Source: an uncultured Microbacterium sp. (GTDB taxonomy: Bacteria > Actinomycetota > Actinomycetes > Actinomycetales > Microbacteriaceae). From it: a stretch of 64,000 nt of DNA. The position numbers and the translations under genes were made by a program. The notes under the pieces were generated by a model. That model made no database searches, was not told where the DNA came from, and saw only the letters and a program-made list of their open reading frames with translations. Shown here piece by piece: positions 1-64,000 of this stretch (positions are counted from its first letter, which is position 1; every line of letters begins with the position of its first letter). The stretch lies in the NCBI GenBank assembly GCA_913774665.1, contig CAJYHN010000010.1, positions 124,001-188,000 of the forward strand, written 5' to 3'.

Positions 1-1005
1 GCGTGCCGACACCCACGAGCCGAACCAGATGGTCAGTTCGCGCCCGAGGACGAACGCGACGATCGCGAGCGGGGCGAGGACGTTGTTCTTCAGCAGCTCG
101 ACCGACTCGCGCGGGGTGATCTCCCAGAACGGCGCGGCGAAGAGGGCTCCCAGCAGGTGCCCGGCCCACGCCACGACGCCGACGACGAGGCCCCAGACCA
201 CCCAGTGACCCCAGCGCCCGCGGTTGATCAGGGCGCCGAGGAACCAGAACCCGAAGTAGAACGCCACGGTGGGCACCCACAGGCCCCACGTGGTCAGCGC
301 CGAGAGAGCCGCTTGACCGAGGTCGGCGGTGGCGGTGCGGCCGGTCAGCAGGCCCAGGCCGAGGGTCGCGGCGAGGTAGAGCACCGCGAAGACCAGAGCG
401 GCGAGAAGACCGATCGCTCCGGCCGCGCCCCGGTTGTTGCGGGGGCGAGGGGCTTCGGGCGCCTGCACGAAGATCGGCTGCGCCCCGCCCACCGTGCGGG
501 TGGGCTCCTCGGCGGCGGGAGCGGCTGCGGCGGCCGCGGCGGCGCCGGCGGCGGGGTACGCCGTCGTGCTCGCGTCGTCGTAGCGCGAGGTCGCGGTCGT
601 GTCGTCGTGACGGACGTCGTCGCGGCGGACGTCGTCGCGAGCGGGCTCTGCGGAGGCGGCGTATGCGGCCCAGCGGGCGTCTTCGTCGTCGAGGTCGACC
701 GAGCCGGCGGATGCCGAGGAACCCTGCGGGGCGACCGGCGATGCGTCGTGCACCACGGGAGCCGCGTGCTCGCTGCGGGCCGTCGTCGAAGCGACGTCGG
801 CGCGCGCGTGCTCCTCGCGCTCGTCCCACGCGGCTTCGGCCGCCGCGGGGTCGACCGCGTCTCGGCGGGCGGCCTCGGCGTCGGCGAGACCCTCATGGGC
901 TCGGCCGACGACGTCCTGCGCTTCGTCCTTCGGCTCGACGACGGGGTCGCCGTACGAAGCCTTCGGTTCAGCGACGGGGTCGCTGCCCGACGTGTTGTCG
1001 CTCAT
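1..1005 (-). CDS. Membrane protein with long disordered N-terminus (partial, C-terminus outside window)
   Basis: The reading frame is open from an ATG at 1005 to the window edge, so at least 335 residues are visible and the C-terminus is missing. A GAGGAG ribosome binding site lies just upstream of the ATG. The first ~175 residues are rich in Asp, Glu, Ala and Arg, contain DDVRRDD/DDVRHDD-like repeats, and look disordered. They are followed by about 160 residues with at least four hydrophobic segments, beginning around AGAIGLLAALVFAVLYLAAT, and basic residues between them. I do not recognise a catalytic motif. The layout, a cytoplasmic acidic tail plus a C-terminal membrane domain, suggests an integral membrane protein of unknown function. 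It is divergent from the lipoprotein gene at 1124. Confidence 0.75.
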   Translation of the reverse strand, partial: MSDNTSGSDPVAEPKASYGDPVVEPKDEAQDVVGRAHEGLADAEAARRDAVDPAAAEAAWDEREEHARADVASTTARSEHAAPVVHDASPVAPQGSSASAGSVDLDDEDARWAAYAASAEPARDDVRRDDVRHDDTTATSRYDDASTTAYPAAGAAAAAAAAPAAEEPTRTVGGAQPIFVQAPEAPRPRNNRGAAGAIGLLAALVFAVLYLAATLGLGLLTGRTATADLGQAALSALTTWGLWVPTVAFYFGFWFLGALINRGRWGHWVVWGLVVGVVAWAGHLLGALFAAPFWEITPRESVELLKNNVLAPLAIVAFVLGRELTIWFGSWVSAR

Positions 1006-1111
1006 GGGGTCTCCTCACGCGGTGCTTGCCGCGCAAGGCTAACCCGGGCGCCCCGCGGCGACGCGCAGGCGTGCCGGGGATGTCCTTCTCGACCGTGTCG
1101 GTGGGGCGGCT

Positions 1112-1117
1112 TAGGGT
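1112..1117 (+). promoter_or_regulatory. Leaderless-type -10 box of the lipoprotein gene
   Basis: TAGGGT lies six bases before the ATG at 1124. A -35-like TCGACC sits 17 bases upstream at 1089-1094. No Shine-Dalgarno sequence fits between the -10 box and the start, so transcription probably begins at the start codon. Confidence 0.45.
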
Positions 1118-1123
1118 GTTCCC

Positions 1124-1711
1124 ATGTCCGCTCGCCTGCTCCGTCCGGCCGTCGCGGCGGCTCTCGCCGGTGCCGCCCTCCTCGCGCTGAGCGCGTGCGC
1201 CCCCGCCGCGGACGACGCCGCGCCCTCCCCCTCGGCACCGGTCGTGTCGTCCAGCCCGACCCCCATCCCGACGATCACTCAGACGGCGCCGGCCGTCCGC
1301 ATCCCCGCCGACTGCCGCTCGATGCTCTCGGCCGACGTCCTGGCTCAGCTCGGCCAGACCCCTCTGAACGACCCCTCGCTCGGAGCCTCGGGCGTGCAGT
1401 CCGACGGCTCGCTGATCTGCATCTGGCGCGACCCGGCGGCGGACACGACCGGGCTCGTCACGCACATCTCGCGCATGGATCGCGGCCCCGCACTCGACAT
1501 GCTGAACGGCCTCGTCGATACCCAGGGCTTCAGCTGCTACACCCCTGACGCCGGGACGCGCTGCGAGAAGACATGGATCAACCCGACCTACCCCGTCAAC
1601 GACGGTCGGACGCTCTACTGGCGCGACGGTGTGTTGATCGACACGCAGTACTCGAACCTCGCCCCCACGGGATACACCGGCAGCATCATCGCCTCCGTCT
1701 TCGGCGGCTGA
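1124..1711 (+). CDS. Secreted lipoprotein with four conserved cysteines
   Basis: The 195-residue product starts with a lipoprotein signal: a basic N-terminus, a hydrophobic stretch, and lipobox LSAC with the lipidated Cys at 25. A Pro/Ser/Thr-rich linker follows to about residue 58. The mature domain has Cys64 (DCR), Cys99 (CIWR), Cys138 (GFSC) and Cys147 (RCE), probably two disulfides, and ends in a GY..SIIAS.FG pattern. The same cysteine pattern recurs in the convergent gene at 1733-2332, so the two are paralogues. It is anchored outside the membrane. Its function is unknown. Transcription looks leaderless. Confidence 0.8.
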   Translation: MSARLLRPAVAAALAGAALLALSACAPAADDAAPSPSAPVVSSSPTPIPTITQTAPAVRIPADCRSMLSADVLAQLGQTPLNDPSLGASGVQSDGSLICIWRDPAADTTGLVTHISRMDRGPALDMLNGLVDTQGFSCYTPDAGTRCEKTWINPTYPVNDGRTLYWRDGVLIDTQYSNLAPTGYTGSIIASVFGG

Positions 1712-1732
1712 ACCCGCGAGCGGGCCGTCTCG

Positions 1733-2332
1733 TCACTCGCCGAAGAAGGCGTGGGATGCCACGATCGCGGCGTATCCGTCGGGCATCCACCCGGAGAGCG
1801 ACGACGACACCCATCGGTCGGCGCGCAGATCGTGGACCTCGAGAAGCTCGCCCGAGGCGCGTTCGCAGTGCGTGGTGTCGGCCGCGACCGAGCACGCGAA
1901 ACCCTGTGCGGCGAGGGTGGTCGAGACAGCTGCAGCCCCCTCCGTCGTCACCGTCGAAACGGTCGTCTCGATCGAACGCCCGGCTTCGCCCCGCCAGTGG
2001 CAGGTGATGACGACCGTCGGAGAGGCGGCGGCGACCGCCTCGGGCGTCGACGCCGGCGCGGTGCGCCGTTGGGAGAGCAAGGCCTGCGGAGACCACACCA
2101 GGGACGACCACAGCGGCTGCGAGTACAGGTGGCGGCAGTCCGAAGCCGGCGCGGGAGGGGTCGACTCGGCCGCCGCATGACGACCCGTGGCGGCCCTCAG
2201 CGTGTCGCCCACGAAGCCGACGGCCATCGGCACGCCGGGGGTGGCGATGACCACGAGGGCGGCGACGGCGGCCGCGCACAGCAGACCCGCCGGCCAAGCC
2301 AGCCACAAGCTGCGTCCCCCGATGCGGGCCAT
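1733..2332 (-). CDS. Membrane-anchored exported protein, paralogue of the 1124 lipoprotein
   Basis: The 199-residue product starts at ATG 2332, preceded by GGAGG seven bases upstream. This is preferred over the longer frame to 2464, whose extra residues are low-complexity Arg/Pro. A single hydrophobic segment at about residues 10-30 acts as an uncleaved anchor instead of a lipobox. The outer domain carries Cys66 (DCR), Cys111 (CHWR), Cys147 (GFAC) and Cys156 (HCE), then a GY..IVASH.FG ending. These match the four cysteines and the ending of the neighbouring lipoprotein. The two stop codons face each other 21 bases apart. Function is unknown. Confidence 0.75.
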   Translation of the reverse strand: MARIGGRSLWLAWPAGLLCAAAVAALVVIATPGVPMAVGFVGDTLRAATGRHAAAESTPPAPASDCRHLYSQPLWSSLVWSPQALLSQRRTAPASTPEAVAAASPTVVITCHWRGEAGRSIETTVSTVTTEGAAAVSTTLAAQGFACSVAADTTHCERASGELLEVHDLRADRWVSSSLSGWMPDGYAAIVASHAFFGE

Positions 2333-2403
2333 GCGTTCCTCCACCACAACGGTAGGCGCACCGAGGTGCCTCCCCCGCGCCTCGACACGCCGCGAGCGCG
2401 ACG

Positions 2404-2431
2404 AAGGCCCCCGGCGTGAGCCGGGGGCCTT
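2404..2431 (-). terminator. Perfect 12-bp hairpin downstream of rpoC
   Basis: AAGGCCCCCGGC (2404-2415) and GCCGGGGGCCTT (2420-2431) form a perfect 12-bp stem with a 4-base loop. No T-run follows on the minus strand. It is the last of three hairpins between rpoC and the next minus-strand gene. Confidence 0.5.
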
Positions 2432-2438
2432 CGGGGAT

Positions 2439-2466
2439 CGGGATGCCGCGCCGGGGCGTGGCATCC
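2439..2466. repeat. GGGATGCC/GGCATCCC inverted repeat
   Basis: GGGATGCC and GGCATCCC are separated by 12 bases in the rpoC 3' region. They form an 8-bp stem and are two copies, in opposite orientation, of the heptamer that is over-represented across the window. Confidence 0.45.
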
Positions 2467-2478
2467 CTTCCGTCGACT

Positions 2479-2508
2479 CCGGGAGGACGGGCGGACCCGC
2501 CCTCCCGG
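2479..2508 (-). terminator. Proximal rpoBC terminator hairpin
   Basis: CCGGGAGG (2479-2486) pairs with CCTCCCGG (2501-2508). An inner CGGG/CCCG stem is separated by one mismatch and closes a CGGA loop. It begins seven bases after the rpoC stop, the expected place for operon termination, although no U-tract is present. Confidence 0.55.
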
Positions 2509-2515
2509 ACCTCGA

Positions 2516-6391
<3,876 letters not shown>

Positions 6392-6447
6392 TGGTTCTCC
6401 TGTGTCGGAATTCTCTGAAATCTGAGCTGGGTCGCTGAGCTGGAAGC

Positions 6448-9945
<3,498 letters not shown>

Positions 9946-10113
9946 GGGGATAACCTCCAGAAGCCCGGGCGAGGGGCTCGTGATTCCTTGTCGTCAGGTG
10001 GAGTGCGTTCCTGCCCCGATAACCTGCACGTCGCACACCGCGGTGAAGCGGGGACGGGCAGGCTCAGCCGACCACCATATGAGGGCAGGGGGAATCGAGG
10101 AGCGCAAAGTCCA

Positions 10114-10142
10114 AGCATACGCGGGAGGACTCGCCGTGTCCA
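10114..10142 (-). promoter_or_regulatory. Candidate rpoB promoter
   Basis: On the minus strand, TGGACA (10137-10142) and TATGCT (10114-10119) are separated by exactly 17 bases. This gives a predicted start near 10107 and a leader of about 160 bases before the TTG of rpoB. No other rpoB-directed pair of this quality was seen in the 272-base gap. Confidence 0.5.
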
Positions 10143-10151
10143 GTCCAATTC

Positions 10152-10180
10152 TTGACGCGTTCTCGGACCTGCGGTATAAC
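10152..10180 (+). promoter_or_regulatory. Candidate promoter antisense to pxpBC
   Basis: TTGACG (10152-10157) and TATAAC (10175-10180) have a 17-base spacer on the plus strand, and each box is one base from consensus. The -10 box sits in the palindrome GCGGTATAACCGC. It fires away from rpoB and into the antisense strand of the 5-oxoprolinase gene. No plus-strand gene follows. Confidence 0.4.
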
Positions 10181-10217
10181 CGCGTGCGCTCGCCCGGAAT
10201 TCCCCGCTACCGCCCCG

Positions 10218-11822
10218 TCAGGCCCGGCGGAACCGCACCCGGTCACCCGGCCGCACCTGCGCGAGAGCGTCGAGGGCGGCATCCGGGATCACCCCGATCA
10301 CGGGGTAGCCCCCGGTCACGGGACCGTCGGCGAGCAGGATCACCGGGCGCCCGTGCGGGGGAACCTGGAGCGCTCCCGGGCGCATCCCCTCGCTGGGGAG
10401 CTCGTCGTGACGGGTGCGCTCGAGGATCGGACCGTCGAGACGGATGCCGATGCGGTCGATGTCGGTCGACACGGTCCAGGACGCATCGGTCAGCGCCTCG
10501 ACGGAGGCGGGGGTGAACCAGTCCGCCCGCGGCCCCGGCCGGAGCCGCACCTCGAGCGCGGCCGGGGGAACCGACCACGGGAACCCGTCCACCGCGGGCA
10601 CTTCTCCGGTCGTCGTTCCCCCCTGCACGAGATCGCCGGCACGGAGGGGTGGAGGGCCGAGCCGCGCGAGCACGTCGGTGGAGCGCGAGCCGAGCACGGG
10701 CTCGGCGACGACTCCCCCGCGGACGGCGAGGATCAGCCGCAGGCCCGCGTGGGCGGGGTCGATCGTCAGCTCCGCGCCGGCCGCGAGCCGGACCGGCGCG
10801 TAGGCGGGGACGCCGCGCCCGTCGACACGCACGTCGGCGAGGGCACCGGTCACCGCGATCCAGCAGTCGCGTTCGGCTCGCGCCGAGAACCCGCCGAGCG
10901 TGATCTCGAGAGCCGCCGCGCTCTCGTCGTTTCCGAGGAGTCGGTTCGCGATGCGGAGGGCACCGCGATCCAGAGCTCCCGAACGGGCCACCCCCAGCGC
11001 TGCGCGACCGGGTCGGCCGAGGTCCTGCACCGTGACCAGCGGCCCGGTGGCGACGATGCGGAGTGCGGGGCCCGGCGCCGCGCCGGCGTTCGAGGACCGC
11101 GCGACACGGGACGAGGAACCCGCCGGGGACGGAGAGGCCGCGGCATCCGGTCGTCCGCTCGTCGACGTCGTGTCATCGGGCTCCCGCGGCCCGGCGACGC
11201 GCGCGCGCTCGCGGAGCGGGACGAACCGCACGCGGCTGCGGGGCGGCACGAGCACCGGGTCGGCGGCCGCCGGGTCGAAGAGGACCGCGTCCGTCGACCC
11301 GATGAGGCGCCACCCGCCCGGGGTGTCACGGGGGTAGGTCCCGCTGAACGCCCCCGCGAGACCCACCGCCCCCGCGGGAACACGAAGGCGGGGTCGGTCG
11401 AGCCGAGGGACGTCGAACGGCCAGTCCGCGCTGACGAGGTAGGCGAATCCCGGCGCGAAGCCGGTGAAGGCCACCGTCCACTCCGCGGCGCGGTGGCGCG
11501 CGATGAGTTCGTCGGCTCGGATGCCGAGCAGACCGGCGGTGTCGTCCAGGTCGGCGCCGTCGTACCGCGTCGCGATCTCGACGAGGGGGCCGGGTGCGGC
11601 GGCATCCGGGTCGGCGGTCGCAGCCGCCCGGACCCACGCGGCGATCGCGGTCGGCGACGTGCGAAGCGGGTCGAAGGCGACGAGCACGGTGCACGCGGCG
11701 GGTACGAGATCGTCGACCCCGTCGAGCGGATCCGCGGCAAGCGCGGCGTGCAACCGCACGACCGCGGACAGATCGGCGACCTCGACCAGCACGGCCCTCT
11801 CGCCCATCGCCCGCAGTGTCAC
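10218..11822 (-). CDS. pxpB/pxpC: 5-oxoprolinase PxpB-PxpC fusion protein
   Basis: The protein (534 residues) joins two subunits that are usually separate. The N-terminal ~200 residues are PxpB (KipI-like), with the FTGFAPGFAYL region and the proline- and arginine-rich RLRVPAGAVGLAG stretch. An Ala/Ser/Pro linker follows at about 225-260. The C-terminal ~270 residues are PxpC (KipA-like), with TVQDLGRPG and the terminal GGYPVIGVI. With PxpA it performs ATP-dependent opening of 5-oxoproline to glutamate. The GTG start at 11822 overlaps the pxpA stop in a GTGA junction, so the two are translationally coupled. The longer in-frame ATG at 11915 is rejected because it lies well inside pxpA. Confidence 0.9.
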   Translation of the reverse strand: MTLRAMGERAVLVEVADLSAVVRLHAALAADPLDGVDDLVPAACTVLVAFDPLRTSPTAIAAWVRAAATADPDAAAPGPLVEIATRYDGADLDDTAGLLGIRADELIARHRAAEWTVAFTGFAPGFAYLVSADWPFDVPRLDRPRLRVPAGAVGLAGAFSGTYPRDTPGGWRLIGSTDAVLFDPAAADPVLVPPRSRVRFVPLRERARVAGPREPDDTTSTSGRPDAAASPSPAGSSSRVARSSNAGAAPGPALRIVATGPLVTVQDLGRPGRAALGVARSGALDRGALRIANRLLGNDESAAALEITLGGFSARAERDCWIAVTGALADVRVDGRGVPAYAPVRLAAGAELTIDPAHAGLRLILAVRGGVVAEPVLGSRSTDVLARLGPPPLRAGDLVQGGTTTGEVPAVDGFPWSVPPAALEVRLRPGPRADWFTPASVEALTDASWTVSTDIDRIGIRLDGPILERTRHDELPSEGMRPGALQVPPHGRPVILLADGPVTGGYPVIGVIPDAALDALAQVRPGDRVRFRRA

Positions 11823-12571
11823 CACGGAGCGCGCACCTCGACACCCGCGTCGTCCAGGGCCGCGCGCACCGCCCGCGCCATCGCCACGGCGGCGGGAGAG
11901 TCGCCGTGCAGGCACAGCGAGGCGGCCTCGACGGCGAGTCGCGTCCCGTTGACGGCCTCGACCTCGCGGTCGCGCACGAGGAGCACCGCCCGCTCGGCCA
12001 CGACGGCCGGGTCGTCGACGAGGGCTCCGGGATCTCCCCGCGGCACGAGCGTCGCCGCGGCCGTGTAGCCGCGGTCGAGGAAGGCCTCGGGCACGAAGGG
12101 AAGACCCGCGGATGCCGCAGCCTGGGTGATCGCGCCGGGAAGGCCGAGGATCGGGAGCGCGCGTCCGAGCCGGGCGGAGTGGTCGGCCACCGCCGCGACG
12201 ACCGCGTCGGCCTGGCGTCGGTCGACGGTGACCGCGTGATAGAGCGCCCCGTGCGGTTTGACGTACCGCAGGTCGGCACCGGCCGCGGCGAGCGCGGCGA
12301 TCTGCCCGACCACACTCGCGCGGAGATCGGCGGAGTCGGGGGTGCGGGCGACGCGTCCGAAGTTCTCGCGGTCCTCGTACGACGGGTGTGCACCGACGGC
12401 GACCTCGAAACGCTCAGCCCTCTCGACGGAGGCGCGCATCGCGCCGGCATCCCCCGCGTGCCCGCCGCAGGCGATGCTGGCGCTGGAGATCACCGCGAAC
12501 ATGGCGTCGTCGTCGGCCGTCGGCACGCCGTCGACGGTCTCGCCCAGGTCGGCGTTGAGATCCACCCGCAT
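11819..12571 (-). CDS. pxpA: 5-oxoprolinase subunit PxpA (LamB/YcsF family)
   Basis: The 250-residue protein begins RVDLNADLGE, the signature N-terminus of LamB/YcsF proteins. It continues with SIACGGHAGD, the GAHPSYEDRENFGR block and YVKPHGALYH, all family landmarks of the hydrolase subunit of 5-oxoprolinase. The ATG at 12571 is chosen because the upstream residues are low-complexity and because TACCGT lies six bases before it, a leaderless arrangement. The gene runs directly into pxpBC through a GTGA overlap and is divergent from the spermidine-synthase-like gene, only 42 bases away. Confidence 0.92.
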   Translation of the reverse strand: MRVDLNADLGETVDGVPTADDDAMFAVISSASIACGGHAGDAGAMRASVERAERFEVAVGAHPSYEDRENFGRVARTPDSADLRASVVGQIAALAAAGADLRYVKPHGALYHAVTVDRRQADAVVAAVADHSARLGRALPILGLPGAITQAAASAGLPFVPEAFLDRGYTAAATLVPRGDPGALVDDPAVVAERAVLLVRDREVEAVNGTRLAVEAASLCLHGDSPAAVAMARAVRAALDDAGVEVRAPW

Positions 12572-12613
12572 GCGGCCACGGTACCGCCCGCCCCGAGGGC
12601 CTAGCGTGGGGTC
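12572..12613. promoter_or_regulatory. Back-to-back leaderless promoters of pxpA and the spermidine-synthase-like gene
   Basis: TACCGT (minus strand, 12578-12583) lies six bases from the pxpA ATG. TAGCGT (plus strand, 12602-12607) lies six bases from the ATG at 12614. Only 18 bases separate the two -10 boxes, so each -35 region must fall in the opposing promoter or gene. Confidence 0.45.
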
Positions 12614-13480
12614 ATGGCCCGCATGCGCATCGAACCCGACGACGCCCCGACCGCGCGGTTGTCCGATGGCGCCCTCGCCCGCGTGTCGCCCTCGGGGTTC
12701 GTGTCGGGATGGGAGCTCGTCGTCGACGGGACACCCCAGTCGCACGTCGACCTCGACGACCCCACGCACCTGCACTTCGAGTACGTGGCTCGCATGGGCG
12801 CCGTGATCGATCGACTCCGGATGCCGGGACAGCCCCTCACCGCTGTCCACCTCGGCGCGGGGGCTCTCACACTGCCGCGCTACGTGGAGGCGACCCGGCC
12901 GGGCTCACGCCAGCAGGTCATCGAGCTCGAGCCGGCGCTGTGGGACCTCGTGCGAGAGAACCTGCCCCTCCCCCGCGGCGCGTCGGTCCGCGTGCGCATC
13001 GGCGACGCGCGGGCCGGGCTGTCGAGACTGCCGGCGGGACTCTCGGGTGCCGTCGATCTCCTCGTCAGCGACGTGTACTCCGGCGCCCAGACACCCGCCC
13101 ACCTCACCACCGTGGAGTTCTACCGCGAGGCGGCGGCCCTGCTCGCCCGGGAGGGCGTGCTCCTGGTGAACGTGTCCGACGGACCCGGACTGGCCTTCGC
13201 CCGTCGCCAGGTCGCCACGATCCGCGAGGTCCTGCCCGAGGTCATCGTCCTCGCCGAGGTGCAGGTGCTCAAGGGACGCCGGTTCGGCAACCTCGTCGTC
13301 GCCGCCTCGGCGGCGCCCCTGCCGGTCGAGTGGCTCCCGCGCCTGATGGCGGCCGGCCCCCACCCCGCCAAGGTCGCTCAGGGCGCCGAGATCGAGGAGT
13401 TCGTGCGCGGGTCGCGACCGGCCACGGACGCCGATGCGACCGCGTCTCCGAAGCCCTCGGCATCCCTCTTCGAGAGATGA
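12614..13480 (+). CDS. Spermidine synthase-like methyltransferase-fold protein
   Basis: The product (288 residues) has the class I Rossmann fold of polyamine aminopropyltransferases. It shows the nucleotide-binding loop AVHLGAGALTLPRYV at about residue 76, an acidic strand end (VIELEPALW), the IGDARAGL segment and the DLLVSDVYSG active-site region. It is shorter than canonical SpeE, and the usual N-terminal beta-strand domain is reduced. Many actinobacteria carry such proteins without proven spermidine synthesis, so the substrate is uncertain. The last ~20 residues are Ser/Ala/Pro-rich. The start lies six bases from a TAGCGT -10 box with no Shine-Dalgarno sequence. Confidence 0.8.
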   Translation: MARMRIEPDDAPTARLSDGALARVSPSGFVSGWELVVDGTPQSHVDLDDPTHLHFEYVARMGAVIDRLRMPGQPLTAVHLGAGALTLPRYVEATRPGSRQQVIELEPALWDLVRENLPLPRGASVRVRIGDARAGLSRLPAGLSGAVDLLVSDVYSGAQTPAHLTTVEFYREAAALLAREGVLLVNVSDGPGLAFARRQVATIREVLPEVIVLAEVQVLKGRRFGNLVVAASAAPLPVEWLPRLMAAGPHPAKVAQGAEIEEFVRGSRPATDADATASPKPSASLFER

Positions 13481-13571
13481 TCCGGGCGTCTTCGCCGCCC
13501 GACCGCGTGGCGAGGCGCCCCTCGACGCCCGCGCGGCGCACACTGGAAGTCCTGCCGGAACGAGAGGAGCG

Positions 13572-14102
13572 ATGGTGAGCTACATCCACGGGTACGACCC
13601 CGACACTTTGCGCGAGGTCACCGACTCCCGTGAGTGCGCGGAACGTCTCGAGGAGATCGGTTCCCAGCGCAGCCTCCACGCCCTCCTCGAGCGGGTGTGG
13701 CTGCTCAAGGTGCTCGACCGGTTCGACGAAGCCCTCGCGATCTCGGAGCAGTCGGTCCGGGTCGCCCGCATGGCCGGCACCCGTCGCGATCTGCTGCGCG
13801 CGCGCATCCTCCACGCGACGATCATGCAGTGCCGGGGGGCGTACGCCGCCGCCGAGCAGGAACTCACCATGTGCGCCGAAGAGGCCGAGGGGCAGGGCTG
13901 GGCGAGCATCGCCGCCTTCGCGCTCCAGCACCGCGGCAAGGTGCACTACGACGAGGGCGACTTCGACGCCGCCCGCCGCGACTTCAAGCAGGCGCTGTTC
14001 CTGCGGCAGAACGCCGGCGCCACCGACGCGCAGCTCGAATCGACCCTCCTCGCGATCGACGCCGCCGAGCGCCGCCGCACGCGCGAGGTCGTCGCGAGCT
14101 GA
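13572..14102 (+). CDS. TPR-like hypothetical protein
   Basis: The 176-residue protein starts at ATG 13572, preceded by a GAGAGGAG-type site. Upstream in-frame residues overlap the previous gene and are ignored. It is alpha-helical throughout, with helix-turn-helix pairs resembling tetratricopeptide repeats: LLERVWLLKVLDRFDEALAI, then RILHATIMQCRGAYAAAEQEL, and ALQHRGKVHYDEGDFDAARR with the typical G-D-A-R spacing. It therefore looks like a cytoplasmic protein-interaction scaffold. It has no enzymatic motif and no signal peptide. It lies just upstream of the SprT-like gene. Confidence 0.75.
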   Translation: MVSYIHGYDPDTLREVTDSRECAERLEEIGSQRSLHALLERVWLLKVLDRFDEALAISEQSVRVARMAGTRRDLLRARILHATIMQCRGAYAAAEQELTMCAEEAEGQGWASIAAFALQHRGKVHYDEGDFDAARRDFKQALFLRQNAGATDAQLESTLLAIDAAERRRTREVVAS

Positions 14103-14132
14103 GTGTCGTCGGTCCCTTCTAGGCTTCCGCTC

Positions 14133-14621
14133 ATGTCCGACCTGCAGCGCGTCCGCATCTGGGCCGAGGCGTTGATCGCCCTCCACCTCGATCCGTCCTG
14201 GACCTTCGCCTTCGACAACGCCAAGCGGCGCGCGGGCCTGTGCGACTACGGCCGTCAGCGCATCAGCGTCTCGCGCTACCTCTCCGCGCGCTACGACGAC
14301 GACACGAACCACCAGACGCTGCTGCACGAGGTCGCGCACGCCGTCGCGGGCCCCGCCGCGGGGCACGGCCCGGTGTGGAAGCGGACGGCGCGAGAGCTCG
14401 GGTACGTGGGCGGGACGACCCACGCCGGCGAGACCGCCAACGAACTCGCCCCGTGGGTCGGCACGTGCCCGGCGGGCCATGTCGCCTATCGGCACCGGCG
14501 GGCGACGCGGCCCACCTCGTGCGCGAAGTGCGCCCCGTCGTTCGACCCGCGCTTCGCTCTGTCGTGGGTGCACCGCGACATCAGCCGCGCGACGCGGCTC
14601 GCGGCCTCGACACCCCGCTAG
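14133..14621 (+). CDS. SprT-like zinc metalloprotease-domain protein
   Basis: The 162-residue product carries the HEVAH zinc-protease motif at about residues 65-69 (LLHEVAHAV), followed by a third-ligand candidate in GHGPVWKR. A C-terminal zinc-ribbon-like part has CPAGH and CAKC. This is the arrangement of bacterial SprT/Spartan-like proteins. The physiological target is unknown. ATG 14133 is preferred because TAGGCT lies seven bases upstream. A GTG at 14103 directly after the previous stop is an alternative start that would add ten residues. Confidence 0.8.
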   Translation: MSDLQRVRIWAEALIALHLDPSWTFAFDNAKRRAGLCDYGRQRISVSRYLSARYDDDTNHQTLLHEVAHAVAGPAAGHGPVWKRTARELGYVGGTTHAGETANELAPWVGTCPAGHVAYRHRRATRPTSCAKCAPSFDPRFALSWVHRDISRATRLAASTPR

Positions 14622-14630
14622 GCCGGGGGC

Positions 14631-15245
14631 TCAGGCCGAGACGATCACCCCGTCGCGCAGGATCGGGACGACGGATGCCGCATCGCGCGCGGCCGAGGCG
14701 AGCACCGCCTCGCGGCGGCCGTCGGCGGCGAGCGCACGGCCGGTGCCGCTGGCCGTCAGCAGGTGGCGGACAGCTCCGCCGAGGGCACGGAACCCTTCTC
14801 CCGCGACCGCGGCGTCGGGAGAGGCGTGGTCGATGCCGAGATCGCCGAGAGCGGCGATGACGGCGCCCGCGCCGAGCAGGTCGTCGACGGCGAAGCGGAG
14901 GCCGTCGGCGTCGGGGTAGCCGGCCGCGATCACCGAGATGCTGGTGCGCTCCCCACGCGAGCGCTGCACCTCGAGCACGTGGGCGGCGACGGCGGCCGCG
15001 TTGCGCAGTCCGCCGACGATGACATGGGCGCCGGCGCTCCCGGCCGAGAGCGCGAGTCCCGCGGCCTCGTGGCCCTCGAGGGGGAGCGTCCCGCCGTCCT
15101 CGATGGCCTCCAGCGCGCGCAGCGACAGCCCCAGCGTCTGCACGACGATCACGACGTGAGCGGGGGCGAGACGCTCCAGCCCCGAGCGGCCCCAGTCCAG
15201 ACGCACCTGGTAGTCGGACTGGGCGAGGGCGGGAGAGGACGGCAT
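14631..15245 (-). CDS. 2-phosphosulfolactate phosphatase (ComB) family protein
   Basis: The 204-residue protein resembles ComB-type phosphatases: a QSDYQVRLDWG start, the VVIVVQTLG strand in place of the usual V.DV.RA.T motif, GGLRNAAAVAAHV, and the late VISAGYPDADGLRFAVDDLLGAGAVIAAL-like block. The family was defined in coenzyme M biosynthesis, but many bacteria that do not make coenzyme M carry members. The altered first motif leaves the activity in doubt. ATG 15245 has TACGAT six bases upstream and no Shine-Dalgarno sequence. It is convergent with the SprT-like gene. Confidence 0.7.
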   Translation of the reverse strand: MPSSPALAQSDYQVRLDWGRSGLERLAPAHVVIVVQTLGLSLRALEAIEDGGTLPLEGHEAAGLALSAGSAGAHVIVGGLRNAAAVAAHVLEVQRSRGERTSISVIAAGYPDADGLRFAVDDLLGAGAVIAALGDLGIDHASPDAAVAGEGFRALGGAVRHLLTASGTGRALAADGRREAVLASAARDAASVVPILRDGVIVSA

Positions 15246-15327
15246 CCCTCGATCGTAAAACGCCCGGCGTGCACCCCTCGCGTCAAGCCGTGCCCGCCGG
15301 CGACCGGGATCGGGCACGATCGAGGTC

Positions 15328-15828
15328 ATGCGCATCCTGCTGAAGTTCGTCATCGACTGCGACCCGGACGCCGCGTGGCGAGCACTGCACTCCCCCCGCG
15401 CCGTCGCGGAGCTGTACGGTCCGCTCCTCGACGTGCAGGCTCTGGGCGAGATGCCGACCTCGTTCGCATCGGGCGACGACGTTCCCGTGCAGATGAGCGT
15501 CGCGGGCCTCGTTCCGGTCGGTCGCCAGCTCATCTCGGTCGCCGACCGCGAGACGAGCGACGGGAACGGGCGCGTCCGCGTCTTCCGCGATTGGGGTGTC
15601 CCCCTGACCGGACCGCTGTCGGTGCTCGACGTATGGGATCACCAGATGGCGGTCTCGGCCGCCCCCGGGGAGCCCGGGCGCACCCTCTGGCGAGAGAGAC
15701 TGACCATCGGCGGCGCCGCGGCCCCGGCCCTGTGGCCGGCGCTCTGGGCCACGTGGCAGTGGCGCGCGGCGCGCATCAGGGCCCTCGCCCCCACGTGGGC
15801 GCACGACCCGGAGAACGACGGCTCCTGA
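15328..15828 (+). CDS. SRPBCC-like hypothetical protein
   Basis: The 166-residue protein opens with a strand and a DPDAAWRAL helix, as in START/SRPBCC ligand-binding folds. It ends with a long amphipathic helix rich in Trp and Arg (WPALWATWQWRAARIRAL), which usually closes the cavity in this fold. No catalytic residues are evident. It is convergent with the response regulator gene, 12 bases away. The family assignment rests on secondary-structure pattern only. Confidence 0.7.
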   Translation: MRILLKFVIDCDPDAAWRALHSPRAVAELYGPLLDVQALGEMPTSFASGDDVPVQMSVAGLVPVGRQLISVADRETSDGNGRVRVFRDWGVPLTGPLSVLDVWDHQMAVSAAPGEPGRTLWRERLTIGGAAAPALWPALWATWQWRAARIRALAPTWAHDPENDGS

Positions 15829-15840
15829 GTCGCCCGCCGC

Positions 15841-16491
15841 TCAGGCGAGGCCGTGGCGATAGGCGAAGACCACGAGTTGCACGCGATCGCGAAGGGCGAG
15901 CTTGGTGAGGATGCGGCTGATGTGCGTCTTCACCGTCGCCTCGGAGAGGAACTCGCGCTCCGCGATCTCGGCGTTGCTGAGCCCCGCCGCGGCGAGGGCG
16001 AAGATCTCGCGCTCGCGATCGGTCAGCGCATCGTAGGCCGCCGGAACCGGCTCTCCTGCCCCGCCGTCGGCGATGTGGGCGAAGAGCTCGCGCGTCGCCT
16101 CAGCGGCGATCACCGCCGAGCCGGCGTGCACGGTGCGCACCGCCGAGAGCAGGAACTCGGGCTCGGAATCCTTCAGTAGGAACCCGCTGGCCCCGCCCTG
16201 GATCGCGCGGGCGGCGGCCTCGTCGAGGTCGAACGTCGTCAGCACCACGACCCGCGGCGCGTCGGGCTCTCGCAGGATCTCGGCCGTCGCCTCCAGGCCG
16301 TCCATGACCGGCATCCGCACATCCATGAGCACGAGGTCGGGACGCGTGGAACGGACGACCTCGACGCCCTCGCGGCCATCCGACGCCTCCCCCACCACGA
16401 CGAGGTCGGGCTGCGAGTCGATCACCATGCGGATTCCGGCGCGGAACAGGGCTTGATCGTCGACGAGGACGATGCGGACGGGGGCGGTCAT
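15841..16491 (-). CDS. NarL/LuxR-family response regulator
   Basis: The 216-residue protein has an N-terminal receiver domain: the acidic pair in VLVDDQALFRAG, the phospho-acceptor Asp near 55 in LVLMDVRMP, Thr in VVLTTFDLD and Lys in GFLLKDSE. The C-terminal LuxR-type DNA-binding domain has LTDREREIFALAAAGLSNAEIA and EATVKTHISRILTKL. It is the partner of the kinase encoded immediately upstream on the same strand, 64 bases away. Its targets are unknown. The start is ATG 16491, which begins the conserved receiver sequence. Confidence 0.92.
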   Translation of the reverse strand: MTAPVRIVLVDDQALFRAGIRMVIDSQPDLVVVGEASDGREGVEVVRSTRPDLVLMDVRMPVMDGLEATAEILREPDAPRVVVLTTFDLDEAAARAIQGGASGFLLKDSEPEFLLSAVRTVHAGSAVIAAEATRELFAHIADGGAGEPVPAAYDALTDREREIFALAAAGLSNAEIAEREFLSEATVKTHISRILTKLALRDRVQLVVFAYRHGLA

Positions 16492-16555
16492 GACGACGGC
16501 TCCTCTCGCGGGTCGGGGGTGGCTCGGCATCCGCTCTGCCCTCTCGCTCGGGCGT

Positions 16556-17725
16556 TCACAGCGGGGAGCCGATCGGGAGGGTGGCGCGCACGACGAACTC
16601 GCCGTACTCGGGCCCCGCGGTCAGGTGACCGCCGACGAGCTGCGCACGCTCGCGCATGCCGATCAGCCCGTGCCCGCCCGACGGAGGGTTCACCGGGGCC
16701 GGGACGGATGCCGTGGCCCGGGCGTTGCGCACCGAGGCGACGACCCGATCGGGCCACCATCCCAGGTGCACCCGCACCCGCGGGTCGACACCGTGACGCA
16801 GGGCGTTGGTGAGCGCCTCCTGCATGATGCGGTACACCGCGAGCTGGATGGCCGCGGGAGGCTCCCCCGGGGGCACGGGGTCGACTTCGACCTCAAGGGC
16901 CACGCCCGCCGCCCGCATCCGCTGGAAGAGGGTGTCGAGGTCGGCGAGAGTCGGCTGCGGCCCCTCCGCCTGCGAGTGCCGCAACTGGGTGAGGAGCAAC
17001 CTCACGTCGGCGAGCGCCGCCCGCGCGGTGGACGAGATCGTCGTCAGCGCCTCGGAGGTCGCGCGCGGATCGGATGCCGCGGCGTACCGGGCGCCGTCGG
17101 CCTGGGCGATGACCACCGCCAGGGAGTGGGCGACGACGTCGTGCATGTCGCGGGCGATGCGGACACGCTCCTGCTCGGCGATCGTCTCGGCCTCGGCCGC
17201 CCGCTGAGCACGGCTGTTCGCCGCGGCCCTCATGGCCGTGCGCACCAGTGCACCCGAGACCCAGGCCAGCATGAGCGCGAAGCCCGCCGCGAGGAAGAGC
17301 GCGATGACGGCGAACCAGTCGTTCCCGTTCGGCGGGGCCTGCAGCCCGCGACCCACGAGGTACAGCGGAACCACGGCCGCTCCGACGATCGCCGAGACGA
17401 ACCCGAACCAGAACACGCGCCGCGAGCCGTACGCCGAGGTTGTATAGAGCACGGCGAAGATCGCGAGGTCGGACGGCGACGGCTGCCGGCCGAACCCCAT
17501 CTGCGCGAGGGCGGCCGCCCACGCCACGCAGAGGGCGAGGCCCGGATGGAGCCGTCGCAGAGCCACCGCCCCCGCGAAGGCGAGCGCGATGAGGGATCCC
17601 GCGACGTTGTCGATCGGGGTCGCGCTCGCGACCAGCTCGATCGCGAGGGCCACCAGGAAGAACACCACGGCGATACCGAGGTCGGTGACCAGCTGATAGC
17701 GGGTGAGCGGGCGCAGAGCGAACAT
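16556..17725 (-). CDS. Two-component sensor histidine kinase (HisKA_3 type)
   Basis: The 389-residue protein has an N-terminal membrane domain with about five or six hydrophobic segments (residues ~12-165). A coiled coil leads to the phospho-acceptor motif ARDMHDVVAHSL with His near 195. The ATPase domain shows YRIMQEALTNALRH (N box) and GHGLIGMRERAQL (G box). There is no large extracellular loop, so it probably senses a membrane-related or intramembrane cue, as in the DesK/LiaS type. It is transcribed before the NarL-type regulator. TAGCGT lies seven bases before ATG 17725. Confidence 0.9.
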   Translation of the reverse strand: MFALRPLTRYQLVTDLGIAVVFFLVALAIELVASATPIDNVAGSLIALAFAGAVALRRLHPGLALCVAWAAALAQMGFGRQPSPSDLAIFAVLYTTSAYGSRRVFWFGFVSAIVGAAVVPLYLVGRGLQAPPNGNDWFAVIALFLAAGFALMLAWVSGALVRTAMRAAANSRAQRAAEAETIAEQERVRIARDMHDVVAHSLAVVIAQADGARYAAASDPRATSEALTTISSTARAALADVRLLLTQLRHSQAEGPQPTLADLDTLFQRMRAAGVALEVEVDPVPPGEPPAAIQLAVYRIMQEALTNALRHGVDPRVRVHLGWWPDRVVASVRNARATASVPAPVNPPSGGHGLIGMRERAQLVGGHLTAGPEYGEFVVRATLPIGSPL

Positions 17726-17833
17726 CACGGCCACGCTACGCGGGCCGGCGGGGCGGGGCATCCCTCGCGGGATGTATCCCGCCGTCACCCGTCGTGCGGA
17801 TGAGCCGCGTGACCGGGCCGCGCGGCCGGCGGG

Positions 17834-18322
17834 TCACGCCGGATAGTCGGCGGGCTCGATCGGCCGCGCCTCGAAGAAGGTCTGCAGCACCACGGTCGTG
17901 CGCGTGTTCACCTGAGCCGCGGCGCGGATGTCGCGGATCAGCTCTTCGAGATCGCGGGGCGTCGGCACGCGGACGAACAGCATGTAGGCCGCCTCGCCCG
18001 CGATCGAGTGGCACGCCTCGATCGGGGTCAGATGGGCCAGGAGTTCGGGGGCGTTGTCGGGCTGCGCGGGATCGAGGGGCGTGATCTCGACGAAAGCGGC
18101 GAGGGGGCGCCCGAGGGCCTCGGCATCGAGGATCGGACGGTAGCCCTTCACGATGCCGCGCGCCTCGAGCCGGCGCAGGCGGGATTGCACCGCCGACACC
18201 GACAGCCCGACGCGCTCCGAGAGGTGCGAGAGCGTCGCCCGCGCGTCGACGGAGATCTCTCGGACGATGGCCGCATCGACGGAGTCCTCGAGGCGAGGGG
18301 CGCGGGAGGAGGCCTCGGTCAT
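17834..18322 (-). CDS. Lrp/AsnC-family transcriptional regulator
   Basis: The 162-residue protein has the AsnC winged-helix domain: LEDSVDAAIVREISVDARATL, then ERVGLSVSAVQSRLRRLEARGIVKGY. A RAM ligand-binding domain follows (AAFVEITP, then the C-terminal RTTVVLQTFFEA). Such regulators bind amino acids and often control an adjacent divergent gene. Here that is the DUF6421-SDR pair, with 108 bases between the starts containing an AT-rich block at 18371-18410. ATG 18322 has TACTGT seven bases upstream. The longer frame to 18391 would cover that control region. Confidence 0.88.
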   Translation of the reverse strand: MTEASSRAPRLEDSVDAAIVREISVDARATLSHLSERVGLSVSAVQSRLRRLEARGIVKGYRPILDAEALGRPLAAFVEITPLDPAQPDNAPELLAHLTPIEACHSIAGEAAYMLFVRVPTPRDLEELIRDIRAAAQVNTRTTVVLQTFFEARPIEPADYPA

Positions 18323-18370
18323 GCGGTCGACAGTATCAGCGGTGCCGCGGGCCGCTCTGGCGGGCTCCGT

Positions 18371-18410
18371 AAGTTTTCCGTTAGCATCCATCTTCAGCAG
18401 GAATTTTTAC
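18371..18410. promoter_or_regulatory. AT-rich control region between Lrp gene and DUF6421 gene
   Basis: This block has far lower GC than its surroundings and contains AAGTTTTCCGTTAGCATCC and GAATTTTTAC. It is the obvious place for an Lrp-type operator and the promoter of the 18431 gene. I could not define an exact palindrome. Confidence 0.3.
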
Positions 18411-18430
18411 AGCACAGAATGGAGGATGCC

Positions 18431-19828
18431 ATGACCATCGCCACGCCCACCCGTGCCGCCGACGATCTGATTGCCGACCACGGCATCGACACGGTCGAGC
18501 AGACCCCCGCCTGGACCCAGCTGAAGAGCGCTGCCACCGCCCTGCAGTCGCTGCAGGCCAGAGACGGCTCCGTCGAGGACACCGCCGCGGCCACGCCCCT
18601 GCTCGACGACCTCATCGCCGCCATCGAGGCCCTCGCTCCCCTCTTCCCCCACGATCGGGCCTACCTCGCAGCCTCCGTCGCCGACTTCCGCCGGTGGCGT
18701 GACGATGGTCTCGGTGTACCCGACTTCCTGGACTCCCTCGTCGCCTTCCAACCACAGGAGCACCGGGTCGACGGCATCCGCCACCTCGTCGTGTTCCCGA
18801 TGTACACGCAGAACGGCTCGAGCGACCGGCACATCGAAGCCCTCATCGTCGAGGCGATCTGGCCCGAGTTCATCGCGCGGCTCGAGACCGAGTACACCAA
18901 CCGCCTGTTCGTCTCGCTCCGTCTGATCGACTTCACCTCGGGCTACGACACGAACTCGGCGGTGCTCTTCCCCGAGACCGTCGCCATGCGCGAGATCCCG
19001 ACCTTCACCTGGGGCGCGATCTTCCAGGACCGCGAAGCGGCGCGGTATCGCCGCGTGACGCGCGCCGCCGCCGACATCACCAAGCTCGAGCTGCCCGCCG
19101 CCGCCGCCCGCATGCTCGACGACCAGGCGCTCACCGAGCAGACGTTCGTCATGTGGGACCTCATCCACGACCGCACGCACATGCGGGGCGACCTGCCGTT
19201 CGACCCGTTCATGATCAAGCAGCGGATGCCGTTCTTCCTCTACTCGCTCGAGGAGCTGCGCTGCGACCTCACCGCCTTCCGCGAGTGCGTCTCGCTGCAG
19301 GCGCGTCTCTCGGCGCGCGACGACCTGGACGCCGCGGAGAAGGCGATGCTCGAGCACGCCGAGCTGGTGCAGTACGCCGTGATCTTCGACCGCATCTTCC
19401 GCTTCGCCATCACCGGCTCGCGGGTGCGCAACTACGACGGTCTCGGCGGGCAGCTGCTGTTCGCGTGGCTGCACCAGCACCGGGTGCTGCACTGGACCGA
19501 CACCTCGCTCGCCTTCGACTGGGACGAGGTGCCCGCCGCCGTCATCGCCCTCGCGGACGCGATCGACGAGCTCTACTGGCGCTCGATCGACCGCCCGAAG
19601 GTCGCGCACTGGCTCGCCGCGTACGACCTCGTGCGCGCCGTCGTCACCCCGCACCCCGCTTCGGCGTGGGCGCGCGGGCTGTCCGACGAAGTGCTCGCGG
19701 GGCTGCCGAAGGGCTACACCGACGCCGTCCTCGACGACGAGTTCCCCCTGTCGATGTTCTTCGAAGCGCTCGAGAAGAAGATGCGGCCGGTCATCGCGTC
19801 GACCGCGGGCATCCGCGGGACGGACTGA
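18431..19828 (+). CDS. DUF6421 family protein
   Basis: The 465-residue protein belongs, as far as I can recognise, to the uncharacterised actinobacterial DUF6421 family. ATG 18431 is preferred over 18419 because GGAGG is five bases upstream of it. The protein is soluble, with no signal or membrane segment. The most conserved-looking stretch is WDLIHDRTHMRG, then LPFDPFMIKQRMPFF and YSLEELRCDLTAFRE. Its two His residues and the later Glu/Asp pairs would suit a metal site. It is followed eight bases later by an SDR gene and preceded by a divergent Lrp regulator, which suggests an amino-acid-responsive enzymatic module. Function is unknown. Confidence 0.85.
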   Translation: MTIATPTRAADDLIADHGIDTVEQTPAWTQLKSAATALQSLQARDGSVEDTAAATPLLDDLIAAIEALAPLFPHDRAYLAASVADFRRWRDDGLGVPDFLDSLVAFQPQEHRVDGIRHLVVFPMYTQNGSSDRHIEALIVEAIWPEFIARLETEYTNRLFVSLRLIDFTSGYDTNSAVLFPETVAMREIPTFTWGAIFQDREAARYRRVTRAAADITKLELPAAAARMLDDQALTEQTFVMWDLIHDRTHMRGDLPFDPFMIKQRMPFFLYSLEELRCDLTAFRECVSLQARLSARDDLDAAEKAMLEHAELVQYAVIFDRIFRFAITGSRVRNYDGLGGQLLFAWLHQHRVLHWTDTSLAFDWDEVPAAVIALADAIDELYWRSIDRPKVAHWLAAYDLVRAVVTPHPASAWARGLSDEVLAGLPKGYTDAVLDDEFPLSMFFEALEKKMRPVIASTAGIRGTD

Positions 19829-19835
19829 CCGTCGC

Positions 19836-20549
19836 ATGGATCCCCTCACGACGGCCCCCGCACCCGCCGCGCACGAGCGAGTGCGGGGGCGTCTCGTGCT
19901 GCTGGCCGGCGGAACGAGCGCGGCCGGTCGGGCCTGCGCACGCGCCCTCGTCGAGGCGGGGGCGCGTGTCGTGATCGTCGGATCGAACGCCGATCGGCTG
20001 GCCGCTGCCGCCGCATCCGCCCCGGGCTCGCTGACCGAGCAGTGCGACCTGACCGACCCCGACGCCGTCGCGGCCCTGCGCGCGCGCGTGCACGACGCGC
20101 ACGGCCCGGTCGACGGCGTCGTGCACCTCGTGGGCGGGTGGCGCGGCGGAGGCGGGCTGGCCGGGCAGAGCGACGAGGATCTCGCCGTGCTGCTGCGATC
20201 GTTCACCGCGCTGCGGAACGTGAGCCGCACCTTCGACGACGATCTGCGCTCCTCGGAGGCCGGACGTCTCGCGATCGTCTCGTCTACGGCCGTTGCGCGC
20301 CCCCTCGCCGGAGGTGCCAACTACGCGGCGGTGAAGGCCGCGAGCGAGGCCTGGACGCGGGCCGCCGCGCAGGGCTACGCGAAGCACGCGCGAGACGGCG
20401 CACGCGAGCTCTCGGCCGCCGGGGTGATCTTCCGGGTGCGGAGCCTGGACGGTCTCGAGCACGCCCTGGCCTCGGCCGTCGTGGCCCTGTGGGACGACGA
20501 CGCCGCGGCGTGGAACGACGTCGTCATCGAGATCGGGGCCGGCGGCTAG
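19836..20549 (+). CDS. Short-chain dehydrogenase/reductase (SDR)
   Basis: The 237-residue protein has an SDR fold. The nucleotide loop is LLAGGTSAAGRACA (a G-rich variant of TGxxxGIG, residues ~22-35). The catalytic residues are in IVSSTAVARP and in NYAAVKAASEAW (Tyr and Lys four apart), and HLVGGWRGGG stands in place of NNAG. The first ~18 residues form a flexible extension. The gap to the DUF6421 gene is only eight bases, so the two are co-expressed and probably act on the same substrate, which is unknown. Confidence 0.88.
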   Translation: MDPLTTAPAPAAHERVRGRLVLLAGGTSAAGRACARALVEAGARVVIVGSNADRLAAAAASAPGSLTEQCDLTDPDAVAALRARVHDAHGPVDGVVHLVGGWRGGGGLAGQSDEDLAVLLRSFTALRNVSRTFDDDLRSSEAGRLAIVSSTAVARPLAGGANYAAVKAASEAWTRAAAQGYAKHARDGARELSAAGVIFRVRSLDGLEHALASAVVALWDDDAAAWNDVVIEIGAGG

Positions 20550-20735
20550 ACCGCACCCCCCTCGGGGTCGGCCTCGGCCGTCCGGTGCTGCCGGGAGAAG
20601 ACGCGACCCCAGGGTCTCGAAGGGGACGACCTTCGGGACGACCGTCTGCTCCGTCGCCTCGGTCGGATTTCGCGCGACGGTGAACCGGGGGGCCGACGTC
20701 GACGAGGGGCCGGTCGAACGGTGGATCCTCGGGGG

Positions 20736-23700
20736 TCAGTCGATGAGGCTCCGGATGTCCGCCGCCGTCAGGCGGGTGCCGCCACCGAACGTCTCGCCCT
20801 CACCGCCGTCGAGAACGCGGGAGAAGAGCTCGGCCTTCGTCTCGCGCAGGGTCACCACCTTCTGCTCGATGGTGTCGGCGGCCACGAGCCGGTAGACGAT
20901 CACGGGACGGGTCTGCCCGATGCGGTGGGCGCGATCGATGGCCTGGTCTTCGACCGCGGGGTTCCACCACGGGTCGAGGAGCACCACGTAGTCCGCCTCC
21001 ACGAGATTGAGACCCACCCCGCCGGCCTTGAGCGAGATGAAGAACGCCGGGTCGTCGCCCTCGCGGAAGCGGTCGATCTCGACCTGTCGGTGCGTGGTGG
21101 CGCCGTCGAGATAGCCGGACGCGAGACCCGCCTCCGTGCATCTTTCTCGAGCCGCGCGCAGGAAGCGCGTGAACTGACTGAGGACGAGGACACGGTGCCC
21201 CTCGGCAGCGGCCTCGGTCACGAGTTCGACCAGGGCGTCGAGCTTCGCGGACGGAGCCTCCCCCTCGTCGACCAACGCCGGATCGAGAGCGAGCTGGCGC
21301 AGCATCGTCAGCGAGCGGAAGATCGCGAAGCGATTGCCCTCGGCATCGTCGAGCAGGCCCAGCAGGCGCTGACGCTCACGGTGGAAGCGGCGGTCGTACA
21401 GCTTGCGGTGCGTCGGGTGCAGGGTCACCTCGACCACGGTCTCCTGCTTCGAGGGGAGCTCGGCCGCGACGAGTTCTTTCGTTCGTCGCAACAGGAACGG
21501 GCGGATCCGTCGGCGGAGCAGGTCGAGACGCGCGGAGTCGGAGTGCTTCTCGATGGGCGTGCGGTACATCGCGGTGAAGGACTCGCGAGTGCCCAGCAGC
21601 CCCGGTGCGACGAGAGACATGAGCGCCCAGAGCTCGAGGAGGTTGTTCTCCATGGGCGTGCCCGTGACGACGAGGGTGAAGGGCACCGAGAGAGAGCGCG
21701 CCGCGCGATAGCCCCGCGAGGAGGGATTCTTGATCTGCTGCGCCTCGTCGAGCACGAGTCCCGACCACTCGACCTCGGCGTACTGCTCCTGCTCGAGACG
21801 GAACAGCGCATAACTCGTGACCACCACGTGCGCACCGGCGGCGGCCTCGGAGATGGGGATCGAACGTCGCGCCTGCGTCGAGGAGACAGTCGCCACCCGC
21901 AGTCCCGGAGCGAACGCGGCGCACTCGCGGGCCCAGTTGCCCACGACACTCGTCGGCGCCACGATCAGGAACGGGGCCATCTCGGGGTCGGACTCGCGGG
22001 CGACCTCCATCATCGCGATCGCCTGCACGGTCTTGCCGAGTCCCATGTCGTCGGCGAGGACACCGCCGAGTCCCTGCGTGCGGAGGAAGTGCAGCCAGTC
22101 CAGGCCCGAGCGTTGATAGTCGCGCAGGGTGGCTCGCAGACCCTCGGGGGACGCGACAGGGGTGAGAGCGGCCTCATCGGTGAGACCGCGGACGCGCAGC
22201 CACCACTCCGCCTCCTGCGCCGCGAGGAGGCCCAGCTCGGACAGGTCGTCCCACAGACCGACGTTGTAGCGGTTGAGCTTCAATCCGCCGTCGGGGCGGT
22301 CGGCGAGTGTGCGCGCCTCGTCGATGACCGCGCGCAAGCGGTCGAAGGCGGGGGTGTCCAGTCGGACGTAGGACCCGTCGTCCAGGAAGAGAGCCCGGTC
22401 GCCCACGACCAGCGCGGTGTACAGCGCGGAGAAGTCGACCTCGGCCTCGCCCACCGTGACACGCGCGTGCAGGTCGAACCAGTCGCTGCCGTCGTCGTCG
22501 CCGGTACGCACCTCCACGGAAGCCGGCTCGGCCGCCACGCGATAGGGCACGGCGCCGTCGGCGACGTTCACTCGGACGTGAGCCAGAGCCCGCAGTCGCG
22601 GCAGCCCCTCGGCGACGAAGATCGCCGCGTCAGCGGGGGTCCACACGCGCGGCGGGGTGGTGCCCGAGGGGATCGGTGGCGAAACGTCGACGCCCAGCTC
22701 CACCGCGATGGCCGCCACCGCGTCCCACACCGCGGCCTCGTGCGCCGCGTCGCGCCGGCCGTCGGTGGACGAGCGGTCCCACCGGACGGTGACGGACGCG
22801 CGGCTGCCTCGGTGGTCGACGGAGAGCTCCAGAACAGGACGCGGCGGAGGCGGCAGGTCGACCGTGCCCCTCGGGGACACCACGGGGGCCTCGAGCTGCA
22901 AGCGCGGAAGGTACTCGTGCAGGAATACCTCGGAACCCCCGTCGACGGTGAGAGCGCCCGGTCGCGCCAACAGCCCCCGGACGGCGCCCGTCACCGGCGT
23001 CGCCAGGCGCGCGAGGGTGAACCTCTCGTCGTCACCGTCGCGATCCGCCGCGAAGGCGACGGCGACGGCAGGGTCGCCCACAACCCACGACGGCAGAGAC
23101 GCGACGTCGTCTTCGACACCCTCGAGGATCCCTCGCACGTGCAGGGTCGAGCCGCGTCGGTCGACGGCGACCGCGGCCGTCACCTCGGGCTCGAGAATCC
23201 GCACCGGGTGGTGCGCGCCCGAGGCCGACACGAGGGGAACCCCGGCCGCGACGACGGCTTCGAGTTGCATCCAGAGCGAGTGCGGGGGGACGGCGGAGAG
23301 TGGCATCCATTCGTCGGAGAGGAACGCGCCGTTCCCCGAGCGGCCGAGGCGGCCCAGGCTGTCGAGGGCGGCGCGCGCCCGCGGGTCGGCGGAGAGCAGC
23401 GACAGCCCCGACCATCCGGCGCGCCCCTTGATCCAGGTACCGCGCGTCCCCCGCATGCCGGGGCGGGCGGTGAGCGTCAGCGCGGTACTGCGTCCGTGGC
23501 CTCCGCCGCGCCGGATCGCGAGGAAGAGGCACAGGTCGACAGCCTGCTCGTCGTCGACCGGTGAGCCGACCGTGAGCAATTCGTCGAGGGTGCGCTGCCA
23601 CTCGGGGCGCGGGGGCCGGCCGGCCGAGATCATCCGATCGAAGAGCACCACTGCCGCGGCGCACGAGTGCTCGCACTCGGGACCGCGGCCGCACGAGCAC

Positions 23701-23912
23701 CAGCCGGACACGCGCGTGAAATCCGTGGGCACTCGCAGTTCGAGGTGCTCATAGCCCGCTGCTCCGAACGACTGCGCAGAGACGACGAGAACGCCGTCGT
23801 ACGCCTTCACGTCACCGACTTCGACCGAGCCGTAGACGAGGAGCCGGTCAGCGCGCGACATCGCCGCCGGGGAGAAGATCTCGCCGGCGATGCTGAGCGC
23901 CTCGGGGTCCAT
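20736..23912 (-). CDS. SNF2-family helicase with N-terminal SWIM zinc finger
   Basis: The 1058-residue protein starts with a SWIM finger, Cys72, Cys74, Cys80 and His82 (CSCGRGPECEH). About 500 residues of beta-rich bacterial SNF2-specific sequence follow. The Snf2 ATPase core has DDMGLGKTVQ (motif I, ~620), LDEAQQIKN (motif II, ~719), VVTGTPMENN (motif III) and the C-terminal HRIGQTRPVIVYRLV (motif VI). It would be a DNA translocase that remodels protein-DNA or RNA polymerase complexes. No restriction or defence genes adjoin it. ATG 23912 is chosen with GGAG five bases upstream. A GTG two codons earlier overlaps that site. Confidence 0.93.
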   Translation of the reverse strand: MDPEALSIAGEIFSPAAMSRADRLLVYGSVEVGDVKAYDGVLVVSAQSFGAAGYEHLELRVPTDFTRVSGWCSCGRGPECEHSCAAAVVLFDRMISAGRPPRPEWQRTLDELLTVGSPVDDEQAVDLCLFLAIRRGGGHGRSTALTLTARPGMRGTRGTWIKGRAGWSGLSLLSADPRARAALDSLGRLGRSGNGAFLSDEWMPLSAVPPHSLWMQLEAVVAAGVPLVSASGAHHPVRILEPEVTAAVAVDRRGSTLHVRGILEGVEDDVASLPSWVVGDPAVAVAFAADRDGDDERFTLARLATPVTGAVRGLLARPGALTVDGGSEVFLHEYLPRLQLEAPVVSPRGTVDLPPPPRPVLELSVDHRGSRASVTVRWDRSSTDGRRDAAHEAAVWDAVAAIAVELGVDVSPPIPSGTTPPRVWTPADAAIFVAEGLPRLRALAHVRVNVADGAVPYRVAAEPASVEVRTGDDDGSDWFDLHARVTVGEAEVDFSALYTALVVGDRALFLDDGSYVRLDTPAFDRLRAVIDEARTLADRPDGGLKLNRYNVGLWDDLSELGLLAAQEAEWWLRVRGLTDEAALTPVASPEGLRATLRDYQRSGLDWLHFLRTQGLGGVLADDMGLGKTVQAIAMMEVARESDPEMAPFLIVAPTSVVGNWARECAAFAPGLRVATVSSTQARRSIPISEAAAGAHVVVTSYALFRLEQEQYAEVEWSGLVLDEAQQIKNPSSRGYRAARSLSVPFTLVVTGTPMENNLLELWALMSLVAPGLLGTRESFTAMYRTPIEKHSDSARLDLLRRRIRPFLLRRTKELVAAELPSKQETVVEVTLHPTHRKLYDRRFHRERQRLLGLLDDAEGNRFAIFRSLTMLRQLALDPALVDEGEAPSAKLDALVELVTEAAAEGHRVLVLSQFTRFLRAARERCTEAGLASGYLDGATTHRQVEIDRFREGDDPAFFISLKAGGVGLNLVEADYVVLLDPWWNPAVEDQAIDRAHRIGQTRPVIVYRLVAADTIEQKVVTLRETKAELFSRVLDGGEGETFGGGTRLTAADIRSLID

Positions 23913-24037
23913 GTGCACTCCGTCATTCTTCCCGGCCCACCGACATCCCGGCGCCGCCGGGGGCGGGGAAGGGGAGAACGCTCCGAGACGCGTCCCTGGG
24001 GAGGAGGGGCACGTCCGCCGGTCGTTACGCTGGAGAA

Positions 24038-25105
24038 GTGACCACCCTCCACGATTCCTCGGTGCGCGGTTTCGCCTCCGACAACTACTCCGGCATCCAC
24101 CCCGATGTCCTCGCCGCGATCTCCGCCGCCAACGAAGGCCACCAGGTCGCCTACGGCGAAGACGTCTACACCTCCCGCCTCCAGGAGCTGTTCGTCTCGC
24201 TTCTCGGCGACGGCGTCGAGGCCTACCCGGTCTTCAACGGCACCGGCGCCAACGTGGTCGGTCTGCAGTCGATGCTCCCCCGGTGGGGCGCCGTGATCTC
24301 GGCATCCACCGCCCACATCAACGTGGACGAAGGCGGCGCTCCCGAGCGCGTCGGCGGCATCAAGCTGCTGACCGTCCCGACCGACGATGGCAAGCTGACC
24401 CCCGAGCTCGTCGACCGCGAAGCCTGGGGCTGGGGAGACGAGCACCGCGCGCAGCCGCTGGTCGTCTCGATCACGCAGTCGACCGAACTCGGCACCCTCT
24501 ACACGGTCGACGAGATCCGCGAGCTCGCCGCCCACGCGCACGGCCACGGCATGCGCCTGCACATGGACGGCGCGCGCATCTCGAACGCCGCCGCGGCCCT
24601 CGACGTCCCGCTGCGGGCCTTCACGCGCGACGCCGGTGTCGACGTGCTGAGCTTCGGCGGCACGAAGAACGGTGCGATGATCGGCGAGGCCATCGTCGTG
24701 CTCGACCCCGAGGCCTCCACCGGACTCACGTACCTGCGCAAGCTCGACATGCAGCTGTCGAGCAAGATGCGGTTCGTGTCGGCTCAGCTGGTCGCCCTGC
24801 TCGAGAACGACCTGTGGCTGACGAACGCGCGCCACTCCAACGCGATGGCGCAGCGTCTGCGCCAGGGCATCGAGGCGGGTCTCTCCGACGGCTCGATCCA
24901 GGGCGTCGAGTTCACGCAGCCGACGCAGGCGAACGGTGTCTTCGCGATCCTGCCCGCCGGGGTCGCCGAGCGCCTGCGCCAGAGCTTCCGCTTCTACGAC
25001 TGGGACGAGCTGCGCCGCGAGGTGCGCTGGATGTGCTCGTTCGACACGACCGAGGCCGACATCGACGCCTTCGTCGCGGCGATCGCGCGCGAGACGACGG
25101 CCTGA
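24038..25105 (+). CDS. ltaE: Low-specificity L-threonine aldolase (PLP-dependent)
   Basis: The 355-residue protein belongs to the beta-eliminating lyase/threonine aldolase family, which splits threonine or allo-threonine to glycine and acetaldehyde. It shows the FASDNYSGIHPDVLAAI start, FNGTGANVV, the HMDGARISNAAAAL cofactor-binding block and the Schiff-base lysine in LSFGGTKNGAM near residue 210. The start is GTG 24038, six bases downstream of TACGCT, a leaderless arrangement. It is divergent from the SNF2 gene and ends at a strong hairpin shared with the M3 peptidase gene. Confidence 0.9.
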   Translation: MTTLHDSSVRGFASDNYSGIHPDVLAAISAANEGHQVAYGEDVYTSRLQELFVSLLGDGVEAYPVFNGTGANVVGLQSMLPRWGAVISASTAHINVDEGGAPERVGGIKLLTVPTDDGKLTPELVDREAWGWGDEHRAQPLVVSITQSTELGTLYTVDEIRELAAHAHGHGMRLHMDGARISNAAAALDVPLRAFTRDAGVDVLSFGGTKNGAMIGEAIVVLDPEASTGLTYLRKLDMQLSSKMRFVSAQLVALLENDLWLTNARHSNAMAQRLRQGIEAGLSDGSIQGVEFTQPTQANGVFAILPAGVAERLRQSFRFYDWDELRREVRWMCSFDTTEADIDAFVAAIARETTA

Positions 25106-25135
25106 GCTCGCGACACCACGCACTCGCGTCGCACC

Positions 25136-25172
25136 GAGGGCCGCGGCATCCGGACGGGATGCCGCGGCCCTC
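25136..25172. terminator. Bidirectional terminator, perfect 16-bp stem
   Basis: GAGGGCCGCGGCATCC (25136-25151) and its exact complement (25157-25172) enclose a 5-base loop. It lies between the convergent ltaE and M3 peptidase genes. Each arm contains the over-represented GGCATCC/GGATGCC heptamer. Confidence 0.75.
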
Positions 25173-25177
25173 GTCGT

Positions 25178-27100
25178 TCACGCCCCGGCGAGCCAGGCCC
25201 GGTACGCGTCGAAAGTCGACTCGCGACCGAGGAACGACTGGACGAGATCGCGGGCGTCTCGGGTGCCGCCCGGCTCGAGGATCTCGCGCCGGTACCGCGT
25301 GGCGGTGTCGAGGTCGAACAGGTCGTCGCCGAAGGCCGACAACAGGTCGCGGGCGATCACGAGGCTCCACTGGTACGTGTAGTAGCAGGCGCCGTAGCCG
25401 GTCAGGTGCCCGAAACCCGCGTACGAGTGCGAGCCGTCGAGCGGGGTGATCGGGCTGGCCGCGCGGTAATAGCCGTCGACGGCGCTGGCCAGATCGGCCG
25501 GCCGGTCGACGTGCAGGCGGTACGAGGTCGTGGCGTGGCCGAGCTGCCGCGTGACCTCGAGGGCCCGGCCGAAGGCGTCGGCCGTGCGCATGCGCGCGAC
25601 CAGATCGGCCGGGATCGGCTCACCCTGGTCGTTCACGGCGAAGGCGGCGAGCGCCTCGGCATCCCACGCCCACTCCTCGAGCAACTGGCTGGGGGCCTCG
25701 ACGAAGTCCCACTCCGTGGCCACGCCCGTCCACCGCGCCCACTTCTGGTGGCCGCCGAGGATGTCGTGCACGAGGTGACCGAACTCGTGGAAGAACGTGA
25801 CCACCTCGTCGTGCTCGAGCAGGCCGCGGGAGAAGTTGCACAGCAGCACCGACTCGGGCAGCGACCGACCCGTGATGCCCGGAGCGAGGCCGAAGCACGC
25901 GGCGTGGTTGTACTTGCCGTCGCGCGGGTGCAGGTCGAGGTGGATGCGCCCCAGACGCTCGTCGCCGCGCACGACGTCGTAGGTGCGCACGTCGTCGTGC
26001 CAGGAGGGCGCGTCGACGGGGACGTATTCCACATCGAGCAGACGCGCGGTGGTCGCGAGGACCCCCTCGAGCACGCGGTCGAAGCGGAAGTACGAGCGCA
26101 CGAGCTGCGAGTCGACGTCGTACTCCTCGCGCTTGAGGGCGCTGAGGACGTACCAGAAGTCGGCGATCGTGACGGCGTCGGCGGTGGGCTCGTCTCGGCG
26201 GAGACGCTGGAGCACTCGTTCCTCTTCGACGGCGGCGGCGGGAGCCACGGCATCCGCGACTTTCTCGAGGAAGGTCTTCACCGCGGCCGACGAACCGATC
26301 ATGCGGGTCTCGGTCTCGTAGTCGGCCCAGTCTCCGTACCCGAGCAGCGCCGCGCGCTCGGCACGAACGGCGAGGAGCTCGGCGAGAACGGGCTCGTTCA
26401 CGGGCCACGCGAGGTCGTTGTATGCCCCCATGAGCTCGTGGCGCACCGCACGGTCGCGCGCGTACTCACGCACAGGCATGAGGTCGGTGTACTCGGTCGT
26501 GAGCGTCACCATTCCGTCGCCGTCGACCGGGTGCGCGGCGAGGAAGTCGTCGGGGAGTCCGTCGAGCGACGACGCGGGCATCCGGATCTCGCGGCGCCCC
26601 TCGCGGATGTTGCGCGAGAAAGTCAGCGAGAGCTCGGTGTCGCGGTCGGTCAGCTCGCGCACGCGCTCGCGGTCGGCGTCGTCGAGGTCGACGCCGCCGC
26701 GACGGAAGTCGCGCTGGATCTGGGCGAGCAGACGCTGCTCGTCGGCATCGAGTCCGTCGGCGGTGGCGTCGGCGAAGACGCCCCACAGCGCGCGGTCGAG
26801 AAGTCGGCGCGACTGCACCGCGTCGACCGCCTGCGCCTGCTTCTCGGCGGCGTCTCGCACCTCTCCGTCGGGGTGCGATTCACTCACCAGGTGCGAGGGC
26901 GCGGCGGCCTCGCCGAGGGCGATCTCGGCCTCGTTCCACAGCGCGAGACGCTCGCTCAGCGAAAGGTCGGACTCGACGGTGAGCCGGGCGTCGATCTCGG
27001 CCACGCGCGCGAGGCGCTCGGTCGGACGGTCTTCGGCGAACGCCCGCCAGCCGTCGAGGTCGCGCGGGAGGGTCAGGGGTTCCAGGGGAGGATGCGGCAT
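25178..27100 (-). CDS. M3 family metallopeptidase (oligopeptidase/Dcp-like)
   Basis: The 640-residue protein is a cytoplasmic M3 peptidase. The zinc motif FFHEFGHLVHDI lies near residue 436, the third-ligand glutamate in EAPSQLLEEWAWD, and the substrate-binding GHLTGYGACYYTYQWS block near residue 570. No signal peptide is present. It would degrade short peptides released by proteases. ATG 27100 is supported by TAGGGT exactly six bases upstream with no Shine-Dalgarno sequence. It is convergent with ltaE and shares its terminator. Confidence 0.92.
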   Translation of the reverse strand: MPHPPLEPLTLPRDLDGWRAFAEDRPTERLARVAEIDARLTVESDLSLSERLALWNEAEIALGEAAAPSHLVSESHPDGEVRDAAEKQAQAVDAVQSRRLLDRALWGVFADATADGLDADEQRLLAQIQRDFRRGGVDLDDADRERVRELTDRDTELSLTFSRNIREGRREIRMPASSLDGLPDDFLAAHPVDGDGMVTLTTEYTDLMPVREYARDRAVRHELMGAYNDLAWPVNEPVLAELLAVRAERAALLGYGDWADYETETRMIGSSAAVKTFLEKVADAVAPAAAVEEERVLQRLRRDEPTADAVTIADFWYVLSALKREEYDVDSQLVRSYFRFDRVLEGVLATTARLLDVEYVPVDAPSWHDDVRTYDVVRGDERLGRIHLDLHPRDGKYNHAACFGLAPGITGRSLPESVLLCNFSRGLLEHDEVVTFFHEFGHLVHDILGGHQKWARWTGVATEWDFVEAPSQLLEEWAWDAEALAAFAVNDQGEPIPADLVARMRTADAFGRALEVTRQLGHATTSYRLHVDRPADLASAVDGYYRAASPITPLDGSHSYAGFGHLTGYGACYYTYQWSLVIARDLLSAFGDDLFDLDTATRYRREILEPGGTRDARDLVQSFLGRESTFDAYRAWLAGA

Positions 27101-27167
27101 GCTTCGACCCTAGGCAGGGCCTCCGACACAGGCAATGATCCGAGCGCGCACGGCCCCGTCGACGGGC

Positions 27168-27782
27168 TCAGCGCAGAGCGCCGACCGAGGCCAGAGCCTG
27201 ACGGATGAGGGTGCCGCGGCCGCCCTCCATCTCGTCGGACAGAGCCTCGGATGCCGCCTCCTCGGGCGACAGCCACGTGACCTCGAGCGCGTCCTGGCGC
27301 GGCTCGCAGGTGCCCGTGACCGGTACGACGAAGGCGAGCGCCACGGCGTGCTGGCGGTCGTCGTGGAACGCGCTGACCCCCGGGAGGGGGAAGTACTCAG
27401 CGACCGTGAACGGCGTGGGCGAGGGCGGGAGCAGTGGGAAGGCCATCGGCCCGAGGTCGTTCTCGAGGTGCCGGAAGAGCGCATCACGCACCGTCTCGCC
27501 GTAGCGGACGCGGCCCGAGACGAGCGTGCGGGTCATCTCGCCCAGGGGCGTGGCCCGCAGCAGGATGCCGACCTGGGTGACGGCGCCCATGCCGTCGGTG
27601 CGCACCGGCAGGGCCTCGACGTAGAGCATCGGCAGGCGTCGCCGCGCCTCGGCGAGTTCGACCTCGCTCAGCCAGCCCGGGTTGGGGTTGGGACCCCCCT
27701 GAGCTCCTGAAAAGGACGCCGAGAGCGGCTCGCGCTCATCGCCGTTGTCGCCGGGTTCGGGATCGGGAGTGCGCACGGGCAT
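27168..27782 (-). CDS. NUDIX-like protein (DUF4916 type)
   Basis: The 204-residue protein has an acidic, Pro-rich N-terminal ~30 residues. A NUDIX-like beta-grasp region follows: GAVTQVGILLRATPLG, then RTLVSGRVRYGETVRDALFRHLENDLG, which aligns with the Nudix box but lacks the full REUxEE signature, then HAVALAFVVPV and LEVTWLSPEEAASE. Hydrolase activity is therefore uncertain. I place it with the actinobacterial DUF4916 proteins. A GGGAG site lies just before ATG 27782. It is divergent from the alpha/beta hydrolase gene. Confidence 0.8.
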   Translation of the reverse strand: MPVRTPDPEPGDNGDEREPLSASFSGAQGGPNPNPGWLSEVELAEARRRLPMLYVEALPVRTDGMGAVTQVGILLRATPLGEMTRTLVSGRVRYGETVRDALFRHLENDLGPMAFPLLPPSPTPFTVAEYFPLPGVSAFHDDRQHAVALAFVVPVTGTCEPRQDALEVTWLSPEEAASEALSDEMEGGRGTLIRQALASVGALR

Positions 27783-27867
27783 GCTCCCTGTATATCAACG
27801 GTCCGCTCCGGATGCCGCGTGTCCGTCCCGGCGGGACGATGTCGGAGGTCCTTGCGACAATGGCCGC

Positions 27868-28536
27868 ATGAGCCCCACGCCCTCCCTCGATCCGTCCGTC
27901 GTGCGGTGGTCGGTGCCGCCCGCGGAGCGCGGCGATCGACCGCTTCTCGTTCTGCTGCACGGCTACGGTTCCGACGAGAACGACCTGTTCGGACTCGCAC
28001 CGTACCTTCCCGACGCCTTCGTCGTCGCGAGCGTGCGTGCGCCCCTGTCCCCGCCGTGGCCCATGCCCGGGGCCTCGTGGTACCCCATCGAGGGCCTCGA
28101 CGGTCGCGATCCCGCCGCCGTCACCCGCGCGGCCGACGCGGTGCTGGCCTGGATCCGCTCGACCGTGGGCGAGACCCCCGTGGGGCTCATCGGGTTCTCC
28201 CAGGGTGGTGCGGTCGCGTTGCAGACCCTCCGGGTGGATCCGGATGCCGTGTCCTTCGCGGTCGTCCTGGCGGGGTACGCCGCGGGCGGCGAGCTGCCCG
28301 GCGATGCCGTTCTGGCGCGTCGACGGCCCCCGGTGTTCTGGGGGCGCGGCGCGGCCGACGACGTGATCCCCCTACCCCTGATCGACGCGACCTCGCAGTG
28401 GCTCCCCCGGCACAGCGAGCTCCGGGGCCGGGTGTACCCGGGCCTCACTCACTCCATCTCGCAGGACGAGCTCGACGACGTGCGGGCATTCCTGGACGAG
28501 CGTCTCGCCGACCGGGAGGGTACCGACTCGCGCTGA
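27868..28536 (+). CDS. Alpha/beta hydrolase (phospholipase/carboxylesterase family)
   Basis: The 222-residue protein has the carboxylesterase fold: LLVLLHGYGSDENDL as oxyanion loop, the nucleophile Ser in LIGFSQGGAVALQ near residue 108, Asp in GRGAADDVIP, and His in PGLTHSISQDEL. It would be a cytoplasmic serine esterase, similar to the YpfH and dienelactone-hydrolase-like groups. The substrate is unknown. ATG 27868 is six bases downstream of a GACAAT -10-like box. An earlier in-frame ATG at 27745 would overlap the divergent gene. Confidence 0.87.
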   Translation: MSPTPSLDPSVVRWSVPPAERGDRPLLVLLHGYGSDENDLFGLAPYLPDAFVVASVRAPLSPPWPMPGASWYPIEGLDGRDPAAVTRAADAVLAWIRSTVGETPVGLIGFSQGGAVALQTLRVDPDAVSFAVVLAGYAAGGELPGDAVLARRRPPVFWGRGAADDVIPLPLIDATSQWLPRHSELRGRVYPGLTHSISQDELDDVRAFLDERLADREGTDSR

Positions 28537-28734
28537 CTCCGGGGTATCGCTCGGAGAGGACGTCGGCTGACGTGAAGGCCCCTGTCCCCGAGAACGAGGT
28601 CTCCTCCGGTGAAGAACGTCGACGCTTCTGCGCCCCTGTCAGCGCGCTGACCCGTCGACCCGCCGTCTTCTCGGCATCCCTCCGTTGATGCGGACGGGTC
28701 CGGTGTCTGCGCATGCGCGTCACCGGAGTCTGTC

Positions 28735-29019
28735 GTGTCATCCCTTCCCTCGTCTCTGCTGTTCGATCGCGTCAGCCTGACCTGTCCAGACGGCACCATC
28801 GCGCTCGACGAGGTGTCGGGAGCCATCGGAGTCGGCCGTACCGGCCTCGTCGGTCGCAACGGCACCGGCAAGTCGACGCTGCTCGAGCTCCTCGTGCGCG
28901 GCGGCGAGCCCGCGGCATCCGCTCACTCGAGGTCATTCGTCGATCGGCTCGGCTATCTGCCGCAGCGACTCGACGGGTGGACGACGACCGGTCCGGACTC
29001 GACCCGCGGCTCGAGCTGA
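28735..29019 (+). pseudogene. Truncated ABC-F ATPase remnant
   Basis: The 94-codon frame opens like the ABC-F antibiotic-resistance/translation-factor ATPases: SSLLFDRVSLTCPDGTIALD, then the intact Walker A LVGRNGTGKSTLLELL near residue 43, then LGYLPQRLDGW, the first switch region. It then stops. An ABC-F protein has two ATPase domains and about 530 residues, so the signature motif, Walker B, linker and whole second domain are absent. The stretch between Walker A and GYLPQRL is also degenerate. I read it as a decayed gene. GTG 28735 is the likely old start. Confidence 0.65.
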
Positions 29020-29142
29020 GGGAGGGGAGGTTGCGCGAGGAGCCGGTGTGAGCGCGGGGACCGCGCGGTCGAGGAGGCTCTTTCCGCGGCGGGCGAACGT
29101 CAACCCCGACCCGATGTCGGAGGTCCGGGAGAGGATGTCGGC

Positions 29143-32100
29143 ATGGCCGACGTGTTGGAGAGGTTCGGTCCTGCGACGCAGGACTGGTTCCGTGGAGCAT
29201 TCTCGGCACCGACCAATGCCCAGAAGGGCGCGTGGGAATTGGTGTCGTCGGGCCGCAACGCGCTCGTGGTCGCCCCCACCGGTTCGGGCAAGACGCTGTC
29301 GGCCTTCCTCTTCGCGATCGACCGGGTGTTCCGCGAGAAGGGCCCCGAGGTTCCGGATGCCGCTCCCACGCGCCGCGGCAAGAAGAGCGCCCCGAAAGCA
29401 CCCCCGACCACCACCCGCATCCTCTACATCTCGCCGTTGAAGGCGCTCGGCGTCGACGTCGAGCGCAACCTCCGCTCCCCTCTGGTCGGGATCGGGCAGT
29501 CCGCGCGCCGTCTCGGGATCGAGGTGCCCTCGGTGACCGTGGGCGTGCGCTCGGGTGACACCAGTTCGAGCGACCGCCGCAAGCTCGTGACCGCGCCTCC
29601 CGACATCCTCATCACCACGCCCGAGTCGCTCTACCTCATGCTCACGAGCCAGGCGGCCGAGACGCTGCGCGGCGTGCACACCGTGATCATCGACGAGGTG
29701 CACGCGGTCGCGGCCACCAAGCGCGGCGCGCACCTGGCCGTGAGCCTCGAGCGACTCGACGCCCTGCTCGACCAGCCGGCGCAACGGATCGGACTCTCGG
29801 CCACCGTGCGTCCGATCGACGAAGTGGCCCGCTTCCTCGGCGGAGCGCAGCCCGTCGACATCGTCGCCCCCAAGGCGACGAAGGCCTTCGACCTCTCGGT
29901 CGTGGTGCCGATCGACGACATGCTGAATCCGCCGCCGCCCCCGGGCTCGCCGGCGCCCGACGAGGCCGCCGACGGCGAATGGTTCTCCGAGCGCCCCGAG
30001 AGCACCGAGATGGCCGGCTCGGTCTGGCCTCACGTCGAAGAGGCCATCGTCGATCGCATCCTCCAGCGCCGCTCGACGATCGTGTTCGCGAACTCGCGGC
30101 GTCTGGCCGAACGACTGACCGGCCGGCTGAACGAGATCTACGCGGAGCGGCAGGGAATCGACGTACCCGACCCCACGGTTCCGGCAGCCACGATGGCTCA
30201 AGCGGGCTCGTCGGCGGGCGTCGCGGCGATCCTCGCCAAGGCCCACCACGGCTCGGTCTCGAAAGAACAGCGCGCCCAGGTCGAAGACGAGCTCAAGTCG
30301 GGCGTGCTGCGCTGCGTCGTCGCGACCAGTAGCCTCGAGCTCGGCATCGACATGGGCTCGGTCGACCTCGTCATCCAGGTCGAATCTCCGCCGAGCGCGG
30401 CATCCGGCCTCCAGCGCGTGGGACGCGCCGGCCACCAGGTCGGCGAGGTCAGCCGGGCGGCCCTCTTCCCCAAACACCGCAGCGACGTGCTGCACACCGC
30501 CGTCGTCACCGAGCGCATGCTCGCCGGCCGCATCGAGGCGATCTCGGTCCCCCAGAACCCGCTCGACATCCTCGCGCAGCAGACGGTCGCGGCCTCGGCC
30601 CTGGGTGCGATCGACGTCGAGGAGTGGTTCGAGACGGTCAAGCGCAGCGCGCCGTTCCGCTCGCTGCCCCGGTCGGCGTACGAGGCCACCCTCGACCTCC
30701 TGGCCGGTCGATACCCTTCCGACGAGTTCGCCGAGCTGCGCCCCCGCCTCGTCTGGGACCGCGACGCCGGCACCCTCACGGGCCGGCCCGGAGCGCAGCG
30801 CGTCGCGGTCACCAGCGGCGGCACCATCCCCGACCGGGGCCTCTTCGGCGTGTTCGTCGCGGGCGAGTCGCAGAACGCCCGCGTCGGCGAACTCGACGAA
30901 GAGATGGTCTACGAGTCCCGCGTCAACGACGTCTTCACCCTCGGCACCACGAGCTGGCGCATCGTCGAGATCACCCACGACCGCGTCAACGTGCTGCCCG
31001 CTTTCGGTCAACCGGGAAAGCTCCCGTTCTGGCACGGAGACGGCATCGGTCGCCCAGCCGAACTCGGCGAGGCCCTCGGCAAGTTCTCGCGCGACATCGC
31101 CGGCGCCGACCGGGGCAAGGCCGAGGAGCGCCTGCGCGAGTCGGGCCTCGACGACAACGCCATCACCAATCTGCTGGCGTACCTGGCAGAGCAGCGCGAG
31201 GCCACCGGCAGCCTTCCCACCGACAAGACCTTGACCGTCGAACGCAGCCGCGACGAGGTCGGGGACTGGCGCATCATCCTGCATTCCCCGTACGGCATGC
31301 AGGTCCACTCCCCCTGGGCCCTCGCGGTGAACGCCCGCATTCGAGAGCGCCTCGGCGTCGAGGGTGCGGCCGTGGCGAGCGACGACGGCATCATCGCCCG
31401 GGTTCCGGATGCCGCGGCCGAGCCGCCCGGGGCCGACCTGTTCGTCTTCGAGGCCGACGAGCTCGAGCAGATCGTCACCGACGAGGTGGGCGGCTCCGCG
31501 CTCTTCGCCTCGCGCTTCCGCGAGTGCGCGGCCCGCGCCCTGCTCCTGCCGCGGTTGAACCCCAACCGCCGGTCGCCGCTGTGGCAGCAGCGGCAACGCT
31601 CCGCTCAGCTGCTCGAGGTGGCCAAGCGGCATCCGGCGTTCCCGATCATCCTCGAGACGCTCCGCGAAGTCCTGCAGGACGTCTACGACCTGCCCGCCCT
31701 TCTCCGCGTGACCCGGCAGATCGGCGAGCGCAAGATCCGCCTCGTCGAGATCACCACCTCGCAGCCGTCGCCCTATGCCCGAGATCTCCTCTTCGGCTAC
31801 GTCGGCGCCTTCATGTACGAGGGCGACTCACCTCTCGCCGAGCGTCGTGCCGCGGCTCTGTCGGTCGACCCGGCGCTGCTGAGCGAGCTGCTCGGCAAGG
31901 TCGAGATGCGCGAGCTGCTCGACCCCGACGTCATCGCGCAGTTCGAGCTCGAGGCCCAGCGTCTCGATCCCGACCGTCGCGCCCGCGGCGTCGAAGGCGT
32001 GGCGGATCTGCTGCGCATCCTCGGCCCGCTCGACGCCGCCGAGGTGGCCGCGAGACTCGATACCGAGGGCGACGCGCTCGCCGAGGCCGAACACCACCTC

Positions 32101-33816
32101 GCCAGCCTCGTCGATGACCGGCGCGCCATCCGCGTGACGATCGCGGGCATCTCCCGCACCGCCGGGATCGAAGACGCCGGGCGACTCCGCGACGCTCTCG
32201 GCGCGGCGCTTCCGGTCGGCATCCCGAACGCGTTCCTCGAACCGTTCCCCGACCCGCTCGGCGACCTCGTCGCGCGCTTCGCCCGCACGCACGCTCCGTT
32301 CACGACCGTCGCCGTCGCCGAACGCCTCGGCGTCGGCGTGGCCGTCGCCCGGCTGACACTTCAGCGCCTCGAGTCGCAAGGGCGCCTGTCCAGCGGCTTC
32401 TTCCTGCCCGAGGCCTCGGGCGGTAACCGGGGCGACGAGACCGAGTGGTGCGACGTCGAGGTCCTCCGGCGACTGCGCATGCGCTCCCTCGCGGCCATCC
32501 GCGGCAGCGTCGAGCCCGTTCCCCCGGCCGCGTACGCGCGCTTCCTCCCCGTCTGGCAGCACCTCGGGCGCCCCCTCGAGGGCATCGACGGGGTGCTGGC
32601 GGTGATCGAGCAGCTCGCGGGCGTCCCGATCCCGGCCAGTGCCTGGGAGTCCCTCATCCTGCCCTCGCGCGTCGCCGACTACTCCCCCGCCCTGCTCGAC
32701 GAGCTCACGGCCACCGGGGAGGTGGTCTGGTCGGGGCACGGCACTCTTCCCGGTCGCGACGGGTGGATCGCCTTGCACCCGGCCGAGGCGGCGCCGTTCA
32801 CCCTGCAGGATCCCGAGGACGCCGACGACCCCGCACCCGACGCGCTCGAGGCGCGCATCCTCTCCGCACTCGAGGGCGGGGGCGCCTACTTCGCCACCCA
32901 GCTCACGCAGCTCTCCGGGGCCCCGAACGAGCAATCCGTCAACGACGCCCTGTGGGCCCTCACCTGGGCCGGACGGGTGACGAACGACACCTTCGCCCCG
33001 GTCCGCACGCTCCTGAGCGGCGGTGGTCAGACGCACCGCGTGGCACGGCGCGCCCCCCGCGCGCGCATGTACCGCGGAGCCACCGTGCCGCGCGCGACCT
33101 CCGCGCCGCGGCCTCCCTCGCTCGGCGGTCGATGGTCCCTGCTGCCCGAACGCGAAGCCGATCCGGCGGCCCGAGCCACAGCGACCGCGAGCCTCCTCCT
33201 CGACCGCTACGGGGTGGTCACGCGCGGGGCCGTGCAGTCCGAGGGCGTTCCCGGCGGCTTCGCGCAGGTGTACCGCATCCTCGCGGGCTTCGAAGAGGCG
33301 GGCCACTGCCGCCGCGGATACGTGATCGAGAAGCTCGGCGCCGCGCAGTTCGCCGCCTCCGCCACCGTCGATCGCCTGCGCGAGTTCGCCGCGGTCGCGG
33401 ACCCGCCGCCGCTGCGGACGGTGACGCTCGCCGCCACCGACCCCGCCAACCCGTACGGGGCCGCCCTCGGATGGCCCGCGATCGAAGGGGTCACCCACCG
33501 CCCGGGCCGCAAGGCCGGGGGTCTCGTCGTGCTGGTCGACGGCGAGCTGACCCTCTACCTCGAGCGTGGGGGGCGCAGCGCCCTCGCCTTCACCGACGCG
33601 GAGCCCGCGTTGCAGGCGGCAGCACGTCACCTCGCCGAGACGGCGAGGAAGAGGCGGCTCGAGACGCTCACCGTCGAGCAGGTGAACGGCGAGTTCGTCT
33701 ACGGCACCGCGGTCGGCCGAGCGCTGCGCGAGGCGGGATTCGTCGAGTCTCCGAAGGGGCTGACCCTGCGCAAGCTCACCGCGGGCGACACCCTGCGCGA
33801 GGCGGCTCGTGCCTGA
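29143..33816 (+). CDS. lhr: ATP-dependent helicase Lhr, full length
   Basis: This is a 1557-residue Lhr ('large helicase-related') protein, an ATP-driven 3'-5' single-strand DNA translocase. The first RecA domain has Walker A APTGSGKT at 44-51, DEVH at 184-187 and GLSATVRP. The second has the VATSSLELGIDMG and RVGRAGHQ motifs. The winged-helix and Lhr-core domains follow to about residue 850. The long Lhr C-terminal domain runs to the end, with winged-helix-like segments such as DRYGVVTRGAVQSEGVPGGF. The length matches mycobacterial Lhr. It overlaps nei2 by eight bases, so the two are coupled in DNA repair. Confidence 0.95.
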   Translation: MADVLERFGPATQDWFRGAFSAPTNAQKGAWELVSSGRNALVVAPTGSGKTLSAFLFAIDRVFREKGPEVPDAAPTRRGKKSAPKAPPTTTRILYISPLKALGVDVERNLRSPLVGIGQSARRLGIEVPSVTVGVRSGDTSSSDRRKLVTAPPDILITTPESLYLMLTSQAAETLRGVHTVIIDEVHAVAATKRGAHLAVSLERLDALLDQPAQRIGLSATVRPIDEVARFLGGAQPVDIVAPKATKAFDLSVVVPIDDMLNPPPPPGSPAPDEAADGEWFSERPESTEMAGSVWPHVEEAIVDRILQRRSTIVFANSRRLAERLTGRLNEIYAERQGIDVPDPTVPAATMAQAGSSAGVAAILAKAHHGSVSKEQRAQVEDELKSGVLRCVVATSSLELGIDMGSVDLVIQVESPPSAASGLQRVGRAGHQVGEVSRAALFPKHRSDVLHTAVVTERMLAGRIEAISVPQNPLDILAQQTVAASALGAIDVEEWFETVKRSAPFRSLPRSAYEATLDLLAGRYPSDEFAELRPRLVWDRDAGTLTGRPGAQRVAVTSGGTIPDRGLFGVFVAGESQNARVGELDEEMVYESRVNDVFTLGTTSWRIVEITHDRVNVLPAFGQPGKLPFWHGDGIGRPAELGEALGKFSRDIAGADRGKAEERLRESGLDDNAITNLLAYLAEQREATGSLPTDKTLTVERSRDEVGDWRIILHSPYGMQVHSPWALAVNARIRERLGVEGAAVASDDGIIARVPDAAAEPPGADLFVFEADELEQIVTDEVGGSALFASRFRECAARALLLPRLNPNRRSPLWQQRQRSAQLLEVAKRHPAFPIILETLREVLQDVYDLPALLRVTRQIGERKIRLVEITTSQPSPYARDLLFGYVGAFMYEGDSPLAERRAAALSVDPALLSELLGKVEMRELLDPDVIAQFELEAQRLDPDRRARGVEGVADLLRILGPLDAAEVAARLDTEGDALAEAEHHLASLVDDRRAIRVTIAGISRTAGIEDAGRLRDALGAALPVGIPNAFLEPFPDPLGDLVARFARTHAPFTTVAVAERLGVGVAVARLTLQRLESQGRLSSGFFLPEASGGNRGDETEWCDVEVLRRLRMRSLAAIRGSVEPVPPAAYARFLPVWQHLGRPLEGIDGVLAVIEQLAGVPIPASAWESLILPSRVADYSPALLDELTATGEVVWSGHGTLPGRDGWIALHPAEAAPFTLQDPEDADDPAPDALEARILSALEGGGAYFATQLTQLSGAPNEQSVNDALWALTWAGRVTNDTFAPVRTLLSGGGQTHRVARRAPRARMYRGATVPRATSAPRPPSLGGRWSLLPEREADPAARATATASLLLDRYGVVTRGAVQSEGVPGGFAQVYRILAGFEEAGHCRRGYVIEKLGAAQFAASATVDRLREFAAVADPPPLRTVTLAATDPANPYGAALGWPAIEGVTHRPGRKAGGLVVLVDGELTLYLERGGRSALAFTDAEPALQAAARHLAETARKRRLETLTVEQVNGEFVYGTAVGRALREAGFVESPKGLTLRKLTAGDTLREAARA

Positions 33817-34585
33817 GGGCGACACCGTCTACCGCGCCGCGGCGAAGCTCTCCGCGGCGCTCGCGGGCAAGGTCGTCACGCGGTTCGACATCCGTGTGCC
33901 GGGGAGCGCCACCGCGGATCTCCGCGGCGAGACGGTCCACGAGGTGGCGGCGCGGGGAAAGCACCTCCTGCACCGTATCGGCGGGTACACCCTGCACTCG
34001 CACCTCAAGATGGAGGGCCGATGGGACGTCTACCGCCCCGGGGAGCGCTGGAGACGCCCCGCGTTCAAGGCTCGGGCGATCGTGGGCGTGACGGGCGCCG
34101 ACGCCGTCGGCTTCGATCTGGCCATGGTCGAGGTCCTGCGCACGGCCGACGAGCACACCGTGATCGGGCACCTCGGTCCCGACCTGCTCGCCGACGACTG
34201 GGACGAAGCCGAGGCGGTGCGACGGGTGTCCGCCGATGAGAGGGCCGCCCACGTCGCCCTCCTCGACCAGCGCAACGTCGCGGGTTTCGGCAACGTCTAC
34301 GCGAACGAGCTGCTGTTCGTCCGCGGTATCGCACCGACCACCCCGGCCACCGAGATCGATGCACGGGCGACCATCGCCCTCGGCGAGCGCATGATCCGCG
34401 CCAACCTTCCCCGTCCCGAGCGCACCTTCACCGGTGACAGCCGCCCCGGCCGCCGCTTCTGGGTCTACGGCCGCGAGGGGGCGCCGTGCCGCCGCTGCGG
34501 CACTCCCATCCGAGCCACCTCGCTCGGCGCCTCCGCGACCAGCGAACGAAACGTCTACTGGTGCCCGACCTGCCAACCGGGCTGA
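33809..34585 (+). CDS. nei2: Fpg/Nei family DNA glycosylase (Nei2-like)
   Basis: The 258-residue protein begins PEGDTVYR after the initiator. Pro2 would be the catalytic nucleophile after Met removal, and Glu3 is the conserved partner. KHLLHRIGGYTLHSHLKMEGRW is the lesion-binding block, LLDQRNVAGFGNVYANELLF is the H2TH region, and the C-terminal zinc finger has CRRC and CPTC. It excises oxidised bases and nicks the site. GTG 33809 lies inside the end of lhr, so translation is coupled. Confidence 0.93.
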   Translation: MPEGDTVYRAAAKLSAALAGKVVTRFDIRVPGSATADLRGETVHEVAARGKHLLHRIGGYTLHSHLKMEGRWDVYRPGERWRRPAFKARAIVGVTGADAVGFDLAMVEVLRTADEHTVIGHLGPDLLADDWDEAEAVRRVSADERAAHVALLDQRNVAGFGNVYANELLFVRGIAPTTPATEIDARATIALGERMIRANLPRPERTFTGDSRPGRRFWVYGREGAPCRRCGTPIRATSLGASATSERNVYWCPTCQPG

Positions 34586-34702
34586 CCGGGCACGCCGTGA
34601 GCGCACCCAACTGATTCGAGGGCGCATGTCAACCCGCCCGGCTCCCTTCGTCGAGCATGCGAAAACAGGGGGACAACTCCACGCCGCACCCCGACGTCAC
34701 CC

Positions 34703-34722
34703 TTTCCTCGACATCGAGGAAA
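34703..34722. promoter_or_regulatory. Perfect 8-bp palindrome, possible operator
   Basis: TTTCCTCG and CGAGGAAA are separated by ACAT in the 240-base gap before the beta-helix gene. It could be a protein-binding site or the end of the lhr-nei2 transcript. Confidence 0.35.
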
Positions 34723-34756
34723 CCGATCACGGTACCGGCGACGAAGAAGCATTCGA

Positions 34757-34775
34757 GGGAATGAACGCCATTCCC
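34757..34775. repeat. GGGAATG/CATTCCC inverted repeat
   Basis: Seven-base arms with a 5-base loop lie 51 bases before the chosen start of the beta-helix gene and 34 bases after the 34703 palindrome. Confidence 0.3.
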
Positions 34776-34826
34776 GACCCGTTGTGATACATGTCGGCTC
34801 AACCCGATGGCCGACCGGAGGGGATC

Positions 34827-35234
34827 GTGGGAAAGAACTACATCGACATCGAAAACGACCACGGCGAGACGCTGCGATACCGCAAGCACGTCAACGGTCG
34901 CGGACTCGTCGCGCACGGCGCGAAGGTCCACCCGTCGGCGCTGGTCGAGAACGGCGCTTACGTCGAACCCGGCGTGCAGATCGCCGCGGGTGTTCGTGTC
35001 GGCCGCGGTGCCTGGATCGAGTCAGACGCCGTGATCGGCCCGGAAGCCCACATCGAGCCCCACGCCCACATCTGCGCGGGAGCGGTCATCGGCGCGGGCG
35101 CTCACATCGGCGTTCGCACGCAGGTCGGCCACAACGCTCGGGTCGCGGTGGGATCGCTCATCGGTGACGACGAGATCATCAACGACGGCGAGGCTGTCGC
35201 CACCGATCGACGGGGCCTGCGCCTGGCCGCCTGA
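34827..35234 (+). CDS. Hexapeptide-repeat (left-handed beta-helix) protein
   Basis: The 135-residue protein contains about eight imperfect hexapeptide turns (VHPSALVENGAYVEPGVQIA, then VRVGRGAWIESDAVIGPEAHI and so on), the left-handed parallel beta-helix of acyltransferases and gamma-carbonic anhydrases. An N-terminal part resembles GKNYIDIENDHGETLRYRKH. GTG 34827 is chosen because GGAGG lies six bases before it. An in-frame ATG at 34791 has no binding site. No clear catalytic histidine triad is visible, so the activity is unknown. A terminator-like hairpin with T-rich tail follows. Confidence 0.75.
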   Translation: MGKNYIDIENDHGETLRYRKHVNGRGLVAHGAKVHPSALVENGAYVEPGVQIAAGVRVGRGAWIESDAVIGPEAHIEPHAHICAGAVIGAGAHIGVRTQVGHNARVAVGSLIGDDEIINDGEAVATDRRGLRLAA

Positions 35235-35256
35235 CCCTCGCCCGAAGGGCGCAACG

Positions 35257-35285
35257 ACCCGCACGACTCCCCGGAGCGTGCGGGT
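35257..35285 (+). terminator. Rho-independent-type terminator of the beta-helix gene
   Basis: ACCCGCACG and CGTGCGGGT form a perfect 9-bp stem with an 11-base loop, followed by TTCCGTTT. It also lies seven bases beyond the stop codon of the convergent DUF1304 gene. Confidence 0.65.
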
Positions 35286-35291
35286 TTCCGT

Positions 35292-35681
35292 TTAGGCGAA
35301 GATCGCCAGGACCAGACCGATGAGCGGCAGCGTGCCCTGGATGGTCGCGGGGCGGAGGTACTTCCTGCCCGACGTGATGAGGACGAGGGCCGCGGCGAGC
35401 ATCGACCCGAGCGAGAAGATGAGCAGCGTGCGTCCCGCGACGTCCCCGATGCCGTTGACCACCCAGAACACGATGCCGGCCGCCGCACCGACCGCGAGGA
35501 ACAGGTTGTAGAAGCCCTGGTTGTACGCCATGGATCTGGTCACGTCGGCGGCCTGCTGATCGGCGACGCCGAAGACCCTCCACGTCTTCGGCTGGGTCCA
35601 CCGGACGCTCTCGAGCACGAAGATGTAGACGTGGAGCAGGGCTGCGAGTCCCGCGAAGACGAGCGCCAGGATGCCGATCAT
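35292..35681 (-). CDS. DUF1304 family membrane protein
   Basis: The 129-residue protein has four hydrophobic segments (ILALVFAGLAALLHVYIFVL, NLFLAVGAAAGIVFWVV, LLIFSLGSMLAAALVLI, and a short C-terminal one). Between the first two lies the family motif ESVRWTQPKTWRVFG followed by YNQGFYNLFLA. It is a predicted inner-membrane protein of unknown function. ATG 35681 lies seven bases from TAGCGT on the minus strand. It is divergent from the LysR-ligand-domain gene, 35 bases away. Confidence 0.88.
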   Translation of the reverse strand: MIGILALVFAGLAALLHVYIFVLESVRWTQPKTWRVFGVADQQAADVTRSMAYNQGFYNLFLAVGAAAGIVFWVVNGIGDVAGRTLLIFSLGSMLAAALVLITSGRKYLRPATIQGTLPLIGLVLAIFA

Positions 35682-35716
35682 GCGGTCAACGCTAATCCCG
35701 CGACTAGCCTGGAGCC

Positions 35717-36439
35717 ATGGCGAAAGGCAGCGGGTCACGCGGTCGCGGTGGAACTCCCCGCCGCGCACAGGGTTCGAAACCCGCACCCGCCACGCGGGCT
35801 TCCACCCCGAAGGCGAAACCGAAGCCCACCCCCAGGCCCCCGCGCGAAGCACCGCGGACCTTCGTGCTCGGTGCGATCCCCGGCGCCACTCCGGGCAAGT
35901 GGATCGGTCTCTGGCGCGAGCGGATGCCGCGGGTCGCCCTCGAACTGCGCGAGATCGCCGTGGCGACGCAGGTGGCCGCCCTCGACGAGGTCGACGCAGC
36001 TCTGGTTCGTCTGCCGCTGGCGGCATCCGACGCTCTTCACGTCATCTCGCTCTACGAGGAGCAGCCGGTGGTCGTGATGTCGACGGATTCGCACCTGACC
36101 GCAGCCGACGAGATCGATCTCACCGACCTGGCCGGCGAGATCCAGATCACGCCGGGTGACGACGTGCTGCATCTCGAAATTCCGGATGCCGTTGCCCCGA
36201 GCTTCGCGCCGCCGACCGATACCGCCGAGGCGATCGCGACCGTCGCGGCGGGCGTCGGGATCGTCGTGGTGCCGATGTCGCTCGCTCGGGCTCATCAGCG
36301 CCGCGACGTGGAGTACCGCGTGCTCCGCGACGGACCTGTCTCCACCGTCGCGCTGGCCTGGCTGCGCGAGCGGACGACGCCTGACGTCGAGGAGTTCGTC
36401 GGCATCGTGCGCGGACGCACCGCGCGCTCCTCGCGCTGA
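35717..36439 (+). CDS. LysR-type ligand-binding-domain protein lacking a DNA-binding helix-turn-helix
   Basis: The 240-residue protein opens with about 45 residues rich in Lys, Arg, Pro, Ala and Gly (disordered, basic). A periplasmic-binding-like effector domain as in LysR regulators follows: FVLGAIPGATPGKW, EIAVATQVAALDEVDAALVRLPL, EQPVVVMSTDSHLTAADEI and ATVAAGVGIVVVPMSLARAHQ. No winged helix-turn-helix precedes it. It may be a standalone effector-domain protein whose basic tail contacts nucleic acid or a partner. TAGCCT lies six bases before ATG 35717. The ABC importer operon begins 282 bases downstream. Confidence 0.8.
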   Translation: MAKGSGSRGRGGTPRRAQGSKPAPATRASTPKAKPKPTPRPPREAPRTFVLGAIPGATPGKWIGLWRERMPRVALELREIAVATQVAALDEVDAALVRLPLAASDALHVISLYEEQPVVVMSTDSHLTAADEIDLTDLAGEIQITPGDDVLHLEIPDAVAPSFAPPTDTAEAIATVAAGVGIVVVPMSLARAHQRRDVEYRVLRDGPVSTVALAWLRERTTPDVEEFVGIVRGRTARSSR

Positions 36440-36480
36440 CGCTCCGCCCCCACGCATGAACGCGATCCGCTCGCACAATC

Positions 36481-36525
36481 GCGCATAAGCGCGCGAGAAG
36501 CGTTTATGCGCGCGAGAAGCGTTTA
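36481..36525. promoter_or_regulatory. Tandem 18-bp repeats upstream of an ABC importer operon
   Basis: An 18-base unit (GCGCGCGAGAAGCGTTTA) is perfectly repeated at 36489-36506 and 36508-36525, period 19. GAGAAAGCG and GAGAAAAG half-copies follow at about 36531 and 36542. GCGCATAA (36481-36488) and TTATGCGC (36504-36511) form an inverted repeat. This block of lower GC is a likely regulator-binding array. Confidence 0.5.
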
Positions 36526-36721
36526 AGCGTGAGAAAGCGACGAGAAAAGTGCACTGCGCACGGGGCCCTCGCATGCGAATGCGCCCGGGTGGGATTCGTT
36601 CGCCCGCAGGACGAATCGAATTCACCCGTCGCGTCCCCGCCGGTCATGCCGCGCTCATAGTTTTCCTCCGTCTCACGTCGGCCGTTCCGGTCGCCCCTCC
36701 CGAGAGACCCGAGAGGAAACC

Positions 36722-37861
36722 ATGTCATTCCCGAGCCTTTCCGCCGGCCGCACCGTCGCCGGACTCGCCCTCGTCACGGCCGCGGCGCTCACGCTCGCCG
36801 GTTGCGCGGGCGGCAGCGCCGACTCCTCCGCCGACGGCGGCGTCGACGCGAAGACCGCGACAAGCGTCGCCGCTTTCGGAACACTTGCCGACCTCGAGAC
36901 CGCGGCGAAGGCCGAGGGCCAGCTCAACGTGATCGCGCTGCCGCGCACGTGGGCCAACTACGGCGAGATCCTCGACCTGTTCGCCCAGCGCTACCCCGAG
37001 ATCACGATCAACGAGCAGTCGCCCGACGTCTCCAGCGCCGAAGAGATCCAGGCCGCGACCGCCAACGAGGGTCTCGACACCGCGCCCGACGTCTTCGACC
37101 TCGGCCTCGCCGTGGCCCTGCAGAACACCGACAGATTCGCCGCCTACAAGGTGCAGACCTTCGACGACATCCCCGACGCCCTCAAGGAGTCGTCGGGGCT
37201 GTTCGTCGGCGACTACGGCGGATACATGTCGATCGGCTACGACTCCGCGCGCTTTCCCGCGCCGACTCAGCTCAGCGACCTGCTGAAGCCGGCCTACAAG
37301 GGCGCCGTCGCGATCAACGGCGACCCCACGCAGGCGGGTTCCGCTTTCGCCGCGGTGGGCCTCGCGACCGCGCAGAACGACGGCACGCTCGATGACTTCA
37401 CGCCGGGCATCCAGTTCTTCGGCGAGCTGAACAAGGCCGGCAACTTCCTCAAGGTCGACCCCACCGACGCCACGATCGCCAGCGGCGAGACCCCCGTGGT
37501 CTTCGACTGGGACTACCTCAACGCCGCTCAGGCCTCGGCCGTGCCGACGTGGAAGACCGTGGTGCTGCCCGGCACGGGTTACGCCGGCTACTACAACCAG
37601 GCGATCAACAAGGACGCCCCGCACCCCGCCGCCGCGCGCCTGTGGCAGGAGTTCCTCTACAGCGACGAGGTGCAGAACCTCTGGCTCAAGGGCGGCGCTC
37701 GTCCCGCGCGCATGGAGGCCATGAGCTCGGCCGGCACCATCGACGAGACGCTCGCCGCGGCGCTGCCGACGGCGCCGAGCGACACCGTCGTGCCGACCGA
37801 GGCCCAGTCGACCACGGCCGGCGAGACCCTCGGACAGAAGTGGGCGACGGCGGTCCAGTGA
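36722..37861 (+). CDS. ABC transporter substrate-binding lipoprotein (PotD/ThiB/AfuA-like)
   Basis: The 379-residue protein has a lipoprotein signal with lipobox LAGC (Cys28). It shows the class II binding-protein fold: EGQLNVIALPRTWANYGEIL, PEITINEQSPDVSSAEEI, GDYGGYMSIGYDSARF and TPVVFDWDYLNAAQA. It resembles binding proteins for spermidine/putrescine, thiamine or ferric iron, and the ligand cannot be told by eye. A GAGAGG site precedes ATG 36722. Its TGA overlaps the GTG of the first permease. It heads a four-gene operon. Confidence 0.9.
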   Translation: MSFPSLSAGRTVAGLALVTAAALTLAGCAGGSADSSADGGVDAKTATSVAAFGTLADLETAAKAEGQLNVIALPRTWANYGEILDLFAQRYPEITINEQSPDVSSAEEIQAATANEGLDTAPDVFDLGLAVALQNTDRFAAYKVQTFDDIPDALKESSGLFVGDYGGYMSIGYDSARFPAPTQLSDLLKPAYKGAVAINGDPTQAGSAFAAVGLATAQNDGTLDDFTPGIQFFGELNKAGNFLKVDPTDATIASGETPVVFDWDYLNAAQASAVPTWKTVVLPGTGYAGYYNQAINKDAPHPAAARLWQEFLYSDEVQNLWLKGGARPARMEAMSSAGTIDETLAAALPTAPSDTVVPTEAQSTTAGETLGQKWATAVQ

Positions 37862-38775
37862 CCGTTCTCGACCAGGTCGTCGTCCCCGTGACGTCGGAGC
37901 AGTCCGCTCCGACGTCGCGGGGCGCGGCGCGTCGGAGCTGGGCGTGGCTCGGACTCGTTCCCTTCGGCGTGTACGTGGTGCTCTTCCTCGCCCTGCCCAC
38001 CGTGCTCGCGGTGGGCTCGGGCTTCGTCGGTCGCGGCGGTTCCTTCACGCTCGACAACGTCGCCGCGCTCGTCGATCCGCTCGTGCTGTCGACGTTCGCC
38101 AATTCCGCATGGGTGTCGCTCGTGACGGCGGTGATCGGCGCCGTCATCGGCGCCCTGGTTTGCTGGGCCCTGCTCGGACTCGCCGAGACGGGTGCCGTGC
38201 GGACCGCCGTGGACGCGGCATCCGGAGTCCTCGCGCAATTCGGTGGCGTGATGCTGGCCTTCGTGCTCATCGCGGCGATCGGTGCGCAGGGAGTGGTGAC
38301 GGTGATGCTGCGCCAGCTCACCGGCATCTCGCTGTACGAGAACGGCGTGTGGCTCTACGACCTGCCCGGAGTCGTCGTGGCCTACCTCGTGTTCCAGATC
38401 CCGCTCATGGTCCTGACGTTCATGCCGGCGCTCGCGGCCCTCAAACCGCAGTGGGTCGAGGCGCACCTGACGCTCGGCGGCACGCGCGGCGGGTTCTGGC
38501 GCCACGTCGGCATCCCCGTGCTCGCGCCGTCGTTCCTCGCGAGCCTGCTGCTGCTGTTCGCGAACGCCTTCTCGTCGTACGCGACCGCCGCAGCTCTGGC
38601 CAGCCAGGGGTCGCAGATCGTGCCCCTGCAGATCCGCGCGGCCCTGACCAGCGAGACCGTGCTCGGGCGCGAGAACCTCGCGGGTGCACTCGCCCTCGGC
38701 ATGATCATCGTGGTGTCCGTCGTCATGGCGGTCTACGCGCTCATCCAGCGACGTGCGGCGAGGTGGCAGGCGTGA
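37858..38775 (+). CDS. ABC transporter permease (first)
   Basis: The 305-residue protein has a short cytoplasmic N-terminus and six predicted membrane segments, starting at WAWLGLVPFGVYVVLFLALP. The cytoplasmic EAA-type loop is LTLGGTRGGFWRHVGIPVL. It forms half of the channel with the next permease. GTG 37858 overlaps the binding-protein stop in a GTGA junction, so no separate ribosome loading is required. Confidence 0.9.
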   Translation: MTVLDQVVVPVTSEQSAPTSRGAARRSWAWLGLVPFGVYVVLFLALPTVLAVGSGFVGRGGSFTLDNVAALVDPLVLSTFANSAWVSLVTAVIGAVIGALVCWALLGLAETGAVRTAVDAASGVLAQFGGVMLAFVLIAAIGAQGVVTVMLRQLTGISLYENGVWLYDLPGVVVAYLVFQIPLMVLTFMPALAALKPQWVEAHLTLGGTRGGFWRHVGIPVLAPSFLASLLLLFANAFSSYATAAALASQGSQIVPLQIRAALTSETVLGRENLAGALALGMIIVVSVVMAVYALIQRRAARWQA

Positions 38776-39581
38776 ACCCGCTCGCTCCCCCGCGCGCCGC
38801 GCGCTGGATCATCGCGATCGTCGTCGGCCTCGCCTTCGTCGTCCCGTTCGCCGCCACCGCGCTCTTCACGCTCACGCCGCTGCCCGGCGGTTCCGGGCTG
38901 TCGATCGATCGATGGGCCGGCATCTTCGACCCGGCCAACGCGGCGAAATACCGACCGATCTGGACGGGGCTCGGCAACTCCCTGATCCTCGCCGCCGTCA
39001 CCGTCGCCCTCGTGCTCGGGTTCTTCACCCCGACCCTGGTGCTCGTCGCGCTCGCCTTTCCACGCCTCCGGCGGGTGTTCGAGTTCGTCGCCCTCCTGCC
39101 GATCTCGATCCCCGCCATCGTGCTGGTGGTGGGGCTGACGCCGATCTACCTGCAGATCGGACGCACGCTCGGCACCGGAGCGTGGACGCTCGCCTTCGCC
39201 TACGGCATCCTGGTGCTGCCCTTCGCCTACCGCTCGATCCAGGCGTCGATCGACGCCATCGACATCACGACCCTGTCCGAAGCCGCCCGCACGCTGGGCG
39301 CCGGCTGGGGCTCGGTGCTCCTGCGCGTCGTCGTGCCCAACCTGCGGCAGGGTCTGCTGGCGGCCGCCCTCATCTCGGTCGCGGTCGTCCTGGGCGAGTT
39401 CACGATCGCCTCGCTGTTGAACCGCCAGACGCTGCAGACCGCGCTCGTCGTGGTCAACAAACAGGACGGCTACGTCGCGGCGATCTTCACCCTGCTCGCG
39501 CTGGCGTTCGCGTTCGTGCTGCTGCTCATCATCGGCCGCGTCGGACGCATCGGCGCCGGCGCCGGAAGGAAGACCTCATGA
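38772..39581 (+). CDS. ABC transporter permease (second)
   Basis: The 269-residue protein has six membrane segments and the EAA loop EAARTLGAGWGSVLLRVVVPNL. It is the second channel subunit, of the PotC type. Its GTG 38772 overlaps the previous stop (GTGA), and its own stop overlaps the ATPase start (ATGA). All four importer genes are therefore translationally chained. Confidence 0.9.
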   Translation: MNPLAPPRAARWIIAIVVGLAFVVPFAATALFTLTPLPGGSGLSIDRWAGIFDPANAAKYRPIWTGLGNSLILAAVTVALVLGFFTPTLVLVALAFPRLRRVFEFVALLPISIPAIVLVVGLTPIYLQIGRTLGTGAWTLAFAYGILVLPFAYRSIQASIDAIDITTLSEAARTLGAGWGSVLLRVVVPNLRQGLLAAALISVAVVLGEFTIASLLNRQTLQTALVVVNKQDGYVAAIFTLLALAFAFVLLLIIGRVGRIGAGAGRKTS

Positions 39582-40675
39582 CCACCGCCGACACCCGCGC
39601 CCTCCCCGACACCGCAGCGAACGCCCTCGTCCCGAGCGCGAGCGCGGGCGTCGAGCTGCGCGGGGTCGTGAAGGAGTACGGCTCGACGCGCGTGCTGCAC
39701 GGCGTCGACCTCGACGTCGCTCCCGGCGAGTTCGTGTCGCTGCTGGGCCCCTCGGGCTGCGGCAAGACGACGGCCCTGCGGGTGATCGCGGGGCTCGAGC
39801 AGGCCAGCGGGGGCGAGGTGCGCATCGGCGGGAGCGATGTCTCGGCCGTGCCGACGAACAAGCGCGACATCGGCATGGTGTTCCAGTCGTACTCGCTGTT
39901 CCCCCACCTGCGCGCGCTCGAGAACACCGCCTTCGGACTCCGCCGCCGCGGCGTGGGCACCGCCGAAGCCCGCCGCCGGGCGGGTGACGCGCTCGACCTG
40001 GTGGGACTCGGCCACCTCGCCGACCGCTACGCGCACCAGATGTCGGGCGGTCAGCAGCAACGCGTGGCGCTGGCGCGTGCCCTGGTGACCGAGCCGCGTG
40101 TGCTGCTGCTCGACGAGCCGCTGTCGGCCCTCGACGCCAAGGTGCGCGTGCAGCTGCGCGACGAGATCCGCCGTATCCAGCAGCGCCTGGGCACCACGAC
40201 CGTCTTCGTCACGCACGACCAGGAGGAGGCGCTGGCCGTGTCCGACCGCGTCGCCGTGATGGGCGCCGGCCGCATCCTGCAGGTCGGCAGCCCCGAAGAG
40301 CTCTACACGCGCCCCGCGACCGCAGAGGTCGCGGCCTTCGTGGGGTCGTCGAGCCTCGTGCCCGGCGTCGTCGTCGGCGACACGGTCGAGGTGTGGGGTC
40401 GACGCCTGCCCCTGCTCGCCACGGCCGAGGCGGGGCCGTGCGAGGTGTTCGTGCGCCCCGAGAACGTGCGTCTCGTCGGCGCGGGCGAGGAGGGGAGGGA
40501 TGCCGTGGTGGAGCAGACCACGTTCCTCGGCAGCATCCGCCGCTCGCTGCTGGCGACCTCCGAGGGATCACGCGTGCACGTGCAGCACGGCGCCGACCTC
40601 GGGCTCGCGGTCGGTGACCGCGTGCGCGTCCGCCTCGACGACGTCGCCGTGCTCACGCGGCCTGTCGCCGACTGA
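39578..40675 (+). CDS. ABC transporter ATP-binding protein
   Basis: The 365-residue ATPase has Walker A GPSGCGKTT at 57-65, a Q-loop in FQSYSLFPHLRALEN, signature MSGGQQQRVALARAL, Walker B VLLLDEPLSALD and the switch His in FVTHDQEEAL. A C-terminal TOBE-like regulatory domain follows (VFVRPENVRLVG, then VHVQHGADLGLAVGDRVRVRL). The TOBE domain and partners are as in PotA, FbpC or ThiQ-like importers. ATG 39578 overlaps the upstream permease stop. No partner gene overlaps its end. Confidence 0.93.
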   Translation: MTTADTRALPDTAANALVPSASAGVELRGVVKEYGSTRVLHGVDLDVAPGEFVSLLGPSGCGKTTALRVIAGLEQASGGEVRIGGSDVSAVPTNKRDIGMVFQSYSLFPHLRALENTAFGLRRRGVGTAEARRRAGDALDLVGLGHLADRYAHQMSGGQQQRVALARALVTEPRVLLLDEPLSALDAKVRVQLRDEIRRIQQRLGTTTVFVTHDQEEALAVSDRVAVMGAGRILQVGSPEELYTRPATAEVAAFVGSSSLVPGVVVGDTVEVWGRRLPLLATAEAGPCEVFVRPENVRLVGAGEEGRDAVVEQTTFLGSIRRSLLATSEGSRVHVQHGADLGLAVGDRVRVRLDDVAVLTRPVAD

Positions 40676-40882
40676 CGCCCGCGCGATCGGCATCCGCCCC
40701 GCCCGTCGCGCAGCGGGCCCGCGCCCTGCCGGCCCGGCCCCGCTCATCACCGCGAAACGCACGCGGGAACGCGCTCTCCCCGCGTGAATCGCGTCTCTGC
40801 GTGTGCGGCGCGCCGTCGGGCCGCGGCGCGCACCCAGGTTTCGCCGCGTTTCCATCCCCGCTCGGGGGGGTCGGGGGCCGCA

Positions 40883-40888
40883 TAGAAT
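40883..40888 (+). promoter_or_regulatory. Leaderless-type -10 box of the amidotransferase gene
   Basis: TAGAAT lies six bases before GTG 40895 with no Shine-Dalgarno sequence between. It is the closest to consensus of the leaderless-type boxes in this window. Confidence 0.5.
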
Positions 40889-40894
40889 CCCTGG

Positions 40895-41626
40895 GTGACT
40901 CCGCTGCCCCTTCTCTACGTCTGCGCTCGCCCTCAGCGCGACGCGGCCGTGGCGGAGTGGGCCTCGTTCCGCGACGGGCTGGGGGTATCGGGCGACGACC
41001 TCGTGCACCACGATCTGGTGCGCGAGCCTCTGCCGACCGACCTCGAGCGCTACGCCGCCGTCGTCGTGGGCGGCAGTCCGTTCAACGTCACGGCCACCGA
41101 CAAGACGGCCGAGCAGGTGCGGCTCGAGCGCGACCTCGAGCGCCTGGCCGCTGCCGGAATCGAGGGACGCACGAACGTCCTGTTCACCTGCTTCGGCATC
41201 GGCGTGGTCACGCGCCTGCTCGGCGGAGTCGTGACGTTGCAGCATCCCGAAGACACCGGTCCCGCCGAGATCGCGTTGACCGAGGCCGGGCGGTCCGACG
41301 AGCTGTTCGGCATCCTGGATCCCCGTTTCCAGGCCTACACCGCCCACAAGGAGGGCACCGCGATCGTCCCGCCCGGGGCCACCCTGCTGGCGTGGAACGA
41401 CGCGTGCCCCGTGCAGGCCTACCGCGCCGGGGCAGGGCTCTGGGCGACGCAGTTCCACCCCGAGCCGACGGCCGAGGCCTTCGTCGCCCGTATGCGCGTC
41501 TACCGCGAGGCCGGGTACTTCGACGCCGACGCCTTCGACGAGGTGTCAGCGCAGGTGCGCACGGCGTCGGTCGAGCAGCCGACACTGCTGCTGAGGTCGT
41601 TCGCCGCCCGCGCCGTCGCCGCCTGA
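40895..41626 (+). CDS. Type 1 glutamine amidotransferase-like protein
   Basis: The 243-residue protein has a GATase class I fold with an intact triad: nucleophile Cys99 in LFTCFGIGV, and His188 and Glu190 in TQFHPEPT. It resembles GMP-synthase-like standalone amidotransferases. No synthase partner is encoded next to it, so the acceptor is unknown. The start is GTG 40895. It lies 219 bases after the ABC importer ATPase gene, in the same direction but probably with its own promoter. Confidence 0.87.
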   Translation: MTPLPLLYVCARPQRDAAVAEWASFRDGLGVSGDDLVHHDLVREPLPTDLERYAAVVVGGSPFNVTATDKTAEQVRLERDLERLAAAGIEGRTNVLFTCFGIGVVTRLLGGVVTLQHPEDTGPAEIALTEAGRSDELFGILDPRFQAYTAHKEGTAIVPPGATLLAWNDACPVQAYRAGAGLWATQFHPEPTAEAFVARMRVYREAGYFDADAFDEVSAQVRTASVEQPTLLLRSFAARAVAA

Positions 41627-41737
41627 GGCCACGGCGTCGGCCCCGGCGCGGGCACCGCCCAGCTCGCCGCATCCCGCCGTGTTCGGAGATGTCAACCCCG
41701 ACCGGTCAATTTACCTAGCTTATCTAGTGTTCTTCTC

Positions 41738-42553
41738 ATGAACGCAACAGCTCAGTGGCGGGGCTCGGACCTCGCGCGTCAGATCATCGTCCTCTCCGCG
41801 GTGTCGTTCATGCTGATCGCGGCCGTCATCGGCGCGGGCGCCTTCGGCAACACCGCCGTGCAGGACCAGCAGGGCGGCGCTCTCAACACCGACGGCTCGT
41901 ACCTCGCTCCCGCGGGCCCCGCCTTCTCGATCTGGTCGATCATCTACCTCGGCCTGATCGCCTACGCGATCTGGCAGGCGCTGCCCCGACAGCGCGCGAA
42001 CCCGCGCCAGCGCGCCCTGGGTTGGCTGATCGCCCTCACGATGACGCTGAACGGCCTGTGGCTGGTGGCGGCGCGCTTCGGCACCCTCGTGCTCACCGTC
42101 GTCGTGATCGTGCTGCTGCTCGCCGCTCTCGGCTGGACCTTCCGCGTCGCCGTCGCGACCCGCGAACCGCGCGGCGGCGTCGTCGACTCGGTGCTCATCG
42201 ACGGTGTCACGGGCCTGCACCTCGGCTGGGTCACCCTCGCGACCGTCGCCAACACCGCCGCGTGGCTGACGAGCTTCGTGCCCGCCGACTGGGAGAGGGC
42301 AGCGGATGCCATCGGCATCGCCGTCCTGATCGTGGTGGCCCTCATCGGTCTGGCGATCGCGTGGCGCAGCTCGTGGCGCGTGACGCCCGCGATCGCCCTC
42401 GCGTGGGGTCTGAGCTGGCTCGCGGTGGAGCGCTTCACCGGCGAGCCGCAGAGCGGCCCGATCGGCGCGACCGCGATCGTCGTGGCCGCCGTGGTGCTGT
42501 TGCCTCCGGCGATCGTCAGCGTGCTGCGTCTGATCCGGCCGAGCGTCGACTGA
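41738..42553 (+). CDS. Tryptophan-rich membrane protein (TspO-like family)
   Basis: The 271-residue protein has about seven hydrophobic segments. Like bacterial tryptophan-rich sensory (TspO/MBR-like) proteins it contains the APAGPAFSIWSIIYLGLIAYAIWQ loop-helix, and Trp residues cap several helices. It is longer than classical TspO (~160 residues). Family members are thought to bind tetrapyrroles or lipids, but no ligand can be inferred here. TAGTGT lies seven bases before ATG 41738. Confidence 0.82.
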   Translation: MNATAQWRGSDLARQIIVLSAVSFMLIAAVIGAGAFGNTAVQDQQGGALNTDGSYLAPAGPAFSIWSIIYLGLIAYAIWQALPRQRANPRQRALGWLIALTMTLNGLWLVAARFGTLVLTVVVIVLLLAALGWTFRVAVATREPRGGVVDSVLIDGVTGLHLGWVTLATVANTAAWLTSFVPADWERAADAIGIAVLIVVALIGLAIAWRSSWRVTPAIALAWGLSWLAVERFTGEPQSGPIGATAIVVAAVVLLPPAIVSVLRLIRPSVD

Positions 42554-42607
42554 GCCGCATCCACCCGGCGGCGGCGTCACCGACCGTTGCGCGCGAGGTC
42601 GCCGCCC

Positions 42608-42796
42608 TCAGATGCCTCGACCGAGGTCGATCTGGCGCTGGATCTCCTCGCGGGCTCGGCCGAGCTCGCTGTCGGGACGATGGCGCGATGCACCTCGGCC
42701 TCCGACCGACCGGTTGACGGTGGCGAGGATGACCACGGCCACGGAGATCACCACGAGACCGCTCGTGGACAGTGCTGCGACGAGTCCGGCACCCAT
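42608..42796 (-). CDS. Small single-pass membrane protein
   Basis: The 62-residue protein starts at ATG 42796 with AAGGAG seven bases upstream. It has one membrane segment (VAALSTSGLVVISVAVVILATV) and a charged cytoplasmic C-terminus containing ELGRAREEIQRQIDLGRGI, a probable amphipathic helix. It matches no family I know. It lies downstream of the alpha-galactosidase gene on the same strand. Confidence 0.65.
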   Translation of the reverse strand: MGAGLVAALSTSGLVVISVAVVILATVNRSVGGRGASRHRPDSELGRAREEIQRQIDLGRGI

Positions 42797-42902
42797 GGTC
42801 CGCTCCTTCGTGAGGTGATGCTCCACGCTTCCACCCCTCGCCACGGAGGTCAACCCCGCGGACCGTGCGCCTCCGTCGGCTCGCGCGCGAGCGGATCGGA
42901 TG

Positions 42903-42957
42903 CCACGGGCGAAAGGAGGTCGTGGTGGCCAACACCCTCGGGGGGATTCCCGCGTGA
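42903..42957 (+). other. Hairpin presenting a perfect Shine-Dalgarno loop, with an 11-codon frame
   Basis: CCACG (42903-42907) and CGTGG (42921-42925) enclose GGCGAAAGGAGGT. Read on the plus strand, GAAAGGAGGT precedes an 11-codon frame GTG 42922 to TGA 42957. Read on the minus strand, the loop is ACCTCCTTTC, identical to ten bases of the 16S rRNA 3' end. Either or neither may be functional. Confidence 0.25.
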
Positions 42958-42963
42958 GCGGGA

Positions 42964-45111
42964 TCAGCGGGCTGTCAGTTCCACCACCACCGCCTGCTGC
43001 GGGTTCTGCACGGGCGGACGGACCCCGGATGCCGCGAGCTGGCGTCCGGTGAGTACGGTGTCGTGGTGGGCCCAGGGCAGGGGCGACTGCGCGGGCTCCT
43101 GCACCAGACCGCCCGGGGTCACGAGCCGCGCCCGGTACGAACGATCGGGGTCGAGGCCCGGCAGCCGCACGCGCCCCGCGGGCGAGGCGATCAGGGTCTG
43201 CGTCTGCGCGATGGTGAAGAACGCGTGGTCGCGATCGGCCGAGACGACGCCGCGCACGTCGAGGCCGGGATCGGCGACGTCGACGTTCACGAGGCGGCCC
43301 GTCGCCACCAGCGGACGCACCCGCCGCGCCAGAGCGACCCATTCCCCCACGACGGCACGATCGCGCTCGTCGAGGGTGGTGAGATCCCACTCGATGCCGA
43401 AGTGGCCGAAGAGCGCGACGGCTCCGCTGAAGGCGAGCGAGACGGTTCGCCCCGTCGAGTGCACGTGCGGGGTGGTCAGGTGCATGCCCATCATCTCGGG
43501 CGGCACGACCAGCGCCGTGTAGCGCTGCGTCTCGAGCCGCTCGACCGGATCGAGGCAGTCACTGGTCCAGATGCGGTCGGTGCGATCCAGGATGCCGAGG
43601 TCGACGCGCGCCCCGCCCGAGGCGCAGCTCTCGATCTCCAGGCTCGGGAACGTCGCCTTGAGCTCATCGATGAGCCGGTACACGGCGAGCGTGTGGGCGT
43701 GCACGGCCGAGCCGCCGCCGGGCCCGGTCGCGGCATCCACGAGATCGCGGTTGTGGTCCCACTTCACGTAGGCGATCGGGTAGGCCCGCAGCACCTCGCT
43801 CATCCGCTCGAGGATGTACGCGTACGCGCCGGGGTGCGCGAGGTTCAGCACCTGCTGCTGGCGCGCCGAGGGCGGCAGCTCGTCGCGTCCGCGGAGGATC
43901 CACTCGGGGTGCGCGCGGGCCACGTCGCTGTCGGGGTTGACCATCTCGGGCTCGAACCACAGCCCGAACTCCATGCCGAGGCCCGTGACGTGGTCGGCGA
44001 GCGGGCTCAACCCCTCGGGCCAGACGCCCTCGTCGACGAACCAGTCGCCGAGGCCCGCGGTGTCGTCGCGGCGGCCGCGGAACCAGCCGTCGTCGAGCAC
44101 GAAACGCTCGACGCCGATCTCGGCCGCCACGTCGGCGAGCTCGAGGAGCTTCGGCAGGCGGTGATCGAAGTACACCGCCTCCCAGGTGTTGAGGGTGATC
44201 GGGCGCGGGCGCTCGGGGTGCCGCGGTCGGGCGCGCCAGGTGTCGTGGAAGCGCGCCGCGAGCTGGTCGAGACCGTCGCCCCACGACCCGTAGACGAGCG
44301 GCGACGACACCTCGGCCCCCGGTGCGAGCACGATCTCGCCCCACGCCGCCATCTCGCCGCCCGCGAGCAGCGCCTCGCCCAGCGGGAGCCGCTCGGCGAA
44401 CACGCGCTGGTTGCCGCTCCAGGCGACGTGGATGCCGTGCACCAGGCCCGTCTCGAACCCGAAGCCCGGTCGTCCGGCGGCGAGCAGCAGGGTCGCGTCG
44501 GCGCCGGGGCGGCCGCGGCGGCTCTCGCGCAGGTGCGTGCCGAAGGTGAAGGCGTGACGCTGCGACGAGCGCTCGCGCAGGTGGCGACCGGTCGTGTCGA
44601 GGATCTCGGTGGCCTCCCACGGCAGGGGGAAGCTCGGCTGCAACGACGAGACGACGAGGTCGTCGGTCCCGTCGTTGACCACGGTGAGCCGCTGTGAGAA
44701 CAGGCCCGCGGCATCCACTCGCACCTCGGCACGCAGACGCAGCGCGCGCTGCTCGTCAACGAGGTGCAGCGTCAGGGCCTCGTCGGAGGCGTCGACGGAT
44801 GCCAGGGAGAAGACCGTTCCCTGCACGACGCCGCCGCGCCCTCCCTCGTATCCGGGTGCGCCGGGCCAGCCGGCCGCGGCGGTGGGCACGATCGTGAGCC
44901 GGGGCGTCTGATCGATTCCGCCCGAGACGCGTTGCGGACGCGCCGCCACGACCATCGCGGAGAGCGCGTCGTCGTCCAGGGCACCGAGGTCGGGACCCCA
45001 GTGGATGATGGCGGGCGCGGGCAGCGCGGTGAGGTCGACGACGACACTGGTTCCGCCCGCGCGGAGGTGCGCCGCCGGAGCGGTCTCGGGGGCGACGACG
45101 GGGTGCGACAT
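42964..45111 (-). CDS. Alpha-galactosidase, GH36 family
   Basis: The 715-residue protein has the GH36 layout: an N-terminal beta-sandwich (~1-320), a TIM barrel and a C-terminal beta domain. The nucleophile Asp lies in YVKWDHNRD and the acid/base Asp in IWTSDCLDPVER. FVLDDGWFRGRRDD and GLWFEPEMVNPDSD are further GH36 landmarks. With no signal peptide it would hydrolyse imported alpha-galactosides (melibiose, raffinose) inside the cell. No transporter adjoins it. It is divergent from a ROK regulator, with a palindrome over the start region. A 6-bp hairpin (42948-42963) touches the stop. Confidence 0.93.
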   Translation of the reverse strand: MSHPVVAPETAPAAHLRAGGTSVVVDLTALPAPAIIHWGPDLGALDDDALSAMVVAARPQRVSGGIDQTPRLTIVPTAAAGWPGAPGYEGGRGGVVQGTVFSLASVDASDEALTLHLVDEQRALRLRAEVRVDAAGLFSQRLTVVNDGTDDLVVSSLQPSFPLPWEATEILDTTGRHLRERSSQRHAFTFGTHLRESRRGRPGADATLLLAAGRPGFGFETGLVHGIHVAWSGNQRVFAERLPLGEALLAGGEMAAWGEIVLAPGAEVSSPLVYGSWGDGLDQLAARFHDTWRARPRHPERPRPITLNTWEAVYFDHRLPKLLELADVAAEIGVERFVLDDGWFRGRRDDTAGLGDWFVDEGVWPEGLSPLADHVTGLGMEFGLWFEPEMVNPDSDVARAHPEWILRGRDELPPSARQQQVLNLAHPGAYAYILERMSEVLRAYPIAYVKWDHNRDLVDAATGPGGGSAVHAHTLAVYRLIDELKATFPSLEIESCASGGARVDLGILDRTDRIWTSDCLDPVERLETQRYTALVVPPEMMGMHLTTPHVHSTGRTVSLAFSGAVALFGHFGIEWDLTTLDERDRAVVGEWVALARRVRPLVATGRLVNVDVADPGLDVRGVVSADRDHAFFTIAQTQTLIASPAGRVRLPGLDPDRSYRARLVTPGGLVQEPAQSPLPWAHHDTVLTGRQLAASGVRPPVQNPQQAVVVELTAR

Positions 45112-45116
45112 GGCAT

Positions 45117-45138
45117 TATTTCTACCACGGAACAAATA
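45117..45138. promoter_or_regulatory. Candidate ROK-repressor operator
   Basis: TATTT (45117-45121) and AAATA (45134-45138) are separated by 12 bases. They lie six bases from the alpha-galactosidase ATG and 34 bases from the ROK start. The AT-rich arms resemble known Mlc/NagC-type sites, and the block overlaps the only plausible -10 region for the galactosidase. Confidence 0.45.
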
Positions 45139-45172
45139 CCCGCCTCTCGCGGGCGAAGAGGACGGAGGCGCG

Positions 45173-46291
45173 ATGCTCACCGAGAGCGAAGCCGCCGTCG
45201 CCCGCGCCGTGCTGACCCACGGCCCCCTCTCGCGCACCGCCCTCGCCGCGCGCCTGCACCTGTCGCCGCCGAGCCTCACCCGCCTGACCCGCCCCCTGGT
45301 GGACAGCGGCATCCTGATCGAGCTCGACGACGACGTCGACGGGTCGGTCGGGCGTCCGTCGCGACCGCTCGACATCTCGCCCACGGCCGGGACGTTCGTC
45401 GGCGTCAAGCTCACCGGCGACCACCTCTACCTCGTCGCCACCGACATCCGGGCCGAGGTGCGCGAGCGCTCCGACCGTCGCCTGTCGGGCTCGACGCCCG
45501 AGGCCGTGATCGCCGAGATCTCCGCCGCGATCGATGCGCTCGGGATGAGCGATATCCGCGGGCTCGGCGTCAGCCTGGGCGGAGCCGTGCGGGACGGGGT
45601 CGCCGTCGACGCCCCCTTCCTCGGATGGCGCGATGTCGCCCTCGCCGACCTCCTCGCCGCGCGCCTCGGCATCCCGGTCGCCCTCGAGAACGACGTCGTC
45701 GCCCTCGCCGAGGCCGAGCGCTGGTTCGGCGTGGGCCGTGACCTCCCGGGCTTCGCGATCGTGACCGTCGGGGCGGGAGTGGGCTTCGGCCTCGTGATCG
45801 ACGGGCGCACGGTGCGCACCCCGGACGCCGGCGCGGGCACCGTCGGGCACCTCCCGCTCGTCGCGGACGGCCCCGCCTGCCCGGAGGGGCACCATGGCTG
45901 CGCCGCGGCGCTCCTGACCACGCAGGCGATCAGCGCGCAGGCGTCCGTCGCGCGGGGACGAAGCGTCACGTACGACGACGCGATCTCCCTCGCCCGCAGC
46001 GGCGACCCCGCCGCCCGGAGAGTGGTGGAGGCCGCGGGCGACGCCCTCGGCACCCTGTGCGCTCTCGCCGCCAACCTGTCGCTGCAGTGCGACATCGTCC
46101 TCGCCGGAGAAGGCGTCGAGGCGTTCGACCTGGTGCGCGATCGGGTCGAGGCGTCCCTCGCGCGCGGCCGTGAGCGGTCGGCATCCGCCGTCTCGATCCA
46201 CCCCGACCGCTCGGGCTTCTCCGCCTGGGCGCGGGGAGCCGCGGCGGTGGCGATCCAAGCGGCGATGGGCCGCATCTCGCTCACCGACTGA
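45173..46291 (+). CDS. ROK-family transcriptional regulator
   Basis: The 372-residue protein has an N-terminal winged helix-turn-helix (LSRTALAARLHLSPPSLTRLTRPLVDSGIL) and a sugar-kinase-like ROK domain (GLGVSLGGAVRDGVAV, ALENDVVALAEAE, VTVGAGVGFGLVIDG). The zinc loop reads ACPEGHHGCAAA where the canonical motif is CxCGxxGCxE, so one cysteine is replaced. GGAGG precedes ATG 45173. Divergence from the alpha-galactosidase points to control of that gene by a galactoside. Confidence 0.9.
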   Translation: MLTESEAAVARAVLTHGPLSRTALAARLHLSPPSLTRLTRPLVDSGILIELDDDVDGSVGRPSRPLDISPTAGTFVGVKLTGDHLYLVATDIRAEVRERSDRRLSGSTPEAVIAEISAAIDALGMSDIRGLGVSLGGAVRDGVAVDAPFLGWRDVALADLLAARLGIPVALENDVVALAEAERWFGVGRDLPGFAIVTVGAGVGFGLVIDGRTVRTPDAGAGTVGHLPLVADGPACPEGHHGCAAALLTTQAISAQASVARGRSVTYDDAISLARSGDPAARRVVEAAGDALGTLCALAANLSLQCDIVLAGEGVEAFDLVRDRVEASLARGRERSASAVSIHPDRSGFSAWARGAAAVAIQAAMGRISLTD

Positions 46292-46306
46292 GCCACGCAC
46301 ACCAGC

Positions 46307-46333
46307 GGCCCCGCCCCTCGAGGGAACGGGGCC
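46307..46333. terminator. Terminator between convergent ROK and treZ genes
   Basis: GGCCCCG and CGGGGCC form a 7-bp stem around a loop that itself contains CCCTCGAGGG. It lies in the 54-base gap between the two stop codons. Confidence 0.55.
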
Positions 46334-46345
46334 GTCGAACGGGTG

Positions 46346-48097
46346 TCAGAGAGCCGGAGCCACGATCGCGCTCGCGCCGGCGGGCACGGTCAGCGTGGCC
46401 CCGTCAAGCGCGACGCCTTCGGCGGTGGCCAGCAGCACACGGGCACCGGGTGCCGCGGAGGCCGAGGCCTCGGCATCCGACAGGTTCACGACGACGACGA
46501 GGTCGCCGCGACGCAGCTCGTACACGCGTCCACCGTCGGCCTCGTGGGCCGCCGCCGACAGGCCCTCGCGCGAGGGGTCGGTGAGTTCGGGGCGCTCGCG
46601 ACGGATCTTCGCGAGCTCGCGGTAGAGAGCCAGCAGCTGAGCGTGGTCGCCCTCGCCGGCCTCGTCCCAGTCGAGTTTCGAGTTCTCGAAGGTCGAGGGG
46701 TCCTGCGGGTCGGGCACGGTCGACTCGTCCCAGCCCATCTTCTCGAACTCGGCGATGCGCCCCTCGGCGGTGGCCTTGCCGAGCTCGGGCTCGGGGTGCG
46801 AGGTGAAGAACTGCCACGGGGTGGTGGCTCCCCACTCCTCCCCCATGAACAGCATCGGCGTGCCGGGAGCCGTCAGCGTAAGCACGGCGGCCGCGGCCAG
46901 ACGGTCGTAGTCGAGCGTCTGCGAGAGACGGTCGCCGGCGGCGCGGTTGCCGATCTGGTCGTGGTCCTGCGCGAAGGTGACGAGGCGCCAGTTCGGCACG
47001 TCGGCGGGGATGGGCTTGCCGTGCTTCTCCTCGCGGAACGACGAGAAGGTGCCGTCGTGGAAGAAGCCGCCCTCACTGACCTTTCGGAACGCGTCGAGGT
47101 CGGCGAAGTCCTCGTAGTACCCGATCGTCTCTCCGGTCAGGGCGACGTGCGCGGTGTGGTGCCAGTCGTCGGACCACTGCGCGGTGAGTCCGTAGCCGCC
47201 GGCCTCGCGCGGCAGGATGAGCTTCGGGTCGTTCATGTCGCTCTCGGCGATGGTCGTGAGCGGAATGCCGCGGTGCGCCGACAGGGCGTCGGTGCGCTCC
47301 GCGATCTCCTGCAGCACGTGCGGGTCGCGGTGGTCGAGCAGGGCGTGCACGGCGTCGAGGCGCAGACCGTCGACGTGGTAGTCGCTCATCCACATCAGCG
47401 CGTTCTCGACGATGTAGGCGCGCACCGCGTCCTCATCGAGGTTGACCGAGTCGCCCCAGGTGTTGCGGCTGCCCTCGCGGAGGTACTCGCCGAAGAGGGG
47501 CAGGTAGTTGCCCGAGGGTCCGAGGTGGTTGTAGACGACGTCCTGGATGACGGCGAGTCCTGCCGCGTGGGCCGCGTCGACGAAGCGCTGGTAGGCCTCG
47601 GGCCCGCCGTAGGCCTCGTGCACGGTGTACCAGAGCACCCCGTCGTAGCCCCAGTTCCACGTCCCGTTGAAGCCGTTCACCGGGAGCAGCTCGACGTGGG
47701 TCACGCCCAGGTCCACGAGGTGGTCGAGGCGGCCGATCGCGGCATCCAGGGTCCCCTCGGGGGTGAAGGTGCCCAGGTGCAGCTCGTAGATCAGGCCGCC
47801 GGCGAGCTGCCGGCCCGTCCACGCGTCGTCGTTCCACGCGTAGACCGAGGGGTCGAACCACGCCGAGGCCTCGTGCACGCTGCCCGGCTGCCGCCGCGAG
47901 CGCGGGTCGGGACGCAGGTCGTCTCCGTCGCCGAGCACGAAGCCGTAGCGCTCCCCGTCGGCGAGATCGACCGGGGCGGTCCACCACCCGCCGGCATCCG
48001 CCGACATCTCCACGTCTTCCACGACGGTGTCGCCGCTGTCGTCGAGCCGGCGCAGTCGCACTCGCTCAGCCTTGGGTGCCCAGACGTCGATGCTCAT
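46346..48097 (-). CDS. treZ: Malto-oligosyltrehalose trehalohydrolase
   Basis: The 583-residue GH13 enzyme cleaves trehalose from maltooligosyl-trehalose. It has an N-terminal early-set beta domain ([13 protein letters not shown]). The barrel has [12 protein letters not shown] (nucleophile Asp near 247), [11 protein letters not shown] (acid/base Glu near 282), [14 protein letters not shown] and the family-typical [25 protein letters not shown] precedes ATG 48097. It is the last of three same-strand genes, glgX/treX-treY-treZ, separated from treY by 90 bases containing a strong hairpin. Confidence 0.96.
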
Positions 48098-48144
48098 TCG
48101 GGTTCTTCCTTCGCGTGAGGTGCCAAGAGATGTCGCTTCGGGGG

Positions 48145-48177
48145 CGCGTGAGGCGACAGATTCTGGCGCCTCACGCG
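48145..48177. terminator. Hairpin between treY and treZ
   Basis: CGCGTGAGGCG (48145-48155) and its exact complement (48167-48177) form an 11-bp stem with an 11-base loop. It begins 11 bases after the treY stop. CGCGTGAGG recurs at about 48113. No U-tract follows on the minus strand, so it may attenuate or stabilise rather than fully terminate. Confidence 0.5.
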
Positions 48178-48187
48178 AGGGGAGGGG

Positions 48188-50575
48188 TCAGGAGATCAGC
48201 AGGGCGACCGGGTAGGTCGCCAGCAGCTCGCCGAGACGGGTCGGACCGCCCTGGTACTGCTTGCCGGTGAGCACGTCGATGACGAGCGTGTCGGGCAGCA
48301 GCAGGACCGTGTCGCGCCACCCGCCCGCGGTACGCAGCCCGTGGGGCAGACGCGTCGCGACCGCGAAGACCCCGCCGCGATCGAACGCGACGACGTGATC
48401 GGATGCCACGCCGGCGGCCTCGAGCGGACGGTAGACGTCCAGGGGCACGTCGTTGCGCACCCGCAGCGCGCGGGAGGTCACGAGCAGCTTCGCGGCACCG
48501 GTCCCGTCGATCCGCGGGCGCGCGGCATCCGTCCCGTCGATCGAGGCGAGCAGGCGTCGACGCTCGGCGAAGTCGACCGGGCGACGGTTGTCGGGGTCGA
48601 CCAGCGACTGCTCCCACAGCTCCGAGCCCTGGTAGACGTCGGGGACGCCCGGGCCCAGGATCTGCAGCAGCTTGGCCGAGAGACCGTTGGACCAGCCGTC
48701 GGCCGAGATCTCGTCGACGAAGGCGCGGACGCGCTCGGCGGCGGGACCGGTGGCCGCATCGACCAGGGCGTGCATGCGCTCTTCGAAGGCCTCGTCCTGC
48801 TCCCACCAGCCGGTGACCTCCGACGCCTCGCGCGCGGCCTTCTCGGCATAGTCGTGCAGGCGTTCGCGGTAGACCTTCAGGCCCTCGGGCGTCGAGGCCG
48901 AGGCGGGCCAGGCACCGACGATGGCCTGCCACAGCAGGTTGTCGAAGGGGCCGTGCCCGGTCGAGGCGATGCCCCGGAACTCGTCGAGTCGCGCGGCCCA
49001 CTTCTCGGGGATCTCCGCGAGCACGGCGATGCGGGCACGCGTGTCCTCACCGCGCTTGGTGTCGTGCGTCGAGAGGGTGGTCATCGCCGTCGGCCACGAC
49101 GCGTGGCGCAGGGCCTGCGCGGTGTGGAAGCCGTGCACGTCGAGTGCGAACTGACCCGGATCACCGCCCACCTCGGTCAGCGAACCGAGGCGCGTGTAGC
49201 GGTAGAACGCCGTGTCTTCGACACCCTTCGCCATCACGGGCCCGGTCGTCTGCTGGAATCGCCACGCGATCTCGAGGTCGGTGTCGGACAGGGCCGGCAC
49301 GAGCTTCTCGATCACGTCGTCGAGCTCGGGGCGACGGATCTCGGCCTCGCCCGCGGCGGCGTCGAGGTGCGCGCGCCCGGCGGGGAGGTACGAGCGGTAG
49401 ACGGGGAAGCACGCGAGGATCTCGGCGAGGGCATCCTGCAGCACCTCCGCCTCGAACTCCTCGCGCAGCTCCGCGGGAAGGCCGCGCACGATACGGCGGA
49501 TCTCCGACACCTGGATGGAGTCGGCGATCTTGCGCTTGGTGTCGTGGATGAGGTCGTGCCAGCCGGTCAGGGCGGGGAGGTCGCTCTCGGTGCGCAGTCG
49601 CGCGTCGAGGGCGTCGAGGGGCACCTCGCCCGCGGGGTCGGTGAGCACGCGATCGATCTCGGCGAGCGCGTCGTACCCGGTCGTGCCGGCGGTCTTCCAC
49701 CACGAGGGCAGGGCTTCGCCGTGCTCGAGGATCTTCTCGCCGAGCACGTAGCCGACCTCGTCGTCGCTCGCGTCCCGCAGGGCGGACGAGAGACGGTCGA
49801 GGTACCCGCCGGGGTCGACAAGTCCGTCGGGGTGATCCACGCGCAGGCCATCGGCGAGGCCCTCGCGCACCCAGCGCAGGATCTCGGCGTGGGTCGCCTC
49901 GAACACCTCGGGTCGCTCGACGCGCACGCCCGCGAGGGTCGTCACGGCGAAGAACCGGCGGTAGTTCAGGTCGGTCGCTTCGTCCTGCCAGAAGCGCAAT
50001 TCGAAGTTCTGCGCGTCGAGAAGTTCCCGGATGCCGAGCCCCGACGAACCCGTCCCCGGAGCAACCGGGAACACATGGTCGTAATACCGGATCAGCCCGT
50101 CGGGGGCGTCATCGGCCGGTGTCGGGTCGTACGAGATCTCGTCGATCACCGCGTCGAGGTGGTCGCCGAGCACGGGGACGCGCACCTTGCCGGCGCCGAA
50201 CTCCCAGTCGATGTCGAAGGCGTCGGCGTGCGCCGAGGCGCGCCCCCGGCGCAGCACGTCCCACCACCACGCGTTCGTGCGCGGCTCGGAGACGCCCATG
50301 TGATTGGGCACGATGTCGATCAGGATGCCGAGGTCCTTCGCGCGCGCCGCCTCCGCGAAACGCGAGAGCCCCTCGGCGCCGCCGCGGGCGGGGTCGACGC
50401 GCGTGACGTCGACGACGTCGTAGCCGTGGTCCGAGCCCGGGGTGGCCTCGAGGATCGGCGAGAGGTACGCCCACGAGACCCCGAGGTCACGGAGGTAGTC
50501 CGTGACCTCGGCGGCATCGTCGAGGGTGAACGATTCGCGGATCTGCAGGCGGTAGGTCGAAAGCGGATGCCGCAT
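48188..50575 (-). CDS. treY: Malto-oligosyltrehalose synthase
   Basis: The 795-residue GH13 enzyme isomerises the reducing-end glucose of malto-oligosaccharides to a trehalosyl unit. It begins RHPLSTYRLQIRESFTLDDA and shows YLSPILEATPGSDHGYDVVD, DIVPNHMG, GLRVDHPDGLVDPGGY (nucleophile Asp), YVLGEKILEHGEALP (Glu) and VMAKGVEDTAFYRY, all TreY hallmarks. ATG 50575 is chosen. A GTG three codons upstream at 50584 overlaps the glgX stop as GTGA and is equally possible. It is coupled to the debranching enzyme upstream. Confidence 0.96.
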   Translation of the reverse strand: MRHPLSTYRLQIRESFTLDDAAEVTDYLRDLGVSWAYLSPILEATPGSDHGYDVVDVTRVDPARGGAEGLSRFAEAARAKDLGILIDIVPNHMGVSEPRTNAWWWDVLRRGRASAHADAFDIDWEFGAGKVRVPVLGDHLDAVIDEISYDPTPADDAPDGLIRYYDHVFPVAPGTGSSGLGIRELLDAQNFELRFWQDEATDLNYRRFFAVTTLAGVRVERPEVFEATHAEILRWVREGLADGLRVDHPDGLVDPGGYLDRLSSALRDASDDEVGYVLGEKILEHGEALPSWWKTAGTTGYDALAEIDRVLTDPAGEVPLDALDARLRTESDLPALTGWHDLIHDTKRKIADSIQVSEIRRIVRGLPAELREEFEAEVLQDALAEILACFPVYRSYLPAGRAHLDAAAGEAEIRRPELDDVIEKLVPALSDTDLEIAWRFQQTTGPVMAKGVEDTAFYRYTRLGSLTEVGGDPGQFALDVHGFHTAQALRHASWPTAMTTLSTHDTKRGEDTRARIAVLAEIPEKWAARLDEFRGIASTGHGPFDNLLWQAIVGAWPASASTPEGLKVYRERLHDYAEKAAREASEVTGWWEQDEAFEERMHALVDAATGPAAERVRAFVDEISADGWSNGLSAKLLQILGPGVPDVYQGSELWEQSLVDPDNRRPVDFAERRRLLASIDGTDAARPRIDGTGAAKLLVTSRALRVRNDVPLDVYRPLEAAGVASDHVVAFDRGGVFAVATRLPHGLRTAGGWRDTVLLLPDTLVIDVLTGKQYQGGPTRLGELLATYPVALLIS

Positions 50576-50580
50576 CTCGG

Positions 50581-52803
<2,223 letters not shown>

Positions 52804-52884
52804 GATAGACCAGCGTCGTTTCCGTGAACCTGCGGGGTCACGGCAGTTGACACCCACCCCGCCCCCGACTATGCGCGCGGGTCT

Positions 52885-53373
52885 CTATGCACGTTCGGGC
52901 GGATGCCTCAGCAGCTCGATGCGTTCAGCGAGATACCGGTCGAGGGGCATGAATCCTCCGGCGGCGCTCCATCGCACGAGGGGCTCACCCCCGCGGATCG
53001 CCACGGGGGTGGACGAGTCCCCCACCGCGTCCGGGTCGATGGCGCGCCATTCGATGTGGACCGTCTCCCCCTCGGGCACGCCGCCCCGCGCCGCGGCGGC
53101 GGCGAGTTCGGCGCGGCGACGTTGAGATTCGGCGGCGAAGCCGCGACGCACTTCCGCCCGCGAGCGCACGATGTCGCCGGTGGCCAGGAGGGCGTCGTCG
53201 GTCAGCAGCAGGACGCCGAGATGCCAGGCCGTGCCGCGCGGCGCGATACGGGCCGAACGAGGGATGCCGAGCAGCCGACGCCCCTCCTGCAGCTCGCCGA
53301 GACGTTCTCGCGGGGCCCCGGACAGACGCGCGCGCGCCTCGTCGAGCACGGTGGAAAGGGGTGAGTCGCTCAT
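52885..53373 (-). CDS. Hypothetical protein
   Basis: The 162-residue protein is soluble. It has a central beta-rich part (ARIAPRGTAWHLGVLLLTDDALLATGDIVRSR), an Arg/Ala-rich helix and a C-terminal helix (LDRYLAERIELLRHP). I recognise no family. Its ATG overlaps the stop of the coiled-coil gene upstream in an ATGA junction, so the two proteins are probably made together in similar amounts. Confidence 0.7.
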   Translation of the reverse strand: MSDSPLSTVLDEARARLSGAPRERLGELQEGRRLLGIPRSARIAPRGTAWHLGVLLLTDDALLATGDIVRSRAEVRRGFAAESQRRRAELAAAAARGGVPEGETVHIEWRAIDPDAVGDSSTPVAIRGGEPLVRWSAAGGFMPLDRYLAERIELLRHPPERA

Positions 53374-54221
53374 CGATCCGTTCTCTCGTCTCGGGCTGCT
53401 TCGGCACGCTTGACGGCTTCCGACGCCGCACGCACGGCCTTCTCCGCGCGGGCTCGCTCGTCACGGCGCTGTGTCAGCGCGTCGTCGGCCGCGGCGGCCT
53501 CCTTCTCGGCGCGCGCGAGATCGGCTCGCAGACCTTCCACACGCTCTCGAGCGCGGGTGGCCCGTTCCGCCGCCGCGTCCACACGCCGCCCGGCGGCGGC
53601 GTTCTCGCGCTCGGCGTCGGCTCTCGCCCCCTCGGCCTCACGGACGGCCCGTTCCGCGGCCTTCCGCGCGCGACGCGCGGCGAGATCGTCGCGCGGGGCG
53701 GCAGGCTGTGGGACGGGCTCGGGAACGGAGCCGGCCACCGCCTCCGCGAGCGTGGCGTCGCCCATCTCGGCGAGGTCGATCGCCGATACCAAGCGCCCCG
53801 TCAGCACGGCCGCCGCGACCGTCTCGTCGACCACCGCCGCGTTCACGGTCTTCTCGACGGCATCCGACACCGCCGAACTCAGGGGGGTCCCGGCTTCGGC
53901 GGCGAGCTCACCCGCGCGGCGGGCGAGGGCGGCGACCAGCTGTCGGCGCTGCCGCCCCAGTCGCCCGAGCTCCGCGGCGTCCAGGTCGTCCTGCGCCTCG
54001 TGCAGAGCGCGAGACAGCTCCACGGCCTCGCCGAGCTGACCGTCGCGTACGAGCAGGTTGACCGCCCACGCGGCGACCGTGGGTTTGCGCAGCTTCGCGA
54101 TCCTCCGCCCCACCGCCCCACCCTCGGCGGCGCGGTCGTTGCGCGCCGCGGTGAACCTCGCGGGCGGAAGAGCGAGAAGTTCGGCGGCGACCTCGTCCAG
54201 GCGGGCGTCGTCGTCGCTCAT
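53370..54221 (-). CDS. Coiled-coil hypothetical protein
   Basis: The 283-residue protein is helical. A first part (~1-160) contains RRIAKLRKPTVAAWAVNLLVRDG and AELGRLGRQRRQLVAAL. Its second half (~175-280) is a long Ala/Arg/Glu-rich heptad coiled coil with no breaks. There is no signal or membrane segment. The pattern resembles actinobacterial coiled-coil proteins of unknown role. It is coupled to the downstream 162-residue gene by a 4-base overlap. Confidence 0.72.
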   Translation of the reverse strand: MSDDDARLDEVAAELLALPPARFTAARNDRAAEGGAVGRRIAKLRKPTVAAWAVNLLVRDGQLGEAVELSRALHEAQDDLDAAELGRLGRQRRQLVAALARRAGELAAEAGTPLSSAVSDAVEKTVNAAVVDETVAAAVLTGRLVSAIDLAEMGDATLAEAVAGSVPEPVPQPAAPRDDLAARRARKAAERAVREAEGARADAERENAAAGRRVDAAAERATRARERVEGLRADLARAEKEAAAADDALTQRRDERARAEKAVRAASEAVKRAEAARDERTDR

Positions 54222-54242
54222 CGGTCCATTGTGTCGCCCTCG

Positions 54243-54920
54243 TCAGAGCGAGACCACCCCGGGGTGCGCGCCGCGGATCTCTCGGTGCAGGCGCTCCATC
54301 CTCGTGTCGAGCTCGGCCGCCGTTTCGGCGGCGTTCTTCAGCTCGGCGAGGAGGTCGTCGGGAACCAGCCGGTCGTACTTGTAGTAGATCTTGTGCTCCA
54401 GACTCGCCCAGAAGTCCATGGCGATCGTTCGGAACTGCACCTCGACGGGAACGTCCACGCGGCCGGTCGACAGGAACACGGGCACCTCCACGATCACGTG
54501 CAGACTCTTGTACCCGTTGGGCTTCGGGTGCGCGATGTAGTCCTTGACGTCGCGCACGGTGATGTCATCCTGGCGCGTGAGCAGCTTCGAGAGCCGATAC
54601 GCGTCGTCGATGAAGCTGCAGGTCACGCGGATGCCGGCGATGTCGGTGATCGACGCGCGAATGGAGTCGAAGTCGGTCTCGATGCCCTTCCGCCGCACCT
54701 TGTCGACGAGGCTGTCCGGCGACTTCACGCGACTCGAGACGTGCTCGATGGGGTTGTAGGCGTGCATCTCCTGGAACTCTTCGCGCAGGATCGAGATCTT
54801 CGTCTCGACCTCGGCGAGCCCGAAGCGGTACTCCATCAGAAACCGCTGGAACTCGTCACGCAGGGCCCGGAGAGCCGCGCTCGAGACGGTGATCTGCTGT
54901 TCGTCCAGCGGGTCCGACAT
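54243..54920 (-). CDS. Small alarmone synthetase (GTP pyrophosphokinase family)
   Basis: The 225-residue protein is a single-domain RelA/SpoT synthetase. It has IEHVSSRVKSPDSLVDKVRRKG, the core DIAGIRVTCSFIDD, GYKSLHVIVEVPV, and VEVQFRTIAMDFWASLEHKIYYK (the metal-binding Glu and adjacent residues). No HD hydrolase, TGS or ACT domain is present, so it would make but not degrade (p)ppGpp-type alarmones. ATG 54920 lies seven bases after TAGCGT, which suggests a leaderless messenger. Confidence 0.92.
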   Translation of the reverse strand: MSDPLDEQQITVSSAALRALRDEFQRFLMEYRFGLAEVETKISILREEFQEMHAYNPIEHVSSRVKSPDSLVDKVRRKGIETDFDSIRASITDIAGIRVTCSFIDDAYRLSKLLTRQDDITVRDVKDYIAHPKPNGYKSLHVIVEVPVFLSTGRVDVPVEVQFRTIAMDFWASLEHKIYYKYDRLVPDDLLAELKNAAETAAELDTRMERLHREIRGAHPGVVSL

Positions 54921-54963
54921 GGCTTCGACGCTAACGAACACGACTACGAGGCCGCTGGGAGCG

Positions 54964-55110
54964 TCACGTCCGGCGGGGTTCGATGCCGCCGGCGCGCGGC
55001 AAAAGCTCTCCGTCGACGACGTCGATGCCGATCAGGCCGTGGAACACCTCGGGCAGATCGTCCGGGTCGTTCCCCGGTTCGGGGTTCCCGGGCACAGGGG
55101 GATTGGTCAC
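54964..55110 (-). CDS. Small acidic protein, 48 residues
   Basis: GTG 55110 is preceded by AAGGAGG seven bases upstream, one of the best ribosome binding sites in the window. The product begins TNPPVPGNPEPGNDPDDLPE and continues VFHGLIGIDVVDGELLPR. It is acidic and Pro-rich, with one short hydrophobic strand. No family is recognised. The strong binding site is the main reason to call it real. Confidence 0.5.
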   Translation of the reverse strand: MTNPPVPGNPEPGNDPDDLPEVFHGLIGIDVVDGELLPRAGGIEPRRT

Positions 55111-55228
55111 GGCGCCCTCCTTCCGTGCAACATGCCCACTGTGGCAGGGGCCGGCGCCGCGCCCGGCGGTCTTGACACATGGCATCCCGCCGCGTATTCG
55201 AGACGCCCCCTGGCGTATCGTGGGCCGC

Positions 55229-55555
55229 ATGGGGACCATTCACTACGGCGGCAGCGGGACGACGGTGCACATCGAAGACCGCGCCCTGGCTCACCTGAAA
55301 GTCGTCATCTCGACCAAGCTTCGCCGCGGCGAGAGCTTCACGCTGTCGTGGCGGCACCGCGACGACGAGGAACGCGGCCGCAGCACGCTCTGGCTGCACC
55401 CCGCCATCCCGCTGCGCTTCGTCTTCGACGACAGCGAGCCGACGACCCTGAGCCGCGAGTGGATCGAGCGGCTGGCCGATTCCGCGAACTCCTCGGGCGG
55501 CATCATGCTCGTGCCCGAGGACATCACCCCGGCGGAGCAGCCGGAGAAGGGCTAG
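55229..55555 (+). CDS. DUF7882-type small protein, copy 1
   Basis: The 108-residue protein has the family pattern MGTIHYG, IEDRALAHLKVVISTKLRRGESF, STLWLHPAIPLRFVF and an acidic tail. Similar proteins are abundant in Microbacteriaceae and of unknown function (the DUF7882 number is from memory). TATCGT lies seven bases before ATG 55229 with no Shine-Dalgarno sequence. Two paralogues follow at 55559 and 55988. Confidence 0.82.
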   Translation: MGTIHYGGSGTTVHIEDRALAHLKVVISTKLRRGESFTLSWRHRDDEERGRSTLWLHPAIPLRFVFDDSEPTTLSREWIERLADSANSSGGIMLVPEDITPAEQPEKG

Positions 55556-55558
55556 CGC

Positions 55559-55876
55559 TCAGCCCTCTTCGACGAGGGCGTCCTCGCTGGGCTCGGGCGT
55601 GATCGCCAAACCGTTCGGGCCCGAGGCCGCGAGCATGAGGTCTTCGACCCAGACGCGGTTGATGCGAGGCTGGCGGCTGCCGTAGAAGTGGAACTGGATC
55701 GGCACCGAGGGGTGCATCCAGAAACTGCGGCGACCGCTGCCGTCACCGACTTCGACGTCGAACATGAACGACTCGGAGCGCCGAAGCTTGTTCATCACGA
55801 CGATGCGCAAGTGCGCAAGAGTGCGGTCGTCGATGTCGACCGCATTGGCAACGGTGTCGTAGATGAATCTGCCCAT
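55559..55876 (-). CDS. DUF7882-type small protein, copy 2 (divergent)
   Basis: The 105-residue paralogue reads MGRFIYD, IDDRTLAHLRIVVMNKLRRSESF and SFWMHPSVPIQFHFYG. It keeps the framework of copies 1 and 3 but is only about 40% identical by eye. It runs in the opposite direction, with its stop three bases from that of copy 1. TAGGCT lies seven bases before ATG 55876. Confidence 0.82.
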   Translation of the reverse strand: MGRFIYDTVANAVDIDDRTLAHLRIVVMNKLRRSESFMFDVEVGDGSGRRSFWMHPSVPIQFHFYGSRQPRINRVWVEDLMLAASGPNGLAITPEPSEDALVEEG

Positions 55877-55987
55877 GAGAGCGAGCCTATCCGAGGAACG
55901 CACAGTGAGCCGCTTTCCGGGATGCCACGTCGCGTCACGCGAATCAACCCCGCCGGGGGGCCTGACGGGCCCGACTAACGTACCCGT

Positions 55988-56299
55988 GTGGGAACGCTTT
56001 ACTACGGCGACGTCGCGACGCCGATCGAGATCGAGGATCGCGCTCTGGCGCATGTCAAGGTGGTCATCGCGACCAAGCTCCGCCGCGGCGAGAGCTTCAC
56101 CCTGTCGTGGACGCACGGTCCCCACCAAGAGGTGGGACGCAGCACCGTGTGGCTGCACCCCTCGATTCCGCTGCGGTTCGTCTTCGACGAACCCGAGCCC
56201 GCGCTGCTCAGTCGCGCGTGGATCGAGGCGCTGGCCACCTCGGCGAACTCGTCGGGTGGCCTGCTGCTGGTGGACGAACCAGAACCCCGCGGCTCCTGA
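55988..56299 (+). CDS. DUF7882-type small protein, copy 3
   Basis: The 103-residue paralogue reads MGTLYYG, IEDRALAHVKVVIATKLRRGESF and STVWLHPSIPLRFVF, and by eye is about 70% identical to copy 1. The start is GTG 55988 with TAACGT six bases upstream. It is divergent from copy 2 and convergent with the gene at 56301. Confidence 0.82.
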   Translation: MGTLYYGDVATPIEIEDRALAHVKVVIATKLRRGESFTLSWTHGPHQEVGRSTVWLHPSIPLRFVFDEPEPALLSRAWIEALATSANSSGGLLLVDEPEPRGS

Positions 56300-56300
56300 G

Positions 56301-56555
56301 TCAGTCCCGAGGGACGCCCAGGATCTCGCGAGCGCCCTCTTCGACGGCGGTGGGCACCACCAGGGGGCGACCTGCCGAGAAGGCCTCCCATTCGCGCAGC
56401 ACGACGGCTTCGATGCGCGCGGGGTCCTCGAGCGGATAGTCGGCCCTCAGGCGGGCGATGACGGCGCGGAAAGAGGCGACCTCGATTCCGTCCACCTGGT
56501 GGACGAGATCGGCGCCGATCGCGGGGGAAACCGCGTCGTGTGCGCTTTCGTCCAT
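56301..56555 (-). CDS. Small helical protein (three-helix-bundle type)
   Basis: The 84-residue protein (EVASFRAVIARLRADYPLEDPARIEAVVLREWEAF and so on) resembles actinobacterial three-helix-bundle dimerisation-domain proteins. Each helix is amphipathic. Three in-frame ATGs (56555, 56564, 56576) are possible starts. The first before DESAHDAV is listed. It lies 74 bases before the MarR gene stop. Function is unknown. Confidence 0.6.
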   Translation of the reverse strand: MDESAHDAVSPAIGADLVHQVDGIEVASFRAVIARLRADYPLEDPARIEAVVLREWEAFSAGRPLVVPTAVEEGAREILGVPRD

Positions 56556-56629
56556 GGCCCCCATGCTCTCACGCATGACCTGTGTCCTCGGCCGTGACGA
56601 CGGAGAGCGCGGGCGAGCTCGGCTCGCGC

Positions 56630-57154
56630 TCAGTGCGCTGCATCGGCATCGACCGGGTGCGGGTCCACCTGGTCGACCGCATCTTGGAGTCGACCGAGGC
56701 ACGCGATCACCGCAGCGCTCTCTTCGGGGGTCATGTCGACGACCGCGGCCATCATGCGCGCGTGCATCGCCCCGAGGGTCGCGCGCACTTCTTCGTCGCT
56801 CGCGGCCGTGGCCACGATGTGGATACTCCGGCGATCGGTCGGGTGCGGTACACGCGTGACGTGACCGGTCTTCTCGAGGCGGTCCACGATCGCGGTCGTG
56901 GACGCCGTGGACACCCCGAGGTAGCGGGTGAGCTCACTCGGGGAGACCTGACGCTGCTGTCCCGCCGCTTTGATGAGATAGCGCAACACCAGCAGCTCGT
57001 TCTCGCCCATCGACATCGACTCGCGTGTGCGGCGACGCATGGCTACCTCGGCAGCGCGGTACACGCGGAAGGCTTGGAGGACTTCCACCGCCCGACGGCG
57101 GCGGTCCTCTTCGCTCGCGCCGTACCAGTAGCGCGACTCGGACCCTGTTTCCAC
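56630..57154 (-). CDS. MarR-family transcriptional regulator (1)
   Basis: The 174-residue protein has a MarR winged helix: MGENELLVLRYLIKAAGQ, then SPSELTRYLGVSTASTTAIVDRLEKTGHVTRVPHPTDRRSIHIV (wing with the conserved D-R). Dimerisation helices lie at both ends. The start is GTG 57154 with TAGGAT six bases upstream. It is divergent from a second MarR gene, with two palindromes in the 135 bases between them, which suggests cross- or auto-repression. Confidence 0.87.
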   Translation of the reverse strand: METGSESRYWYGASEEDRRRRAVEVLQAFRVYRAAEVAMRRRTRESMSMGENELLVLRYLIKAAGQQRQVSPSELTRYLGVSTASTTAIVDRLEKTGHVTRVPHPTDRRSIHIVATAASDEEVRATLGAMHARMMAAVVDMTPEESAAVIACLGRLQDAVDQVDPHPVDADAAH

Positions 57155-57221
57155 CAGGGCATCCTATGTCAGGCTCCGCGTCCAGCCCCCTGCCGATGCG
57201 CGGGAAGGGCAGGTAACATCT

Positions 57222-57254
57222 AAGTAGAACGGCTACCTACTTGATCGGAATCAA
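57222..57254. promoter_or_regulatory. Two adjoining MarR-type palindromes
   Basis: AAGTAG (57222-57227) pairs with CTACTT (57237-57242). TTGAT (57241-57245) pairs with ATCAA (57250-57254), forming TTGAT-N4-ATCAA. The sites overlap by two bases. A TAACAT -10 box for the plus-strand gene (57214-57219) lies just before them. Confidence 0.55.
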
Positions 57255-57289
57255 AGACACTAGCCCAACGAGGAAAACGAGGAGGAGAG

Positions 57290-57778
57290 ATGAAAGACGC
57301 GGCTTCCGCCGACGATGTCGTCAAAGCCCTCAACGACCTCACGGACTCGGGGGTGGCCTCCGAGCGCGCCGCCCTTCACTCCCTGGGCATCGGTCCGAAC
57401 GACGCGAAGGTCCTGCGCTTCCTCCTCCAGCGCTCCGCCGACGACGAACCGGTCACCCCTCGCATCCTCGCCTCGATGCTCAGCATCTCGTCGGCGGCCA
57501 CGACGGCGCTGATCGACCGCCTCGCCGAGGCGGGGTGGGTGGAACGAGAGCCCTACCCGGGTGATCGGCGCTCGATCGTCGTCCGCGAGACGATCCCCGC
57601 CGACTCGCCCGCCCGACGCGTGCTGTCGGTCCGCAACGCGTCGGCCGTCGCGGCAGCCGGCCGACTCGGGCCCGCGGAGCGGCGGATCGTCGCCGACTTC
57701 CTCGACGACATCGCTCGCGGCGAGAAGCAGGACATCGACGACATGTCGGCAGACGCAGAGGCGCCCCGCGCGTCCTGA
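57290..57778 (+). CDS. MarR-family transcriptional regulator (2)
   Basis: The 162-residue protein has a winged helix with NDAKVLRFLLQR, then TPRILASMLSISSAATTALIDRLAEAGWVEREPYPGDRRSIVV, and C-terminal dimerisation helices. It starts at ATG 57290 with a strong GAGGAGGAGAG site, unlike its leaderless-looking divergent neighbour. The wing sequences of the two regulators are similar, so they may share operators. It ends in an 11-bp bidirectional hairpin. Confidence 0.87.
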   Translation: MKDAASADDVVKALNDLTDSGVASERAALHSLGIGPNDAKVLRFLLQRSADDEPVTPRILASMLSISSAATTALIDRLAEAGWVEREPYPGDRRSIVVRETIPADSPARRVLSVRNASAVAAAGRLGPAERRIVADFLDDIARGEKQDIDDMSADAEAPRAS

Positions 57779-57800
57779 CGAGCAGGAGCCGGGGCGCCTC
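57758..57800. terminator. Bidirectional hairpin between MarR (2) and DUF3072 genes
   Basis: GAGGCGCCCCG (57758-57768, inside the end of the MarR gene) and CGGGGCGCCTC (57790-57800) form a perfect 11-bp stem across a 21-base loop. Confidence 0.5.
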
Positions 57801-57805
57801 GAGCG

Positions 57806-58045
57806 TCACTCGGTGGAGCGACCGGTCTCGTTCTGCAGGCGGTCGATCTGCTCGGACGCCTCCGCCTTCGTCAGATCGGCGGGGATCTCCTCTCCGGCTT
57901 CACGGGCGAGGGTGTCGAGGTAGCTGCGCTGCGGGGCGGTCATCGGCTCGTCACCGGTCACCCAGTCGGACGGGTCCTTCTCGGCGGGGTTGTCGCCCTC
58001 GCGGACGGCACCCAGGGTCTCTTCTTCGCGGGAGGTATCGCTCAT
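57806..58045 (-). CDS. DUF3072 family protein
   Basis: The 79-residue acidic protein reads DWVTGDEPMTAPQRSYLDTLAREAGEEIPADLTKAEASEQIDRLQ, the DUF3072 signature. It is a small helical cytoplasmic protein of unknown function. TAGCCT lies six bases before ATG 58045, the leaderless arrangement seen at many genes here. Confidence 0.85.
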   Translation of the reverse strand: MSDTSREEETLGAVREGDNPAEKDPSDWVTGDEPMTAPQRSYLDTLAREAGEEIPADLTKAEASEQIDRLQNETGRSTE

Positions 58046-58085
58046 GCAGGAAGGCTAGGCGGGACCGACGACACCGGGACCGGGA

Positions 58086-58130
58086 TTGACATGACACCCA
58101 GCCGGGTAGGGCATCCTGGTCGGATGCCCG
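58086..58130 (+). promoter_or_regulatory. Promoter region and GGCATCC/GGATGCC hairpin over the hydrolase start
   Basis: A perfect TTGACA lies at 58086-58091. Downstream, GGGCATCC (58110-58117) and GGATGCCC (58122-58129) form an 8-bp stem with a 4-5 base loop that buries the ATG at 58124. The exact -10 box is unclear. Confidence 0.35.
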
Positions 58131-59089
58131 AGGACTCCCGACCCGCCGACGTCGACGTCGACACGCTCCGCCGCGGGCCCTCGCAGACGCGGGTGACGCG
58201 CGTCTCCACGGGGTCGGGCACCGGTCGCCCGTTCGTCCTCGTCGCCGGTATCGGCGTCGCATCGACCTACTTCGAGTACCTCGCGCCGCTGCTCGCCGAG
58301 AAGGGCGAGGTCTACGCCCTGGATCTTCCGGGGTTCGGCGGGGTCCCGGCATCCGGGGAATCCCCCACCGCCGCGTACTTCGCCGACCAGGTCGAGGGAG
58401 TGCTCGACCACTACGGTCTCGAGAATCCGGTGCTCATCGGACACTCCATGGGAACGCAGGTGGTCACGGAGGTCCTGGCTCGGCGTACCGAGCTCTCGCA
58501 CGCGGTGCTGGTGAGCCCCGTCGTCGACGAAGCCGAGTCCTCCGCGATCGTCCAGGGCGTGCGCTTCGTCCAGTCGACGGTGCGGGAGTCCCTGCACATC
58601 GCCCTCCTCGCGGTCTCGGCGTACCTCCTGTGCGGCTTCCTCTACTTCTTCGAGGCTCTGCCCCATATGTTGCGCTACCGCATCTCCGACCGGATCGGTG
58701 AGGGCCGGGCGACTCTGCTGCTCATCCGCGGCGAGTTCGACCGCCCGTCACCGCGCCGCCTGCACTCCCGCCTCGTCGACCGCGCGCATCGTGCCCGGCG
58801 GTGGGAGATCGAGGGAGCCGCGCACTGCGTCGTGAACAGCCACGCCGTCGGAGTGGCGCATCTCGCCGTCCGGCACGCCGATGACGAGCTCCCCGCGAAA
58901 GGGCGGATGCCGGCGGCCGAGGCCGCCGTACCCCCCGCCTCGCACTCCGATCTGCGGATGGTGCTCGGCGCCATGCTGAGTCGCCTGGCGGAGTGGGTCA
59001 GCGCGGCCCGCCACGACGAGGACGGCGTCGAGCGGGCGAAGGCGCGTCATGCCCGCGTCCTCTGGGACGCCTACCGTCCGCGCCGCTGA
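58124..59089 (+). CDS. Alpha/beta hydrolase
   Basis: The 321-residue protein has an alpha/beta-hydrolase core: FVLVAGIGVASTYFEYLAP, YALDLPGFGG, the nucleophile Ser in LIGHSMGTQVV and HVVNSHAVG-like His near the C-terminus. A hydrophobic cap (SAYLLCGFLYFFEALPHML) may bind the membrane or a lipid. The last ~80 residues form a helical extension with no known motif. Start ATG 58124 is preferred over ATG 58091 because the latter would add a short unlikely extension. Confidence 0.85.
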   Translation: MPEDSRPADVDVDTLRRGPSQTRVTRVSTGSGTGRPFVLVAGIGVASTYFEYLAPLLAEKGEVYALDLPGFGGVPASGESPTAAYFADQVEGVLDHYGLENPVLIGHSMGTQVVTEVLARRTELSHAVLVSPVVDEAESSAIVQGVRFVQSTVRESLHIALLAVSAYLLCGFLYFFEALPHMLRYRISDRIGEGRATLLLIRGEFDRPSPRRLHSRLVDRAHRARRWEIEGAAHCVVNSHAVGVAHLAVRHADDELPAKGRMPAAEAAVPPASHSDLRMVLGAMLSRLAEWVSAARHDEDGVERAKARHARVLWDAYRPRR

Positions 59090-59249
59090 GCGGCGCTCAC
59101 CCGGGGAGCCGTCCGGGCCACCCCGCGACGGCGGCGAGGCCGACGCGGAGCAGGACGCGGTGCCGACGCGCCCGCGCGCGTCCCGCTCCCGACCGTTCTC
59201 GGATCCGGATGCCGACACCGCGGCGCAGCGAGGGGGATCCGGGCCCGGA

Positions 59250-60494
59250 TCAGCCCACGCGTCCGCTCACGGCATCCAGAGCGCGGTCGAGAGCGACGGC
59301 TGTCGCCCGTCGCGCAGCCGCGGGGACAGCGGCGAGGAACCCGCCGACGAAGGTGTCCCCCAGCCCGATCGTGGTGGGCTGCACGGTGTCGACGACGTAG
59401 GCCGCAACCCCGACCGCTCCGCTGCGCTGCCGCGCGGCTTCGACGACCGCCGCACCGCCCGCGTGACGGGGCGACCGAGCGGTGGCCTCGAGGTCGGCGG
59501 CGGTGCAGGCGTCGCCGAGTCGGTAACGCGTCGCCGCCGTGCGCACGGCGCTCTCGAGCCCCGCCGCGTGCCGGGCCGCCGAAGGGCCGACCGCGATCGC
59601 CCAGAACGTCGTGTGCACGACCAGCGCCCGCGCCGGAATGAGCTCGTGCACCTCGGCGAGGGCGGCGATGACGTCGTCGGGCGAGAGCAGGTCGACGGGC
59701 CGCCCCAGGTACTCCTGCAGTTCGTCCTCGTTCATCCCGTACACGTCGATGCGCTCGAGGAGCCGCTCCCGCACCCGGGCGGAGAGCTCGCGGTGGTAGA
59801 AGCCCGCGTCCTCGTAGTAGACGAGGGCGTCGGCGGGCAGGCGTCTCATCGCCGTGACGAGATCGTCGAGCCGAGCCTCGAGCAGGTCGGCATCCTGCAT
59901 CGTGTTGAACCCCGAGACGAGGAACGCCGCGGCCCCCTCGAGAGCGTCGCCCAGGCCGCAGGCGATGGCCATCTCGCGGTTGGGGGCGTCGTTCGCGAAG
60001 ATCAGGCGATTCGACGCCGGCGCCGTCACCGCCCCGTCGACGAGGCGCACCGTGGTGCCCACCGGGTACTGCACGATGAGGTGCGGGTCGAGGGTGTCGC
60101 GCGTCGCGGACGAGACGATGCTCATCGAGGCCGGAAGCAGGCGCCGCACAGTGTCGTCGATGCTCACGAGGTGCTGCACGGTGGGCACACCGATGCGGTC
60201 GAGGGCGATGCCCGCCCGCACCCCGGTCCCGCCGAGGGTGACGCTCTTGTCGAAGTGCGCCGCGAAGGTCTCGACGATCTCCGACGACAGCACGAAGCGC
60301 TCGCCTCCCCCGCCCGTGGCGAGGAAGGCGAGCACCGTGACGACGAGGGCGCGCTCGTCGATGATCGGCGTCGTGGTGGTCAAGTCGTCGAGACGGATGC
60401 CGTGCTGCGCAGCCAGGGCCGTGAGCACCTCGGCATCCCACCGGATCTCGTAGTCGACGGTGCCGCCGAGCCCGAGGACGAGGTCTCCCGCCAT
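59250..60494 (-). CDS. ADP-dependent phosphofructokinase/glucokinase family sugar kinase
   Basis: The 414-residue protein belongs to the ADP-PFK/GK branch of the ribokinase fold. It has a GLGGTVDYEI start, the sugar-binding LGGTGVRAGIALDRIG, ASNRLIFANDAPN, GFNTMQD, the metal/phosphate motif NEDE in YGMNEDELQEYLG, HTTFWAIAVG and the catalytic Asp in TIGLGDTFVGGF near residue 380. This family uses ADP rather than ATP in archaea. ATG 60494 is listed. GTG 60506 is possible. It ends the operon after the class II aldolase. Confidence 0.85.
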   Translation of the reverse strand: MAGDLVLGLGGTVDYEIRWDAEVLTALAAQHGIRLDDLTTTTPIIDERALVVTVLAFLATGGGGERFVLSSEIVETFAAHFDKSVTLGGTGVRAGIALDRIGVPTVQHLVSIDDTVRRLLPASMSIVSSATRDTLDPHLIVQYPVGTTVRLVDGAVTAPASNRLIFANDAPNREMAIACGLGDALEGAAAFLVSGFNTMQDADLLEARLDDLVTAMRRLPADALVYYEDAGFYHRELSARVRERLLERIDVYGMNEDELQEYLGRPVDLLSPDDVIAALAEVHELIPARALVVHTTFWAIAVGPSAARHAAGLESAVRTAATRYRLGDACTAADLEATARSPRHAGGAAVVEAARQRSGAVGVAAYVVDTVQPTTIGLGDTFVGGFLAAVPAAARRATAVALDRALDAVSGRVG

Positions 60495-60513
60495 GACGTC
60501 GATCACCGTCCGA

Positions 60514-61377
60514 TCAGTAGAGGTCGGCCTTGCCGGCGGCGCCGAACAGGTCGATCTTCTCAGCGGCCGTGACCTTCATCGCGGCGATGCACGCGGGCTG
60601 GATGGCGTTGGGCTCGCGCAGACGGCGATCGGTGCCGAGCACCTCGCGCATGCGGTCGTGGTACGCCACCTTGATGTCGCTGGAGATGTTGATCTTGTTG
60701 ATGCCCAGGGACACGGCGCGGGCGAGCTCGGCGTCGGGGTTGCTCGACCCGCCGTGCAGCACGAGGGGGATGCCGACGGCCGCCTTGATCTGCTCGAGCA
60801 GGTCGTGGCGCAGCTCGGGGTTCTTCTCGGCCGGGTAGAGCCCGTGCGAGGTGCCGATGGCGATGGCGAGGCTGTCGACCCCGGTCTGCTCGACGAAGCG
60901 CACCGCGTCGTCGACGTTGGTGTAGATGATCTCGGCCGCGCCCGACTCGCCGTAGCTGTCGTTCGCGCCGATCGTGCCGAGCTCCCCCTCGACCTGCACG
61001 CCGACCGCGTGGGCGGCCTCGACGACCTTGCGGGTGAGCGCGACGTTCTGCTCGAACGGCTCCAGCGAGGCGTCGATCATGACCGAGGTGAAACCGGCCT
61101 TGATGGCGGTGATGATCTGCTCGTAGGTGCCGCCGTGGTCCCAGTGGATCGCGACGGGGACGCTCGAGCGGTGGGCACGGGCGTGCATCGCCGGGATCAG
61201 GTCGGTGGTGATGTGCGAGACCTCGTCGGGGTGGATCGCGATGATGACCGGAGCGTTCTTCTCCTCGCTGATGTCCATGATCCCGGTGAACATCGCCCAG
61301 TCGCTGATGTTGAAGGCCGGGATGGCGAAGCTGTGGGCGTTGGCGACGTCGAGGATGGACTTGCCGGTGTAAAGCAC
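60514..61377 (-). CDS. Class II ketose-bisphosphate aldolase
   Basis: The 287-residue class II aldolase resembles FbaA/GatY/KbaY. Zinc ligands lie in IHWDHGG (Asp80, His81 numbering), GTSHGLY and LHGGSSN, with NISSDIKVAY as the phosphate-binding loop. It cleaves a ketose bisphosphate into two trioses. The exact sugar (fructose or tagatose series) is not readable by eye. AAGGAG precedes GTG 61377. It sits between an ABC importer and an ADP-dependent-type kinase. Confidence 0.92.
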   Translation of the reverse strand: MLYTGKSILDVANAHSFAIPAFNISDWAMFTGIMDISEEKNAPVIIAIHPDEVSHITTDLIPAMHARAHRSSVPVAIHWDHGGTYEQIITAIKAGFTSVMIDASLEPFEQNVALTRKVVEAAHAVGVQVEGELGTIGANDSYGESGAAEIIYTNVDDAVRFVEQTGVDSLAIAIGTSHGLYPAEKNPELRHDLLEQIKAAVGIPLVLHGGSSNPDAELARAVSLGINKINISSDIKVAYHDRMREVLGTDRRLREPNAIQPACIAAMKVTAAEKIDLFGAAGKADLY

Positions 61378-61412
61378 GGATGACTCCTTGTTCGGGGTTG
61401 GGTAGGCGGCGG

Positions 61413-62312
61413 TCAGCTCTTCACCGAGCCGGCCGTGAGGCCGCTGATGAAGAAGCGTTGGAAGAAGAGGAAGAGCACCAGCACCGGGATCGAGCCGAGG
61501 ATGCTCATCGCCATGATCTGGTTCCACTCGTACGAGTGCTGGCCCATGAGCAATTGGATGCCGATGGGCACGGTGCGCATGTCGATGGTCCGCGTGAGGG
61601 TCAGAGCGAACAGGAACTCGTTCCACGCGATCATGAACGTGTAGATGCCCACCGAGACGATGCCCGGGATCGAGATCGGGACGAGCACGCGCCACAGCGC
61701 CGTGAAGGAGCCGGCGCCGTCGACGCGGACCGCCTCGTCGAGTTCCTTGGGGAGGGTGTTGAAGTACCCGGTCATCATGATGATCGCGTAGGGCAGCGTG
61801 AACACCATGTACGTGAAGATCAGGCCCGGGTAGGTGTTGTACAGCCCGAGCCCGACCATCAGGCCGAAGTACGGGATGAGCAGCGTGATCGGGGGCACCG
61901 CCTGGACGCTGACGATGATGACGTTGACGATGCGCTTGCCGCGGAACTCGAACCGGCTGAAGGCGTAGGCGGCCTGGATGGCCACGAGCAGCGTCAGGAT
62001 CGTGACCGCTCCCGCGACGACGTAGCTGTTGATGAAGAAGCGCACCGTCTCGGGGTTGGTGAAGATCGAGACGTACGCGTCGAACGAGAAGGTGTCGGTG
62101 ATCAGGCGCGGCGGGAGCTCGAAGATCTGCGTGTTCGATTTGAACGAGCTCGACAGCATCCACAGCACGGGACCCGCGGCGAAGACCGCTCCGATCAGCA
62201 GGCCGATCAGCACGCCGACCTGGGCGAGCCGGCGACGCGTGCGGCTGTTCGTCGTGCGCCGGGGCGTGGGTGCTGCCGCGGCGCGCGGCCGCGCGGGGGT
62301 GGTCAGGGCCAT
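61413..62312 (-). CDS. Carbohydrate ABC transporter permease (MalG type)
   Basis: The 299-residue protein has a basic, Pro-rich N-terminus, six membrane segments and the EAA loop DEAVRVDGAGSFTALWRVLVPI. It is the second permease of a CUT1-type importer. ATG 62312 lies one base after the stop of the first permease. No ATPase gene is present in the operon, so a shared MsiK-like ATPase is probably used, as in many actinobacteria. Confidence 0.92.
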   Translation of the reverse strand: MALTTPARPRAAAAPTPRRTTNSRTRRRLAQVGVLIGLLIGAVFAAGPVLWMLSSSFKSNTQIFELPPRLITDTFSFDAYVSIFTNPETVRFFINSYVVAGAVTILTLLVAIQAAYAFSRFEFRGKRIVNVIIVSVQAVPPITLLIPYFGLMVGLGLYNTYPGLIFTYMVFTLPYAIIMMTGYFNTLPKELDEAVRVDGAGSFTALWRVLVPISIPGIVSVGIYTFMIAWNEFLFALTLTRTIDMRTVPIGIQLLMGQHSYEWNQIMAMSILGSIPVLVLFLFFQRFFISGLTAGSVKS

Positions 62313-62313
62313 G

Positions 62314-63243
62314 TCAGTCCCTCGCCTTCTGGTGGCGGACGTAGAGCACCGCGATGATCATCGACATCGCCAGGACCAACACCGCGGAGGTGGAGGCCAT
62401 CGAGAAGTCGTATTTCGCGAACGCGAGCTTGTAGGTGAACGTGCTGAGCATCTCGGTGACGTCGATCGGACCGCCGCCCGTGGTCAGCCAGATGAGGGCG
62501 AACTGCTGGGAGGTCCAGATGAGGTCGAGCAGCACGAGGCTGACGATGATCGGGCGCAGCTGCGGGACGGTGACGTTCCAGAACCGTTGGACGGGGCTCG
62601 CGCCGTCGACGGTGGCGGCCTCGTACAGATCGCTCGGGATGCCCTGGAGACCCGCGAGCAGGCTCACCATGAAGAAGGGGTAACCGGCCCAGATGTTGAT
62701 GAAGGTGACGGTGCCGAGAGCGAGTTGCGGCGAGGCGAGCCACTCGATGTTCGTGTTCAGCAGGAAGTTGACGATGCCGTTGGGGGCGAGCAGCATGCGC
62801 CACAGCACCGCGATCACGGCCACCGTGAACAGCCACGGCAGCACGTACAGCCCCCGGAAGATCGCCCGGGGGACGGCGCCGATGAGCCGACTGTTCAGCA
62901 GGAGGGCGAAGGAGAGCCCGAGCACGAGGTGCGCCGCGACGCTCGTCAGCGTGAAGAAGAGGGTGTTGCCGGTGGCCTTCCAGAACCCCGGGTCGGTGAG
63001 GATGGCGACGTAGTTGTCGATCCCCACCAGGTCGGGGCTCTTGTTGAGGATCACGTTGTCCTGGAACGAGTACCCGATCACCATGACGATCGGGACGATC
63101 ATCAGGACGAAGAGAAGGATGAGGGTCGGCGAGAGGAAGACGTATGCCTCGCCGGCTTTGCGGAGCTGCCGGGTGCGGCGCGAGGCGGGTCGTCCGGTGA
63201 CGATCAGCTCGGTATCGGGGGGCGTGAGGGTGCGCATGGTCAT
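62314..63243 (-). CDS. Carbohydrate ABC transporter permease (MalF type)
   Basis: The 309-residue protein has six membrane segments, beginning YVFLSPTLILLFVLMIVPIVMVI, and the EAA loop EAATVDGASPVQRFWNVTVPQL. It is the first permease of the CUT1 importer. ATG 63243 is chosen. ATG 63237 is also possible. It follows the binding protein across a 16-bp hairpin. Confidence 0.92.
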   Translation of the reverse strand: MTMRTLTPPDTELIVTGRPASRRTRQLRKAGEAYVFLSPTLILLFVLMIVPIVMVIGYSFQDNVILNKSPDLVGIDNYVAILTDPGFWKATGNTLFFTLTSVAAHLVLGLSFALLLNSRLIGAVPRAIFRGLYVLPWLFTVAVIAVLWRMLLAPNGIVNFLLNTNIEWLASPQLALGTVTFINIWAGYPFFMVSLLAGLQGIPSDLYEAATVDGASPVQRFWNVTVPQLRPIIVSLVLLDLIWTSQQFALIWLTTGGGPIDVTEMLSTFTYKLAFAKYDFSMASTSAVLVLAMSMIIAVLYVRHQKARD

Positions 63244-63263
63244 GAGGTGCGGCTTTCGCTGAG

Positions 63264-63303
63264 CGGGATGCCGCACCGCGAGCGGTGGCGGTGCGGCATC
63301 CCG
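63264..63303. terminator. Intra-operon hairpin, perfect 16-bp stem
   Basis: CGGGATGCCGCACCGC (63264-63279) and its exact complement (63288-63303) have an 8-base loop. It lies between the binding-protein stop and the first permease, the usual place for a partial terminator that keeps binding protein above permease. Each arm contains the recurrent GGATGCC heptamer. Confidence 0.6.
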
Positions 63304-63316
63304 GTTCGGGGTCGGA

Positions 63317-64000
63317 TCAGAACTCCGACGTCCATTCGTCCTGCGTCTTCTTGAGGGCGTCGCTCATCGACTCCTGGCCGTCGAGCGCCGACTGGAACTC
63401 CGTGCCGAACTGGCGCATCAGTTCTTCCGCGACGGGCAGACCCGTGAACTCGTTCGCCGGGTAGCCCTTCTTGTAGATGTCGAAGGCCGTCTTGAACAAC
63501 GCGTCGTCTTCAACGAAGGTCGGCACGCTCTCGGTATTGCCCGGGAAGGCCTTGGCCATCGTGGACAGCTCGCTGTTGACGTCCTTGCCCATCAGGAACT
63601 GCACCAGTTTGAAGGCGGCATCCTTGTGCTCGGAGTTCTCGGCGACGCCGATGCCCCACGAGGCGTAGGGGATCCCGCGCTCGCCGGTGAAGCCGTCCTT
63701 CGCGGGGATCGCCGAGATCGAGAACTTCAGATCCGGGTTGGACTGGCGGATGAGGTTGATGTGCGCGAGCGAGTCGATCATCATTCCGACGCGACCGTTG
63801 GTGAACTCCTCGACCTTGTCCTGTTCCTTCATGGTGAAGGAACCCGGGGCGATGACCTTGTCGTTCCAGAGCTGCTGGATGAAGTCGGTGGCGGAGGACA
63901 CGTCGCTGTTGGTCAGATCGGGCTGGCCGTCTTTGAGCATCGAGCCGCCCGAGGCCCAGACCCACGACATGACGTCGTTCTGCACGCCGTTGGGCGCTTC
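63317..64000 (-). CDS. Sugar ABC transporter substrate-binding protein (C-terminal part)
   Basis: Only 227 residues of the C-terminal lobe lie inside the window. The frame runs off the right edge. Family landmarks are GRVGMMIDSLAHINLI, the GERGIPYASWGIGVAENSEHKDAAFKLVQFLM block and FGTEFQSALDGQES near the end, typical of CUT1 (MalE-like) binding proteins. It is upstream of both permeases and is the most promoter-proximal gene visible in the operon. Confidence 0.9.
   Translation of the reverse strand, partial: EAPNGVQNDVMSWVWASGGSMLKDGQPDLTNSDVSSATDFIQQLWNDKVIAPGSFTMKEQDKVEEFTNGRVGMMIDSLAHINLIRQSNPDLKFSISAIPAKDGFTGERGIPYASWGIGVAENSEHKDAAFKLVQFLMGKDVNSELSTMAKAFPGNTESVPTFVEDDALFKTAFDIYKKGYPANEFTGLPVAEELMRQFGTEFQSALDGQESMSDALKKTQDEWTSEF

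What the first reader, a model, noticed from the sequence alone, without database searches (positions are those of the whole stretch)
1..64000. Heptamer GGATGCC/GGCATCC is greatly over-represented and forms several hairpin arms
Reading through the window I counted about 47 GGATGCC and 51 GGCATCC, roughly one per 650 bases. Independent base frequencies at about 70% GC predict about 15 in both orientations together. Most sit in coding sequence with C or G flanks (often CGGATGCCG). There they use GAT (Asp) or GCA (Ala), codons the surrounding genes usually avoid, so amino-acid choice alone does not explain them. In the rpoC-rpoB block (7.4 kb) I found only two. Orientation is balanced, so it is not a polar motif in this window. 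The heptamer also makes arms of hairpins at 2439, 25136, 58110 and 63264. Possibilities: a methylase or restriction site (it contains GGATG and GCATC), a nucleoid-protein site, or a mutational relic.
Basis: partly seen in the sequence, partly recalled or inferred. Interest (0 to 1): 0.7.

Follow-up and report, generated by a model that had tools for sequence, protein, structure and literature searches.

The report
Uptake-sequence-like genome word with dialects
A short DNA word, repeated thousands of times in this soil bacterium's chromosome, is replaced by a related word in some neighbouring species, a pattern so far known from the self-recognition tags that a few bacteria use when taking up DNA, although uptake itself was not tested here.

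Summary
The window is from Microbacterium (M. testaceum clade): 101 GGATGCC/GGCATCC here, 5,487 in the genome. Codon-preserving shuffles of window genes give 26 where 77 are found, the most extreme of 4,163 heptamers. Orientations are equal, close inverted pairs outnumber direct ones, and rare codons inside the word are kept far more often than elsewhere.

The decisive new finding is dialects. Many Microbacterium, and Agromyces, carry CGGATGCCG. Of 21 word-poor congeners sampled, nine carry CGGATCC and two CGGAACCA in its place; weaker cases show GGATGCTG or GGATGCGG; eight show no clear word. CGGATCC-rich and GGATGCC-rich genomes do not overlap among 40 counted.

Restriction, Chi, segregation or mutation alone do not predict this. 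DNA uptake sequences of Neisseriaceae and Pasteurellaceae do. The genome has comEA-comEC and a compact Flp/Tad-like pilus cluster, of the kind transformation needs in Micrococcus luteus. Against: uptake untested, no receptor, competence genes also in wordless species, crowding at convergent gene ends modest for this dialect, CGGATCC copies not conserved beyond controls, and a core methyltransferase remains a rival. I read it as an uptake-sequence-like system in Actinomycetota, probability just under one half.

The parts
1..64000 (.). 101 dispersed copies of the word. GGATGCC starts: 709,1754,2441,4864,6630,10442,11519,12110,12819,14673,16706,17072,18424,19224,25157,27249,27563,27810,28242,29355,31407,35669,35922,36184,40498,42304,42898,43027,43590,44430,44797,48401,50029,50323,50565,50913,51463,52901,53262,54629,55920,58122,58905,59207,60395,60768,61556,62637,63266. 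GGCATCC starts: 1782,2460,10278,11142,11601,12446,13459,15241,16310,16526,17757,18773,19808,23302,24092,24301,25145,25658,26249,26577,28673,28914,30399,31628,32218,36022,37406,38217,38509,39204,40689,41309,43732,44710,45308,45668,46180,46472,47741,47993,48524,49430,53859,55181,57158,58110,58348,59271,59889,60432,63295,63617
   Evidence: positions; codon shuffle; flanks: C before in 52 of 101, G after in 78 of 101
   Evidence: -27.1 kcal/mol, z -3.13
25145..25163 (.). inverted pair, 5-base loop, inside a 17-bp stem between convergent genes 24038-25105 (+) and 25178-27100 (-); candidate two-way terminator
   Evidence: -41.7 kcal/mol, z -7.51
58110..58128 (.). inverted pair, 5-base loop; in a gap between genes by one gene caller, touching the start of a gene called at 58124 by another; weak hairpin
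   Evidence: -21.3 kcal/mol, z -1.65
63266..63301 (.). inverted pair, 22-base spacer, inside a 16-bp stem between tandem minus-strand genes
   Evidence: -37.3 kcal/mol, z -5.99
2516..9945 (-). rpoC-rpoB block: only two copies (4864, 6630)

Best explanation
GGATGCC, best CGGATGCCG, is this clade's dialect of a dispersed self-recognition word that works like a DNA uptake sequence. Proposed mechanism: during natural transformation a surface receptor, perhaps a minor pilin of the Flp/Tad filament or ComEA, prefers DNA carrying the word. ComEC brings it in and homologous recombination replaces the local allele. Alleles that carry the word are therefore copied back more often than those that do not, so the word spreads to permissive sites without each copy needing a function. 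Where two copies meet head to head behind genes they may also serve as hairpin terminators. When receptor specificity shifts, a lineage slowly rewrites its word. Shown: excess over codon usage, strand balance, excess of inverted over direct pairs for this word, retention of rare codons, dialects that replace one another, presence of comEA-comEC and a tad-flp-like cluster. Inferred: receptor, preferential uptake, and the drive itself.
For: Excess over codon-preserving shuffles: 533 v 160 in this genome (z 39; 213 v 67.8 in stretches not chosen near known pairs) and 523 v 154 in relative G410 (z 45), rank 1 of heptamers in both genomes. Strand balance genome-wide and in both halves of G410. Pairs at most 30 bases apart: inverted 21 v direct 3 in own stretches not chosen for pairs, 57 v 29 in 51 named Microbacterium loci, 31 v 18 in G410. 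Density between convergent genes: GGATGCC 2.92/kb (9 copies) v 1.31 coding in those own stretches; CGGATCC 6.99 v 2.45 in the M. azadirachtae group; CGGAACC 6.16 v 1.34 in G380. Rare GAT is kept in 24 of 30 aligned cases in the word and 100 of 331 elsewhere; GCA 29 of 35 against 8 of 104 (pooled over 8 relatives, so not independent). GGATGCC kept more than same-composition heptamers in all six groups tested (0.51-0.75 v 0.33-0.52). Dialects: CGGATCC in the M. azadirachtae group (120 v 22) and in 8 unnamed congeners by 20-40 kb samples, G424 weaker (28 v 9.7); CGGAACCA in G380 (197 v 15.6) and G347 (13 v 1.0); tentative GGATGCTG in G285 and G366, GGATGCGG in L024, CGGGATGC in Leifsonia (14-19 copies each). 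Genome-wide CGGATCC is 4,239-9,980 in 10 of 25 GGATGCC-poor congeners and 789-1,625 in all 13 GGATGCC-rich genomes of that call. Neisseriaceae show the same picture: eight DUS dialects, shared CTG core, inverted pairs at terminators (PMC3630211, passages). ComEC in 187 of 187 congeners; comEA upstream of comEC here; tadA (T2SSE, E 1.5e-41), a TadB/C-like gene (T2SSF, 1.7e-10), a 77-aa pilin with G/AATAEY and TadE- and TadG-like genes in a row beside topA, the order reported for M. luteus, where Flp pili are needed for transformation (PMC4322843, passages).
Against: No uptake or transformation data. ComEC and a T2SSE ATPase are present in all genomes tested for them (187 and 40), including eight congeners where no word was found in 20-40 kb, so these genes do not predict the word. 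No receptor is tied to dialect. CGGATCC copies in the M. azadirachtae group are no better conserved than controls (0.41 v 0.39). Crowding between convergent genes is slight for GGATGCC in G410 (1.90 v 1.71/kb) and in 51 named loci (2.21 v 1.84); my first own-genome figure, 5.35/kb with 12 inverted pairs, was inflated because 13 of its 20 sampled stretches held pairs already listed. In G380 close CGGAACC pairs are more often direct (31) than inverted (18). The words are not wholly exclusive: GGATGCC-rich G410 also has GGATGCTG (101 v 34.6) and CGGGATGC (82 v 34.3) in excess, and G000 CGGGATGC (60 v 33.1). Among 888 heptamers with enough sites GGATGCC ranks 49th in conservation. M. luteus needs two tad clusters; only one strong T2SSE match was seen here. 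TadE and TadG matches here (E 0.0024, 0.016) are below Pfam's cut-offs.
Confidence: 0.47

Rival explanations
1. The word is the target of a core, drifting DNA methyltransferase. The enzyme marks the chromosome, for cell cycle, strand choice in repair, or self-marking, and selection keeps targets frequent; dialects follow changes of its specificity. A combined form, methylated words recognised at uptake, is known in outline for Campylobacter jejuni (recalled, not read).
For: An RsrI/YhdJ/CcrM-like N6_N4 methyltransferase is in 24 of 24 genomes tested, of three dialects and none. Its tree has long stems leading to dialect groups. Mean identity is higher within than between dialects (0.72 v 0.65), but so is that of ComEC (0.57 v 0.48). 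The dialect words hold an adenine in GGA.
Against: It is also in the wordless G322, G329, G384 and G392. The two CGGATCC groups share less of it with each other (0.61-0.64) than either does with GGATGCC-rich G410 (0.68-0.76), and about as much as with G000 (0.64-0.67), so no shared specificity change is visible. Relatives such as RsrI and YhdJ act on palindromes (recalled), which GGATGCC is not. D12 methylases are in only 8 of 56 and PF00145 in 12 of 24.
Confidence: 0.21
2. A recombination or replication-repair protein (Chi-like or other) recognises the word, and selection keeps it frequent everywhere.
For: Genome-wide spread in coding DNA and conservation. Such words differ between species (recalled).
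Against: Known Chi and KOPS words are polar to replication (recalled); here both strands are equal in the window, the genome and both halves of G410. Excess of inverted pairs is not expected. Whole-word switches within one genus would need fast change of a core enzyme.
Confidence: 0.14
3. A nucleoid-associated or regulatory protein binds the word.
For: Dispersed, strand-neutral, species-specific words with related sequence.
Against: Conservation inside coding sequence and dialect replacement at thousands of sites are hard to explain by weak binding selection. No candidate protein was sought or found; not directly tested.
Confidence: 0.1
4. Mutational relic: methylated GGACGCC decays to GGATGCC.
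For: GGACGCC is scarce (23 v 51 in window genes), and T4C is the commonest single-step variant (13 of 53).
Against: GGACGCC is equally scarce in wordless G380 (0.52); 15 kinds of single-step variants; rare codons in the word are kept; CGGATCC and CGGAACC cannot arise this way.
Confidence: 0.03

Closest known systems
DNA uptake sequence (DUS) dialects of Neisseriaceae
   Same: A dominant word per genome, thousands of copies, coding copies common, inverted pairs, related species with different words sharing a core, some relatives with none (PMC3630211, passages)
   Different: Gram-positive Actinomycetota; 7-9 bp words, mostly with a CGGA start, instead of 10-12 bp with CTG; crowding at gene ends modest for GGATGCC; uptake effect and receptor (ComP there) not shown here
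Uptake signal sequence (USS) of Pasteurellaceae
   Same: Dispersed word, no general orientation bias, inverted repeat forms (PMC2346458, passages), subtypes between species (mentioned in PMC3630211, passages)
   Different: USS has a longer AT-rich extension (recalled); no strong extension beyond about one base on each side seen here
Flp/Tad-dependent natural transformation of Micrococcus luteus
   Same: Same phylum; genes in the order tadA-tadBC-flp-tadE-tadG with a 77-aa pilin
   Different: M. luteus has two clusters, both needed; the term 'uptake sequence' does not occur in that paper's main text
HIP1 of cyanobacteria (recalled)
   Same: Highly iterated word in coding DNA
   Different: HIP1 is palindromic and tied to GATC-type methylation; GGATGCC is not palindromic, although the CGGATCC dialect holds the palindrome GGATCC

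Membership tests
DNA uptake sequence (DUS/USS) | word in large excess over composition and codon usage | tested here: met
   77 v 26; 533 v 160; 213 v 67.8 in unselected stretches
DNA uptake sequence (DUS/USS) | no orientation bias along the chromosome | tested here: met
DNA uptake sequence (DUS/USS) | inverted pairs at gene ends, terminator-like | tested here: inconclusive
   inverted exceed direct pairs for GGATGCC (21 v 3, 57 v 29, 31 v 18) but not for CGGAACC in G380 (18 v 31); crowding between convergent genes strong for CGGATCC and CGGAACC, modest or slight for GGATGCC
DNA uptake sequence (DUS/USS) | dialects in related species around a common core | tested here: met
   three well supported (GGATGCC, CGGATCC, CGGAACC), three tentative; some overlap of GGATGC words in G410
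DNA uptake sequence (DUS/USS) | copies conserved at synonymous positions between relatives | tested here: inconclusive
   met in six GGATGCC groups, not for CGGATCC in the M. azadirachtae group
DNA uptake sequence (DUS/USS) | competence machinery present, and lost with the word | tested here: inconclusive
   present but also in wordless genomes
DNA uptake sequence (DUS/USS) | DNA with the word is preferentially bound, taken up or transformed | not testable with these tools
   needs an uptake assay
DNA uptake sequence (DUS/USS) | cognate receptor whose sequence follows the dialect | not tested
   pilin genes of the dialects were not compared; six ComEA sequences were only eyed
Chi / KOPS | polarity relative to replication | tested here: not met
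   the origin was not located, so halves of G410 stand in for replichores
Type IIS restriction-modification site (FokI/SfaNI type) | D12 methylase present in bearers | tested here: not met
   not found in the own genome nor in 48 of 56 in all
Orphan methyltransferase target | methyltransferase present with specificity following the word | tested here: inconclusive
   core enzyme in 24 of 24, no visible covariation; methylation not measurable
HIP1 | palindromic octamer | tested here: not met
   sequence itself

The most novel reading that the evidence does not exclude
A Gram-positive phylum evolved its own uptake-sequence language independently of the two Gram-negative families: a word, mostly starting CGGA, with at least three and probably six dialects within Microbacteriaceae, read by a Flp/Tad or ComEA-based receptor, which limits gene exchange between species and can be read straight from genomes.
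Probability: 0.45. Interest if true: 0.92.

Novelty: new variant of a known kind. Interest (0 to 1): 0.77.

Why it matters
Uptake words are known to me only from Neisseriaceae and Pasteurellaceae (recalled). A third, independent case in Actinomycetota, with several dialects in one genus, would show that sequence-selective sex evolves repeatedly and with a different envelope and pilus type. It would predict which Microbacterium can exchange DNA, give a handle for transforming them, and let receptor-word co-evolution be tested across many sequenced species.

Tried and rejected
Rejected: KOPS/Chi polarity; D12 methylase; C-to-T relic; loss of ComEC as the cause of word loss (187 of 187 have it). 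TadE (PF07811) first looked absent from this genome (172 of 187 positive at E <= 0.001); read directly, a TadE-like gene scores E 0.0024, below Pfam's cut-off, in a row with tadA, a TadB/C-like gene and a pilin. Rfam (gathering) and tRNA scans of the window found nothing. The maximum-order Markov ranking is blunt because the word inflates its own sub-words. The first gene caller suited only GC-rich DNA (59 genes called in G380); it was changed and that set re-run. ComEC was not called in G347 and G322, so they are missing from the protein comparison. MTase v ComEC identity shows no dialect signal (11 genomes held both). Phages: GGATGCC near codon-shuffle expectation in Min1 (13 v 11.6) and in 20 kb of each of three M. 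foliorum phages (16 v 13.8); the dialects of those hosts were not checked.

Recomputed on the window and the seven other stretches it is 2.92 v 1.31/kb.

Literature: ten searches of the held library; among the papers listed (lists were capped in several) no title or start of abstract reports this word or an uptake word in Actinomycetota; subscription papers are not held. Papers seen as passages only: PMC3630211, PMC4322843, PMC2346458, PMC6370729. The Campylobacter methylated-motif work is recalled and was not among the four papers listed.

Limits: genes are home-made calls; 20-40 kb samples can miss a weak dialect; 21 of the 25 word-poor congeners that I picked by hand (at most about 0.125 nine-mers per kb) were sampled (not G273, G278, G417, G423); family genera by one stretch each, 20 asked for and 17 analysed (G041, G087, G101 dropped as too short; G109 gave 11 kb).

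Full report
What is there. Within 50 called genes a codon-preserving shuffle gives 26.1 +- 3.6 where 77 are seen, the most extreme of 4,163 heptamers. Flanks extend the word to about CGGATGCCG: C before in 52 of 101 and G after in 78 of 101. The window lies at G000:C10:124001-188000 of a 3.58 Mb genome with 5,487 copies. Named relatives place it in Microbacterium, M. testaceum clade.

How far it reaches. All 22 congeners carry about 0.7-1.9 copies per kb; one genome from each of 15 other families in the order carries about 0.16-0.41. In the family (229 genomes, 85 genera) density is patchy. In 187 congeners the nine-mer ranges from the level of the reversed-word control (76 in G401, control 72) to 2,988. 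On a single-gene tree of 80 rows, the 11 rows below 0.8 per kb (which include two Leifsonia and one Demequina) need 7 changes, so loss or replacement happened repeatedly.

Behaviour. Orientation is balanced in the window, genome-wide and in both halves of G410. Close inverted pairs outnumber direct ones: 21 v 3 in the window and seven own stretches not chosen for pairs, 57 v 29 in 51 other named Microbacterium loci, 31 v 18 in G410. Between convergent genes the density is 2.92/kb (9 copies) against 1.31/kb in coding DNA in those own stretches, 2.21 v 1.84 in the 51 loci, 1.90 v 1.71 in G410; for the other dialects it is 6.99 v 2.45 (CGGATCC, M. azadirachtae group) and 6.16 v 1.34 (CGGAACC, G380). 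My first own-genome value of 5.35/kb came from stretches partly chosen at pairs listed and is not used. In the M. testaceum clade rare GAT and GCA codons inside the word are kept in 24 of 30 and 29 of 35 aligned cases, elsewhere in 100 of 331 and 8 of 104; the cases pool eight relatives and are not independent. Over all ordered pairs of eight sequences the word is kept in 804 of 1,428 cases (0.56) against 0.37 for same-composition words; five other groups agree (0.51-0.75 v 0.33-0.52). Among 888 heptamers with at least 300 pair-sites it ranks 49th, and 10th of 366 with two A/T letters.

Dialects. Sampling a word-poor congener (G380, 400 kb) showed GGATGCC at background but a different word in huge excess: CGGAACCA, 197 against 15.6. 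Of 21 word-poor congeners sampled, nine carry CGGATCC (G424 weakly in the sample, 28 v 9.7, but 4,470 genome-wide), two CGGAACC, two GGATGCTG (19 v 3.1 and 14 v 3.6), and eight show no clear word in 20-40 kb. The M. azadirachtae group carries CGGATCC (120 v 22.4), L024 GGATGCGG (19 v 4.7), Leifsonia CGGGATGC (16 v 4.6), Agromyces GGATGCC (142 v 40.5). In other genera, G071 carries CGGATCC, G063 CGGATGCG and G094 CGGATGCC, with G057 weaker (GGGATGC, GGATGCG); in the other 13 of 17 stretches no related word leads. The last three words rest on few copies, and G410 has GGATGCTG and CGGGATGC in excess beside GGATGCC (101 v 34.6, 82 v 34.3), so the GGATGC words shade into one another. CGGATCC does not: genome-wide it is 4,239-9,980 in 10 of 25 GGATGCC-poor congeners plus 5,752 in G071, and 169-1,898 in the remaining 29 of 40 genomes, including all 13 GGATGCC-rich ones. 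CGGATCC copies in the M. azadirachtae group are not better conserved than controls (0.41 v 0.39), which suggests fast turnover or recent spread and does not fit purifying selection on single copies.

What could read it. ComEC is in 187 of 187 congeners. In this genome comEA (SLBB plus helix-hairpin-helix) lies upstream of it, and by eye also in the five other genomes whose upstream protein was printed. Beside topA this genome has tadA (T2SSE, E 1.5e-41), a TadB/C-like gene (T2SSF, 1.7e-10), a 77-aa pilin (DUF4244, 1.1e-20) carrying G/AATAEY, and TadE- and TadG-like genes below Pfam's cut-offs. In M. luteus such Flp clusters are needed for transformation (PMC4322843, passages), although there two clusters are needed. 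None of these genes tells word-bearing from wordless genomes, so the receptor is unknown. D12 methylases are rare (8 of 56) and PF00145 enzymes scattered (12 of 24), but one RsrI/YhdJ-like methyltransferase is core (24 of 24). At equal ComEC distance the two CGGATCC groups are no more alike in it than different-dialect pairs.

Reading. A dominant, strand-neutral, mostly coding word with an excess of inverted pairs, at background in four phage samples, and replaced by other words in related species is close to the published picture of Neisseriaceae uptake sequences (PMC3630211, passages). I therefore propose an uptake-sequence-like system. I do not file it as a DUS: preferential uptake and a receptor, the functional core of that definition, were not testable or tested, and three features came out mixed. 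Mechanism confidence 0.47; confidence that the word and its main dialects are real and actively maintained is much higher, about 0.95.

Noticed in passing
L214 (G000:C7:20307-21119): A core RsrI/YhdJ/CcrM-like N6_N4 methyltransferase is present in 24 of 24 Microbacterium genomes tested; its target is unknown.
   Followed up: partly
genomes G405, G329, G014, G338, G410, G381, G340, G015: 8 of 40 genomes carry an extra, very strong T2SSE match (E 1e-134 or better), suggesting a separate type IV pilus system that does not follow the word.
   Followed up: no
window genes: Several heptamers holding GGAC/GTCC are strongly depleted after codon shuffling (GCGGACC, AGGTCCG, CGTCCAG, GGACGCC); GGACGCC is just as scarce in wordless G380.
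   Followed up: partly
L039: A Demequina oxidasica PLP-aldolase gene falls among Microbacterium genes on the tree, suggesting transfer between families.
   Followed up: no
L112-L131 (G380): Close CGGAACC pairs are more often direct (31) than inverted (18), including 9 direct pairs between convergent genes, perhaps local arrays.
   Followed up: no
L240-L242 and L089: CGGATCC is scarce in three M. foliorum phage samples (3 v 12.4) but in excess in phage Min1 (18 v 7.7).
   Followed up: no
L101, L104 (G410): The two 20-kb stretches with the fewest copies (12 and 13 against a mean of 33) may be acquired islands; the first ties for the lowest GC.
   Followed up: no
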